Shown here piece after piece: positions 1-64,000 of a stretch of DNA of 64,000 nucleotides. The stretch lies in the NCBI RefSeq assembly GCF_004210375.1, contig NC_134827.1, positions 101,541,285-101,605,284 of the forward strand. Direction: 5' to 3'. The notes below the pieces were generated by a model that was not told where the DNA came from, made no database searches, and was given only the letters and a program-made list of their open reading frames with translations. The position numbers and the translations under genes are program-made. Source of the stretch: Tachypleus tridentatus. Taxonomy: Eukaryota > Arthropoda > Merostomata > Xiphosura > Limulidae. The first letter of the stretch is position 1. Each line of letters opens with the position of its first letter.

Positions 1-1
1 A

Positions 2-56
2 TTTGGGTTGAGAAATGTTTTTACGTCTACGTAAAATAAAAAATTCTCAACCCAAA
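2..56. repeat. Hairpin-forming inverted repeat
   Basis: TTTGGGTTGAGAA at 2-14 is perfectly inverted at 44-56, and the spacer contains a second inverted pair (TTTTACGT / ACGTAAAA). This may be one end of a MITE whose remainder lies outside the window. Confidence 0.75.
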
Positions 57-635
57 CGAACCGTTTTTACATATATATTTTTCTCTACAAGTGGGTTTTC
101 TCGACATCAGTGATTATTAGGTCATATAGTTGGTTTGGCATATATTCTATTACCTGTAATAGAGGTCTTTCACTCTCCGTTCCAACAGAGGTGGAATTAT
201 TTAGTTTATGTGTCGTTTATATGTCACTTTAAATTTAAATGTCAGACCGCTAAAGAACATCGAATTCATTTCTATTCTATATTATAGATCTATCTGGCAT
301 ATTTTTTAAAGCTTAAGCATATTTTATCTGAACAATATAATTATAAACACGTCAGGAGAAGCGCGCGCGCACACACATACACATTTATATACATGTGTGG
401 GTCTGAAAATTAATTTTAATCGAGTATATAATAAATATACATATTTTTCCCCTGTTAACTGAGCGATAAGTTTCAGGGTTTAATTCGCCAATATTCGAAC
501 TTTAATCCCTCTAGTGGGCAAATGCACAGAATAGCTCAGTGTGTAGCTTTATGTTGATTCTTAGTGTCAACAGCGGAAGTAAAATAAATCATATTCCAGT
601 TTGTTAGATTTTATCTTTGTAACCTTTCAAACAGG

Positions 636-871
636 TCAACAAGGTTGCGGGTACGAATCCCTGTTTCACCAAACGTGTTCGCCCTTTCAGCCATGGGGAC
701 GTTGCAAAGTACCGGCCGATCCCACTATTCGTTGTTAAAAGAGTAGCCCAATTGCTGGCGGTGGGTGGTGATGACTAGCTGCCTTCCCTCTCGTCTTACA
801 CTACTAAATTATGGACGACTAGCTCAGATAGCACTCGTGTAGCATTGCTCGAAATTCAAAACTAACTAACT
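636..871 (+). mobile_element. SINE family A, lacks start of tRNA head
   Basis: Begins at the B box (GGTACGAATCCC), keeps the full core (AGCCCAATTGCTGGCGGTGG, TGACTAGCTGCCTTCCCTCT) and ends in AAATTCAAAACTAACTAAC. Confidence 0.9.
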
Positions 872-2400
872 GGTCAACATGATTTTGAACGTCAGGATTA
901 GCATAGATGTAAAGTCAGTTCCTTCTTGTTTATTTCGATTTTAAATCCAACTACGTTTATCAATTGGCATTTATATTTAAGAGGACTAATGTATTAAAGT
1001 GTTACATTCAAAACAATAATCTTATATATTAATATTACAAATAGTAGGTGTTTTATAAAACGACTAGCGCTGATTTGTTACCAGAATATTCTTAATTAAC
1101 TATTAGATTTCATATGAAGTGGAGCGGTAAGGCAGCGACACCTACATCAATAACATCACTGTGAACTATATTGGTAAAACGACGTTTAACAAAGCGAGAA
1201 ATATACCGATAACATTTATACATAAAATATATACTATTAAATTTTGACAAAAGAAACAATTACTTAGGAAATAGGTTTATTATTATAATTCTTTCCCTAG
1301 GAAATGTGACAAGATATTTATAATAAAATATGTTCATTACGGTTAGGTCCGAATTAAATATAAAATATTTTATACGTTATTTAAACGTGTTTTAAACTCA
1401 ATTTAAAATTAATGCACCAATAAAATTTCACTTATAATGTTTATGTAATTTTAGCATAAATAAAAGAAAGTATTTCTCTCACCAGCACCAACAAGAAAAA
1501 CACAAATCAGCCAACTTTGCATGGTTTAATCTATGAGTTATCTGACGTATCTTATATAGCACAATATGTGAGTAACAATAATGCACTTCCAACAATACTC
1601 CACTGGTTAAATACCGAACGCGCGTCTTACGGCCCTTTACATATCGTCTGCCCCTGACCTAGTCTCGTACCAGAGAACTACAAACGCTAGCGTTCCTAGC
1701 GGTGAACCAGTTTCATAGTAAAGAAGAGTTAGTTGAGCTATGTGGGTGGTGGCAAAGTCGGTGCGTTAGTATTATAGATATACAGTATAGTGCAAGTTGT
1801 TGCTTTTTTTTTAAACCACCCACCAACTTTTCCGTGATATTTAAACAGGTAAATATACCTCACAGATAGAAACGAAAAAGAATTTCAGTCATCGATAAAT
1901 ATCTTGAAAATGGAGATTAATAATAAATTATGAACGGGAAATATCCTAGAGCTTTCCATGTTTTTTTAGTGATTAAAACAAACAAACGAAAGCTTACTTG
2001 CATACTACGCCTTGTATAACCTTTCTTCAGTAACGCTAAAATGAAATGTAGGCAAATTAGGCGTTTTCAAATACTCTTCAATGACATCAGAATAAAATCA
2101 CTCGTAACTTTCGGCACTCTTTCAATTTGAAACATGCTATGACCATGAAATCGTTTTGAATCTCCGTGAGAAAAAAAAAAAAGAGAGCGAGATGAAAAGA
2201 CGCCTGGACAAACAGATAAACAGATCGATAGATGGACAGACAGACAAGATTATTGAAAACAGGTGTTTCTCAGTGACAGTTATATGGCATTTTCTACCTG
2301 AACGACACCTGATGTACAAGTGGGTTAAACATCTACGCTAGAAGCCATTACTAATATTACTTCATGATAATAACTTGGCAAACAGCGATTTACAATGAAA
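872..2400. other. AT-rich DNA without recognised genes
   Basis: There are only short open frames on either strand. An A-rich run at 2169-2180 is followed by a short GATA-rich stretch. Nothing here can be supported as a gene. Confidence 0.7.
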
Positions 2401-2405
2401 GTAAA

Positions 2406-2805
2406 GTTAAATCACAACTAAGTTTCAGCTAGAAACCTTAGTGGGTTTTACTTGTCATCTGGCAGGATTGAGTTAAATCACAACTAAGTTTCAGCTAGAA
2501 ACCTTAGAGGGTTTTACTTGTCATCTGGCAGGATTAAGTTAAATCACAACTAAGTTTCAGCCAGAAACCTTAGTGGGTTTTAATTGTCATCTGGCAGTAT
2601 TAAGTTAAATCACAACTGAGTTTCAACTAGAAACCTTAGTGGGTTTTACTTGTCATCTGGCAGGATTAAGTTAAATCACAACTAAGTTTCAGCTAGAAAC
2701 CTTAGTGGGTTTTACGTTTCATCTGACAGGATTGAGTTAAATCACCAACTAAGTTTCAGCTGGAAACCTTAGTGGGTTTTAATTGTCATCTGGCAGGATT
2801 GAGTT
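2406..2805 (+). repeat. 66-bp minisatellite, about 6 copies (locus 1)
   Basis: The unit starts GTTAAATCACAACTAAGTTT and ends CATCTGGCAGGATTGA. Copies at 2406, 2472 and 2538 are exactly 66 bp apart. Units differ at several positions and one has an extra base, so this array is more diverged than the related array at 26777. Confidence 0.95.
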
Positions 2806-2885
2806 TACACTTTCTCCTCTCTTTTTATCAAAAAGTAAAAATGAAAGGAAATGCCTGGTATAACCTATCACTGAATATGCTCGCT

Positions 2886-3066
2886 CTTATATCCGTGGGG
2901 AATGTTTAAAGTAACGGTAAATCACACTATTCGTTGGTAAAGTGTAGCCCAAGAGCTGGCGGTGAGTGGTGTTGACTACTGTTTTTCTCTGGTCTGTCAC
3001 TTCTAAATCAGGAACGACTGGAGCAGCTAGCCCTCGAGTAATATAACTCTAAGTTCAACAGACACA
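2886..3066 (+). mobile_element. SINE family A, core only, diverged
   Basis: Starts in the GTGGGGA segment and runs through CACTATTCGTTGGTAAAG and GAGCTGGCGGTGAGTGGTG to AGCCCTCGAGTAA. The tRNA head is missing. Confidence 0.82.
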
Positions 3067-3769
3067 TAAAAGGAACCACAATCAAAAGTGAAAGTAAAAA
3101 CGAAGTCTTACGTGGTATTGACTTCTCTTTATCCAGATGAGTTATATTTCTTAAGAAGGAGTCTCAATTAGTACAAAAATAAATAAACATTTACTTGCTT
3201 TTAACTAGACGAATTTACTCTCCCATTAATGATTCTTTGTAGGAAAATCGTCAAGATAAACTATGTCGTAGTCAGCTTCGACTTTTACGGAATTTACTTG
3301 TTTGCGTCAGAAGATATAATCAGTCTAGAAAGTCTGCGCTTTGAATACATCGTTTCGAATAGTGTTGTGTTCTAATTGAATCCGGAATATCAGATCGACA
3401 ATTTTTCGTATCTACATTTAAGTTTCTAAACAGTTCCAGTGCTTGGAAAGTTATGTGAAGATATTTTATGTTTCAGTACTAAAAAACACCAACATGCGGC
3501 AATATAAAATGATAAAAATATTCAAATAAATTAAAATATTGCATTAATCAAAATCCACTGTACGTCAAAATCGTCGTAAGAGAATATAGATATTGTAAGT
3601 TTATAGGAAGTAAAATTTGTACTTAACTCTATCTATGAAAGTGTTCATTAGTGTATACGGATATGTTAAGCCTATATAAAGTAAGTTAGTGTGAAACTAT
3701 ACTTTAACTTTATCTACTAAATTATCCTAATATTTTTAGTGTGCTAAACAAACAAGAAGCAAATTTAAA
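3067..3769. other. AT-rich DNA, nothing recognised
   Basis: No repeat core or coding signal is visible apart from a diverged relative of the 58-bp unit near 3655. Confidence 0.65.
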
Positions 3770-3935
3770 TTGAAACTGTAAGTGTATGTAGGTATGCTAA
3801 GCCTGCTGGAAGTAAATTTATCCATTAATATTATCGTAAGCACACATTGGTATGCTAAGCCTACTGGAAGTAAATTTATCTATTAATGTTATCGTAAGCA
3901 TACATAGGTATGCTAAGCCTACAGGAAGTAACTAT
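3770..3935 (+). repeat. 58-bp tandem repeat, about 3 copies
   Basis: GGTATGCTAAGCCT recurs at 3791, 3849 and 3907. A diverged further copy seems present at about 3655-3700 (ATATGTTAAGCCTATA). Confidence 0.9.
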
Positions 3936-4554
3936 GCCGAAACAACTTTATGAAAGTAAACTGGCTATTAACCCAAATTAAGTGATAAAAATATATTAAC
4001 TAAATATCGATAATATTTATAAACTATTTAAGCCTAATAACCTTAACCCCATCCGCTACTGAAGAGCTCTAACTGGCCCACTTTCTTTTTTGTCTGAGTA
4101 AAATCAGTCCACACAATCCACGCTCTTCGTAAAGCTTGTTTAACGTTTTAGATACTTTCTGAATTTTCTTTAGGTGAACGACCTTTAGAAAGGAAATCTT
4201 CGGGGCAGTCAATAACACAGGTTATGATCTTTATGAATGTGGAAGTGGGGCACTCCAATACAGCACAAACTAAAAACTTGGCTAACGTGTAAAACTCGTT
4301 AAACCTAAAAACAGCTGGATACAAAAATAGTCTATAAATATAAAGGCAGGGTTTATTAATAATATTTAATCAGTAATATGTCAAACTAGTGTTGTTTGTT
4401 TCTGTGGAACTTTTCACTAATGTCTCATACAAATTGTCAAAGTGACTTAATACCAAGATGCAAGTTATAATAATAATAACAATATGCAGTGAAATACGTT
4501 TTTTCATATAAAAAATCTTCTTTGGTAATCTTCTAGTGGTTCAGAAATAAGTGT

Positions 4555-4660
4555 GTAGACTTAAACGCTAAAAACTGGGTTTCGATAGCTGTGGTGTGCA
4601 AAGCCCAGATAGTCCATTTTGTAGCTTTGCGCCTAACAACAATTAAACAAATGAATACTT
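4555..4660 (+). mobile_element. SINE family B1
   Basis: GACTTAAACGCTAAAAACTG then GGTTTCGATAGCTGTGGTG, followed by CAGATAGTCCATTTTGTAGC, ending in ACAATTAAACAAATG. Confidence 0.75.
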
Positions 4661-4706
4661 TCTCGGTAGCTACAAATTATTTGCAAGAGGTCACTAAATA
4701 TTGAGA

Positions 4707-4800
4707 TTTGTTGTTTTTTTCAGTATTTCGGGCAAAGTTATACAAGGGCTATCTATGTCTAGCCATCCTTAATTCTGGGTTAATAAGGTATGGAAGGAAG
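4707..4800 (-). mobile_element. SINE family A, tail fragment
   Basis: TTTCGGGCAAAGTTATACAA then GGGCTATCTATG is the inverse of the family A 3' end. The rest is absent. Confidence 0.75.
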
Positions 4801-5147
4801 AGCCCAGTAAACGAAACCTAGTAACAACTCAAGATAATATTGAGGTTTGACCGTCGCTCACATACGTAGCCTCAAAATCCGAATTTTTTTTTTAATTTTT
4901 TTTTTTAGTGGAAACGAGTCGCGAAGCATAAATCCTCTAATTCACAGCCTGGTCACGTTTACCATGAGGCTTAAAGTAAAAATTATCCATTTAGTGATAT
5001 ATCAAGAAAGCTGAAAGAGACTGTTGGGATAATCTTTGGATAAAATTACTTTATTCGTAGATTTGGTGTTAAACTATTCACTGGTTCCAATATTATGTGA
5101 ATATTGATTGGCTTGTACATACTTTAACAGTAAGACTTACGAAGACT

Positions 5148-5408
5148 CGAAATGGCCAGGTGGTTAGGACGCTTTACTCCTACTATGAGTTCGAATCCCT
5201 GTTACACCAAACATTCTCGTCCTCTCAACCATGTGTGGTTATAATGTTACTGTCAATCCCGCTATTCGTTAGTAAAAGGGTAGTCCAAGAGTTGGCGGTG
5301 GATGGTGATGACTAGCTGCCTTCCCTCTAGTCTTACACTGGTAAATTAGGGATGGCTAGAGCAGATAGTCCTCGCGAATTTTTGCGCGAAATTCGCAAAA
5401 GCAAACAA
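5148..5408 (+). mobile_element. SINE family A, nearly full length
   Basis: The tRNA head (ATGGCCAGGTGGTTAGGACG, GAGTTCGAATCCC) is followed by the whole core to TTTTGCGCGAAATTCGCAAA. It generates a false 72-codon frame at 5097-5315. Confidence 0.9.
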
Positions 5409-5451
5409 ATGGATTGTTTTTATAACTCTCCAATTATCATAAGAATTCGAT

Positions 5452-5510
5452 AAGTGGCGGTGAGAGGTGATATAGCTAGTGTAGTTTTGCGCGAAATAAA
5501 AACAAACAGA
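5452..5510 (+). mobile_element. SINE family A, short fragment with internal deletion
   Basis: AAGTGGCGGTGAGAGGTGAT is joined directly to GTGTAGTTTTGCGCGAAATA and AAAACAAAC, so most of the core between them is missing. Confidence 0.7.
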
Positions 5511-5667
5511 CTTATGAGTAAATACTTATCGTGATTCTGTAAGTAATATTTTGGAAGATGTTATTTGTAATCCATCAAAGAACCTCAAAATTATGCTTGC
5601 AAATGAATATTATCTATATTTTGCATTTGTCGAAACTTTGTCTGAAAGGAGTTTCACATTTTTGTTC

Positions 5668-5833
5668 CCCTCCCTTGGGCTACTCATTCATCAACGAATA
5701 GTGGGATTGACCATAACATTATAACGCCCCCACGGCTGAAAGGGCGAGCATGTTTGGCGCGATGGGGATGCGAACCCGCGACCCTCAGATTACGAGTCGC
5801 ACGCCTTAACACGCTTGGCCATGCCAGGCCCCC
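5668..5833 (-). mobile_element. SINE family A, 5' two thirds
   Basis: Inverse of the core and head, ending with the head at AACACGCTTGGCCATGCCAG. It is arranged head to head with the next copy. Confidence 0.88.
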
Positions 5834-6027
5834 GTGAGGGCGTTATAATAAGACGGTCAATCCCACTATTCGTTGGTAAAAGAGTAGCCCATGAGTTGGC
5901 GGTGGGTGGTGATGACTAGCTGCCTTCCCTCTAGTCTTACACTACTAAATTAGGGGCTGCTAGCGCAGATAGCCCTCGAGTAGCTTTGTGTGAAATTCAA
6001 ACCAAATCAAACCAATCCTCATGTTTA
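5834..6027 (+). mobile_element. SINE family A, 3' two thirds
   Basis: Starts in the core at GTGAGGGCGTTATAATAAGA and runs to AAATTCAAACCAAATCAAAC. It directly abuts the oppositely oriented copy at 5833. Confidence 0.9.
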
Positions 6028-6204
6028 GTCGCAGAATTATTTACACGTCATTAAAACAATACATGCCTCACCCAACCTTTACGGTTAAGTATTTTTTACA
6101 CAATCCTTGGCTCTCAACTCTAGTCACTAGAACTTATTTGAGAAGAAGTTTATTATTCCAAATCCTTTAGATTCTTTTCTAGTACAGCGGTATGTCAACA
6201 GGCG

Positions 6205-6290
6205 TATAAAGCTAGAAACTGGGCTTCGATACCTGTGGTGGGCAGGGCACAGATATCCGTTTGTGTAACTTTGTGGGTAACTAAGAAAAC
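6205..6290 (+). mobile_element. SINE family B1 fragment
   Basis: AAAGCTAGAAACTGGGCTTC then GATACCTGTGGTGGGCAGGG and a diverged tail (TAACTTTGTGGGTAACTAAG). Confidence 0.75.
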
Positions 6291-6589
6291 TGAAGTGTTT
6301 CGTCGCTGTATATTCTTTGTTCTCGAGCACTAACCTTTAGTTTTATTACTTCGCTGATTATATACTAATAGTAGAGAAACCCGTTGTCTTTATAATGTTA
6401 ACGTACAACATTAACACTTACATATCTGAGAGGAAGGGCATGATCTAATGGGTTGGTACACCTTTTATTCATCAGTAAAACGGATGTAGTCTAGTAACGA
6501 AGAAAGACACGGAAAGAATTTTGTTTTAGAATCTCTTGCCATTTAGCTAAAGGAGCTCTAATTTAAAAATGATAGAGTATACGCTAGTC

Positions 6590-6768
6590 AACAGTACCCA
6601 CCGTCAGTTCTTGGGCTACTTGTATAAGCGAATAGTGTAATTGATCGTAGTATTATAATGCACTCACAGCCCCGGATATGACGCGCTGTTTCTGTTTGTT
6701 GTTTTTCCTCTACCGGGACGCGAACACTGGATTTGCAAGTTTACCATCCGGCATGTTAACCACTGTTC
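6590..6768 (-). mobile_element. SINE family A, diverged fragment
   Basis: ACCCACCGTCAGTTCTTGGG, then CGAATAGTGTAATTGATCGT and ACGCGAACACTGGATTTGCA are the inverse of the core and head. It is interrupted by a TTTGTTTGTTG-like segment. Confidence 0.72.
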
Positions 6769-7790
6769 TTCATCTTGATAGGACCAATTTATGTGACAAG
6801 ATGGAAGATGTTAGTACTTCTGGTATTAGTAGGTCTACAATATAAAGAACAGGATTTATGTATTTACAGTGTAAAACGAACTCGCCTTCACACAAACTGG
6901 TTTTCTTGAGAGACTGAAACTCTGTATTGTCTGATCAGTCATTAACCATGTTGGAACCAAAGAACAGCGCACTTGGTAACATTAAATAAAGTCGTGTAGA
7001 AATGTTCCCTTTCTCTAACTTGTTCCAGTGACATCACTTCCTGTTGAAACTTGGATAAATGTGCACTTTGATGATGTAAGTCTATTCAGTTGAAATTATG
7101 ATTTTATCTGGCCGCGAAACGTAATTAATCCACATGAGTGTAATAACACAAAACTAAACAGGATTATATGAAGTAAACAAACCTCAAATGAACTTATAAT
7201 GATTGAATCTATGTGCCATAAAGTTAAGTAAAATAGCATAAGATGTTCTCTCGCACCTTGTTACAAAATGTGGGGATTTTCTGAATTCAGGAACACTATT
7301 CTAATAAAAAGGTATGTGGTTTGCAAGCATACTGTGTATTGAATACCAATTAAACATGTATATATATATAAATTTGTGTGCATATTGCAAGTTTTCTTCA
7401 TATAGAAAGTTCGTCACTATTTAAGTTTCTGTCGCCATAGCTACTCACAGAATTAGGTCAGTCAACTACAGTATCACATGTACTTTCTCGCGGGTAAAGA
7501 TTGCTATAGCATAGAGCATATTATATAGATATTACCAACAGTAATATTTTTCACTGGAAAATCAGACGATGCTTCAGGGATACAATATACCCTGTTTTAT
7601 TGTGAGAGCTTCCGTCGGTCACATGGGTAACGATAGTATCCTGAAAAAACTAACATTGTTGCTTTTGTATACAATGCCATGTCCTCCAGTCTGGAAGATT
7701 ATTTGATAAAAAGGAACCAATTTTCCTTAAAAGCACCGGAAACGCCAGACTCTTTTACATTTTTAACTTCTTTGGATCAAAATATCTCGG
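6769..7790. other. AT-rich DNA, nothing recognised
   Basis: Every frame is broken by stops. A short TA run lies at about 7355-7370. Confidence 0.65.
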
Positions 7791-8068
7791 CTCGGCATAG
7801 CTGGGTGGTTGGGGCGTTCGACTCATAATCTGAGGGTCGCGGGTTCGAATCCCCGTCACATCAAACATGCTCGCCTTTTCAGCCGTGTGGATGTTACAAT
7901 GTAAAGTTCAATCCCACTATTCCTTGTTAAAAGAGTAGCTCAAGAGCTGGCATTGGGTGGTGATGACTAGCTGCCTTCCCTCTTGTCTTACACTGTTAAA
8001 TTAGGGACGACTAGCACAGATAACTCTGGTGTAGCTTTGCGCTAAATTGAAAATCAAACAAACAAAAA
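7791..8068 (+). mobile_element. SINE family A, full length
   Basis: The head is GGCATAGCTGGGTGGTTGGG with anticodon-like region ACTCATAATCTGAGG and B box GGGTTCGAATCCC. The complete core follows, then the tail AAATCAAACAAACAAAAAAA. Confidence 0.93.
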
Positions 8069-8621
8069 AATCCCACGCAATACGTACAATAAAAGATGCA
8101 CGATATGGTATCATTGTCTGTTTAAACATTCTTTGTTTATCTGAATATGTAACAATGATTTCAAAACCTGCCATCTTTTCTGTTTCGTCTATTTTACAAA
8201 CAACAACAACAACAACTAGAGTTATAGTAATAATACCAAAATCATACTCTCCGGTTTTGTAAATGTTCGAAATGGTTAATTTCGTGTACACTGTAAAAAA
8301 ATTGTTCATAATCACAGTGAAATAATTTTATTACGTTTTGTAATCGTATGAACAAAGAAATAGTAACAACAGATATTTGTTACTGTCCAGGTTTTACATG
8401 GAAACTACGGGAAATGTGACCGAAACGATTCATTTTTTTCTGAATTCTTGAATGTTTGTAAAATACTTCATAATCGTCAAAAATTAATAATAATATGATA
8501 TAAGTGTCTCTCTCATATCTCATTCTATAAAATGTAACGATATTTCATCATAAGTTTGATGAAAAAACATTAGCACAAATCAAGTTTCATCGAAGTTGTT
8601 TCTGTGACTTGATTTTTCAAC
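8069..8621. other. AT-rich DNA, nothing recognised
   Basis: Overlapping open frames of about 100 and 71 codons on opposite strands have no protein character. They start inside a SINE tail and run through a CAA/GTT microsatellite at about 8200-8217. Confidence 0.65.
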
Positions 8622-9005
8622 AGTGACGATCATAACTACATGTTTTGACCAATGTCACCTATTTAAAATAACGATTATAACTACATGTTTTGAACAATGT
8701 CACCTATTTAAAGTAACGATTATAACATGTTTTGACCAATGTCACCTATTTAAAATAACGATTATAACTACATGTTTTGCATGTTTGACCAATATCACCT
8801 ATTTAAAGTAACGATTTTAACTGCATGTTTTGACCAATGTCACCAATTTAAAATAACGATCATAACTACGTGTTTTGCCCAATGTCACCTATTTAAAGTA
8901 AAGATCTTAACTGCATGTTTTGACCAATGTCGCCTATTTAAAATAACGATCATAACTACATGTTTTGACTAATGTTACATATTACAATAAGAATTATAAA
9001 CACAC
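8622..9005 (+). repeat. 45-bp tandem repeat, about 8 copies
   Basis: The unit contains AACTACATGTTTTGACCAAT then GTCACCTATTTAAA, recurring every 45 bp (8634, 8679 and so on) with small deletions. The period is divisible by three, which creates repetitive but non-coding open frames. Confidence 0.93.
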
Positions 9006-9100
9006 GTTTTGACGATTGTTATATATTCAATGAAGGTTTTCCCTGTGGTCTGACAGTTCAAAAATAAAGACAGTTATGCACAGCTTTTTTTTACGAAGTA

Positions 9101-9368
9101 TTTGTTTGTTTTGGAATTTCGCACAAAGCTACTCAAGGGCTATCTGTGCTAGCCGTCCTTAATTTAGCAGTGTAAGACTAGAGGGAATGCAGCTAGTCAT
9201 CACCACCCACCGCCAACTCTTGGGCTACTCTTTTACCAACGGGAAGTACGATTGACCGTCACATTATAACTGTCTGGGAGGGCGAGCATGTTTGGCGCGA
9301 CTTCGGCGCGAACCCGCGACCCTCAGATTACGAAGCGCACGCCTTAACGCGCTAGGCCATGCCAGCCT
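9101..9368 (-). mobile_element. SINE family A, full length, with target duplication
   Basis: Flanked by TTTACGAAGTA on both sides (11 bp), a clear target-site duplication. It runs from the T-rich inverse tail to CGCTAGGCCATGCCAGCC. Confidence 0.95.
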
Positions 9369-9751
9369 TTACGAAGTAATTAAAACAAACAAGTATACGA
9401 TTTACTTTTTGATATGTTGGAATAATAAAGAACAGTCCTAAGCTTGTCTCAAAAACACCAGTGGCTTCCTATTGTATGAAATAAGAAACTGTTGTTTTTT
9501 CTGTGATAAAAATAAAATGCCAATAATAACATTATAATCGAATTTTTATATACTTTGTTTAATTATCATACACAATATGTTTACAGTTATCTCATCAAAC
9601 GGAAGTTTCAATAGGAATATTTAACGTTATACTGGGCAGCGTGTTAAGGGAAAAATCGCGACTCCAGCTTTGGACCTTCTGATCTACTAGTCCACGTTGT
9701 CCATGAAATAAATACCATCAAAGCGACTGTGAAAGTCACAAATGACATGTG

Positions 9752-10027
9752 TTTTGGTTTGTTTTGAATTTCGCGTAAAGCTACGCGAGGGCTATTTGCT
9801 CTAGTCGTCCCTAATTTAGCAATGTAAGATAAGAGGGGGGTAGCTAGTCATCACCACCCACCGCCAACTCTTGAGCTACTCTCTTACCAATGAATAGTGG
9901 AACTGACTGTAACATTATAACGCCCCCACGATTGAAAAGGCAAGCATGTTGGGTGTGACGGAGATTCCAACCCGTGACCTACAAATTACGAGTCGAGTGC
10001 CTTAACCACCTGGCCACGCCGGGCCTC
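9752..10027 (-). mobile_element. SINE family A, full length
   Basis: Runs from TTTGGTTTGTTTTGAATTTC to CCTGGCCACGCCGGGCC. The flanks resemble each other (CACAAATGACATGT / CACACATAAGAAGT) but are too diverged to call a target duplication. Confidence 0.93.
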
Positions 10028-10758
10028 CACACATAAGAAGTAGCAACAGTTGTATTTACCATTTCTTAGCCATAAGTCTCTCGACAGAAAAGAAATACTC
10101 CTACTGACTTACAGCGCCTAAATTCGAACCGCGGATTGGCAAGTTTCATTTGTCTTTATTTGTCTAGATTAAATTTATGTTACGTTAGTTTTTCTTAGAA
10201 CAGTTACTGTTACTAACTTATACCTAAAATATGAGAGACTTCTATTAATAAGGTAATTTTATTATTTCTTTACCTTCTTCTCTATGGTGTGGAAATCGAC
10301 GTAAGTGTCTGTTGTATAAAATGTGTGATGTGAAACTCGACGTAAGTGTCTATTGTGTAAAATGTGTGATGTGAAAATCAGCCCACAAATCAATTACACC
10401 TTTATATAGCATTCGTGGCTTAACGAGTCAATGGCCTAACGTCCTATATGGAACACGATAGGTATTCTGGAACCTCAATAATTGTATTCAATATGGCTTT
10501 TTAAGTGTAACTGCGCATGTTTGTTGAGTCACGTGATTTTTTCCCCCTTGTGTTTCTTTATTAACATGTCCGATACATTTCTGTTTCAAGTTTCCAAGAA
10601 TAAAGAATTCTGGAATAACCAAATTGAAACAGAATATTAGTTACCAATACTGGGCTAAAGTTACATTACGTGTTCCGAGTTATAAACCGAAACGTTATAA
10701 AAATCAACAAAATAACATGCAACCATTTTAGAGATGCACATGATGTTTTGATTCCCTT
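10028..10758. other. AT-rich DNA with a short duplication
   Basis: ACGTAAGTGTCTGTTGTATA then AAATGTGTGATGTGAAA is repeated once at about 10299 and 10338. Otherwise nothing is recognised. Confidence 0.65.
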
Positions 10759-10958
10759 ATGGCCAGGTTATGAAGGCCCTTGACTCGCAATCGGATGGTT
10801 GCGAGTTCGAACCCCTCTCCCACCAAACATACTCGCCCTTTTAGACGTGGGGCCTTTATAATGTGACAGTCAATCCCACTATTCGTTGGTAAAAAAAAGT
10901 AGCCCAAGAGTTGGCAGTGGGTGGTGATGACTAGCTGCCTTTCCTCTAATCTTACGCT
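10759..10958 (+). mobile_element. SINE family A, 3' end replaced by a minisatellite
   Basis: The head ATGGCCAGGTTATGAAGG and B box GAGTTCGAACCCC are followed by the core up to CTAATCTTACGCT, where the 41-bp array begins. Confidence 0.92.
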
Positions 10959-11645
10959 GGTAACATTCTGTGTAATGTGAACATCATCTGTGAGCGTGTG
11001 GTAACATTCTGTGTAATGTGAACATCATCTGTGAGCGTGTGGTAACATTCTGTGTAATGTGAACATTATCTGTGAGCGTGTGGTAACATTCTGTGCAATG
11101 TGAACATTATCTGTGAACGTGTGGTAACATTCTGTGCAATGTGAACATTATCTGTGAGCGTGTGGTAACATTCTGTGTAATGTGAACATTATCTGTAAGC
11201 GTGTGGTAACATTCTGTGCAATTTGAACATTATCTGTGAGCGTGTGGTAACATTCAGTGCAATGCGAACATTATCTGTGAGCGTGTGGTAACATTCTGTG
11301 CAATGCGAACATTATCTGTGAGCGTGTGGTAACATTCTGTGCAATGTGAACATTATCTGTGAGCGTGTGGTAACATTCTGTGTAATGTGAACATTATCTG
11401 TGAGCGTGTGGTAACATTCTGTGCAATGTGAACATTATCTGTAAGCGTGTGGTAACATTCTGTGCAATGTGAACATTATCTGTGAGCGTGTGGTAACATT
11501 CAGTGCAATGTGGACATTATCTGTGAGCGTGTGGTAACATTCTGTGCAATGTGAACATTATCTGTGAGCGTGTGGTAACATTCTGTGCAATGTGAACATT
11601 ATCTGTGAGCGTGTGGTAACATTCTGTGTAATGTGAACATCATCT
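10959..11645 (+). repeat. 41-bp minisatellite, about 17 copies
   Basis: The unit starts GGTAACATTCTGTGTAATGT and ends TGTGAGCGTGT; starts at 10959 and 11000 are 41 bp apart. It interrupts a family A SINE, whose tail is missing. The last unit runs into the 31-bp array at AACATCATCT. Confidence 0.95.
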
Positions 11646-11881
11646 CTTCTTGTCATACTTTACTCCAACATGATCACTTGTTGTCCTACTTTACTCCAAC
11701 ATGATCACTTGTTGTCATACTTTACTCCAACATCATCTCTTCTTGTCATATTTTACTCCAACATAATCTTTTTTTGTCTTATTTTACTCCAACATGGTCA
11801 ATTTTTGTCATACTTTACTCCAACGTGATCACTTGTTGTCTTATTTTACTCCAACATGATCACTTGTTGTCATACTTTACT
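11636..11881 (+). repeat. 31-bp minisatellite, about 8 copies
   Basis: The unit is TGATCACTTGTTGTCATACT then TTACTCCAACA, with variants CATCTCTTCTTG and ATCTTTTTTTG. It abuts the 41-bp array and shares its junction motif. Confidence 0.93.
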
Positions 11882-12518
11882 GGAGCGTTTTGTTTTAATG
11901 ATCTTACAATTTGCACGGATTGCGGTCGCTAAAAATCGTTTGCCTGTCGAACCATGGAAATTACAGTTTTATAAAAAGTAAAGATGTTAATGGAAGCAAT
12001 GAGAAACTGCACGTTTTTCCCACGTGTAAACATTCGTCATCGCAACGATCGAACAACAAGTCAGTAGTGCAGACACTGGTGTTTAATTAATCATTGAAGA
12101 ATAAGGCAGAATTCAATACATTAACGACACGAGTTTTTAACGAGTAAAATAAAACAAATCTAATTTATGTTTACAGTATTTAAAGACATGCCTGTTACAT
12201 TGTCGTGGGAAGGTAGAACTAATTTATGAAAACAGCGTGTGAAAATGTGACCACTTGGAATGATAGTTGTCACGTATTCAATAAGAGAATGTCAGAAAGA
12301 TAGTGGAAGGAAGTTAAATATTTCTTTCTAGTGTTTCAATAAGAAGTTATACAATGGCCAAGAAATAAACAGAAGAGCAAAGTTAAAGATTGCTTGCTAT
12401 AATCATCAGTATAGCTAATACTACCAAGTGGAATAGGTTGATTCATTTACCAGAGAATGAGGGTCTTCTACACGAAGAATTTAACTAGTGAAATAAAAGC
12501 ATTCAAAACTTAAGAGAG
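11882..12518. other. Spacer between minisatellites, nothing recognised
   Basis: AT-rich, with no open frame of note and no repeat-family match. Confidence 0.65.
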
Positions 12519-12902
12519 CAATAATAAACAGCAGCTTACCTTATGTTACAATAATAAACAGCAGCTTACCTTATGTTACAATAATAAAAATAAACTGCAG
12601 ATTATGTTACAATAACAAACAGCAGCTTACTTTATGTTACAATAATAAACAGCAGTTTACCTTATCTTACAATAATAAAATTAAACAGCAGAATATGTTA
12701 CAATAACAAACAGCAGCTTACTTTATGTTACAATAATAAACAGCAGCTTACCTAATGTTACAATAACAAACAGCAGCTTACTTTATGTTACAATAATAAA
12801 CAGCAGCTTACCTAATGTTACAATAACAAACAGCAGCTTACTTTATGTTACAATAATAAACAGGAACTTACCTTATGTTACAATAATAAACAGGGACTTA
12901 CT
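12519..12902 (+). repeat. 30-bp minisatellite, about 12 copies
   Basis: The unit is ACAATAATAAACAGCAGCTT then ACCTTATGTT. Some units alternate CTTTATG with CTAATG, which gives a two-unit sub-pattern in the second half. Confidence 0.93.
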
Positions 12903-13628
12903 TGTAAATTACTTTCTAGAACACTGGGGAGGTCGTTTGAATCCCCAACTCACTGTTTGCACCCCTAACAATTCCAGCAAGGTAAGGTTACTGCCCAGAA
13001 AGTAGACAGAAGACCTGTATATAGCAATGAAACGAAAAAAAAAATTAAAATGCATTTTTTACATACATGCCTCTAGTTTAAAATATAAAATGCCACGAAA
13101 ATTAAGAAAATAGTACTTTGAAGTTTGGTGTGATTTTTACTGTGATAGTATTATTCGATTAAGGAGTGTTTGCTCGTTGCGAATAGGTTTGTTTATAGTG
13201 TCATCTAGAGTTTATGAAAAGACAAATATGTCAATACACTTGACAGTATTGGCGCCAACACTTAATGCCTTTTTAAGCTCAGATCTTTACAACAGATTTT
13301 CGAGCTATCCACAGTTCTTTGGAAGAATCGAACCTGGAATTATAGCGTTGTAAGGCCTCAAGCCTAAAGGTGAGCCATCGAAAGACACTGAAATATCTGT
13401 TCAGCGTACACTACAACAATCGAACACCTCAAGCCTACAGCTGCGAACACCGATATTTTGAATCTGATATCTTCCAATTTACCCGCTTATGTGGACTTTA
13501 AACCTGCATCGACACGACTGTATAATAAACACATGTTGCTGGTGTAAGTAAAGTATCTTTTAAATTACACACTGCGCATGACACATATTCAAACGTCCTC
13601 ACAGGCCTGTCACCACACTGTGATAACT
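12903..13628. other. Mostly unrecognised DNA
   Basis: A possible very diverged family B SINE trace is at 13305-13370 (AGAATCGAACCTGGAATTAT). Nothing else is seen. Confidence 0.6.
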
Positions 13629-13728
13629 GGAAATAAATGCTTTCTTATAGCAAAGCCACATCGAGCGACCTGCTGAGTCCATCGAGAGGAATCGAACCCC
13701 TTATTTTAGTTTTGTAAATCCGTGGAAA
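13629..13728 (-). mobile_element. SINE family B2
   Basis: TTCTTATAGCAAAGCCACAT then GAGGAATCGAACCCCTTATT, TTAGTTTTGTAAATCCGTGG, is the inverse of the B2 element. A more diverged trace is at about 13305-13370. Confidence 0.8.
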
Positions 13729-13780
13729 TAAGTAATCCTGGAATTTCTTTGCATTTTACAGTTTACTTAAAAATTCGTAA

Positions 13781-14012
13781 AACTGATAGGATTACCAAAT
13801 ACTTCCGTTTTTAACTTAAGAATAAAAACTGATAGAATTACCAAATACTTCCGTTTTTAACTTAAGAATAAAAAATGATAGGATTACCAAATACTTCCGT
13901 TTTTAACTTAAGAATAAAAAATGATAGGATTACCAAATACTTCCATTTTTAACTTAAGAATAAAAACTGATAGGATTACCAAATACTTCTGTTTTTAACT
14001 TAGGAATAAAAT
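13781..14012 (+). repeat. 46-bp tandem repeat, 5 copies
   Basis: AACTGATAGGATTACCAAAT then ACTTCCGTTTTTAACTTAAG recurs every 46-47 bp from 13781. Confidence 0.93.
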
Positions 14013-14379
14013 ATTTATAATTATTTTTGTAGATTTTTAAAAACGTTGCCTTCACCACAAGTGTTCTCTGTCAGAACAATGTACTTCGAGAATGTATACT
14101 CTGGTCAGTGAACTTACCTGGTTTTATTACTGAAGACCCTAACCAGAGGAATGGAGTTTGAGGTAGGCCAACATTAAAGTCACTAGACATTTCTAGTTTG
14201 TTGGGTGTAGAATTACTTGACAACTCTTTACAGATAATGATTTCTGAATAAATCTCTCATTCAACCATTTTTCTTTTATTCCAGTTTTATTCATTTTTAG
14301 AGAAACGTACTTAAAACTATAGTTCGTTCTTCGACAGGCGAGACTTCCTTGACTAACCACAATTGGTTATAGGTAAGTA

Positions 14380-15617
14380 TAGTGCTACCACGGTTCTCGA
14401 ACTTAATCCGTTCCAGAAGGCTGTTCGAAAACCGAATCAATTTTTCCCATAAGAAATACTGTAAATTAAATTAATCCGTTACAGACCTCCAAAAATTACG
14501 CATTATGAAACATTTTAAGTAAAAATATTGTTTATTTATACCTGCATAATAATACTTACATGTCAACCACAAAAACTATAAACACAATAAAAAACAATAA
14601 ATGAAAATTTAACTACACTTTACCTGTGCTGAGGAGAGCTGATGGTGTAAGTGAAAGATGGTGAGGAACGTGGAGTGTAGAAGGGTTATTATTGTTTGGA
14701 AGGGGAGTCCCCTTCCATAAAAACGTCAGGTAACTCTCCTTCTGGGGTTCTTTCTCTTTTCATAACCTGCTTGAGACTCACTGGACCTATTTCTCACTAA
14801 AAACTTGTCTAATGAGGTTTGTTTCTGCCTGGCACCCTCCCCATGTCTCACCACACTATGTATGCCACTTCTCTTCCTAAATTTTTCAAACCACTCCCTA
14901 CTAGCCTTAAAGGCATCACTTGTATCAGCACTCGTTCCAGGGGTGTTTTTCAGGAGGTCAGCATGCAACTGTTTTGCTTTCTCACAAATGATGGTCTCAG
15001 AAATGCTATCACCAGCTAACTGTTTTTCGTTTACCCAAATCAACAACAGTTTTTCTACCTCTTCCATTGTTTGTGATCTTGTTTTGTAAACACTGTCACT
15101 CCTTTTGCAACATCAGCTCCTTTGATGACCTCTTTATTTTTCAGTATGGTGCAAACTGTAGACTCCACCATACCAAACTGTGTAGCAAGGTCAGACACGC
15201 GAACACCACTCTCACACTTCGCTATGAGATCTTTTTTCACCTCTATTGTGGCTCTAACAACTTTTCTTTTTGGTTTGCTGCTTTCATTGTCCTTCTTTGA
15301 CCCCATGGTGGCTCATTTAATCAGAATATTTAGAAAAACAACAAAAAGAAAAACGAGAACGTTCACAGCAGATTTTATCGGGGGTGTGGACTGAGCGACA
15401 GGTGCGGGTAAAATATTTTGGACAAGCTTAACGTCGGTCGAAAATGGTCGAAGGGTCTTTCGGGTCATCAGTCGGGTTATTTCGGGCGTTCGGGCCACGA
15501 CAGCTTGGTTCGGGAACCGAGTTTATGTTCGACAACAGAGACATTTTTTTCTCAAACAATATGTTCGAAAACCGAATTGTTCGAGAAGGGAGTCGTTCGA
15601 GAACCGAGGTACCACTG
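14380..15617 (-). mobile_element. Internally deleted Tigger/pogo (Tc1-mariner superfamily, CENPB-like) transposon
   Basis: The ends are inverted repeats: the right end, read inward, starts CAGTGGTACCTCGGTTCTCG, and the left end matches it with a few changes. TA target duplications flank both ends (14378-14379 and 15618-15619). On the minus strand, 15306 to about 15080 encodes a psq-type helix-turn-helix (KRKVVRATIEVKKDLIAK). A frameshift near 15070-15085 then leads to a CENPB-type DNA-binding segment (EEVEKLLLIWVNEKQ ... WFEKFRKRSGIH). After RHGEGA the protein jumps straight to a C-terminal tail (TSLDKFLVRNRSSES), so the whole DDE catalytic domain is missing. It is therefore a non-autonomous derivative that could only be mobilised in trans. 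Confidence 0.85.
14726..15306 (-). pseudogene. Tigger transposase remnant (HTH and CENPB domains, catalytic domain deleted)
   Basis: Two overlapping minus-strand frames cover it. 15306-15055 starts MGSKKDNESSKPKRK and holds the psq HTH. 15067-14726 holds the CENPB/Tc5-type HTH and the transposase C-terminus. The break near 15055-15090 is a frame change inside the linker FTKQ..MEEVEKL. No D/D/D catalytic motifs remain. At about 190 residues it is far below the roughly 500 of an intact transposase. Confidence 0.82.
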
Positions 15618-15944
15618 TATAAGTAAATGGAGAAATTCTGAAACGCATCAAAAGCTTTCTCTACACAGACAGAGAAACGGATCTTCAGTTGGGAGGGCCA
15701 ACGACTGAGGGCATCTTAGTTGCTACTATGAAACAAACTTTCCCTGGTAATTATTTACAGTCAAATTCCCGTTCACTATTCGAAAGGGCACTTCTACTAG
15801 ATAAAAAATTGGGGTAAACGTTACAGGTTCCTACACCCCTCCCCTCGCACCCATGTTTATTTATTCGATCTAAACGTAACCAGGGTTGAAGGAAGATGTT
15901 TTAGCAAGTCTTTTCACTATACTAATTGGGCATTAAATTATTAG

Positions 15945-16056
15945 TTTTCCTGCCCCTCTCGGTGGTTAATGAGTAGCCTGGAGTACTTACAACGCTAAAA
16001 TTTAGCGGGCATAGCGTAAATAGCCCATTGTGCAGCTTACAGTTTAATAAACAAAA
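15945..16056 (+). mobile_element. SINE family B1
   Basis: GTACTTACAACGCTAAAATT, then ATAGCCCATTGTGCAGCTTA and a tail TTTAATAAACAAAAC. Confidence 0.75.
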
Positions 16057-16103
16057 CAGTATTTTATTTTCAGCTCAAAATCTTAAAAATCATGCATATC
16101 TAA

Positions 16104-16166
16104 CTATTATTTAACGTGGGTGAGTCGTGGTTCTATTATTATTTGACGTGGGTGAGTCGTGGTTAT
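16104..16166 (+). repeat. 32-bp direct duplication
   Basis: ACGTGGGTGAGTCGTGGTT occurs at about 16114 and again 32 bp later. Confidence 0.85.
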
Positions 16167-18017
16167 ATTCCTTTTTTTGTTTCTAGAGTGAAACTATGAA
16201 AGAATTTCGTGTTTTCGAGCTTCAGTGCATACGAACATAATCACACACTTATCTGGCGATGGCATTTCCTTCTGAGCTGTAATCCAGTTATTTTACTGTC
16301 TTTAAAACCGGGGAATTTTCTGTCACTTTCGAAAGGATTAGGCTTAGTTTATGACTTTCCAGTACATTCACAGAATAGAACACCATGTTCACTGCGTAAC
16401 CTCCGTTAGATATTTAGTGACTTTAGGCGATTTTGTCTGAGATCTAGGGCAACAACAAAGTTCACGTCTGACATACATTTTACTGTGGTGGAGATTCTTC
16501 ACGCGCAACGTAGGCCACGTGCGAATAGCATGCACGTTTTCGCGTAACAGGATGTCACTACCAACGAAGAGGTATACCAGTATTTTTATTTTACGTATGA
16601 TAAAATGTTTCATTAAAACACTAACAGCCCTCTTTCTAAAGTATTTGCAAATGTTTGTCTAATATTTTCATTCCGATTACAACCAACTAGCGTTATATAC
16701 TCACTGAACTGGTGACGTATTAAATGGCACGTTATTTTACGTTTGGGTTGGATTTAATTTGTAAAACGCAAACATTTCATGTCAATCTTTTAAACGTAAA
16801 TTTGTGATTCTATTGTTTCATCTAAAGATTACAGATGATACAGGATATTGAGAAACCTTTTTTTGTCAACACAGAACAATGAGAAGTTTTTTAAAATTAT
16901 ACATGTTTATATTATAATAGCACTGCAATCTCTTAGTGAAATAACACTATTTATAGATATAAACGTTTCATAATACAGCAGCACACACATACATATATGC
17001 ATTCATGTCTTTGTTTACGTAAGTTATATTCTTTTCTTAGTCTTAGTTCTATTATCAGCACTGGTTAAAATGCTTAATTCGTATATGTATTTATTTTCTC
17101 TACTTGCACTTTTTATTATATAAATTTATTATTATGAAAATTATTTTACATTGATAGATTAATTATATAGACTTAGGGCTAGTCGAATCCTCTGAGAAAT
17201 TACTGGGATTACGACCGAAAAAACCGCTAACAATGAGAGAACCAAACATAATTTTTTGTTTGATGACGCTGCATAATTCCAGTTAAACTGTTACATTAAA
17301 TTAACTAAATCCATTACGGGAGTTACTGTTTAGTCCTGATCTATATAAATAGATTATTTTAATCAGAAGTAAATTATTATAAATTAGGAAGCACCTAGTC
17401 TCAGCGTAATTTTAATATAGTATTGCGCAATGTTTCTTAACAACTGTCGTTTGAAAAAAATACAAACTAGCTAATTATATTCTAGTTTCTGAAAACTAGA
17501 CATATAGAACTACTTCTCGTAAATCAAAAACCTGTTGAGCTTCTCCATTTCTTAGAAGTCATTAACTTCGAAAGGTACATCACGTTTGTTTTTTTTATTT
17601 TGACAATTCTTAAAATATCTTGATTTCGAGCAAATCTATGTTACCCCACCCCTGATGTTTCAAATCACGTCATTCAGTCATTTAAACTTTAATTACCAAT
17701 CAAAGATTTACGCACACTCATGTGGAAAATGGCCGAACTGTTATGTCAATTTAAAGCTAAACTGTATAAATTAGGGACAAGTGGTTCTCATTGTTGCTGA
17801 GAAAACTTGACCGTTTCTTCTTGTTTATTACTCTACCTTAAGGTATTGTCAAATTTTTTTCGTGTTATTACTACACATTATATCAAATACCAACTATTAG
17901 TTTTCGTGTGAAAGTGAAATCCTTGAAATATTCTAATCTGTTTCATTCTTTTTTATCTTTCATGGTAAACCCCACCATCTTGTAAAGCGGGTTTGTGGGA
18001 TTTAGTGTACATTTATT
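16167..18017. other. Long AT-rich stretch without recognised features
   Basis: It contains the longest SINE-free interval of the left half. Open frames of 66 and 74 codons at 16209-16613 lack any recognisable motif. Confidence 0.65.
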
Positions 18018-18285
18018 TGTATGAATTTCGCACAAAGCTACAAGAGGGCTATCTGCACGAGCCGACCCTAATTTAGCAGTGTAAGGCCAGAGGTAAAACA
18101 GCTGGTGGTCACCAACCACCGCCAACTTTTGGGCTACTCTTTTACCAACGAAAAAATGGGATTTATTGCACATTATAACGTTTCCACGGCTGAAAGGGTG
18201 AGCAATATTTGGTGTGATGAGGACTCAAAACCCCTGACCCTCAAATTACAAGTTGGACGTTCTAACCACCTGGCCGTGTCGGGCC
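18018..18285 (-). mobile_element. SINE family A, full length
   Basis: Complete inverse element from ATGAATTTCGCACAAAGCTA to ACCTGGCCGTGTCGGGCC. Flanking ATTTATTTG / ATTTGATTTG may be a degraded target duplication. Confidence 0.93.
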
Positions 18286-18369
18286 ATTTGATTTGGTGTA
18301 AAATCGTGACTTTACTTAGAACAGTTTTATGAAACAAAAAAGTCATTTATGTACCATTCTGATGACAAG

Positions 18370-18500
18370 TCTCCATTTCTTGATGATGAAAAACCCACTT
18401 GAAATAAAAAACGTATCTCGCAACGGCTTGTATGGGAATTAACACTTACTGATAAGGAGAGAACACCGTTTCGACCTTCCTAGGTCATCTTCAGGTCTCC
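18370..18500 (-). repeat. Fold-back repeat with hammerhead-ribozyme-like core, copy 1
   Basis: The plus strand holds the terminal segment GTATCTCGCAACGGCTTGTA then GGGAATTAACACTTA. The minus strand then reads CTGAAGA, T, GACC-taggaa-GGTC, GAAAC-ggt-GTT. GGAGA upstream and TCTCC downstream can pair as stem I. This is the best-preserved of three copies in the window. Confidence 0.6.
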
Positions 18501-18765
18501 ATTTCTAATACAAGTAATAGACAGTGAAAATATAATTAATTTGAAAATACTTCAATCTCATCAGAAACGAAATTCGTAACATCACGGATTCAAAGTCGCC
18601 ATTTTTTAGCAAAAATACGAGAAACGTTTCGTTATGATAATTCATTGCCAGATTAAATAAATATACATATTTATAAATCAAAGTTATGCTTAGGTGAATA
18701 ATTCTACAACATAGTAATATAATATGAACAGGTGCTCACGTGAATCCTTGTACAAACACTTACAG

Positions 18766-18885
18766 CCACCAGGTGGCTCAGTAAAAAAGCTTGAAAATTT
18801 ATAACATTAAAGTTGAGGTTCGATCCCTGTGATGGCCAAAATGCGTACAACCCATTATGAAGTTTTGCACTGAGATTAACAAACA
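18766..18885 (+). mobile_element. SINE family B1-like
   Basis: CCACCAGGTGGCTCAGTAAA, B box GAGGTTCGATCCCTG, and tail CAACCCATTATGAAGTTTTG. Confidence 0.72.
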
Positions 18886-18898
18886 CACTTAAGAGAAA

Positions 18899-18985
18899 TT
18901 CCTGTGATGTGTCAGGGTCCGATTCTCCGCAGTAGACACAGCATCTAGCCCATTATGGCTTTCCCATAAGACAAACAGACACGAA
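18899..18985 (+). mobile_element. SINE family B fragment
   Basis: CAGGGTCCGATTCTCCGCAG then CACAGCATCTAGCCCATTAT and ATAAGACAAACAGACACG. Confidence 0.68.
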
Positions 18986-19437
18986 GAGAAATTACTCAAA
19001 TTAATAAGTGAAATGTTTCAATGTGAACATATTATCGTAAAAGAACAACTTATTTTTGATGCGTGTGAGTACTCGATAGACTGAGAAGAGCTGTGTCATG
19101 TGATTTTGAAATGTGTGTTTTGTGGCTGACGTTGAACACGGAATACAGTTTCTACCCCAAAGCAGTTAGGGTTAGCATAACAAATTATATGAAGGTGTTT
19201 AAATGTTATCTTAGCTTACTAACCTTGATCCGTCAAATTTCACTTGCTGATAACTGGATGAAAATATGATGTAGGACACTACCGAGACCAGACCACCTTG
19301 TCAGAAAGGTTTACTGAACCAGTCATTGCTTATCGATCAGTAGTTAAATGCAAATAAAGCGGAGCGTGTTATTTATAGTCATATGTTTTAATAAGAGTCA
19401 GTTTCACACATTTCATCACAGAAAATGTATCCCCTGT

Positions 19438-19509
19438 AAGTAGGTTTACGGACATACAACGGGTTCAATTCCCCACGGTAGGCAGAGCACAGATAGTGTA
19501 CGTCTGTGA
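19438..19509 (+). mobile_element. SINE family B fragment
   Basis: GTAGGTTTACGGACATACAA then GGGTTCAATTCCCCACGGTA and GCAGAGCACAGATAGTGTAC. It is cut by the following family A element. Confidence 0.75.
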
Positions 19510-19751
19510 TTGAATTTCGCGCAAAGATATACGAGGGTTATCTTCGCTAGTCATCCCTAATTTAGCAGTGTAACACTAGAGGGAAAGCAGTTAGTCATCA
19601 CCACCCACCTCCAACTCTAGGGCTACTTTTTTACCAACAAATAGTGGGATTGACTATAAAATTATAACTCTCTCGGCTGAAAGGGCGAGCATTTTTGGTG
19701 TAACCCTCAGATTACGAGTCGAGCACCCTAACCATTAGGCCATGCCGGGCC
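19510..19751 (-). mobile_element. SINE family A, nearly full length
   Basis: Inverse element from GAATTTCGCGCAAAGATATA to CATTAGGCCATGCCGGGCCC. A short deletion removes the B-box region between GGTGTAACC and CTCAGATTACG. Confidence 0.92.
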
Positions 19752-20551
19752 CGACAAAGATAGTCTATCCATGTAAAATTTGGGGCATCTAGTATACACA
19801 AGTTTATCACTCTAAATATCCTAATCCTTGGACAACTAGTTGTCGCCCATTAATTACGATTGAAGGAAAATAAAAATAAAGTAAAGCACCCACCACATAC
19901 TACTTAAGAACCATAATGTGGGTTTGTTCATATATTAGTTCAGTAGCAGTGTACCATTAGCAGCACCACTCTCGGGCCTAACCCGATGAACCGACTGTGA
20001 TCTGGGTACTGCATTGTAAAAGAGATTGGGTTTAGTGTATCCTAACCACAAACATCAGTATCTGGTAGAAAACAACCGACGTCTTCGGGAGGAGGGTTCC
20101 AATGAGGAAGTGGGTGGCATACAGAGGGCGAGAGGTGATACGTGCAGCTTTCTATCACCTGTCTGAAAGTGCAACCTGTTTGTACCGTTCTCATTAGTAT
20201 GCAACATGAATTTTATTTTTGTCTATATTTTAAAGTTTACTTGTATATATATATATATATATCTTTTTGTTCACTGTTATATTTTTAACATTTGTTGTAC
20301 GATGCATAAGCCGGCTCGTATTTTATTTAATTTATGTAATAGGTAATTAATAGGTCACTTTGTTTATAACAACAAAGCCGAAAAAAAGATTATTTGTTCA
20401 GTTTCCACAACAAGTATCGAATCCAGTGTCATCGGGTAGCATTTAAACAAGTGACTTTGTTTGTTCGGAATTTATTTCAATATAATTTATTACAATTCTA
20501 CTTTTAATGTTATTTCATTGTTTCCAGTTGTATTTCTTAACTTTTGGTTAC
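19752..20551. other. Unrecognised DNA with a GC-richer block
   Basis: 19970-20180 is richer in G and C than its surroundings and contains a small hairpin (CGGGCCTAACCCG). It matches no family I recognise. The remainder is AT-rich. Confidence 0.6.
20245..20263. repeat. AT dinucleotide microsatellite
   Basis: An uninterrupted TA run of about nine units. A shorter TA run is at about 31818-31831. Confidence 0.9.
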
Positions 20552-20792
20552 AGTACTCATAATTCGAAGGTCGCAAGTTCGAATCCCCGTCACACCAAAC
20601 ATGCTAGCTCTTTCAGTCGTGGGGACGTTATTATGTGACGGTCAATCCAACTATTCGTTAGGAAAAGAGTATCCCAAGAGTTGGCGGTGGGTGATGATGA
20701 CTAGATGTCTTTCCTCTAGTCTTAAATTACTATATTAGGGAAGGCTAGTGCAGATAGCCCTCGTGTCGCTTTGGGTTAGATTCAAAAACAGA
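20552..20792 (+). mobile_element. SINE family A, lacks first part of head
   Basis: Starts at GTACTCATAATTCGAAGGTC, has B box AAGTTCGAATCCCC, and ends AGATTCAAAAACAGAC. Confidence 0.92.
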
Positions 20793-21630
20793 CATAATTT
20801 TATTTTAAAAGTTACTTTCAGTTATGTTTTTATTTGTAGTTTTTTCATTTATGGCTGTTTTGTTTTGGATTATTACATTTCAATTTGAGTTGTAGTCTTT
20901 TATTTTACTTCAACTGTTTACTGAAGTTTTCGGTCTATAGTTTAATTAAAGCCTCATTTGGTCACTGAAGATCATTTTGAAGGACGGGAAATGGAGGACC
21001 CTCGAAATAATGAAGCGATTAGCATAAGCTATGTCTATAATTCGTGTATGTAATTTTCTTGAATGTTCGTACAGTGTCTACTTGTAGCTGGTCACAACTA
21101 TGTTGATGGGATATCTGAAGGTCGTATAGATGTAGTAATTATTTTGCAGACACGTTACATGCTGCGATTTTTGTTCTTAAGTCTCAGTCTAGCTAGCATA
21201 CACGCATTTCTGTATGAAATTCTAGGAAGTTCTCTTATTAAAGCAAAAGGTAAAACAAAACAAAACTGAGCAAACTTGCTTGAGATGGCCATAACTATAT
21301 TGAGGAGTGATTTAAATATGTAACTCAAAGGGTTGTGGGATACCGCAGTAGGACTTGGTCCAACTATAAAAATATCTTGGATTTGCTCTTTTCTTTCAAA
21401 CGCCTTGACCTCAGGAACTTTCTAGTCGTAAATAATGCAGAAACTGAATAGGTGGAAGTTATCACAAAATAGTTTTATGACTAAAGATTTTATTAGATGT
21501 ACAAACTGGTGTTATTTATTATCCTTTACTCTCTATGTTCATTATAAGTAGTTGGATATTATACCTGAATATCCCATGGTTGAATATCAGTCCATCTCTC
21601 GGAAGTTTGCTAAACTCTGAGACAATAAGC
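20793..21630. other. AT-rich DNA, nothing recognised
   Basis: A 68-codon plus-strand frame at 21063 has no recognisable domain. Confidence 0.6.
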
Positions 21631-23144
21631 TTAAACATCTGTTATAATAATAGTTAATACTAGATAGAAAGACTGACTTTAAAATCGCATGAAATAAACA
21701 TCTGTTATAATAATAGTTAATACTAGATAGAAAGACTGACTTTAAAATTGTATGAAATAAACATCTGTTATAATAATAGTTAATACTAGATAGAAAGACT
21801 GACTTTAAAATTGTATGAAATAAACATCTGTTATAATAATAGTTAATACTAGATAGAAAGACTGACTTTAAAATTGTATGAAATAAACATCTGTTATAAT
21901 AATAGTTAATACTAGATAGAAAGACTGACTTTAAAATTGTATGAAATAAACATCTGTTATAATAATAGTTAATACTAGATAGAAAGACTGACTTTAAAAT
22001 TGTATGAAATAAACATCTGTTATAATAATAGTTAATACTAGATAGAAAGACTGACTTTAAAATTGTATGAAATAAACATCTGTTATAATAATAGTTAATA
22101 CTAGATAGAAAGACTGACTTTAAAATTGTATGAAATAAACATCTGTTATAATAATAGTTAATACTAGATAGAAAGACTGACTTTAAAATTGTATGAAATA
22201 AACATCTGTTATAATAATAGTTAATACTAGATAGAAAGACTGACTTTAAAATTGTATGAAATAAACATCTGTTATAATAATAGTTAATACTAGATAGAAA
22301 GACTGACTTTAAAATTGTATGAAATAAACATCTGTTATAATAATAGTTAATACTAGATAGAAAGACTGACTTTAAAATTGTATGAAATAAACATCTGTTA
22401 TAATAATAGTTAATACTAGATAGAAAGACTGACTTTAAAATTGTATGAAATAAACATCTGTTATAATAATAGTTAATACTAGATAGAAAGACTGACTTTA
22501 AAATTGTATGAAATAAACATCTGTTATAATAATAGTTAATACTAGATAGAAAGACTGACTTTAAAATTGTATGAAATAAACATCTGTTATAATAATAGTT
22601 AATACTAGATAGAAAGACTGACTTTAAAATTGTATGAAATAAACATCTGTTATAATAATAGTTAATACTGGATAGAAAGACTGACTTTAAAATTGTATGA
22701 AATAAACATCTGTTATAATAATAGTTAATACTAGATAGAAAGACTGACTTTAAAATTGTATGAAATAAACATCTGTTATAATAATAGTTAATACTAGATA
22801 GAAAGACTGACTTTAAAATTGTATGAAATAAACATCTGTTATAATAATAGTTAATACTAGATAGAAAGACTGACTTTAAAATTGTATGAAATAAACATCT
22901 GTTATAATAATAGTTAATACTAGATAGAAAGACTGACTTTAAAATTGTATGAAATAAACATCTGTTATAATAATAGTTAATACTAGATAGAAAGACTGAC
23001 TTTAAAATTGTATGAAATAAACATCTGTTATAATAATAGTTAATACTAGATAGAAAGACTGACTTTAAAATTGTATGAAATAAACATCTGTTATAATAAT
23101 AGTTAATACTAGATAGAAAGACTGACTTTAAAATTGCATGAAAA
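21631..23144 (+). repeat. 63-bp minisatellite, about 24 nearly identical copies
   Basis: The unit starts AAACATCTGTTATAATAATA and ends TTAAAATTGTATGAAAT, repeating exactly every 63 bp from 21633. Interior units are identical except for one A-to-G change (CTGGATAG at about 22669). The first and last units carry GCATG in place of GTATG. Confidence 0.97.
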
Positions 23145-23251
23145 ATACAAGTTTAAATTTAAAGAACACTGAAATCATTTCTTCAAATGTTATAAAGTTG
23201 TTTAACTGACAATTTAAATACAAACGATCTATGTAAGGCTTCTCATACATG

Positions 23252-23521
23252 AGTTTGTTATGAATTTCACACAAAGCTACTCAAAGGCTATCTGTGCTAG
23301 TCGTCCCTAATTTAGCAGTGTAAGACTAGAGGGAAGGCAGCTATTCATCACCACCCACCGCCAACTCTTGGGCTACTCTTTTACCAACGAATAGTGGGAT
23401 TGACCCTCACATTAATGCCCCCACAGCTGAAAAGGCGAGCATGTTTGGTATGACGAAGATTCGAAACCGCAACCCTCAGATGACGAGTTGAGCGCCTTAA
23501 CCACCAGGCCATGCCGGGCCT
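23252..23521 (-). mobile_element. SINE family A, full length, with target duplication
   Basis: Flanked by CTTCTCATACAT and CTTCTCACACAT (one difference in 12 bp). It lies just after the 63-bp minisatellite. Confidence 0.94.
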
Positions 23522-23655
23522 TCTCACACATAAACTAGCAAAAAAGAAAAAAACATAATAACTGAAACACGTGGACTCTAAAAATAGTTGCAGTTTTACT
23601 GATAACTTAAAAATAAAATATAGATGAAATTGTTTGTGTAACAGCATCGGTTCCA

Positions 23656-23985
23656 AATCTGTATTATCTGTTTATCTTTATCCTGAGTGGTAAATATTTC
23701 ATTGTGAATCTGTATTATCTGTTTATGTTTATCCTGAGTGGTAAATATTTCATTATGAATCTGTATTATCTGTTTATATTTATCCTGAGTGGTAAATATT
23801 TCATTATGAATCTGTATTATCTGTTTATGTTTATCATACGTGGTAAATATTTCATTATCAAAATGCAGTTTCTGTTTACGTTTATGCTGAGTGGTAAATA
23901 TTTCATTATAGATCTGTAGTTTCTGTTTATGTTTATGCTGAGTGGTGAATATTTCATTATAGATCTGTAGTTTCTGTTTTTATTT
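23656..23985 (+). repeat. 51-bp tandem repeat, about 6 copies
   Basis: The unit starts AATCTGTATTATCTGTTTAT and ends GTGGTAAATATTTCATTATG, with starts at 23656 and 23707. The period is a multiple of three, so it forms a false repetitive reading frame. Confidence 0.93.
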
Positions 23986-24044
23986 CATTATTTCGAGATG
24001 AACTAACTTATATTACCCGAGCTTATCACGTGATTTAATGATTT

Positions 24045-24162
24045 GTTATTAAGCACAAAGATCCATACAATAGGCTACCTGCACTGAGTCCACGGCGAGT
24101 TTCGAAACCCGATTTCTTTGTGTTATTAACTCCCAGACTTACCGCTGAGTCACGAGGGAGTA
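24045..24162 (-). mobile_element. SINE family B2
   Basis: TTAAGCACAAAGATCCATAC, GGCTACCTGCACTGAGTCCA and ACTTACCGCTGAGTCACGAG are the inverse of the B element. Confidence 0.75.
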
Positions 24163-25758
24163 TGCACTTACTAAATATATAAAACAGAAGTAATATTACT
24201 TACCAATGTGTTGTTCCCATTATATCACTGTATTTCGTTAATGTCCCCTCCCCTGGTGTTAAATATTACAAACTCTCATTAGGGATTGTAGCAAAAAACA
24301 ACAACAACAACACACTAAATGATTTAGAAGAAATTTAGGAAAAAATCGGTTTTTGTAGTTTTAGTAAAATTACATTGATATACTGACTTACTATAATATA
24401 ATATTACAACATATTATACGTCTTAAGATACATGCTACATTCGGCCACTGGTCTCAGACATTTTTTACATCTTTTAATAGCATTTAGTTAAGATAATCTG
24501 TCAGTAAAGAATAACGCGCCAGTTTTAAACAGATTATCTTATCTAAACATCAGCCAGACAGAAAGCCTGAATATTAAATTACAGTTGCTCGCTGTTTCTT
24601 TAATGTTTCAATATTCCAACAGCTCAGACAGCAGGCATAGATGTCATTCTATGGTTCTTTGGTATTTCTCTAACGTCTCAAAATTCCAAAGAGAAATCTT
24701 CAATGTATATTACTGTTGCTTGCCTTCACCTGGATGTCCTGCTGAGTCGTGTTATTGTTATTCCCCACAATCCTAAACTTACTGGTGAAGGTAACACCAG
24801 CGTCAAACTCTTAAAAAAACGGGTATGTGTGTGTGTGATCCAAGCTCCTTTCCAAAAATAATTCTTAATTTAATATATTCATAAAGCTACGTAATTCTCA
24901 GGGTGTGTAGTTTCGATAAGACATGTAGAGAGAGAAATACATAAAAAAGCGAAGTATTCATAATAATCAGATATGAATATTTAAATAAGTGAACGAGTGG
25001 CGGATGAAGCAACTTACACGTGGAAACGTCACTCCATTTAATTCTAACCTGCCACGCGGAAATCCAGCTCGTGACAAACACGTTGCTCACCCGTCTCCTT
25101 TTCTACATAGTTTGACCTAGACAACCTTTCAGTGTGTCGTTCCTCCTTAATTAACCCATTGCCCTACTTCAAAGAGTAGGGCACCTGGTGCAGCTGGCTT
25201 AAGACAGCTTCAAGTCGGAATTGTGGGTAGGTTTACAAAATATCGGGGATTTCCTCATGTGATAGACTCGGTTTGTTTTCCACTGATGTCTGCAGCCTGG
25301 ATCTAAAAGAATACTGGATTCCTTAACATTTCTCAAAACAGCCAACATACTGAATGCGGTGCCTTTCGTCCGCTATGACGTAATAAAGGACGTAATTTAC
25401 GTTCTAATTATCGTCACCAGTTGTAATATAAAAAAAGAGAAAAAATAAGATTGCATTCTAATGATTATCGTTCATTTAATAAATCAAAAAGGAAACTGAT
25501 CGTTGTCTGGTAGTTAAGAGTGCTCGGGCTGTAAACTGAGGGTTAATGGTATGCACCTCTTTGGCACAAAAATATATTTCGTACTTTGGGACAGTGGGTT
25601 TGTTTGTTATACATTGACGGTAGAAATGCTCTATATGTGGCATTCGGTCAGATGACAGCATTCCAAGAGTCGGAAGAGGTTCTTTTACACTTTCTCTTAG
25701 CTTCTTAGTTCAAAATTTGTTATTCTACTGTCTCGTACCCTACAGGTCACACTGTTTA
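24163..25758. other. Unrecognised DNA
   Basis: There is a GT microsatellite at about 24826-24836 and an ACA run at 24298-24310. Open frames of 60-67 codons carry no motif. Confidence 0.6.
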
Positions 25759-25821
25759 TTGATGGCTAGCGCAGATAGCCCTCGTGTAGCTTTGCATAAA
25801 ATTCAAAACAAACCAAACTAA
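25759..25821 (+). mobile_element. SINE family A, 3' tail fragment
   Basis: TGATGGCTAGCGCAGATAGC then CCTCGTGTAGCTTTGCATAA and CAAAACAAACCAAAC. Confidence 0.88.
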
Positions 25822-26451
25822 ACCTTGTAGAATCTATCTGGTCTTTCATTTGCAGTCGTGAAGGGAACATTGGTGTTTGTGCTTCCATCTGTTGACGTTT
25901 TTAATCACTTTTAAAATCATAAAGCTCTGTCTGGAAAATGGAAGAAGAACCTTTTCGTTTCTGTGCTACTTTTATAAATTAGTACTCAAGACCTTTTCCA
26001 TAACTGTTACGCCAAACCAGACAGTTGCTCACATTTCACCTTTGATCTCAACTAAGTCTCTGCCAAAATCATCGATAAAATAACTTATATTACTCTTAGA
26101 ATATGGTGCTGCTATCTAGTAGCTACATTTGTAATTAAAATGTAAAGCGAATTCTCTTCTTAGATAACGGTATCTTAAACAGAGGTAGGGCATTATGTCC
26201 AAGTTAAAGACCCAGAAGACGACGGCATAGAAGCTAGTTTACCCCCATAAAGTAACCGGTGAATATATGAGCACTTAAGAGAACCTTTTAACTTATCCTT
26301 AAACTCTGTTCATATCGCAGCCTCTTAAAACAAACAAATGTTCTCAAGTTCCATAAAGATGAGAAGCCAGCCAATGGACCAGATACCTATTTGTCTTATC
26401 AGATTGGCCAGCCGTTCTGGAAAAATTATTTAACGTGTATTAAGTAACGGT

Positions 26452-26720
26452 TTTGTTTGTTTTGAATTTCGCACAAAGCTACTCGAGGGCTATCTGCGCT
26501 AGCCGTCCCTAATTTAGCAGTGTAAGACTAGAGGGAAGGCAGCTACTCATCGCCACCCACCGCCAACTCTTAGACTACTCTTTTACCAACGAATAGTGGA
26601 ATTGACCGTAGCATTATAACGCTCCCACGGCTGGGAAGGCGAGCATGTTTGGTGCGACCGGGATTCGAACCCACGGATTACGAGTCGAACGCCTTGACAC
26701 ATCTTGGCCATACTGGACCC
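26452..26720 (-). mobile_element. SINE family A, full length
   Basis: Runs from TTTGTTTGTTTTGAATTTCG to CTTGGCCATACTGGACCC. A small deletion lies between ATTCGAACCCA and CGGATTACGAG. Confidence 0.94.
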
Positions 26721-26776
26721 TTAACATCTGGAATGTAAAAATAAAACAAACAACATAATAACCATATAAAAAACCG

Positions 26777-28173
26777 TTTCAGCTAGAAACCTTAGTGGGT
26801 TTTACTTGTCATCTGGCAGGATTAAGTTAAATCACAACTAAGTTTCAGCTAGAAACCTTAGTGGGTTTTACTTGTCATCTGGCAGGATTGAGTTAAATCA
26901 CAACTAAGTTTCAGCTAGAAACCTTAGTGGGTTTTACTTGTCATCTGGCAGGATTGAGTTAAATCACAACTTAGTTTCAGCTAGAAACCTTAGTGGGTTT
27001 TACTTGTCATCTGGCAGGATTGAGTTAAATCACAACTAAGTTTCAGCTAGAAACCTTAGTGGGTTTTACTTGTCATCTGGCAGGATTGAGTTAAATCACA
27101 ACTTAGTTTCAGCTAGAAACCTTAGTGGGTTTTACTTGTCATCTGGCAGGATTAAGTTAAATCACAACTAAGTTTCAGCTAGAAACCTTAGTGGGTTTTA
27201 CTTGTCATCTGGCAGGATTGAGTTAAATCACAACTAAGTTTCAGCTAGAAACCTTAGTGGGTTTTACTTGTCATCTGGCAGGATTGAGTTAAATCACAAC
27301 TAAGTTTCAACTAGAAACCTCAGTGGGTTTTACTTGTCATCTGGCAGGATTGAGTTAAATCACAACTAAGTTTCAGCTAGAAACCTTAGTGGGTTTTACT
27401 TGTCATCTGGCAGGATTAAGTTAAATCACAACTAAGTTTCAGCTAGAAACCTTAGTGGGTTTTACTTGTCATCTGGCAGGATTGAGTTAAATCACAACTA
27501 AGTTTCAGCTAGAAACCTTAGTGGGTTTTACTTGTCATCTGGCAGGATTGAGTTAAATCACAACTTAGTTTCAGCTAGAAACCTTAGTGGGTTTTACTTG
27601 TCATCTGGCAGGATTGAGTTAAATCACAACTAAGTTTCAGCTAGAAACCTTAGTGGGTTTTACTTGTCATCTGGCAGGATTGAGTTAAATCACAACTTAG
27701 TTTCAGCTAGAAACCTTAGTGGGTTTTACTTGTCATCTGGCAGGATTAAGTTAAATCACAACTAAGTTTCAGCTAGAAACCTTAGTGGGTTTTACTTGTC
27801 ATCTGGCAGGATTGAGTTAAATCACAACTAAGTTTCAGCTAGAAACCTTAGTGGGTTTTACTTGTCATCTGGCAGGATTGAGTTAAATCACAACTAAGTT
27901 TCAGCTAGAAACCTTAGTGGGTTTTACTTGTCATCTGGCAGGATTGAGTTAAATCACAACTTAGTTTCAACTAGAAACCTTAGTGGGTTTTACTTGTCAC
28001 CTGCCAGGATTGAGTTAAATCACAACTAAGTTTCAACTAGAAACCTTAGTGGGTTTTACTTGTCATCTGGCAGGATTAAGTTAAATCACAACTAAGTTTC
28101 AGCTAGAAACCTTAGTGGGTTTTACTTGTCATCTGGCAGGATTAAGTTAAATCACAACTAAGTTTCAGCTAGA
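26777..28173 (+). repeat. 66-bp minisatellite, about 21 copies (locus 2), same unit and orientation as 2406-2805
   Basis: Units repeat every 66 bp from 26821. Two diagnostic positions (GGATTAAG/GGATTGAG and ACTAAG/ACTTAG) run in a repeating order of about nine units, which indicates a higher-order duplication. The array is cut at its right end by a family A SINE. Confidence 0.96.
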
Positions 28174-28451
28174 TTTGTTTGTTTGTTTTTGAATTTCGCA
28201 CAAAGCTACTCGAGAGCTATCTGTGCTAGCCTCCCCTAATTTAGCAGTGTAAGACTAGAGGGAAGGCAGCTAGTCATCACCACCCACTGCCAACTCTTGG
28301 GCTACTCTTTTACAAATGAATCGAGCGATTGACCGTAAAATTATAACGCCCCACAGTTGGAATGGCGAGAATGTTTGGTGTAATGGGTTTCGAACCCGTT
28401 ACCCTCAGATTACGAATCGAGCGTCCCCTAACGACTTGGCCATGCCGGCTC
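28172..28451 (-). mobile_element. SINE family A, full length, inserted at the end of the 66-bp array
   Basis: Inverse tail TTTGTTTGTTTGTTTTTGAA starts directly after a partial 66-bp unit (TTTCAGCTAG). The head ends at CATGCCGGCTC, just before the LINE relic. Confidence 0.94.
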
Positions 28452-28464
28452 ATACCGTGCGGTA

Positions 28465-29035
28465 TTATCTGTTCGTTGTCAAACTTTTTGGAAAACATAC
28501 TTCATGTGGAGGGCACATACTCCGAGCATTTTATACCTGAGGCAAGTGTCTCCTCTAGAAGGGTAGTTAGCCCAATATTATTCAACATGTATGTCAATGA
28601 CATGCTAATTCGTGAATAATATGGAAATCTCGAAATGTCCCCCAAAATCCAAACATTTCTATTCGCAAAATCAGTCATCACCCACCCATCCGAACCATTT
28701 TTACATGGAACTCTTCTCTAGACCGCTGCATCATAACCCAGAAACATCCACCCACCCATCCGAACCATTTTTACATGGAACTCTTCTCTAGACCGCTGCA
28801 TCTTCAGAATTTTGAAAGTTTGATCTATGACTCTAAGTTTATATGGGTCAAACGCATAGGTGAAATTAGAATATGAGCAAAACAACGCATCAATTATGCC
28901 ACGAGTCTGAGAGGTTAAAGAATAGATGACCAACAACAAAGAACATTATCATAATTTATACATACACCTAATTACAGAACATAAATGCCCAAAATGGAGT
29001 AATGTAGTTCCTTAATTCATTGAAATTAGCTCCCA
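28465..29035 (+). pseudogene. LINE (non-LTR retrotransposon) reverse-transcriptase relic
   Basis: The frame ending at 28619 reads VEGTYSEHFIPEASVSSRRV then VSPILFNMYVNDM, the counterpart of the jockey-type PEAGVPQGSVLSP..LFN.YIND block. From 28621 a segment resembling PKIQTFLFA precedes where the DD catalytic pair should be, but the pair is absent. Around 28860-28990 the plus strand reads like AKQRINYATSLRG and a YTHLI-type tail of the same family. A 70-bp tandem duplication interrupts it at 28681-28800. It is a short, dead fragment. Confidence 0.72.
28681..28800. repeat. 70-bp tandem duplication inside the LINE relic
   Basis: The block starting CCCACCCATCCGAACCATTT at 28681 recurs at 28751 and is identical through GACCGCTGCATC. 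The two copies are so alike that the duplication looks recent. Confidence 0.9.
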
Positions 29036-29155
29036 AGTGGAACAGCAGTATGTTTGCGGACTTACAACGCTAGAATACGGGTTTCAATACCCGTATTGCT
29101 CAGAACACAGATAGCCCATTGTGTAGCTTTGTGGTTAATCACAAACAAACAAACA
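29032..29155 (+). mobile_element. SINE family B1, complete
   Basis: TCCCAAGTGGAACAGCAGTA, ACTTACAACGCTAGAATACG, GGGTTTCAATACCCGTATTG, CAGATAGCCCATTGTGTAGC and tail CAAACAAACAAACAAACAC. It is the clearest B1 copy in the window. Confidence 0.85.
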
Positions 29156-29871
29156 AACACACATTACAATACAAAACTGGCTACTTACAGCAACATTCGG
29201 AGTCCCTAATTAGACCAACATAATTTCTTTTGCTATATCATTTTACAAACAACCAATACCTGGCAAACCCTAAGTCGCGCGATCTTTTATTTCCGGGAAC
29301 GTGTCACGGGAACGAGTTATTACGTGACTTAGACCGCTACCACATAGTGATGGAAAAGGTCCTAATTACCTCTACCCAGTTAACAGTTATTAAGAATAAG
29401 CCATCTACCGCTAGATTAATAAATCGCGCGCGCGACGCGTGTGTGTGTCAGAAAATTGGACTATTTATGTAAATACACACCTAGTTAGCTAGATCAGTGG
29501 TAGCGTAGGTTCATCACTGGGTCTGTTCTCGACGTAAAAAGCTGTACCGAAAACCATATAATGAAATATCTATGACTACATTATAAATACTGATCCGTTA
29601 TATTCATGTACACTGCCTTTAAAGGGATCGCGGGCAGCGTGGTACAAGCCATGGCCTTCATTTAGAAATAAAAATATTACTTTCTGTATTATAACATCAG
29701 CAGATGAGAAGATAAGCCAGTCGTAAAGGGGGAGAGAAAGAGGTCGTATACTTACCTGACTTACCCTGGTCTAGACAGATAGGAACGGTACACCAAGAGA
29801 AATTCAGAGGTTACAGACCCCTAAAGCTCAGGTGTAGTCGTCCTTTATTATGAACTACTAACCAGGGAGAT
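29156..29871. other. Unrecognised DNA with CG/TG microsatellite
   Basis: An 80-codon frame at 29230-29472 ends in a CGCGCGCGCGACGCG-TGTG run and has no recognisable motif. Confidence 0.6.
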
Positions 29872-30143
29872 GCTTGTTTGTTTTTGAATTTCGCGCAAAG
29901 CTACACGAGGGGGGTATCTGCGCTAGCCGTCCCTAATTTTGCAGTGTAAGACTCGAGGGAAGGCAGCTAGTCATCACCACCCACCGCCAACTCTGAGGCT
30001 TCTTTTTACCAACGAACAGTGGGATTGACCGTAACATTATAACGCCCTCACGGCTGAAAGGGCATGTTAGGTGTGACGGAAATTCGAACCTGCGATTCTT
30101 AGATTTCGAGTCAAGTGCCTTAACCACCTGGCCATGCTGGGCC
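29872..30143 (-). mobile_element. SINE family A, full length
   Basis: Runs from GCTTGTTTGTTTTTGAATTT to CCTGGCCATGCTGGGCCCC, with small deletions near TTCTTTTTACC and in the GGCATGTTAGG segment. Confidence 0.93.
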
Positions 30144-30821
30144 CCAAGGCTTTGAATCGATTAACAATATTAACTGTTGCACCTAAAACGTACACAGAAC
30201 TGAAATTAGGAACGAATCTTAGACCGTACTACTACTAGGCTATGTCTCTATATAGAGACAGAAAATATAAAAATAAATAAATTTATATTCTTTAAATATC
30301 TTGTAGGCGTAAACGTGCTATAACAGTGATTAATAAACCAAATTGGCTAAAAAAATTGCAAATGTTTATTTGAAACAGCGTTAAATAACATTTTAATATA
30401 ACTTCTGTTAACAAGCAACAAGTCAATTTTTTTCTTAATTTACTGTAAATTCCAAACGTAAATATTTGATAAAACAAAAACTTAATATATTTTAATAATT
30501 ATTTTACATCAGTGAGAGACTTTTCATAATTATCATTATTCGTTAGGCGGCGCCAGGTGCTATCGAGCCAGCAAGGAAACAAGCGGAAAGCGAAAGCGCC
30601 CAATCGACAACAGAATCTACCTAGACGTGTATATATTTATCTCAAGATATACGAAATGGCAAACATTTATGAAGAAATAAACATCAAAGAGCTCTACCAA
30701 GCTGTATGTAAACAGAATACAAAACTTACAGGAAGAAGAAAGGAAACCTGTTGAAAGGTAAACAAAAATTGAATGACAGGTAGGACTTGTTTAAATAAAC
30801 TTACGTTAACTGATAAGGCGG

Positions 30822-30884
30822 CAACTTGTGTTGTTATTTACAGATCCGACGACAACTTGTGTCGTTGTTTACAGATCCGACGGC
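30822..30884 (+). repeat. 31-bp direct duplication
   Basis: CAACTTGTGTTGTTATTTAC then AGATCCGACGA at 30822 recurs at 30853 with two changes. Confidence 0.85.
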
Positions 30885-31078
30885 CCTGTTTTAACAGCTT
30901 TTAAAAAATAAATGAATAAAAGTACAATTTTTACATTTTTGTCCACCTTAAAACAAATAGATCTACTTATCCTTAAAAAATAGAAAATAATTGTGCTTTA
31001 TAATTCATCCAAAGCGTCAGTTGAACAATTTCTTGTCCCTAAACTTTCAAATCTTGTGACGTAGTGCTAAGAAAGTAG

Positions 31079-31348
31079 ACCCGACATGGGCAGGTGGTTT
31101 GGGTGCTCGACTCGTAATCTGATAGTTGCGGGTTCGAATTCCAAACATGCTCGCCTCTTCAGCAGTAGGGGCGTTATAAAGTTACAGTCAAACCTACTAT
31201 TCGTTGGTAAAATAGTAGCCCAAGAGTTGGCGGTGGGTGGTGATGACTAGCTGCCTTCCCTCTAGTCTTACACTGTTAAATTAGGGGCTGCTAGTGCAGA
31301 TACCTCCCGTGCAGCTTTGCGCGAAATTCAAAAACAAACCAATAAAAC
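31079..31348 (+). mobile_element. SINE family A, full length, with target duplication
   Basis: CTAAGAAAGTA lies on both sides (11 bp). The head reads CCCGACATGGGCAGGTGGTT, the anticodon-like segment is ACTCGTAATCTGATAG, and the tail ends in AAAAACAAACC. Confidence 0.95.
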
Positions 31349-33126
31349 AGGAACTAAGAAAGTAATTTTTGGAACATGTAATGTGAATATTTTACAAGTC
31401 AAATGTCACATAAATGAGTCTGAAAACACAATATATTTTTATAAACCAAGAATACTTAATAACATGGAATTATGTTACTGAGAAAATAAATACTTAGTTA
31501 TATATATTTGTAAAATCAAAGTTATCATAAGTTCATTAAAAATGTGATTCAAGGTAATATTCGTATTTCATAATAATTTTATTAATTAGGTTGGAAGTTT
31601 ATGACCTCCATGGTTTATGACGTATATTTAAGACCCGATTCTGATGTAAAATAAACAACAAATATTAAACGCATATTGCCTGAAGTTGGAATTACACGAA
31701 AACTGAATTAATACAATAAATCATTTCCATATATTTAGTATTTTCCAAAATTGAAATCTAGTCTCTGAATACATTCAATGGATCCGAGTTCCCCATTATT
31801 TCATCAGTGACAATAGCAAATATATATATATATGTTTAGATCTAATAATAAATAGCATTCTATATAAATATAAACCTGTTATCTTTCTGATTTTGTAACT
31901 TGATGTTGAGAAATGATTCTAGCATACAACACCGATGGATGGTCGTTACCTTAGCTTTCATTCATCACTTGCACGATCGTAATCATCTATTCTTTGAACT
32001 TCTGAAAATTCATGACTGCAGTGATTATTAGAGCCCGTCATACTGTAACAGGTGTATGTATGTCTTTTTACTGTTAATCGATCAAATTGTTAAGAGATTA
32101 TTTATATGTTCAGTGGCTATATTTGTTTACAATAACAAGTCACGCTCAATATGTCGATCGCTTACCAAAACAGACGACAATTTTTAGGCCTAGCAGTGAC
32201 TGATGCCTAACGAATAACGTTATACGTCATATATAACTTTTCTGATGTCCTCTGAAACTTTGAACATCATCACTCCACCAGTTATCAGTGTATTTTTACC
32301 TCACTGTAGAAATCACTGTCATATAACGATGCCTCCGATTGGTTAGACGATTAGCGTCATCTTTTGTTATGTAGCTGAATTAATAAATATACTGTATTTG
32401 CAATACAAAATTTGTTTTTGCAAACTATGTGTTTTTAACTTATTTTCCGCAACATGATTATATTAGATCTAGATATATACGACTTTACGCACGTTTTGTT
32501 TTTTTTACTAAACGTAAAATCTCACGAGAGTGCGAAATAACAATATTAAGTGTGTATTATATAACATTGATGGTTGAGAATGTTAATATATTTTTAAGTG
32601 TTCGTACTTTTTAAAGTATTTTGTTACCATACACGTAAAGATGTTATAAAGTACATCTCATCGTGGACTTTTCCGTACGTAAGTGTTTAACTATGTACAA
32701 AAGGGTTAGCAATTTATTTCTGAACAACGGCTAACATAACTATGTAGAAAAGTTGTGATGTCACTAGGGGGCGACATGCTACAGATATGTGTGTATTTGA
32801 ATAAATACAGAAAGATTCAGCCAACAGAATTCTGTTTACATATTCTATATTGTTGCGTCTGAGCATCGCTAGGTTTGGGAAAGTTCATAGTAGTTGGGTT
32901 AATGACACAAAAGAAGGCCAGTACAAGTTCTGTACGTTAGAATTCTGTAAAACATTCGTTAAAAAATATAAAGATGTCACCCACGCACTTCGGCAGACAG
33001 CGACGGTTTCTAAACCTTAAAATTCAGAGGATAGGTGACTAAAATAGGGGCAGCTGAGTGACTTTACCCAGCGTAGATCAAAGGAGCAGACCCGTTAAAA
33101 TGTAAGGGAACATACATTGTTTATGG
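31349..33126. other. Long AT-rich stretch without recognised features
   Basis: Only a TA run at about 31818 stands out. No repeat core and no coding signal are visible. Confidence 0.65.
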
Positions 33127-33196
33127 CTCTGGCATGTCCTGGTAGGTTAGGACGCTCGGCTCACACATCGATGGGTTCGAATCTCGTTAAATAACA
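33127..33196 (+). mobile_element. SINE family A, tRNA-like head fragment
   Basis: CTGGCATGTCCTGGTAGGTT, AGGACGCTCGGCTCACACAT and GGGTTCGAATCTCGTT show A-box and B-box regions. The core is absent. Confidence 0.68.
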
Positions 33197-33240
33197 ATGT
33201 AGTCTTGTGAAAAAGGTTTTAGGACAACCATTCTTTATGG

Positions 33241-35808
33241 TAGGGGTGGCCAAACTTGGTTAACGTAAGCGCCACATACGATAAACTTCAGATGTTTGAG
33301 AGCCACAAAACATGAACAAATATTACACACACGTTTTTATTGTTACATGTACATTGTGTTACATAAATTTTATATAAATATTAATAAATACATGTACGTA
33401 ATAATATTTATCCATGTATGTAGTTTTTAAACTGTTAATTTGTATTAGTTTCAATAATCACACATATATATACCAAATGTTTTCAAAATCCTGGCTGATT
33501 ATTGTTTTAACTATATTGAGCGTATTTAATACGGTAATGAACTATGGAAACATCTAAGAAAAATATACAAATTTGTATTTCATTAACATTAAATGAGGCT
33601 GCTAAAAATAAAAATACAAGAGGTAGAAACAGATATTTTTTAATGATATTTATTTGTCTTAGTAAATATCTGGTCAAAACATGGAGGAAAAGATGTAAAA
33701 CAATAAAATTAGAGTTATTTTAATCAGATACCACCTTACAAAATTTTAGTCTTGTCATAATATTTTTCTGACCCAAACAAACACTGATACGATTATCAGG
33801 CTATTTACTGCTAGTAGAGGTCTTGTGTGTTTCCATCTTGGTCGTGAGTCTTTGAAATTCCAGCTGACATGTTGTTAAGGCTGAAGGAATTAGCTCCGTC
33901 AGGTGTTGATTTGTAAGGACTGCACGATGCTTTGACGTCACAAACTTCATTACAGAGTACAGTGATTCACAGCAGTATGTTGTGCTGAAAATTGAGATGA
34001 GTCACACACTGGTTTTCTTCAGGATATTTTATTTCTAGAACTTACTTCCAGAGAACTCAGTTGTAGAATGGGATTTATGGATCATCTTTAGATCCAGGTC
34101 CTCCTGTAGTTCTATTAGTTTCATTTCTACAGCAGATGATTCTGTAACCAGAGGTTCGGGAATTGGACAACCATCACTGATCACATCAACCATGAATGGA
34201 TTTACAAGAAAGGCGAAGCAAGACTTCAGCTTCTGAGAGTCCTCAAATCTGTCTAGGAAATTATCAAGCAGTCCTTGTAATTTATCTTTGTATTCTTCCA
34301 GTTTGTGATCTTTTATTTTAATATAATGGAAAGTATTTACTTGCCTTTTGAGATTTGGAAAGTAACTGAAGTTTCTTGACAATATGTCTCTTTGAAAAAA
34401 GTCTTATTTTATTCTGAAAGCTGCCAGGATAAGATCAGAAACAATCTTATCCTTCCCTTGGAGTGCCAAGTTGAGAGTTTGTAGATGATTCATTATATCA
34501 GTAAGGAACGTTAGATCTTGCATCCATTCATCATTTCCCAGTTGAGGAAAGAATCTTTTCTTTTCTTCAATAAAAGTAATAATAGGCTCCACCAAATTCA
34601 CAAACCTATTTAAGACATTGCCGGTTGACAGCCACCTCACAATGCAGTAGAAAGAGACATCACTGGGTTTATCTTTAAGCTCCAGTTCTTCAATAAAAAT
34701 TTTAACTGTCGGTGGGTCTTCCCATTTAAGTTTATGAAATTCACAATTTCAAGAATAAATTTCATAACATCTTCATACTTGAAGTATCTGGCTGCTAGGT
34801 GTTCACGATGAATAATGCAATGAACAGGGAGAAACTCTGGAAAGCTGGGATCATTTTTCATAAGTGCAATTAATCCTGCATTTTTCCCTATCATTGCAGG
34901 TACTCTATATGTTGCAACACTGACGAGTTTATCCAGTGGAATATCAGCATTTGTTAAAGCTCTGTGTCAAGCACATTTTTAATGTTAACACAACAAGTTG
35001 TTTCATTTAGTACCACTAAGTCCAACATCTCTTCTTTCACAGTTACATCAAAGGAAGCATAACGAACAAATGTCACCAGTTGTGGGTTGTCTTGTATATC
35101 TGTAGATTCGTCAAGGGCCAAGCTGAATGCAAGGGAATTCTTTAAATAATTTGGCCTGCAACATCAGCACTGATCTGGTAGATACGACTCTCTGTAGTGT
35201 AGCGTGAAGCTGATGTTTGTGCTACTAGTCACTGAAGTTTTGTGTTATTTGGATCTAACTACAACAACTTCAGTTATATTTTTAACATATTCACCATCAA
35301 AATATGGGCATATAGCATTCAGTCGTTGCATCAACTTCCTTACTGAACGTTGTCAACAGTGTCTGCTGGCTATTTAGTGATAATTTTAACACAGTTAACT
35401 TGTTTTTCCATAATTCTGATTCTCCAACACAATTCCTCTGTAATCCTTACTTGTACGATTAGTGATCCAACACAAATCCTCTGTAATCCCTGCTTGTATA
35501 ATTACTAATCCAACACAATTACTCTGTAATCCTTGCAGATCCTAAATTTCCTTAATCCCTGACTGAAATCTAACATTAAGATTTAAATTATTAGATATAT
35601 TTACCCATCATGAACATAAAACTTATGTTTGAATCCAGTGAGTTATCAGTTCATACCCAGTAACTAATTATAAAGCTTGAAATATTTTTATTTAAGTTTT
35701 ATATTAATTGTGATGCAGAAAGGAGCTCAGCCAACATATTTCCGCGAGCAGCACGTTATATGTCAAAGAGCCTCAAGTGGCTCGCGAGCCGCGGATTGAT
35801 CACCCCTG
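33241..35808 (-). mobile_element. Decayed hAT-superfamily DNA transposon
   Basis: The ends carry the hAT-type motif: TAGGGGTGGCCAAAC on the left and, read inward, CAGGGGTGATCAATCC on the right. The similarity extends outward into CTTTATGGT on both sides. No clean 8-bp target duplication was identified. The interior minus strand encodes broken hAT transposase segments (next entry). About 700 bp at the left end, next to the 3' end of the transposase, is non-coding and AT-rich. Confidence 0.8.
34035..35200 (-). pseudogene. hAT transposase pseudogene, GTF2IRD2/ZBED-like type
   Basis: Three open pieces lie in order on the minus strand: 34894-34637, 34640-34404 and 34382-34035. Motifs shared with this hAT group include HCIIHREHLAARY, RWLSTGNVLNRFV, FIEEKKRFFPQL, FLTDIMNHLQTLNLALQGKD and LVNPF. 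Upstream, around 35000-35130, a further segment reads LDESTDIQDNPQLVTFVRYA, the region of the first catalytic acidic residue. Frameshifts and stops between pieces show that it is inactive. The ordering agrees with one degraded ORF, not with separate genes. Confidence 0.83.
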
Positions 35809-36045
35809 AACCATAAAGTTTATGGTAATCTCAGTTCGTTTAAAATATTCAGCAAAAAAAGGAGACCCCACAGGCGAAAACTACACATAACGACATAAAA
35901 ATTACGTAACGAAACCTTGCTATGTAAACTTTTATGATGAAAATGGCGCTGATAAAGCTTCAAGAACAAATATCTTAACATTTCAATTCAAAACGAAATC
36001 CTAATTCAGGATTTGTAAAAATCATGTTGCTCTTATAAATTTAAC

Positions 36046-36252
36046 CCAACCAAACATGCTCGCCCTCTCAGCCGTGGGAGCGTTATAAGTAATGGTCAAT
36101 CCTACTCTTGATTAGTAAAAGAGTAGCCCAAGAATTGGCGGTGAGTGGCGATGACTAGCTACCTTCCAACTAGTCTTACACTGCAACATTAGGGCCGGCT
36201 AGCGCAGATAGCTCTGGTGTAGCTTTGCGCGAAATTCAAAACAAAACAAAAA
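36046..36252 (+). mobile_element. SINE family A, head missing
   Basis: Begins CCAACCAAACATGCTCGCCC, then the core with AGCCCAAGAATTGGCGGTGA, ending in GCGCGAAATTCAAAACAAAA. Confidence 0.92.
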
Positions 36253-37410
36253 TAAAATTGTCGTGATTAAAACCGCTGAGTTAGTTTATGGTACTTTCTC
36301 GTTATAACCTCGAAACTGTTAGTGTTAAGAACCAATTATATTATTTTTTTATCATTAGTTTGTCTTCACACTCAGAGGCAGTATTACGACGTTTTGGAAC
36401 CCGCGAAGAAATAAGTAAATAGGTCCCCATAACGATGCGAAAACTCAGAAGTAGATTAAAAGGCATAGCATCGGGGGCTCTTCCAATGTGTGGTGCTCCG
36501 GGCAATCGCTCAGTTTGTCCAGTAGGTAAGACTGCCTATGTTTACACTAAAGTAATAAGATTTATCTTTAATTATATATAGAAAATAAAAAGAGAACTGT
36601 GTTAGAGTGATAGTAACTAGTTTTTGAGGTAATGTATTTAGCTTGATTTAAAATGATTGTACTTGTAACCTACCTACAGGTTAACTACATGCTGAATTTA
36701 TCCCAATGGATCTATGTTCAAATTCAAGTGAACTAACACACGAAAAACGAAACTAATTTTTAAAATTATATTTATTTAATGAAAAAACTTGTTTAGTCTG
36801 TTTTACGATTTACTTTAATGTGAAGGCACACTAATGATTAAAAAAAATAAACAGTAATTCGTTCTTAAACGTAAGGCTTAACAGTGACAGTTGTGAGGAC
36901 AGAACGAAGAGGTACCGGTGTTTTTTTTTTGGTGCCTAAACTTGAAATTCTAATATTGCTTTCTTACAATGAAAAATATTTGTGGTTAAATGTTGTGCGT
37001 GTGTGTTTGAAAATAAATGTAGAATTCCGATACCTACACGTAACGTTTGAAAGTCAAGCTTCGGTTTATAACTTGATCGCCTACACCTGAAGGCCAAGCT
37101 GCAATTTCCTTTAATAACTGCTTATCTCATACGTAAAAACAAGTTTCTTGCCTATTTAATCGACCAGTGTTTAAAAATACAGTGCAGTATTGCTAAGCCT
37201 AGTCCTGATCATCACGGAGGTGAAGCGTAGTTCCTTATCTAAGTCATATAACAATACTTCAAAATGCTTTATTTTTTTAATTGTGAGAAAACACTCAAAT
37301 TAAAAACACGTAAGTCAGTTGAAGACCTTCAATTTAATACCCTCCGAATAATTAAAATAATCATAATAGTATTTCACTCTAAATTGGGGATTTTTTTTTC
37401 AAACCTATAT

Positions 37411-37682
37411 AGGTTTCATTTGAATTTCGCACAAATCTACACGAGGGCTATCTGCACTAATCGTCCCTAATTTATCAATGTAAGACTAGAGGGAAAGCAG
37501 CTAGTCATCACCACCCACCGTCAACTCTTGGGCTACTCTTTTATGAACGAATAGTTTGATTGATCGTCACTTTATAACGCCCACACGGCTGAAAAGGTGA
37601 GCATGTTTGGTGTGACGGGGATTCGAACCCTCGACTCTCAGATTACGAGTCGAGTGCCTTAATAACCTGACTTCTCCGGCCA
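37411..37682 (-). mobile_element. SINE family A, full length
   Basis: Runs from TTTGAATTTCGCACAAATCT to AACCTGACTTCTCCGGCC. Flanks ACCTATATAGG / ACCTACACAGC look like a degraded target duplication. Confidence 0.93.
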
Positions 37683-38689
37683 CCTACACAGCGCAGCGAT
37701 ACACTTATGTACTTCCAACGCTTAATCAAATCCAAATGTCTATTCTCCACGGCTGACACAATAGCCTAATGTGCCTTTGTTCTAAAGCAAAGAAAACCTA
37801 TAAATAAGGTTAGGAAATAATCTATATTACATCGAATAAATAAATGCAGACTTATTTCAAAATGTTTTACTTGTTCAATATGGAAATTTTGTTTAACATT
37901 TTAAACCCATCTGATAACAATACGTTGCATGTATACCTAAATCACTGATTTTTATTAAGTCTAAACCATTATTTGACAAAAGACTGTGCGTACATGTGTC
38001 CGATTATCACTAAACCTATCTCGTACCTTTACAGTTGTAAAGAAAACCAAGAGTACAACTATTATACAAGACAAATGCCCAAGGACAACGTTAATTATAT
38101 ATTTTTCAAAGTGTCATAGTTTTATATGCACCAGTCTTCAAATCATTATACTTACCTGAATTAATTACAGTATTTCAGTGCTTTTCGCGAATGTAACGTA
38201 TGGCTGGCTTTCATTTGTATTTTAGGTAGACTTCGAATGAGGAAAGTGAGGCTATGCCTACATTAAGACTAACAATCACTCACCTATTTAAACTTTTGTT
38301 TCGCTAACATCCATTATTTACCTCGTAAACACATTAAAAATATTGATAGAAGGATGAGGAACCTCGTACTTGTAGCGAAGGAAGGTCCCCTTTTTTGTTT
38401 TATCTACTTAACACAATTCGAAAAAAAAAAAAAATAAGGGGAATATAAAAGACGAAACGAACTGGTGTCACCGTTGAAAAATCGATGACGTAAAATAATG
38501 TATTAAAAATTGTAGTTCGTTTAATCACCGCCAAAACATGAGTGACTCACGATTCGTGGAAGTACACTTCTTTAGTGGTATTTGTTACATTACCTGTTAA
38601 AGTCACGGTTAAAATAAGCAGACGACAAATTTTTAACAACACCTCAGTGGAAGAAATCACCACAGTTTGAATACGTTGGTAGTACCAAG
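37683..38689. other. Upstream region of the chitin-binding gene
   Basis: It must contain the promoter and 5' untranslated sequence if exon 1 is the true first exon. No TATA box, initiator or other element can be singled out. An A-run lies at about 38421-38434. Confidence 0.5.
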
Positions 38690-38747
38690 ATGTGTGAAAA
38701 ACTGATTGAACTGTCTCTTCTTATTGTGGTTTTCCAGATATTGTCAG
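38690..38747 (+). CDS. Exon 1 of chitin-binding gene: start codon and signal peptide
   Basis: The ATG at 38690 opens a reading frame of 19 codons plus one base. It encodes a short polar N-terminus, a run of about 12 hydrophobic residues, and a small-residue end typical of a signal peptide. The donor is TCAG|GTAATA. Joining to exon 2 restores an alanine at residue 20 followed by HGQNETT, a plausible signal-peptidase cut (ILSA|HGQ). I chose this start because it is the only ATG giving a signal peptide in phase with exon 2. The promoter and transcription start are not evident. Confidence 0.78.
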
Positions 38748-41700
38748 GTAATACCTTTCTTTACATAGTCTGTCTTATGCTTAACAAACAAGCTATTTTA
38801 TCAAACATTTTCAAATATACATTCAAATAAATTTATTTAAAATAATAGTTTGTTTGTTTGTTTTTTAGACATAACTCGCTATCTCCTTCGGCAGCTTCGA
38901 GAAATTTGTCAGTTATTTTATCATCCAGTATTTAAATTTAGTTTCAATAAACATATTTTTCACTCGATTTGTTATTCTCTCATGTTACTTAGTTGGCACA
39001 TCTTATTATTTAAATTAATTATAATTAAACTGTTTGTATAATCATTTTATTTTTAATTTGTTAGAGTAACTATATTATGTATTTTACCTAACGTGTAATA
39101 TCTATCATAAAATGTCTCGTATGTACAAGCCTCTTGTTAAGTTGGGGAAAGGAGGTTTATTTTTAGTTTTTGGTTTTTAGAAAATACTTACATTATCGGG
39201 TTTTTTATTATTAAAAGTTCTTTCTGTTCTGTGATGAAAATAGATTTACAATAACTATGTTGCATTTTGCACAATATTAAACTATTCTCTAGTACATGTA
39301 TTGATATGACTTAGGTTTGTTCCGTTGGCGAGACCTTATAAATTATTCGGCGAAAATAATTTAAAGTTTATGCCATTAAATTATAAGGAATTAATTTATT
39401 TCCTTTTCTTAACGTTTATACAAGCTTAAGCACTTATACACTGCCGTAAGTTGTTGTAGGCCGACGTTACAAATGACATGAGACAAATAAACTTAAGTGT
39501 GGAATGTAACTCGATAAATGTATATGCTAACTAATTCATTCCACAAGCTTAATTACTTTCTTCTCAATAATCTCTTCAACTAACTATGAACTATTTCTAA
39601 CTAACCTCTAAAAGTTCCATGGAACGTTGAATTTATAGTCTATTCTTGTTCTAAGTATTACTAGGACTTCCCTGATCTTATTTTAATGAGTTATCTGTCT
39701 AAAATGTACACACATTGAATAAACTACAACTTTATAAATACAGCCAATATCAGTGTATTGAAATTCAAAGTTAATTTAAATATTCACTTTCCGTGAGATA
39801 TTTGAGTGTAATTTGAAATTTAATCTGGTATGTAAAGTAATCACTTCAGTGCGTACGTAAAGATATTGTTAAATTTGAAACCGCTGTAGAGAATATGTTA
39901 AAAACGTAAATTAAGAGACGGAGGAAGGAAACAATATCTTCCTTCTTTTTTTCTTAATTTTTATTCATGTTTTGTTTATTCGTTTAGCACATGGACAAAA
40001 TGAAACCACAGCATCTTCTAACCCTGTTAAGCCGGTATTTTCACAAAAATGTATCGCTCCCAGGGGTCAGTTTCCTCACGAAGAATATTGTCATCGTTAC
40101 TACGATTGTTGGGATGGGGAAATTTCTGTTCAAGAATGTCCAGGAGAACTTCTGTTCAACAGCGATCCCCAGAAATACTACTGTGATTATCCTGAGAGTG
40201 TTGATTGTGCTGGCCGTACTGTCATCAAAGGTTTGTTTGTCTGTTTATGAATTTCGCGCAAAGCTACACGAGGTCTATCTGCGCTAGCCGTCCCTAATTT
40301 AGAAGTGTAAGACTAGAGGGAAGGCAGCTAGTCATCACCACTCACCGCCAACTCTTGGGCTACTTTTTTACCAACAAATAATCGGATTGACCGTCAATTT
40401 ATAACGCCCCCATGGCTGAAAGGGCTAACATGTTTGGTGTGACGGAGATTTGAACTCACGGCCCTCAGATTACGAGTCATGCTGGGCCTAATCGTCAAAA
40501 ATGAGTTACAAGTTCCACATTCAGGCGCATAGGCTCAGTGTATTGAGATTTTATTAGTTAGCTACGTGCTTAAAAGAATTAAAGTGGTTGAAATTGAGTA
40601 AGCTTACTGTGATGGTAGAAATTACTAGATCTTTTGTGTTGAAAGATTCACACAATTTTTGTTTCTTTTCAATTTTGGACTGTCTCATTAGCCGTGCCGA
40701 ATTTAGCAGTCATAGGCTATAGAGGACGTAGCTGGTTAACATTACCCACCTTCAATTCTTGGGCTACTCTTTTACCAACGAATAGTAGGATTGACTATCT
40801 CATTATGACGCCCCCACCTATGGTTGAAAGAGTGAGCATGTTCAGTGACAGGGATTCGATCCCGCAAAGTTCGAGTTGATTGCTTAACTACCTGGCCATA
40901 TCAGATCTCACAGAACGCTGTAATGCTCATTTGTGAAAACAGATAGTTTATTAATATAATTACTAAGCTAAATACTTGTTTTTATAAAATTCCCGTCTGT
41001 ACTATCCATCCTTAATTTAAAAGCGACAGACTAGTGCAGTATTTTTCAACGAGGTAAATGGTTCATCCAGGAGTTAATGAGATCAGAATCCAGAGGAAAC
41101 TAGTATTATTAATTATACAACAAATTTAAGGGCAAAAATATTCATTAGTTATTATTATATATTCTAGTTGTATTTTGATAACTGAACTTATTTTTTGTTT
41201 ATGTTGTATTCGTATTAATGGTAGTTAGATATATAATTAAGTTTTATTATAAAGAACATTCCATTTTAATATAGTACTTTTTGCTTTTTTCAAAGAAGGT
41301 AGCTAGTCAACATTGTCTTGTCTTGAACTATTAGGTTGAGGAGTAATTCGTGAGCGTTTTTAAATAATTTCATTCAAGCATTACATGCAAGACTATACAA
41401 TACTTCAATGCATGAACACATTACACCCAAAACATTTATTATTATACTTTATTTCATGTTAAACCTAGGTATATAGTATGCATCGTTTTAAACGAAATTG
41501 CCAGAAATTAAATGCGAAAAGCAGATGCTCGATTTTGTCCACTTGTCATTCCATTTAATGAGCTGAAAATGAAAGCAAAAATTAAAGACATATGAAAATC
41601 AAACACACCATCTATTAGAGCAAAAAACTATCTACCAAATGACATGAAATATTTTGCGAAAGCGTTTCATTTATGAATATATTTTGTTAACTTGAAAAAA

Positions 41701-44700
41701 CGCTCACGAATTATTCCTCAACCCAATAATTTAATTAAGTATCAGAATTATGACGTTAACAGCATGAACCCTCTGCTGAAAGGCCGAGTATATTTGCTGA
41801 TAGAAGTCGAATCCGTGAAATAGCCTTAGAACTATTCCGTGAGATAGCTCTGACATCTTACTGGGTTATTTTAGCCCTATACTAGGGTTTGATTCCAGGC
41901 AGTGAACTTGTACAGATAGTCCACCTAATAACGACAAGATACTCTCCAAAAGAAGGTTAAAAAGAACACAATGTAATTATCCCATGAAACAACATACAGG
42001 TTTCTTGAGTGGTTAAACTGCAAAAAGCAACACCTTAGGTTGGATTTAGCTCGTGACTTTATCCGAATTTAGACTTTTCCAAAATTAAGTGTAAGACATT
42101 TGGTATTTACATACCACATTTTTTATTGCACACATACTGTTTGTGTATAGAAGTGTTCATTAATCGTCTCTCTCTTTGTTGAGCTGAAGATGACCCAGGA
42201 AGGTCGAAACTATGTTATCTACTTTATTAATAAAAGTGTTAATACCCATACCAGCTGTTCTGAGATACATCATTAATCGTTTGTTATCTCTACAGAGGTA
42301 AGTTCATCCATAATAAACTGAATTTCTGTACACTTATATTTTAGACCCCTCGGTGAAGAATGAAATATGTCCACGAAGCTGGGGGATCTTTCCTGACACA
42401 ACAAACTGTGCAGGATTCTATCTTTGTGTGAAACACATAGCCAGGAGGGTTTTGTGTCCAATAAACACCGTTTATCATATCGAGACAAAGGTGTGCACTC
42501 ACGTAGCCACAGTGGACTGCACGGACAGAGGAGTACCCAGCTGGGGCTTCGAGGGTCAGTGGCTATATTGTAAAGTTAGGTTACGTGTACCAAGAATGAG
42601 TGTTTAGGAAACATGTTCACAGCTATTAAGTGATATATCAGTTTAAAACTAGTTTAAGAATTAACAAGTGCGTTTACTTTTTTTTTTTAACCATAAATTA
42701 ATGATCCAATTGGATTGAATATAACTAGACATAAATGCACTTGTAATATGTTGTTAATGCTTTTCACTGTACAGAAATAAATTTAATGACTAGTAAATCA
42801 GCTTGCAAATTTCCATAGATCTACTATGATTATTTCCAAAGTACATTTTTATATTACATATTTTAGACTGTTTGAACATAGGTTGGATTTGTGTGAAATA
42901 TATGTGAAAGTCACAATAAAAACAAGTCGAACAATTAAAGTCACCAATTATGTCTGCACAAGTACAGTGTGGGGAAGCCGAACAATTAAAGTCACCAATT
43001 ATGTCTGCACAAGTACAGTGTGGGGATTCTTTCAAACAATATCTGATCACCGTGTACTCACTACATTTTCTTCTACATTAAATACAGAATGTGCATATTG
43101 GTTTGTGACATTAATAAATATACATTTTTAGTACAAGTTATTGATTTTTGATTCAATGACTGATGTTTGATTATTGTATAAATGACGGTCGTTATCAGTT
43201 CACACCTTGATGATTGTGTAGATAGGTCTGGTGTGGGTCAAGGCAACACTGGTTTTTATATAAGTGTTTATGGACCTACATGATCCATATTTTTATCCAC
43301 TGGTTTACTCTATATCATAATTTAAAAGCCACACTGACTTAGAGGTTTTCATTACTGCAAAAAACTTATTGCGTATATTCTGTCTGGTATTTTGATATTA
43401 GCGAGAAAAGTAGCAAGTACATATGAAATGCAAACTCTGGAAAAGTTATCTGGAGAACGTGAACAACAAAGGAAAAACAAGTAACAAGTAAAACATTTAT
43501 TCATAATTAAGAGCACACTATAAATTTCTGATTTGCTGGATAGTTTCTGAGTGTATTGTAACTTAACTGACTCCTGAAGCAAAAAATAAAAGGCTTTCAA
43601 AAATGCTTACACTGGATAAGCACCAAAGTAAAAGATAATGAAACATCACACTGTTAAATCAGATCAGATTGGACTACATTACTTATATCAAAATTCATTC
43701 CCTTTAAACATATCCATTGGAGCTAAACCTTCAGCTTATACGAACTTGTACAAGTCTCTTTACCATCTCATGGAATGAGTATGATCTTACTTCAGGAGGG
43801 CATAACACGGAAACAGACCCAAATAAATATAAGCATGTGAAACAAACAGTATACAGTACTGCCTTATTATAATTCCATTGGTTATATATCTTTCTCGGAT
43901 ATAAGGCTGTTCTTCTGTATTAATATTATTTGCTTGTTTGTTGTTGTTTTTTTTATTTGATGCAAAGCTACTTGAGGGCTATGTGCACTAGCTGTTGCTA
44001 ACGTAGCAGTCTAAGACCAGAGGGAAGGCAGCTAGTCATCACCACCCACTACTAACTCTTATGTTACTCTTTTACTAATGAATAGTAAGATTGACGGTCA
44101 CATTATAATGCCCCCATGGCTGAACAGGTGAGCATGTTTGGTGCGACGGGGATTCGAACCCACAACCCTCGGGTTACGAGTCGAGTGCCTTAACCACACG
44201 GTCATGCTGGTCCCAATGTTATTTGCTACTTAGCTCGTTGACACTTGGCTTCAGAAGCTAAAGTCATTACAGTATGTCAGGAAATAAAGGAAAAAAAACA
44301 AGTGGAAGTCCCAAATGCAAAGCCAAGAAATGTGAATATAAAATCCAGATGTAAATCTGATATTTGGACGCTGGTAATTAAGGTAAGAAAGAAATTTGGA
44401 AATGTGGCCTGATTGTTGAAATAGCAAGAAAGTGTCATTGATATAGCATTTGTAAGGGAAAGGTTTAAAGTCATGTGGGCAGTTATGGTAGCATAGAAAA
44501 CTGTTGGCTCTCCTTGGATCCACCAGGGATTCCATATACTAGTCATAAATAACATCATTAAAGAGGAAGTGGTGTTACTAATTGGTTATAATACACCCCC
44601 ACCTATATCGATCGTGGGTGCACATGACATCCGATCATTGTGTTATAATACTTTGGTATGTAATCCTTACCTAAGATAAACTAAACAAAAACCAGTAAAA

Positions 44701-45012
44701 CTATTTGATTTATACCTCACTGGAGATTACAGGTTTTGAAAGGTTAAAATATGTGTCATACACAAATGGTTGAGATGACCATAATAATCATCTAATAATT
44801 GTACTATTAGTTTTTAATCTCGCGAAATATTTTTTTCCTCTTACAGAAGATGTTTTTAAATGCCCAGATGCACGTGGTATATATACACATACAAAGAAGT
44901 GTGACCAGTACTGGGAATGTTCAGAGTTCAAACCACAATTGAAAACCTGTCCCCAAGGTCAGCTATTTGACCAGTATCGATTGTTATGTGACCTAGCTGA
45001 AAATGTTCTTTG
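38690..45012 (+). CDS. Secreted chitin-binding protein with CBM14 (peritrophin-A) domains, obstructor-like; 4 exons, 3' incomplete
   Basis: I join the exons 38690-38747, 39988-40230, 42345-42554 and 44847-45012. All visible internal junctions are phase 1, so each domain exon is a symmetric module, and the join gives 225 residues plus a split codon. Residues 1-20 are a signal peptide with a hydrophobic core (SLLIVVFQIL). Three CBM14 domains follow, with cysteines at 41/54/60/70/85/93, 109/122/128/138/151/159 and 176/189/195/205/218/(226). Their spacing is C-x12-C-x5-C-x9-C-x12 or 14-C-x7-C, the family signature, with the aromatic residues expected for chitin contact (HRYYD, AGFYL, DQYWE). Known family members bind chitin in cuticle or gut lining outside the cell. 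Three similar domains after a signal peptide suggest the obstructor/Gasp group, but peritrophin or cuticular analogues are equally possible. The chain is incomplete: the last exon ends in phase 2 and no convincing next exon is seen before the gap at 52305. Confidence 0.85.
39988..40230 (+). CDS. Exon 2 of chitin-binding gene: linker and first CBM14 domain
   Basis: The acceptor is a T-rich tract ending in CGTTTAG|CACAT. The exon encodes a short S/T/N-rich linker with a possible N-glycosylation site (NETT) and a complete six-cysteine CBM14 domain. The length of 243 nt keeps phase 1 on both sides. The donor, AAAG|GTTTGT, is non-consensus and coincides exactly with the first bases of the tail of an antisense SINE at 40231. 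Confidence 0.85.
40231..40488 (-). mobile_element. SINE family A at the exon 2 donor site of the chitin-binding gene
   Basis: The inverse tail GTTTGTTTGTCTGTTTATGA begins at the first intronic base, so the GT of the donor lies inside the SINE tail. The head is shortened (TACGAGTCATGCTGGGCCT). The flanks CATCAAAG and CGTCAAAA are similar and may be an eroded target duplication. Confidence 0.92.
40690..40908 (-). mobile_element. SINE family A, tail missing, diverged
   Basis: Starts TAGCCGTGCCGAATTTAGCA, continues through the core (ATTCTTGGGCTACTCTTTTA) to ACCTGGCCATATCAGATC. Confidence 0.88.
41331..41726. mobile_element. Mariner-type MITE, 396 bp, in intron 2 of the chitin-binding gene
   Basis: Long terminal inverted repeats: the left end reads TTAGGTTGAGGAGTAATTCG and continues TGAGCGTTTTT, and the right end is its near-perfect inverse (AAAAACGCTCACGAATTATT then CCTCAACCCAA). 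TA lies directly outside both ends (41329-41330 and 41727-41728). The interior is AT-rich with no transposase motif, so it is non-autonomous. Confidence 0.85.
41857..41940 (+). mobile_element. SINE family B1, diverged fragment
   Basis: TACTAGGGTTTGATTCCAGG then GTACAGATAGTCCACCTAAT. This is weak but in the right order. Confidence 0.55.
42175..42276 (+). repeat. Fold-back repeat with hammerhead-like core, copy 2
   Basis: The plus strand reads CTGAAGA, T, GACC-caggaa-GGTC, GAAAC-tat-GTT, then TTTATTAATAAAAGTGTTAA and the terminal segment CATACCAGCTGTTCTGAGATAC. It lies in intron 2, about 70 bp before exon 3 of the chitin-binding gene. The stem I flanks no longer pair well. Confidence 0.6.
42345..42554 (+). 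CDS. Exon 3 of chitin-binding gene: second CBM14 domain
   Basis: The acceptor is ATATTTTAG|ACCCC and the donor is GAGG|GTCAGT. The 210-nt exon is phase 1 at both ends and encodes exactly one six-cysteine domain (cysteines 109-159) plus a short linker. Reading through the donor gives a stop codon at 42605, which would make a two-domain protein if the intron were retained. The spliced form is preferred because the next exon matches in phase and domain content. Confidence 0.83.
42927..43027 (+). repeat. 51-bp tandem duplication in intron 3
   Basis: CGAACAATTAAAGTCACCAA then TTATGTCTGCACAAGTACAG occurs at 42928 and 42979. The copies are essentially identical. Confidence 0.9.
43929..44213 (-). 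mobile_element. SINE family A, full length, with target duplication, in intron 3
   Basis: Flanked by AATATTATTTGC and AATGTTATTTGC (one difference in 12). Runs from the T-rich inverse tail to CACGGTCATGCTGGTCCC. Confidence 0.94.
44847..45012 (+). CDS. Exon 4 of chitin-binding gene: third CBM14 domain, incomplete
   Basis: The acceptor is TTTTTTTCCTCTTACAG and the donor is the strong CTTTG|GTAAGT. The exon enters in phase 1 and leaves in phase 2. Five of the six domain cysteines are encoded (176, 189, 195, 205, 218). The exon ends in TG exactly where the sixth cysteine is due, seven residues after Cys218. The next exon should therefore start with C or T to make TGC or TGT. Confidence 0.82.
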
Positions 45013-45770
45013 GTAAGTTGGAATGCTTTGAAAACCATAGTATCAGTGGCCAGTTGGTCAGGTTCTTAGTACGTAACCATTTCATAAGAATTTTTAAAAA
45101 TCCCACTGATTGAATTTTGTGTAATTTTGCTGTTAAAGCATTTCTAGATACAATAATGTTATGGTAGCACATGGAGGAAATTTTGAATCATCAGTTAATG
45201 AGATATTAACTTCCGTTTTATAATTTTTTCATTTGTGTAGCAGTTTGCTACCAAAGCCCTTTAATTATGAAATATTCACAGAGGCATGCCCACTTATGGT
45301 AATGAGCATACAGAATAATACATTTTCACACACACATATTAGTTTATTATTATTAAATTTTCAGTTTATTATCTCATTATTAAAAGTAGTTATCTTGCTA
45401 GAGAATCTTAACTCTGATCACATGTGGCCAATTTCATCAGATAATAAAAAGGTCATGATCCCATTTACAGGTGAACTAGACATTATCCCTGCCTCTTTTA
45501 CTCCAATCTGAAATTACAATGTTTGAAATTTGATTAAATTAACATTATGTGGGTACTCTTAGTGGATATTATTTGCTGGATATTTTTTATATATTACCAC
45601 TTAGCAACCCAATAGAACAGTTAATCCTAGGAATTGAGCTCAAAATATCGTAATTTTCTCCCTGAAGAATGAACAAAAATCTCCTGGAATATTTTTGTTA
45701 GCATACACAAAGTTTCTTCTACCTAAGCCCCACCCTCCCAAATGTTTCCTTGAAATGCTACATCTTAATA
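45013..45770 (+). other. Intron 4 start of chitin-binding gene, no further exon seen
   Basis: After the GTAAGT donor at 45013 there is no cysteine-patterned frame. The 92-codon frame at 45233 has no CBM14 spacing and no suitable acceptor joining in phase 2. Confidence 0.6.
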
Positions 45771-45929
45771 GAGTACTGTGCAAAAGTGTTAGGACAAAAT
45801 CAAACATGAGATTTCAGGCTACTTTCACATAACAGTGGAAGGTAAATCACAGGTGAATCACATCAAAATTTTATTAATGTTCATATTTAGTAGAACAGAA
45901 ACTCGGTGGAAGTGCTTGGGTTCAGCAAA

Positions 45930-46970
45930 CAGTTAATATTTTGTGTGTCTCTGTTTTGCTTTAATAACTACAGACAGTCTTTCAGGTACTGTTGCAACAT
46001 ATTTAATCAAAGTGTTCTTTGGTATTTTACTTCAAATGTCTCAAGTACACTCTCATAAATTTTCTTTTGAAGTAACTTTTGTGGGTCAAGTTTTTTATCT
46101 ATTAAATCTCAGATCTGATCAATTGCATTGAGGTCATGGTTCTGTGAGGGTCATTGTATCATTTGAATAGCTCCAACAGCTTTTGTTCTCAGCTAAGTAA
46201 TTTCTACATAGGTTGAAAGAGTGTTTGGGGTCACTGTCTTCTTGGTAGTAGAATCCTTTTACCATTGGGTATACCATAATGGATCAGTATCTGATGATAC
46301 TTTCCCTAGTCCATTATTCCATCTATTTTCCAAATATCTCCTGTTATCTCAGCAGCAAAACTCCCACAAACCATCACACTGTCTCCCCCATGTTTCTTTA
46401 TAGGTGCTGTGTCTTAAGGTAAGTATCTTTCACCTTTCTTCCACTTAACATACGACCTACACTTTGAAACTAATATTTCAAACTTGGATTCAACTATCCA
46501 TGGCACCCATTTTCACTCGTCAACAGTCCAGTTTTTGTACATTTTAGCAGATTTCAGTCTCTTGACGATACTTAGTGACCAAAGTAAATGTTTTTAACTG
46601 CTACACAACCAAATGTTCCATTCTCGTTGAGTCTTTTTGATACTGTAGATCAGGACACTTTTCTGTCATTTGGTACATGGTTGAGATCAGTGTCAGTCTT
46701 CCTTCTGTCCTGAAGGCTGGATAAACAAAGACACTTATCATCAGTATCATTAAGTTTAGGTGTTCTGTCTCTTCCTTCCATATTTTTCAAATTTACATGT
46801 CGTGGTCTTACGATCGAGAATGTACTTGACAGTGTTTCAAGTCTGCAGACATTTGGCAAAAGGTTCAACCAGCACCACGTAAAGCTTTTATACAAACTCT
46901 CCATTCTATTGTATCTCAGAATGGCTGGTAGGAGTAATAACACTTTTATCAATAAAGCAGAAAACAACAT
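45930..46970 (-). pseudogene. Tc1-like transposase pseudogene
   Basis: 46970-46650 encodes the N-terminal HTH region (SSTFSIVRPRH, GRDRTPKLNDTDDKCLCL). Further downstream on the same strand, around 46210-46260, a segment reads FYYQEDSDPKHS, the counterpart of the conserved QQDNDPKHTS block. Near 46110-46170 a segment reads PSQNHDLNAIDQI, the counterpart of SPDLNPIE, followed by a stop. Both catalytic blocks are altered and the frame is interrupted repeatedly, so no active enzyme is expected. Confidence 0.82.
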
Positions 46971-47100
46971 TTCAACCTTCCTAGGTCACCTTCAGGTTAA
47001 CAAAGGTATTAATAAAAGATTTAATACCCATACCAGCCATTCTGAGATACATTTTTATTCCATATGGGTTTCTCATCATCAAGAATTGCTTCTCCATTCT
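46905..47100 (-). repeat. Fold-back repeat with hammerhead-like core, copy 3, nested in Tc1 element
   Basis: Inverted ends: TATCTCAGAATGGCTGGTAG near 46912 and CATACCAGCCATTCTGAGAT near 47030-47050. Between them the minus strand reads CTGAAGG, TGACC-taggaa-GGTT, GAAAT-gtt-GTT. Similarity to copy 1 continues to about 47100 (TTTCTCATCATCAAGAA, the inverse of the segment at 18370). This copy shows both ends of the element and so defines its fold-back shape. Confidence 0.6.
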
Positions 47101-47987
47101 GTGGATAATTCTCTATGCATTTTGTATTGTAACACGACAATAAAACTTAATATATAGTGTTAAACATTGGTTTTATTAAAGCTTGTTTGTAGAGTTCTAT
47201 TAAATTGATTTTTCCCAGAATGTACCAGTACCATATGCTAGCTTCTTTCCATGTAATTAAGACAGTGCATGGTGTACCCTGACACTTATTTCAAACCCTA
47301 AATTTAATCAGTATGTTCATTTAAGCAGAACATTTACAACATGCACTTGGTACAATTATGGTAATTTTAAAGAATTATAACTATTCTAACCCTGACTCAT
47401 TCACTTGTCAAGAGGGGTCGGTAAAGTGGTACCATAATGTTTAAATTTACATTCTGTAATGGCATGGAAGAATTAGCTCCGTACAATGGAAAGATGATAG
47501 AATATTCTCTTGCCCTAACACTTTTACACAGTATTGTATGTAGAAAGGTAAGATATTTTATAATTCTCACGTTTAGAATGTTTCATGCTGAGGTTTATTT
47601 ATTTAGACTATTTGTGATACTAGCATATAGACAGAATTTTGTCTCATGTAAATGTACAATTATGCATGGATTAATATTCCAAAATTATTAGACACCAAAC
47701 TGCTTAAAGGTCTATGACTTAGTTGGTTACAGAGTCCCTAATAACACGAGTCACAAAAAATTAACTCTAGAATATGATCAGTATTGTAACGAACCTCTGT
47801 AATTGCTACTGGTACCCTCTATGTATTTTATGTGATAACTGAGTGATTTAACCCTATTTGTAGGTTAGATTTTGTATTGTTGCAACAAGTAAAGACCAAT
47901 ATTAGTCAGTTAGATACAATATATGGCCCCAACTGGTATAAAAATACCATTTGTTAATGCTAAATGGGTATCTGTGTGTAATATTTT

Positions 47988-48228
47988 GGTTCGTTCTAAA
48001 TTTCATGCAAAGCTACAAGAGGGCTATCCATGTTAGTCATCCCTAATTTAGCAGTAAAAGTCTAGTCATCACCTGCAGCCAACTCTTGTGCTACTTGTTT
48101 ACCAATGAATGATGGGATTGAACAACACATTACAATGTCCTCTCAAGCATGTTTAGTGAGATAGGAATTCAAACCTGTGACCCTCAGATTGCGAGTGAAG
48201 CCCCCTAACCAACTGGTTAGGCCTGGCT
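47988..48228 (-). mobile_element. SINE family A, with internal deletions
   Basis: Starts TTCGTTCTAAATTTCATGCA, lacks the ACTAGAGGGAAGGCAGC segment, and ends AACTGGTTAGGCCTGGC. Confidence 0.88.
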
Positions 48229-48320
48229 GATGAAATAAGAAAATTTAATATTATTCAGTGTATGTATACAATAAATAACTTAACCCTACATAAAGATATG
48301 TAATAGAGTTATTCAGTACT

Positions 48321-48497
48321 AGGTCCAGCATGGCCAGGTGGTTAAGGCACTCCACTTGTTATCACACTAAACATGCTTGCCCTTTCAGCTGTGGGGGTGT
48401 TATAATGTGACAGTCAATCCCACTATTCGTTGGTAAAAGAGCAACACAGGTAGCCCTCATGTAGCTTTCCAAAAAATTCAAATCAAACCTAATTCAA
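48321..48497 (+). mobile_element. SINE family A, with two internal deletions
   Basis: The head CCAGCATGGCCAGGTGGTTA lacks the B box (CACTTGTTATCACACTAAAC). The core jumps from GTTGGTAAAAGAG to CAACACAGGTAGCCCTCATG. Confidence 0.88.
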
Positions 48498-48540
48498 TAC
48501 TAACAGAATAAAAATGAAATTGAAAGGAAAGAAGAACCTA

Positions 48541-51500
48541 GCTTCAACATACCAACCAATAGTGGTATTATAGTATATATTATATATCATTATACATACC
48601 AACCAATAGTAGTATTATATTATATAGTATTATACATACCAACCAATAGTAGTATTATATTATATATTATATAGTATTATACATACCAACCAATAGTTGT
48701 ATTATATTATATATTATATAGTATGATACATACCAACCAATAGTAGTATTATATTGTATATTATATAGTATTATACATACCAACCAATAGTAGTATTATA
48801 TTATACAGTATAAAACATACCAACCAATAGTAGTATTATATTATATATTATATAGTATTATACATACCAACCAATAGTAGTATTATAGTGTATATTATAT
48901 AATATTATACATACCAACCAATAGTAGTATTATATTATATATTATATAGTATTATACATATCAACCAATAGTATTATTATATTATATAATATTATACATA
49001 CCAACCAATAGTAGTATTATATTATATAGTATTATACATACCAACCAACAGTTGTATTATATTATATATTATATAGTATTATACATACCAACAAATAGTA
49101 GTATTATAGTATATATATATATAGTATTATACATTGCCAATATATAACCAATAGTAGTATTATACATACTAAACCAATAGTTGTATTATATTTATATATT
49201 ATATGAATTAGTATTGCGTATACATACCAAAACAAATAGTAGTATTATATGACGTATATACCAATATTGTAATATATGTTATACATACCAACCAATAGTA
49301 GTATTATATGCTCGAATTATATGCTATTATACATACCAACCAATAGTTGTATTATATTATATAGTATTATACATACCAAGTAATAGTGGTATTATATTAG
49401 GTAGTATTATACATACCAACCAATGAGTAGTGATTATATTATATCAGTATTATACATATACCAACCCAATGGTATATATTATATATTATTATATTATACA
49501 TACCAATAATAGTTATATTATATATATATAGTAATACACATAATAGTCAATTGGTGGTATTATAGTGTATATTATATATATTATATTGTACGCAACCAAT
49601 AGTGGTATTATACCCAGCAGTTATATATTATATGGTATTATACCTTACCAACCAATAGTAGTATTATAGTGTATATTATATAGTATTAATATACATACCA
49701 AACCAATAGTTGTATTATACATATATATTATATTAGGTATTACGCATACCAAACTAATAGTAGTAGTATATATAGTGTAAGGTATTATATAGTATTATAC
49801 ATACCAACATAATGAGTACCATATTATATTATATAGTATTATACATACCAACCAATAGTAGTATTATATGTATATATATGTATTATACATACCAACCAAT
49901 AGTTGTATTATATTATATTATGATAGCATTAATACATACAACCAATTAGTAGGTATTATATGGTGTATATTATAATAGTATTATACATACCATAGTTAGT
50001 ATAGTAGTAGTATTATACATGGTATAGATTAAACCAGGTAATTGATATGGTATGTATAGTATTATACATACCAACCAATAGTAGGTAGTATATATGGTGT
50101 GTATATATAGCATATTGTAGTTATACCATATTGAATTGATATAGTTATTTGTATTACATATAGTAGTATATTATAATAAGTGGTGATATAGTTGATTATA
50201 TAGCATATATACTATACCAACCAATAGTAGTATTATATATGGTATTATATAGTATTATACATACCAACCAATAGTAGTATTATAGTGTATTATTATATAG
50301 TATTATACATACCAACCAATAGTATCGTATTATATTATATATTATATATAATTATATATTCATGTACCAACCAATAGTAGGTATTATAGTGTATATTATT
50401 ATAGTATTAATACATAGCAATAGTGTATAGTAGATATGTATTATTATAGTAGTATTATGCATACATACACCAACCAATAGTAATATTATTATATTATATG
50501 GTATGTATACATATACCAACCAATAATAGTATCATCATAGTGCAGTATATTATATAAGTATTATACATACATACAACCAGTAGTAGTATTATAGTATATG
50601 TAGTATAGGTATTGTACATACCAACCAATAGTAGTATTATAGTGTAGTATTATATGGTATTATACATATTACCAACCAATAAGTATGTATTATATTATAG
50701 CATTATATAGTATTATTGTACATACAAACCAATAGGTATGTATTGTATTATTATGTATTATATGGTATTATACATACCAAACTAAATAGTAGTAGTATTT
50801 ATATAGTTATATAGTATTATACATACCAACCAATAGTAAGTATTATATTGTGTATTATACCATATAGTAGTATTATACATACCAACCAATAGTAGTATTA
50901 TATTATATATTATATAGTATTATACATACCAACCAATAGTAGTATTATAGTGTATATTATATAGTATTATACATACCAACCAATAGTAAGTAGTACATAT
51001 AGGCATATTTATATAATATATAATACCCAACCAATAGTAGTATTATAGTGTATATTATATAGTATTATACATACCAACCAATAGTAGTGTTATATATATA
51101 TTATACATACCAACCAATAGTTGTATTATAGATTATATATTATATAGTAATATAGTACATACCAACCAATAGTAGTATTATAGTGTATATATATATAGTA
51201 ATTGTACCAACCAATAGTAGTATTATATTATAATATATGCATTATACATACCAAACCAATAGTAGTATTATATTATATAGTATTATACATATCAAACAAT
51301 AGTAGTATTATATTATATAGTATTATATACATACCAACCAATAGTAGTATTATATTATATAGTATACATACATCAACCAATAATAGTAGTAATATAGGTA
51401 AGTATTATATATAGTATTATACATACCCAACCAATAGTAGTATTATATTATATATAATATATAAATAGTAGCTTATAATATTGCCACCAACCAATATAGT

Positions 51501-52304
51501 AGTATCATCGTAAAATAATAATAGTAGTATATATACACCAACCAATAGCTATGTAATAAGTATTATATATTATATAGTAATATACATACCAAATCCAATA
51601 GTAGTATTATAGTGTATATTATATAAGTATTATACATACCAACCAATAAAAGTAAAAATATAGTAGTAGTATTATATAGTATTATACATACCAACCAATA
51701 GTAGTATTATATTATATAGCATGATACATACCAACCAATAGTAGTAATATATAGTGTATACTATAGTATTATACATAATACCAACCAATAGTGTATTATA
51801 TATTATATATTATATAGAAGCTATATACATACCAAACAAATAGTATAAGTATTATAGTGTATATTATATAGTATTCTACATACCAACCAATAGTAGTATT
51901 ATATTATATAGTATTATACATACCAACAAATAGTAGTATTATAGTGTATATTATATAGTATTATACATACCAACCAATAGTAGTATTATATTATATAGTA
52001 TTATACATACCATCCAATAGTTGTATTATATTATATAGTATTATACATACCATCCAATAGTTGTATTATATTATATAGTATATATCAATATACCAACCAA
52101 TAGTAGTATATATTATACATATAATATATATATAATATACACACCAAACCAATGCATAGTATTATACATTGTATATAGTACATACATGCATACAAACCAA
52201 TAAAGTAGTATTATACTGTATAGTAATAAATAATACCAAAACCTATAGTAGTAGTATATTATATAGTATTATACATACCAACCAATAGTAGTATTATATT
52301 ATAT
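48541..52304 (+). repeat. AT-rich satellite (unit about 38-57 bp) ending at the assembly gap
   Basis: The core ACATACCAACCAATAGTAGT then ATTATATTATATA recurs throughout. Up to about 49100 the units are regular. From there to about 51800 they are full of scattered one- and two-base insertions and deletions, while the core words persist. The array runs directly into Ns, so its true length is unknown. Confidence 0.93.
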
Positions 52305-52804
52305 NNNNNNNNNNNNNNNNNNNNNNNNNNNNNNNNNNNNNNNNNNNNNNNNNNNNNNNNNNNNNNNNNNNNNNNNNNNNNNNNNNNNNNNNNNNNNNNN
52401 NNNNNNNNNNNNNNNNNNNNNNNNNNNNNNNNNNNNNNNNNNNNNNNNNNNNNNNNNNNNNNNNNNNNNNNNNNNNNNNNNNNNNNNNNNNNNNNNNNNN
52501 NNNNNNNNNNNNNNNNNNNNNNNNNNNNNNNNNNNNNNNNNNNNNNNNNNNNNNNNNNNNNNNNNNNNNNNNNNNNNNNNNNNNNNNNNNNNNNNNNNNN
52601 NNNNNNNNNNNNNNNNNNNNNNNNNNNNNNNNNNNNNNNNNNNNNNNNNNNNNNNNNNNNNNNNNNNNNNNNNNNNNNNNNNNNNNNNNNNNNNNNNNNN
52701 NNNNNNNNNNNNNNNNNNNNNNNNNNNNNNNNNNNNNNNNNNNNNNNNNNNNNNNNNNNNNNNNNNNNNNNNNNNNNNNNNNNNNNNNNNNNNNNNNNNN
52801 NNNN
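52305..52804. other. Assembly gap, exactly 500 N
   Basis: A run of exactly 500 Ns, typical of a fixed-size scaffolding placeholder. It says nothing about the real distance. Satellite sequence is on its left and unique sequence on its right. Confidence 0.97.
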
Positions 52805-54508
52805 ATGTGTATACATTTAGTATACATGTAACATTAGCACCCAGGCGATTCAAAGTTCATAGCAGGGTTAAAGTCCCCCTCCCATATACGTGAAACGTGC
52901 AAATCGATTAAATACACGTTTTTGTTTTTGTCATAAATACAAATAAGCATGTCAATAAAATTGTTCCTTTCATTTTATATATCAGAGATGAAAATAATTT
53001 TTGTCATCGGCTTATATGACACATACGAAATTAGTGTATTTACACAGGGATTTTGCTATATTATTAAGTCGTACAATCCACTTACTGGGATTCGTATTAC
53101 CGTTAATTACTTTATTCAGTGTATTTTGTAGAGTGTAAATACACGAACCCTAAACTATATTTCAAACCCTGTCCTGACTCCTAGAATAAATACAAATAAA
53201 ACTAGACTCCCATAATGTTACTCTCTAGATGGCAGCACATAATTTTATAAAAAATAAAATGTTGACAAAGAAGCTGTAACAAGTGACGATTTAAACTGTT
53301 TAATGGCAACTCTCCGATCCCTGAGATGTCAGGTCTTGCCACTGTGATGCGGTGGCGTTATTCTCTAAATGAGACGTGAGATCTGTATGGGAAAACAGAT
53401 AACTTTACACATTTGCTGTCATGCTAAAATATGTGAAGGACAATTATTGTCAGAAATCGAGATTTATTGCTGCTCCTAACACCAGGAGAACTTGTCCATT
53501 GAGGTAAAGCTAATGAAATTGGAAAACACTTTTTTCTCCCGGAATTCTAAAAGCACTGAGAACATCTCTCCCACACCTTCACTTCAATAAATGAAGAGAG
53601 CACCAGGGTAGGTTCTACTGTGACCTTTACTGAACTACTAAGTTCAAGGGATTAGGGATAGCATGAATAAGGAACATACTGGAAAATGCATTAGTTAGGC
53701 TTAGCAAAAGCTTCAATCCATGCAACGCAATAATCGATTCTGGCTGCTAACATCCAAACACTTGAAATGCGCTGAACTATTCAACTGAACGTAAATGTTC
53801 AAAGTATATTTATATTCTAATGCGGTTTAAAAGGTTACATTAATGATTTTCTGTATCAAAAGGATTGTAATTTGCATTACACATGTTTGCGTGTTTTGTG
53901 TCCATAATCCAATCACATTTCAATCAAATAAATGCCACCACGGAAATAAACATTTGGTAAATTAATGCTGTTTAGTGATATACTCGATGCATTAAAGAAT
54001 TACCACAGCATTTTATAATTTATTTAATTATTTAATTTACTGTTGTTATATTGATGACGATCCATCCACACCATACAAAGTAGTTATATTATTATTTTTA
54101 TACAGACACATGTCATTTAAGATGGCCGCCAGTCGGCCATTTTGATCGGGATCACTGACAAAATACGTAGAGTACACAAATCACTATGATGCACGGACCC
54201 ATCAAATATAGATGACATACGTTTATGTGTTGTAAAGTTAAGATCCAAAAACAAAAATATTAGTAAAATCCAACGTGTTTGATAGTCGGCCATTTTAATC
54301 ACCATTAACCACTTTTTGAGCTTCGGACCACACGTATCCTAACTGCGTATTCATCAGTAATTATTTATGATAAATTTCACGATTATGTTTGAGTGAGAAT
54401 AATTTTTCTTCTAATTAACAGCTCAACTAGTAAAAAGGAGTACACAAATTTACGCTTTGCGTGGAACAAACATTATAAGAGGTTTTTGTGATGTAGGTAA
54501 GGTCGGTT
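52805..54508. other. Unrecognised DNA right of the gap
   Basis: No CBM14-like exon is visible. 53213-53270 matches 61252-61305 around CTAGATGGCAGCACATA. GTCGGCCATTTTGATC near 54130 recurs as GTCGGCCATTTTAATC near 54285. Confidence 0.6.
53213..53270 (+). repeat. Dispersed short repeat, copy 1
   Basis: CCATAATGTTACTCTCTAGA then TGGCAGCACATAATTTTATA and AAATGTTGACAA align with the segment at 61252. Confidence 0.65.
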
Positions 54509-54745
54509 GTTCGTTTTTTGAATTTCGTGCAGGGCTATCTGTGCTAGCCGTTCCTAATTCAACAGTGTAAGACTAGGGGAAAAGTAGCTAGTCATCATCA
54601 CTCACCGCCAACTATTGGGCTACTCTTTCACCAATAAATAGTGGGATTGACCGTCACGTTATAAAGCCCATACGGCTGAAAGGACGAGCATGTTTGATGG
54701 AAGGGGGGTTCAAACCTGCGACCCTCAGATGACGATTAGAGCTTA
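54509..54745 (-). mobile_element. SINE family A, outer head missing
   Basis: Runs from TTCGTTTTTTGAATTTCGTG to CCTCAGATGACGATTAGAGC. Confidence 0.92.
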
Positions 54746-55196
54746 CGTTGGTAAGGATGGGTTCGTGTTTCGTGTTAGATTTAATCCTGTAGTTTTAACC
54801 TTGGCATTTCTTTGGAAGATCTCTCTTCATGAGAACAAGAACTGGCTGAAGTTATTCATTTGATGGCAACGTTATTGAGGCTATCTATCACCATACAAAC
54901 TTTGAACTACTGACCACAGACAGCAGCACCTTACCACACACGCCAAGGAATTGACTGGCACACTTATAACACACCCACAGCTTAAACTGCGGAAAATATG
55001 TTGTGGTAACACACGGATTCGAACCAAGCTCGCCAGCCACTGAAATGCAGAGCTCTATCGTAGTGGCGGGAAATAATGTTCAGCTTTGGTTTTACGTGAT
55101 CAGTTCGTTCACGTATCAAAATACGTTACGGGTCACTCACGTGCCTCTAAATACAAATTACTACATTACAAACTTCTGACTTCACGGCACTGTATA

Positions 55197-55325
55197 ATGC
55201 ATCCCAGTGGCACAACGTTATGTCTGCAGAATTATAACGCTAGAAACCAAATTTCGATACCACTGGTGGGTACAGCACAGATAGCGAATTGTGTTGCTTT
55301 GTGTTTAACTACAAACAAACCAACA
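55197..55325 (+). mobile_element. SINE family B1, complete
   Basis: CCAGTGGCACAACGTTATGT, ATTATAACGCTAGAAACCAA, GCACAGATAGCGAATTGTGT and tail ACTACAAACAAACCAAC. Confidence 0.8.
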
Positions 55326-55604
55326 CTGTATAATAAATAGTTACTGATAAATTATTATCTAGTTATCACTAAAATAATTCGAGTGCTAGCCATCTGTATG
55401 TGTAAGGGTATTATTTAACCCTCAAGTTGTGAGTTAATCGAACATTAAATAATTAATGGCTCTTTTAATTATCACAATATCCGACAAACAGTAAGAAGCA
55501 ATAAAATATCCTTTTAACCATGCAGTAGAACATTAGAACCGTACGTATCTTATGGGTATCGGCGGCTAACATTGCAGAGAAACCATTATTTTAAAACAAA
55601 TTTG

Positions 55605-55885
55605 TGTCTGTTTGTTTGTTTTTGAATTTCGCACAAAGCTACTCGAGGGCTATCTGCGTTAGCCGTCCCTAATTTAGCAGTGTAAGACAGGGAAAACAGC
55701 TAGTCATCACCACCCACCGCCAACTCTTGGGTTACTCTTTTACAAACGAATAGTGGGACTGACCGTCACATTATAACGCCCCCACGGCTGAAAAAGCGAG
55801 CATGTTTTTTGTTGCGACCGGAATTCGAACCCGCGACCCTCGGATTACGAGTCGCACGCCTTAACACACTTGGCCATGCTGGGCC
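55605..55885 (-). mobile_element. SINE family A, full length, with target duplication
   Basis: AAATTTGTGTC lies on both sides (11 bp, perfect). The core is among the least diverged in the window (CCACCCACCGCCAACTCTTG). Confidence 0.95.
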
Positions 55886-56021
55886 TAAATTTGTGTCAAA
55901 AAGTCTGTGAAAATCAATTTCATTTTGCAAACTAATAATAATAATTTAATCTTTCAAAAACGTTAGAATCCAGTCAGATGAAGACAGGAAACTGCGATGC
56001 AGAAGAAATAGATGCAGAAGA

Positions 56022-56142
56022 CCGTCACATTATAACGCCCTCACGGCTGAAAGAGCGAGTATGTTTGGTGGGACGGAGATTCGAACCCAATTCCCTCAGT
56101 TTACGAGTCGAGCGCTTAACCACCTGGCCATGTGGGACCACG
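56022..56142 (-). mobile_element. SINE family A, 5' half only
   Basis: AGACCGTCACATTATAACGC, CGGCTGAAAGAGCGAGTATG, AGATTCGAACCC and ACCACCTGGCCATGTGGGAC. Confidence 0.9.
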
Positions 56143-56269
56143 TTTCTGACCAAAGAGTATGAGTTGACCATTTCTCTTATAGCACACTCAAAGTGTGGAT
56201 CTCCTCTGTCTCATAACAACACAAACCATGAACCCTTAAATGTATAGTCCAGATACCATAACTGTAAGA

Positions 56270-56481
56270 CATGTTTGTTTTCTGAATTTCGCACAAAGCT
56301 ACTTGAGGGTTATCTGCGCTAGCCGTCCCTAATTTAACAGTGTAAGACTAAAGGGAAGGAAGCTAGTCATCACCACCCACCGCCAGCTCTTGGGCTACTC
56401 TTTTACCAATGAATAGTGAGATTGGCCGTCACATTATACGGTTGAAAGGGCGAGCATGTTTAGTGCGACAGGGATTCGAAC
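56270..56481 (-). mobile_element. SINE family A, truncated in the head at a tRNA-Glu-like sequence
   Basis: Complete tail and core up to GGGATTCGAACG, where CTCAACCCAAATG and the tRNA-Glu-like sequence replace the rest of the head. Confidence 0.9.
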
Positions 56482-56501
56482 GTCTCAACCCAAATGTTAA
56501 T

Positions 56502-56572
56502 TCCCATGCCGGGGAATCGAAACCTGGCCTCCTGGGTGAGAGGCAGGTATCCTAGCCACTAGACACATGGGA
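56502..56572 (-). tRNA. tRNA-Glu(CUC)-like sequence, probably a pseudogene
   Basis: On the minus strand the 7-bp acceptor stem pairs perfectly (TCCCATG / CATGGGA). A D-arm (TCTAGTGGCTAGGA), an anticodon loop CTCTCAC with CUC, and a T-loop TTTCGATT follow, in tRNA-Glu order. Against a normal tRNA-Glu it lacks one base before the D-arm, has a C-C mismatch closing the anticodon stem, and has an imperfect T-stem with an extra base. At 71 nt with these defects it is more likely a dead copy or SINE head than a working gene. It abuts a family A SINE at 56481. Confidence 0.6.
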
Positions 56573-56726
56573 TATACTTTTAAAGTCTCAAATTATATCA
56601 GACGTCTTGAGAATAGATTTTTTATTTCAAATAGGTTTTCTCATCATCGTGAAACTCTTAGATCATTTAGTAATTTACAGACTTGGATGTAATTGATCAG
56701 ATCTTGAGCTATGAGATTCATAAGAA

Positions 56727-57003
56727 ATAACTGTTTGCTTGTTTTGAATTTCGCGCAAAGGTACACAAGGGCAAACGCTAGCCGTCCCTATTTTAGCAGT
56801 GTAAGACCAGAGGGAAGGCAGCTAGTCATCACCACCCACCACCAACGCTTAAGCTACTGTTTCACCAACGAATAGTGGGATTGAACGTTACATATGACGT
56901 CCCCATGGCTGAAAGGGCGAGCAAATTTGGTGTGACAGGGATTTGAACCCGCGACCCTCGGATTACGAGTCGGACGCCCTTAACCCCTGGCTATGGTGGG
57001 CAA
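56727..57003 (-). mobile_element. SINE family A, full length
   Basis: Runs from TTTGCTTGTTTTGAATTTCG to CCCTGGCTATGGTGGGCA. Confidence 0.93.
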
Positions 57004-57108
57004 GAGTTTGGAATGCGATAACTATTTAATTAACACTTTAAAATCTAACTATAACTTGCATATTCAATAATTAAAAACAAACAGAGACCAAAAATGACCT
57101 CCTAATTA

Positions 57109-57139
57109 TAACCCTAACCACCTGGCCATGCCGGACCTG
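57109..57139 (-). mobile_element. SINE family A, head scrap
   Basis: CCCTAACCACCTGGCCATGC then CGGACC is the inverse of the first 30 bases of the head. Confidence 0.7.
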
Positions 57140-57778
57140 GGAATAACTGTATAATATGTGTTCTTGTTGTTTCTACTAAGTGCATAGAGTGTTGTAGACG
57201 TGTTGATAAACTGTTATTGCAGTGAAAATCAACATGAAAAGGATTTTCATTGGTGCCAAAACAATCTTCTTCGGAATTTCACTTCGTGTTTGGAGCACGA
57301 GATCGAATCCTTAACTGTTTTCTTGTGAAAAACTGCAACCAAAATGTGGCGTTTTTCTTGCGTTCAACTCGCGATTTTAGGGTTAAAAAAAAAAAACGCT
57401 TTGAGGTTGCTATGGTATCAGTTGCAATGATAAATATAATGTTAATTTAAACGTAATGCAGACGCATCTATTATAATAACATTGCTTTTGTCTGTCCTGA
57501 AAATACGCACGCACCTACCTTACTATTTAAATGCGTCAGCACGCGCGTACTTAATTTCAATGGATATAAACAAAAGGCGGATGCAAATACACCTTAGTAG
57601 ACATTTTGTACAGCAAAATACTTCAATGTTATCAAAGTTTTTAAAAGGGTGTAATATCAGGTCGTCGAATAACGTTATTTATTGATAGTATTAACTAGGA
57701 TAAAGTTAAACCCTAACTAAAGTACAAATTTGTACAAAAGTTTAGTGTTAATTTAGTTCTTTATCGAAAACAGGGTCT
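57140..57778. other. Unrecognised DNA
   Basis: Two plus-strand frames of about 66 codons (57250 and 57482) have no domain signature. Confidence 0.6.
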
Positions 57779-57885
57779 CCCGCTGGGGCAGTGGTAAACC
57801 TTCGGATTTACACTGCTAAAATCCTGTCGAAAGACACAGCAGATAACCCGATGTGACTTGCTGTAAAAACACACAAACAGATCCG
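57779..57885 (+). mobile_element. SINE family B2
   Basis: CCCGCTGGGGCAGTGGTAAA, TTCGGATTTACACTGCTAAA, ACAGCAGATAACCCGATGTG and tail ACACACAAACAG. Confidence 0.8.
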
Positions 57886-58140
57886 AATAAAAGCCGTACT
57901 TAACAAAGACTTAACTATAATGTTAGGCCTAAGATGAGTGGACTTATCGAATTTCGCTGTCTGTGATTAGATTTTATTTGTATTATTCTATAAATCCTAT
58001 ATTTAAAGAAGTATTGGTGCAATAATTATACTAAAGTAACTGCGAATATTTTGTTGGTTTATACAAATATCAAAGGTTTTGTATGTTTCTGCCACTGTAT
58101 ATATCTTATTACCTCCTCTGCTAATCTTCCATTATTTTGT

Positions 58141-58264
58141 AACAGAAGTGTGTGTTTTATTATAGCAAAGCTACATCGGGTTATCTGCTGAACCCACCGA
58201 GAAGATCGAACCCCCGATTTTAGCGTTGTAAATCCGTAAACTTACTGCTGTACTAGCGAGGGGC
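58141..58264 (-). mobile_element. SINE family B2
   Basis: Inverse: ATTATAGCAAAGCTACATCG, GATCGAACCCCCGATTTTAG and TACTGCTGTACTAGCGAGGG. Confidence 0.83.
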
Positions 58265-58364
58265 TGTTATATAATTAAAAGGGAAATTATTATACCTGTA
58301 TTGTTATTGGCTTATAGAAAAAAAAATAATTACATCTTTAAAATTGTACCCCGAAGAGTAAACA

Positions 58365-58455
58365 TTAAGCTCACGGGATTGCAACACTAAAATCCAGGGT
58401 TCGATTCCATACGGAGAAAAGAACATTGTGTAGTTTCACACTAAAAAGAAACAAT
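58365..58455 (+). mobile_element. SINE family B1
   Basis: GGGATTGCAACACTAAAATC, CAGGGTTCGATTCCATACGG and ACATTGTGTAGTTTCACAC. Confidence 0.72.
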
Positions 58456-58589
58456 CAGGTAGTATTAAAAACTAACTGCCTTTACGGGAAATAAATTTCA
58501 CCAGAAATCACACTGAGAACTGAAAGTTTGTTTACAGTGCAGAGTGTTTCGGAAACCGTATGCAGTAAAACCTGTCTAAGGCGGAATCA

Positions 58590-58720
58590 CATGTGTGTGT
58601 GCGTGTGCGTTTTTCTTATAGCAAAGCTACTTCGAGCTATCTGTTGAGCCCACCGAGGGGAATCGAACCCCTGATTTTAGCGTTGTAAATCCTTAGACTT
58701 ACCGCTGAACTAGCGGGCGT
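58590..58720 (-). mobile_element. SINE family B2, nested in Tigger-like element
   Basis: Inverse: TTTCTTATAGCAAAGCTACT, GGGAATCGAACCCCTGATTT, TTACCGCTGAACTAGCGGGC. Flanks GAATCAC and GAATCGCAC may be the target duplication. Confidence 0.85.
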
Positions 58721-58756
58721 CGAATCGCACGGGACCGAGTAAAATTTCCGGCTTAG

Positions 58757-59042
58757 ATTGTTTGTTTGTTTGTTTTTTGAATTTCGCACAAAGCTACTCG
58801 AGAACTGTCTGTACTAGCCGTCCCTAATTTAGCAGTGTAAGACTAGAGGAAAGGCAGCTAGTCATCACCACCCACCGCCAACTCTTGGGCTACTCTTTTA
58901 CCAACGAATAGTGGGATTGACCGTCACATTATAACGCCCCCACGGCTGAGAGGGCGAGCATGTTTGGCGCGACGCGGGCGCGAACCCACGACCCTCGGAT
59001 TACGAGCCGCACGCCTTACACGCTTGGCCATGCCAGGCCTCC
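58757..59042 (-). mobile_element. SINE family A, full length, nested in Tigger-like element
   Basis: TCCGGCTTAGA lies on both sides (11 bp, perfect). The tail is four TTTG units. The head carries GGGCGCGAACCCACGACCCT, a GC-rich subtype shared with the copies at 9101 and 5668. Confidence 0.96.
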
Positions 59043-59368
59043 GGCTTAGACATAGTGAACATGCATTTCCTTAATTGTATATAATATTTGAGCGGAACGT
59101 TGTACTTGCTTGACTCAGAGGAAGTAAGAAGTTGTGAATAAAGTTATTATACTGTTTATGTTATATTTATTAGAATAAGAACAAAAAAACAGGCATTCAA
59201 AATGTACACAATTATACAAAATCTTAAAATTTATTTGAAGAAAATGTCCAATTTAAACTGTTTCGTTTTTTAATGGGCTTCTTCACGCGGTTAAAAAAGA
59301 ACGCCAATTCTACGACCTTTTCATGAAGTTCATTTTTCTACTTCATTTTTGCATACAATTTGATAACG

Positions 59369-60190
59369 TTAATATAACGCTTGTGATAAAGTATGAATCT
59401 CTATTTCCTCACTGTCTTTTCCATTTTGTTCATCTTCTGAATCTCTCACACTGTTACCATCTTGTGATTCTATTGTAGATTTTAAATCAATTTCATCAGT
59501 TCCTGTCAAACCATTCTTGTCAACGTTCACAAAACTTTCTACGTTCACAGAATCATCTGCATCAATCTTCTCAGTCAGAGTTTGGATTTCACTAGAATCA
59601 TCATAACAACAACTTCTCCACAATCTCCGCCATTATCAAGAATAAATCCACAGTTTCCAAAGCACTTTACTACGCATTCCTTTTACACATTTTATTGGAT
59701 GACTTAAAAATGAAATTGCATCTAACACGTCAATTTTCATGGTCATTTTAGATGCTCTCTTACAGTTGTCCATGTTTACAATAACATACTGAAGCATCAG
59801 TTTTCTGTATTTTAATTTTATACACTGTATAATTCCATTATCTAGTGGCTGTAGAACTGATGTTGTACATGGAGGTAGAAAGACTGAACGAACATTTAAA
59901 AGTTGAACGTTTGGTTGACAAGTTGCATTATCCAACAAAAGTAGAATATTCATATTATCTTGTTCCATTCTTCTGTTTAATTGTTAAAAAAATTCCTCGA
60001 ATATAACACGTGCCATCCACACTTTATTATTCACTTTCCATTCCATAGGAAGTTGATTCGTCCTTACATTTTTGAAACAGTATGGATTTCACTTGTACCC
60101 ATTACCCATGGTTTCTCTAGTTTTCCATCAGTAAATGTGACCAATCATTCTTTTCGAACAGCGACCTCCGGAATAATGACGGCAGAATAA
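59369..60190 (-). pseudogene. Tigger-type (DDE_1) transposase remnant
   Basis: 59968-59636 encodes the central catalytic block: LLLLDNATCQPNVQLLNV includes the second catalytic aspartate in the pogo-type LLLLDNA motif, and FLPPCTTSVLQPLDNGII follows. Upstream on the minus strand, 60190-59981 reads as GKLEKPWVMGTSEIHTVSK and a degraded WM-type segment, with stops. Downstream, 59623-59369 gives an acidic C-terminus (IDADDSVNVE, SEDEQNGKDSEEIE), in a frame shifted from the catalytic block. The N-terminal DNA-binding domains are not visible. Confidence 0.82.
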
Positions 60191-60546
60191 AGAACAGACT
60201 ATATATTTAACCAATACTTACTGTAACAAAATGTCCGAGAATTTATTATATTTAAAGAAATTATTAATTAAATAAGAAATTAATATTTAATCAAAACCCT
60301 TTTTTCCGCCTAACTCAGGTTCTAATCCTACTCCTACTTGTTGAGAGATGAGGTAGATGAAAAACAGTTTTCCGTCCGCGTTACGCAAGTTCCGCCAAAA
60401 AAGAGGGCTTTTCCGGCTGAGACAGTTTTAGTAGCTTTACTATCAAGATAATCAAATATCAAAGCTGTGCTTCAGTACTATTAAGTCCCGTAGTACTCAT
60501 CTGATAATAATTGAACTTATAACTTTTATGTGTATCTTTGTTGGAG

Positions 60547-60612
60547 ATTGTGTGTGTGTTTTCATATAGTACAGCCACATCGGGCTATCTGATGAGTCCA
60601 CCGAGGAATAGG
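60547..60612 (-). mobile_element. SINE family B2, tail fragment
   Basis: TCATATAGTACAGCCACATC then GGGCTATCTGATGAGTCCAC and CGAGG. Confidence 0.75.
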
Positions 60613-60831
60613 GAAAATTGTGTTAGAAATTATATAGTAATAACAATAATACTGAACGTATATTAATCTGACTAGCGTACAACTGAAATGGGACTATAAT
60701 TTCAGAACACGTTTCTGTTAAATAACGTATGCACATGTTTCAGTGGGAACACCTTCCAGAAATCCTGGTCATGTGATCCGTATTTTTAGTAAATTTTATA
60801 TTTTGAGAAAAATTGTTATTTTGGGTGGAAT

Positions 60832-61076
60832 TTGGGCAAAGCCACTCAAGGACTTTTTGCACTAACTGTCCCTAATCTTGAAATGATGAATTAGATGAAA
60901 GGCAGCTAGTCAATACCACCCACCGCCAAGTCGTGAAGGACAAATGATCGAATCGTGGGGTTCGATAGTCTATACAAGAATGTACTAACAGTCCCAAAGG
61001 ACGTTGTGTAATTTTGCGGCAACGAGTCGCGAACCTGAGATGCCTGGCACGCTAAGCATTGGACTGTGCTCAGCCT
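60832..61076 (-). mobile_element. SINE family A, highly diverged
   Basis: GGAATTTGGGCAAAGCCACT, CCACCCACCGCCAAGTCGTG and a head-like end GATGCCTGGCACGCTAAGCA. The middle is a mix with the inverse of no clear family. Confidence 0.7.
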
Positions 61077-61251
61077 TTAAGGAAATATAAATACTGTTAT
61101 TGACAGAATAAAAAAAGAGAAAGAAAACCGAACCACACCAACGTTTTTATTATTCGATTCTATTTTATTATCTTACCCCCTAAATAATTTGAAGTAGCTT
61201 GATTTATTTGAAAGAAATTGAGAATTTAAGAAAACAACACTACCCTTCCAT

Positions 61252-61305
61252 AATATTCCTCCCTAGATGGCAGCACATATTTTGTTCACAAAATTTTGAC
61301 AATCA
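61252..61305 (+). repeat. Dispersed short repeat, copy 2
   Basis: CCATAATATTCCTCCCTAGA then TGGCAGCACATATTTTGTTC and AAATTTTGACAA. The copy lies about 420 bp upstream of the Hr4 exon. Confidence 0.65.
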
Positions 61306-61722
61306 AGATTTTATTATTCTTTCTTTTGCCTTTCTTAAACAATATTTGTTTTATAAAATCTTGATACGATGGTTATAAAGATAGAGACTGGTAAGCCTAG
61401 TTATACTACACTCACCAGGTGACAGCACTGAGGCGAATGAATGCCCATACAGTGTGCAAAGGAAGAAAGCGACTTATGAATTGGTTCACAAAATGAAAGG
61501 TTTACCAGTGTGATGTAAGCTTCCCTTTCAAATGATTGTTAAAAACAAACAAACAAATTTGACCATTCGAGCCATCTTATACTTCGACTACTTGTGAGTG
61601 TCACGTGACCTTAAAGAAAACACTATGAACAGTTCATATAATTTTCTTTTCTGGATCCCAGACCTTAACTCGTGTTAGCAGAGTTTGCAATTACACTGAT
61701 TTCTCTCTCTCTTTTTCTCCAG
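61306..61722 (+). other. Intron or 5' flank upstream of the Hr4 exon
   Basis: It ends in a long pyrimidine tract and CAG at 61720-61722, a strong acceptor. This shows that at least one earlier Hr4 exon lies upstream, but none can be identified in the window. Confidence 0.7.
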
Positions 61723-63080
61723 GAAGTATGTTTCCGCTTCTCCTGGAGAGGATGCATAAGATGAGCCTGTTTCACAACATCAAACTGAAGCGTCGAAAAG
61801 TTGACTCGAGATACAGTAGTGACGGTGAAACGAACCCTGATAACTCTTCACCTGACAGTGTACTCACTTTGGAACCTGTTCTGAAGGAAGAAGAGCTGGG
61901 TCACTTTGCAAGCGAGTTCCCCTTAGAATCGGGCGAAGGAGGGAGGTATCTTTGATAACACAGTCTGAAGGTCCAAATAAGTCCCCAGATACAAATATGC
62001 TGGAGGAAGAGCTGGAATCCGCGAAAGGTTCTCCGACCCAAAGCGTCCAGTCACCCTCCCAACAGGCGGCTAGCTCAGAAAGAGAAATGTTAAGCAGTAG
62101 TTCACAAGACAACGTTTTCCACGATGGAAGCACGTGTACACAAGAGGGAGCTCCAGAAAGTGCTGAAATTCGATCGGAAAAACCCAAAACATCGTTAGAA
62201 GAGCAGGGATTGGACTTAAGCGCGCCAACCAGGCGTTTTATGGAAGTACTTCCCCACTTGAATCCTCATTTGTGGTCTCCTTCTAGTGCACAGGCCTACA
62301 AGCGTCATTTCAGTGCCCATGAGGAACGGCCCCACGTGAAGCAGCAAAATTTATCCTCGCTAAGAGGGGCATCGCATCAAACAATGCCATTAGTTATCAG
62401 TGATATTCCAACTTCTGGTCCTGGTGAAGCGGTGATTTGGACAGATCCATCTCAGGAGCTGCAGTCACCTGAGCATACAAGCACAAGTTCTATAATAAGT
62501 AGTGATGTCCCTGTAGGTCGTCGACATAGCGTATCTAATATGGAAAGAATAGGACTTTTAGGTGGACCAGTTTCCTCGCGATCCCAACCTCTTTCCTGCT
62601 ACACCACAACACCTACATCTCTAATAACTTCTAGTGCGCCAGCTATAGGACAATGTGGGATCAGTGCTGGTCCAATTAGTGGGTTATCTGCAATAGGAAG
62701 CTACCCTTCTTTCGCTCTTCAGTACGGGACAAATGTGCAAAGGATACCATCCGCAGCATCATCAACTACCACTTCCAGAGTAGAGGTATTGCCTCAGTTT
62801 CGGAGTCGGAGCAGTAGTTTGGTGAGCACCAGTCTTGTATCCTGGTCAGAAAAACTGCCACAACCAGGACCATCTTCTCCCACCCAGTTACCAGACACTC
62901 AGGCATTAAATCTCAGTGTATCAGGGAACGGGCGAAAGAGGAGTCAACTGTCATGGCGGCGACACCGTCCACATCTCGGGGTCCTGAAGTCGAGAAGGAA
63001 GAAACAGAGCAGCCAATGGTGTGTATGATTTGTGAGGACAAAGCCACAGGTCTTCACTATGGTATCATAACCTGTGAAGG
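61723..63080 (+). CDS. Hr4: Nuclear receptor Hr4 (NR6-type): N-terminal region and start of DNA-binding domain, one exon; two apparent frameshifts
   Basis: Hr4 is an orphan nuclear receptor of the insect ecdysone cascade that acts in the nucleus as a DNA-binding regulator. The exon follows a strong acceptor (CTCTTTTTCTCCAG|GAAGT) and ends at CTGTGAAGG|GTAAGT. An ATG at 61728 begins 75 codons that include KMSLFHNIKLKRRKVDSR and SSDGE, matching the conserved Hr4 N-terminal motif as I remember it. The frame then moves by -1 into a 358-codon stretch rich in Ser/Pro with GLDLSAP and ALNLSV, which resemble corepressor-type motifs. It moves by -1 again near 62925-62950. The third frame ends in the first zinc finger (CMIC, then CEG at the donor), cut in phase 2 inside the P-box glycine codon. 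The rest of the DNA-binding domain and the ligand-binding domain lie beyond the window. The family call rests on the N-terminal motif and on the finger residues MCMICEDKATGLHYGIITCE. Confidence 0.8.
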
Positions 63081-63322
63081 GTAAGTTTTGTGTGTAGGAT
63101 AATAAACCATGAGGGACATGATTTAAATGTATCATCATTGCTTTCTTATGTTAACCCAGGTATTGAATATAAAAATGTTTCTTACATTTCTTTTAAATCA
63201 TGAATGCCATTATGTGCATCCTTTCTAAAGATGTCTTAAGTCTTTCATGGGATTCTGAAAAACAACATATATACCTCAGGATATTCTTTTTAACGAGTGA
63301 ATAGTTGATATTACTTGATGTT

Positions 63323-63595
63323 GGAAGCCCAGCATGGCCAGGTGACTAGGCGATTGACTCGCAACCTTAGGATCGCGGGTTCGAATCCCCCTCCCACCAT
63401 AGATGCTCGTCCTTTCAACAGTGGGGGCGTTATAATGTTACAGTCTATCTCCCTATTCGTTAGTAAAAGAGTAGACAAAAAGTTGGAGGTGGGTGGTAGT
63501 GACTAGCTGCCTTACTTCTAGTCTATCACTGCTAAATTAAGGACGGCTAGAGCAGATAGCCCTCGTGTATTTTGAGCGAATTTCAAACCAAACCT
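63323..63595 (+). mobile_element. SINE family A, full length, in the Hr4 intron
   Basis: AGCCCAGCATGGCCAGGTGA, B box GCGGGTTCGAATCCCC, the complete core, and end GAATTTCAAACCAAACC. Confidence 0.94.
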
Positions 63596-63740
63596 AATTA
63601 ATATTGTACTACTAAAGAAAATGTAAATTTTCGAAGTTTATGCGTTTGAGGGCTAATATCAAATTTCATCTCCTTATGGGTCAGAAGTGGCCTAAAAGTT
63701 AGCGTGACTGTTTTATGAACCCGAGAATTGGTGGTTTGCG

Positions 63741-63873
63741 ACTAGTTTCCTTAAAAATGCCTTTCATTCTTTAGAACCGTGGGTGCGCTTGAAAAATAAT
63801 GGTCAAATCTCATTATTTGCTCATATAAGAGAAGCCCAAGAACTGGCGGTGGGTGCTGTTGACTAGCTCTTCT
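63741..63873 (+). mobile_element. SINE family A, diverged core
   Basis: ACCGTGGGTGCGCTTGAAAA, AGAAGCCCAAGAACTGGCGG and TGGGTGCTGTTGACTAGCTC. Confidence 0.75.
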
Positions 63874-64000
63874 CTCTAAATTATCAGTTAATAATGAAGA
63901 AAACTTGGCATAAAAGACCTTTGCAACATTTTGAACAAATAATCTCCTCGTGAAACAAAAACGTAAATATTAGAAGAGATGACATAACTGCTAACTTGAA

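Follow-up and report, generated by a model that had tools for sequence, protein, structure and literature searches.

Three dispersed repeats with a hammerhead-like core lie in the window (i.e., the whole analyzed stretch of 64,000 nucleotides of Tachypleus tridentatus DNA), which raises the questions of what kind of element they come from and whether the core is a ribozyme. The ordered sequence blocks described in the earlier note were present: a search with CTGAAGRTGACCNNGGAAGGTYGAAA, permitting up to three mismatches, gave three matches, all exact (18494-18469 on the minus strand, 42184-42209 on the plus strand, and 46995-46970 on the minus strand), while 100 shuffled controls gave none. The three repeats are genuine insertions, each flanked by a perfect target-site duplication (TSD) of 12, 11, and 10 bp for copies 1, 2, and 3, respectively. 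Shared words of at least these lengths occurred in 0.062%, 0.134%, and 0.33% of 19,415 random flank-sized pairs. The limits previously given for the copies were redrawn from the TSDs (Table 1). These duplications do not appear in the earlier note, and the left TSD of copy 1 is not in the automated repeat listing of the window.

Table 1. Positions of the repeat copies and associated features in the window.
Feature	Position	Strand	Sequence	Remark
Copy 1, putative 5'-truncated pLTR fragment with tail	18381..18494	-		114 nt; 12-bp TSD
Copy 1, left TSD	18495..18506	-	AGAAATGGAGAC	Includes the GGAGA of the earlier note
Copy 1, right TSD	18369..18380	-	AGAAATGGAGAC	
Copy 1, hammerhead-like core	18462..18494	-		CTGAAGA, extra T, GACC/GGTC stem II, GAAAC, GGT, GTT
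Copy 2, putative pLTR fragment without tail	42168..42269	+		102 nt; 11-bp TSD
Copy 2, left TSD	42157..42167	+	TCATTAATCGT	
Copy 2, right TSD	42270..42280	+	TCATTAATCGT	
Copy 2, hammerhead-like core	42184..42216	+		
Copy 3, putative head-to-head pLTR fragment pair	46908..47090	-		183 nt; inverted repeat and 10-bp TSD
Copy 3, left TSD	47091..47100	-	AGAATGGAGA	
Copy 3, right TSD	46898..46907	-	AGAATGGAGA	
Copy 3, hammerhead-like core	46963..46995	-		A9 replaced by G; wobble pair closes stem II
Copy 3, tail of inverted half	47058..47080	+	TTCCATATGGGTTTCTCATCATC	Homologous to 18382-18404 (-), the tail of copy 1
Fourth 3' end (diverged, tailed)	56595..56648	+	CTCATCATC	Similarity to copies
Fifth 3' end (more diverged, tailed)	35..109 (approximate)	+	CTCGACATCA	Near window start; weak

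The first base of copy 1 is C3 of the hammerhead core, and its end reads ...TCATCATCA. Copy 1 and the inverted half of copy 3 each carry a 3' tail of approximately 30 nt; copy 2 and the direct half of copy 3, which contains the core, have none. The distance from A9 to the end was 108 nt in copy 1 (with the tail; approximately 111 nt if a 3-nt deletion is allowed for) and 80 and 82 nt in copies 2 and 3. Inverted ends, attributed earlier to the element as a whole, were found in copy 3 (arms at 46910-46954 and 47007-47051; 45 nt, 87% complementary) but not in copies 1 and 2, which have a single end each. None of the three copies has a poly-A or simple-repeat 3' end.

Penelope-like elements (PLEs) consist of an open reading frame (ORF) with a telomerase-like reverse transcriptase and, usually, a GIY-YIG endonuclease, together with pseudo-LTRs (pLTRs) that often form an inverted head-to-head pair and optionally carry a tail of ~30 to 40 nt at one 3' end. 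Short TSDs, 5' truncation, and a minimal hammerhead in the pLTR are also typical. Short TSDs and 5' truncation were found in all three copies, the optional tail was present at one 3' end, one of the three copies was a head-to-head inverted pair, and two had the hammerhead core and stem II, with stem I unformed beside the core. We consider that the repeats are short 5'-truncated pLTR insertions of a PLE and that their core is a relic minimal type I hammerhead (probability, approximately 0.78). The endonuclease of the element would cut both target strands with a stagger of 10 to 12 nt, and reverse transcription would begin at either of two internal sites of the element RNA, ~80 or ~110 nt downstream of A9. 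The start site would set the end, without (~80 nt) or with (~110 nt) the ~30-nt tail, and early arrest of cDNA synthesis would leave the copies truncated at the 5' side. In copy 3, both target strands may have been primed, so that two cDNAs would have met and joined head to head. The core on the 5' side would correspond to a minimal type I hammerhead with a tiny stem III and one extra U before stem II. Among the observations that count against this explanation, the inverted tail of copy 3 continues for 9 nt beyond the end of the copy 1 tail before the TSD is reached.

PLEs are already known to carry hammerhead motifs, and a review describes such motifs, usually minimal, in all available PLE sequences (PMC6155905). 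The report on the Poseidon element PAc of Anolis carolinensis places the start of reverse transcription 111 to 118 bp inside an ORF whose start lies at stem II, describes the tail as the stretch between two such start sites, and has both strands cut and extended (PMC11167929), which would account for head-to-head copies. PAc resembles the repeats in its optional tail, in a core-to-end distance near 110 nt, and in its hammerhead, which lies within the pLTR where the ORF starts; it differs in that only pLTR fragments are present here and no ORF was found. A candidate frame starting at A9 would open with ATG in copy 1 and GTG in copy 3 and reach a stop two codons on in both; in copy 2, the frame is open through the end of the copy. 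Pen2a_Av of Adineta vaga has a TSD of 9 bp, and a 31-bp tail may be present on one inverted pLTR (PMC3846280). Its inverted pLTR is likewise 5' and shorter than the direct one, with head-to-head arms of which one is tailed; however, Pen2a_Av encloses an 842-amino-acid ORF, whereas the 183 nt of copy 3 hold nothing but the head-to-head pair. The suggested Penelope-type affiliation is thus favored by the 10- to 12-bp TSDs, the tail, the head-to-head copy, and the PLE-like core-to-end spacing but not by coding sequence, given that Pfam detected no reverse transcriptase or GIY-YIG domain in 20 of the 41 window ORFs of ≥90 amino acids. The ORF at 46650-46985 (-), which overlaps copy 3, had no Pfam match. 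The earlier ribozyme claim thereby becomes a testable statement about a retroelement, concerning possible PLE insertion ends, the origin of head-to-head copies, and any role kept by a worn minimal hammerhead.

The stem GACC/GGTC (GGTT in copy 3), its 6-nt loop, and the following GAAA-(C/T)-NNN-GTT were as first described, as was the C-C mismatch in copy 1. The hammerhead layout held in part. The conserved bases (C3 U4 G5 A6 N7 G8 A9, G12 A13 A14, A15.1-U16.1, and H17) were complete in copies 1 and 2, with a stem II of four pairs after the extra U, but A9 was lost in copy 3 (CTGAAGG) and stem I was misformed in all three copies. Next to the core, stem I position 1.1-2.1 was C.C, G.A, and C.U in copies 1 to 3, and 5 (using flanking DNA), 4, and 3 of the first six stem I positions were paired. 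The GGAGA proposed as a stem I arm of copy 1 lies within the left TSD and is therefore flanking target DNA; similarly, copy 1 starts at C3, and thus its 5' stem I arm is flanking DNA. For the hammerheads described by Lunse in 2017, a core, a stem II, and a stem III with one or two pairs are reported; the copies share the core, stem II, and tiny stem III, differ in their misformed stem I, and may differ in the one extra U. A published screen requires the 1.1-2.1 and 10.1-11.1 pairs and drops mutant hammerheads in repeats (PMC3088659); the copies would fail these criteria. The copies look like decayed hammerheads, i.e., relics.

The extra U has precedents. We found 128 distinct hammerhead motifs with the same U in viral contigs (IMG/VR), 119 of which had a Watson-Crick variable stem II pair. 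Stems I and III were paired in 111 of the 128 (shuffled flanks passed in 11 of 670 cases), and the extra U is thus no clear defect. A model (R1) built from 24 of these motifs, with no window sequence included, ranked copy 1 first in the window (18452-18501; 21.3 bits; E = 3.5e-4) and copy 2 second (42177-42233; 16.7 bits; E = 0.0097), stem I being improperly paired in both alignments. The third match (14.3 bits; E = 0.054) looked false, and the core of copy 3 was absent among the 17 matches up to an E value of 10. Given that viral-contig motifs share the extra U and that their model ranks copies 1 and 2 first, the core is likely hammerhead derived.

As to the covariance-model check suggested earlier, the Rfam models reported no hammerhead in the whole window (gathering scores and E ≤ 10) or in the copies scanned separately (E ≤ 10). 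The control loci were equally silent: at gathering scores, a hammerhead was reported in 0 of 13, although eight (L004, L009, L132, L133, L134, L136, L137, and L139) have the full hammerhead layout and five (L001, L002, L008, L097, and L138) failed the layout test. L097 came from a genome-contig scan with prokaryote-record matches among those listed, the rest of which were unused. Because the Rfam hammerhead models, at their cutoffs, missed these eight full-layout viral-contig motifs, the lack of an Rfam match carries little weight for the U-insert class and says little about the copies. In an E-value Rfam scan, another locus (L011) matched the RAGATH-1 hammerhead (21.4 bits; E = 0.12; cutoff, 56.3) with the U aligned as an insertion. 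RAGATH-1 (RF03152) and other IMG/VR viral-contig hammerheads share CTGANGA-U-GNCC...GGNC-GAAAC with the copies but, unlike them, have full stems I and III; we do not claim common descent. A viral-contig scan with the 3' part of the pLTR returned one contig, the flanks of which were, by eye, unlike the repeat. Tentatively, and at less than even odds, a U between A9 and stem II may mark a widespread, stem-conserving natural hammerhead subclass of viral contigs and an animal PLE family, kept by the PLE lineage and still cleaving as dimers in intact relatives.

The alternative that survives best, though we regard it as unlikely, is that the repeats are PLE fragments whose core is a hammerhead look-alike, i.e., a conserved stem-loop such as a protein-binding hairpin close to where the ORF begins. 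Stem I is unpaired beside the core in all copies, and the core descriptor arises by chance from sequence alone approximately 0.07 times per window (14 matches in 200 Markov windows), against which the three copies count once since they form one family. Furthermore, the report on PAc states that the first 172 nt of its ORF are required for activity, yet hammerhead mutants still insert (PMC11167929). Against a look-alike, copies 1 and 2 hold every conserved core base at the place where the PLE hammerhead is reported, and the chance of the descriptor in a sense stretch of ~120 nt is ~7e-5 (scaled), for an element originally chosen by the same motif.

It is improbable that the repeats are SINEs or other LINE-mobilized nonautonomous retroposons of non-PLE origin. 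Such elements could also show 5' truncation and variable TSDs of 10 to 12 bp, and remains that we take to be SINE-like lie near the copies; nevertheless, we rejected this candidate on account of the lack of poly-A or simple-repeat ends in the three copies, the two alternative 3' ends ~30 nt apart, and the head-to-head copy with a tail on only one side. A fold-back MITE (a short DNA transposon with terminal inverted repeats, matched ends, and a single TSD length) with a chance core likeness would fit the inverted arms of copy 3 but is very improbable and was rejected, in that the left arm is missing in two of three copies, the ends are unequal (with versus without the tail, including 30-odd extra nt on one copy 3 arm), and the TSD length varies.

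Equally improbable is that the copies are active hammerhead ribozymes today. Core and stem II are retained in copies 1 and 2, copy 1 folded together with its flank is predicted to form both stem II and a GGAGA/UCUCC helix, and predicted self-dimers of copies 1 to 3 lie below two monomers by 4.7, 5.7, and 11.6 kcal/mol, values that have no control for dimerization itself. However, stem II is missing from the minimum-energy folds predicted for copies 2 and 3, and the cleavage position is U. A working ribozyme is unsupported because the 1.1-2.1 pair is mismatched in every copy, copy 3 is without A9, and stem I of copy 1 uses flanking DNA; the core in the present copies is probably inactive. In intact relatives, such hammerhead motifs are reported to work as dimers or with an element protein.

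Among the titles listed by literature searches on PLEs, hammerheads, and horseshoe crabs, none names this repeat, although we do not claim that it is unpublished; none of those listed for its sequence strings concerns such a repeat (one deals with Pokey transposons). Beyond the three copies, the window contains at least two diverged 3' ends with tails. The fifth end is weak by blastn (E = 0.15 and 0.24). The fourth, where no TSD was found (longest shared word, 4 nt), gave blastn E values of 2.5e-6 and 5.4e-4. For both ends, the score was reached in 0 of 500 shuffles in both comparisons.

The ordered blocks that an earlier note had reported in three copies lie at the positions it gave, and a 26-base pattern derived from them matched three times in the 64 kb and 0 times in 100 shuffles. 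The copies belong to one repeat family; their core-containing stretches were 77 to 83% identical (blastn E values, 4e-12 to 8e-24), and all have a common 3' half ending in ...GAGATAC. Each copy is flanked by perfect direct repeats, i.e., target-site duplications (TSDs), the limits of which give insertion lengths of 114, 102, and 183 nt for copies 1, 2, and 3, respectively. The TSDs of copies 2 and 3 were listed by an automated repeat search, and that of copy 1 was seen separately; the flank windows for the comparison were set by us around the homology limits. When 19,415 pairs of 40-nt stretches were drawn at random from the window (listed tandem arrays excluded), words of at least 12, 11, and 10 nt were in common in 0.062%, 0.134%, and 0.33%. 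Copy 2 is probably inside an intron.

Coordinates of the repeat copies and of other features in the window
Feature	Position	Strand	Remarks
Copy 1	18381-18494	-	
TSD of copy 1	18369-18380 and 18495-18506		AGAAATGGAGAC, perfect direct repeat
Copy 2	42168-42269	+	
TSD of copy 2			TCATTAATCGT, perfect direct repeat
Copy 3	46908-47090	-	
TSD of copy 3	46898-46907 and 47091-47100		AGAATGGAGA, perfect direct repeat
Diverged 3' end with tail	56595-56648		0/500 shuffles reach the score in either comparison; no TSD found
Diverged 3' end with tail	~35-109		0/500 shuffles in either comparison; blastn weak (E, 0.15 and 0.24)
Exon-like ORFs with chitin-binding CBM_14 domains	39915-40250 and 42317-42607	+	Pfam
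Tc5 DNA-binding domain (transposon remains)	14726-15112	-	Pfam
DDE_1 endonuclease domain (transposon remains)	59636-59983	-	Pfam
Three adjacent ORFs	34035-34966	-	Presumably hAT-type transposase-like; no match in Pfam
tRNA match	56501-56572	-	Rfam, 32.8 bits; presumably resembles a tRNA-derived SINE fragment
Presumed tRNA-derived SINE-like fragments	~56280-56480, 56740-57010, and 18220-18290		
Two tandem arrays	2404-2805 and 26776-28173		66-bp unit apparently shared; 24 kb apart
63-bp tandem array	21632-23143		Highly uniform (99% matches)
N run	52305-52804		500 bases; assembly gap or mask

The copies were also compared with Penelope-like retroelements (PLEs). Copy 1 extends ~30 nt beyond GAGATAC, up to TCATCATCA, and copy 2 ends in GAGATACA. 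In copy 3, an inverted 3' half bearing the tail is followed by a direct fragment that has the core and lacks the tail. An inverted part with a tail is likewise described for a rotifer Penelope element, in which the 5'-side pseudo-LTR (pLTR) is inverted and shorter, an optional 31-bp tail occurs on one inverted pLTR, and the TSD is 9 bp (PMC3846280, in the text available). The distance from A9 (hammerhead core numbering) to the 3' end is 108, 80, and 82 nt in copies 1 to 3 (~111 nt in copy 1 once a net 3-nt deletion is allowed for). In the available text on PAc, a PLE of Anolis carolinensis (PMC11167929), the ORF begins at hammerhead stem II, the most frequent reverse transcriptase (RT) start lies 111 to 118 bp into the ORF, the tail matches the stretch separating two internal RT start sites, and the protein cleaves the DNA on both strands and extends both. 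Priming on both target strands would, we infer, yield head-to-head copies with the two RT start sites as outer ends; the inverted half of copy 3 overshoots the end of the copy 1 tail by 9 nt, and the second start site would thus be inexact. Judged from sequence, we class the copies as putative fragments of PLE pLTRs in which the core is a relic, rather than as functional hammerheads.

In copies 1 and 2, CUGAAGA is followed by a single extra U, the GACC/GGUC stem, GAAAC, three bases that vary, and GUU. The hammerhead-like core proposed earlier thus holds for the core bases and stem II of these two copies, but stem I is unpaired beside the core in all three (C.C, G.A, and C.U in copies 1 to 3), and copy 3 has lost A9 (now G) and has a wobble pair at the foot of stem II. 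Stem I pairs numbered 5, 4, and 3 among the first six positions, those of copy 1 using flanking DNA. The GGAGA that was thought to pair with TCTCC in copy 1 is duplicated target DNA, repeated past the 3' end of the copy, so that this argument falls. All three copies would fail the hammerhead screen of PMC3088659, as far as its available text describes it. With at most one inserted base permitted, a hammerhead descriptor matched only copies 1 and 2 in the window. It also gave 14 matches in 200 order-1 Markov sequences of window length (~0.07 per window), and the core sequence by itself, with copies 1 and 2 taken as one count, is therefore only suggestive of a hammerhead.

A covariance model of 24 type I motifs with the extra U, scored over the whole window with filters off, gave its highest score to copy 1 (21.3 bits; E, 3.5e-4), followed by copy 2 (16.7 bits; E, 0.0097), but stem I was mispaired in both matches, E values are rough, and core bases dominate the model. 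The third match (12395-12416; 14.3 bits; E, 0.054) had no stem II, and the core of copy 3 was absent from the 17 matches up to an E value of 10.

Hammerhead motifs occur in all available PLE sequences, usually in a minimal form without helix III (PMC6155905, available text), and their cleavage may go through dimers (PMC7761336, available text). Self-dimer folds of copies 1 to 3 were lower than two monomers by 4.7, 5.7, and 11.6 kcal/mol, a weak comparison with no control. Mutating the hammerhead does not stop PAc from inserting in vitro (PMC11167929, available text); ribozyme loss therefore need not halt spread.

The extra U, between A9 and stem II, is present in many hammerhead motifs among the matches listed in a scan of IMG/VR for this arrangement. 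The inserted-T set comprised at least 128 distinct motifs (prokaryote loci excluded), some of them close kin and hence not 128 independent cases. Among the matches listed, the free position of stem II was a Watson-Crick pair in 119 of 128, and 111 of 128, versus 11 of 670 flank-shuffled sequences, passed a layout test (stem I of at least 4 pairs adjoining the core and stem III of at least 3 or 4, arranged as in type I or type III hammerheads; G-U accepted). True A, C, and G insertions among the matches listed numbered 15, 4, and 6, with 9, 2, and 5 passing, although rates per inserted base are not comparable. Known hammerhead alignments have at most 1 or 2 nt inserted between CUGAnGA and the adjoining stems (PMC10085705, available text). 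Given these paired motifs and insertions, the extra U is no clear argument against a hammerhead. Some IMG/VR contigs bear two to four core motifs among the matches listed.

At gathering scores, Rfam reported no hammerhead in 13 control loci with hammerhead-like motifs, and one twister (L132). Eight of the 13, including L132 and L139 with canonical stem II, passed the layout test, so that eight full-layout IMG/VR loci go unreported as hammerheads. Three (L001, L002, and L008) failed, with a good stem I hairpin and a stem III run of only 2 to 3 pairs; in L138 and the prokaryote record L097, the test showed no hammerhead layout. A locus outside the 13 (L011, motif identical to that of L004) matched the RAGATH-1 hammerhead under lax settings at 21.4 bits (E, 0.12; cut-off, 56.3), with the U as an insertion.

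The window is eukaryotic DNA, as it has a single start-codon ORF of at least 150 aa outside N runs (358 aa), 41 tandem-repeat rows, and transposon remains; its SINE-like sequence may suggest a chelicerate. Among the 41 ORFs of 90 aa or more, the 20 scanned with Pfam had no RT or GIY-YIG domain, and ARAGORN found no tRNA in the window. Copy 2 is immediately upstream of the second CBM_14 ORF. Copies 1 and 3 have almost identical target sites (AGAAATGGAGAC versus AGAATGGAGA), and AAGAAATGGAGA is found once more at 17542-17553, ~0.8 kb from copy 1. The copy 3 tail runs on as AAGAATTG, and the copy 1 target at the corresponding place is AAGAAATG; microhomology-guided target choice is therefore possible.
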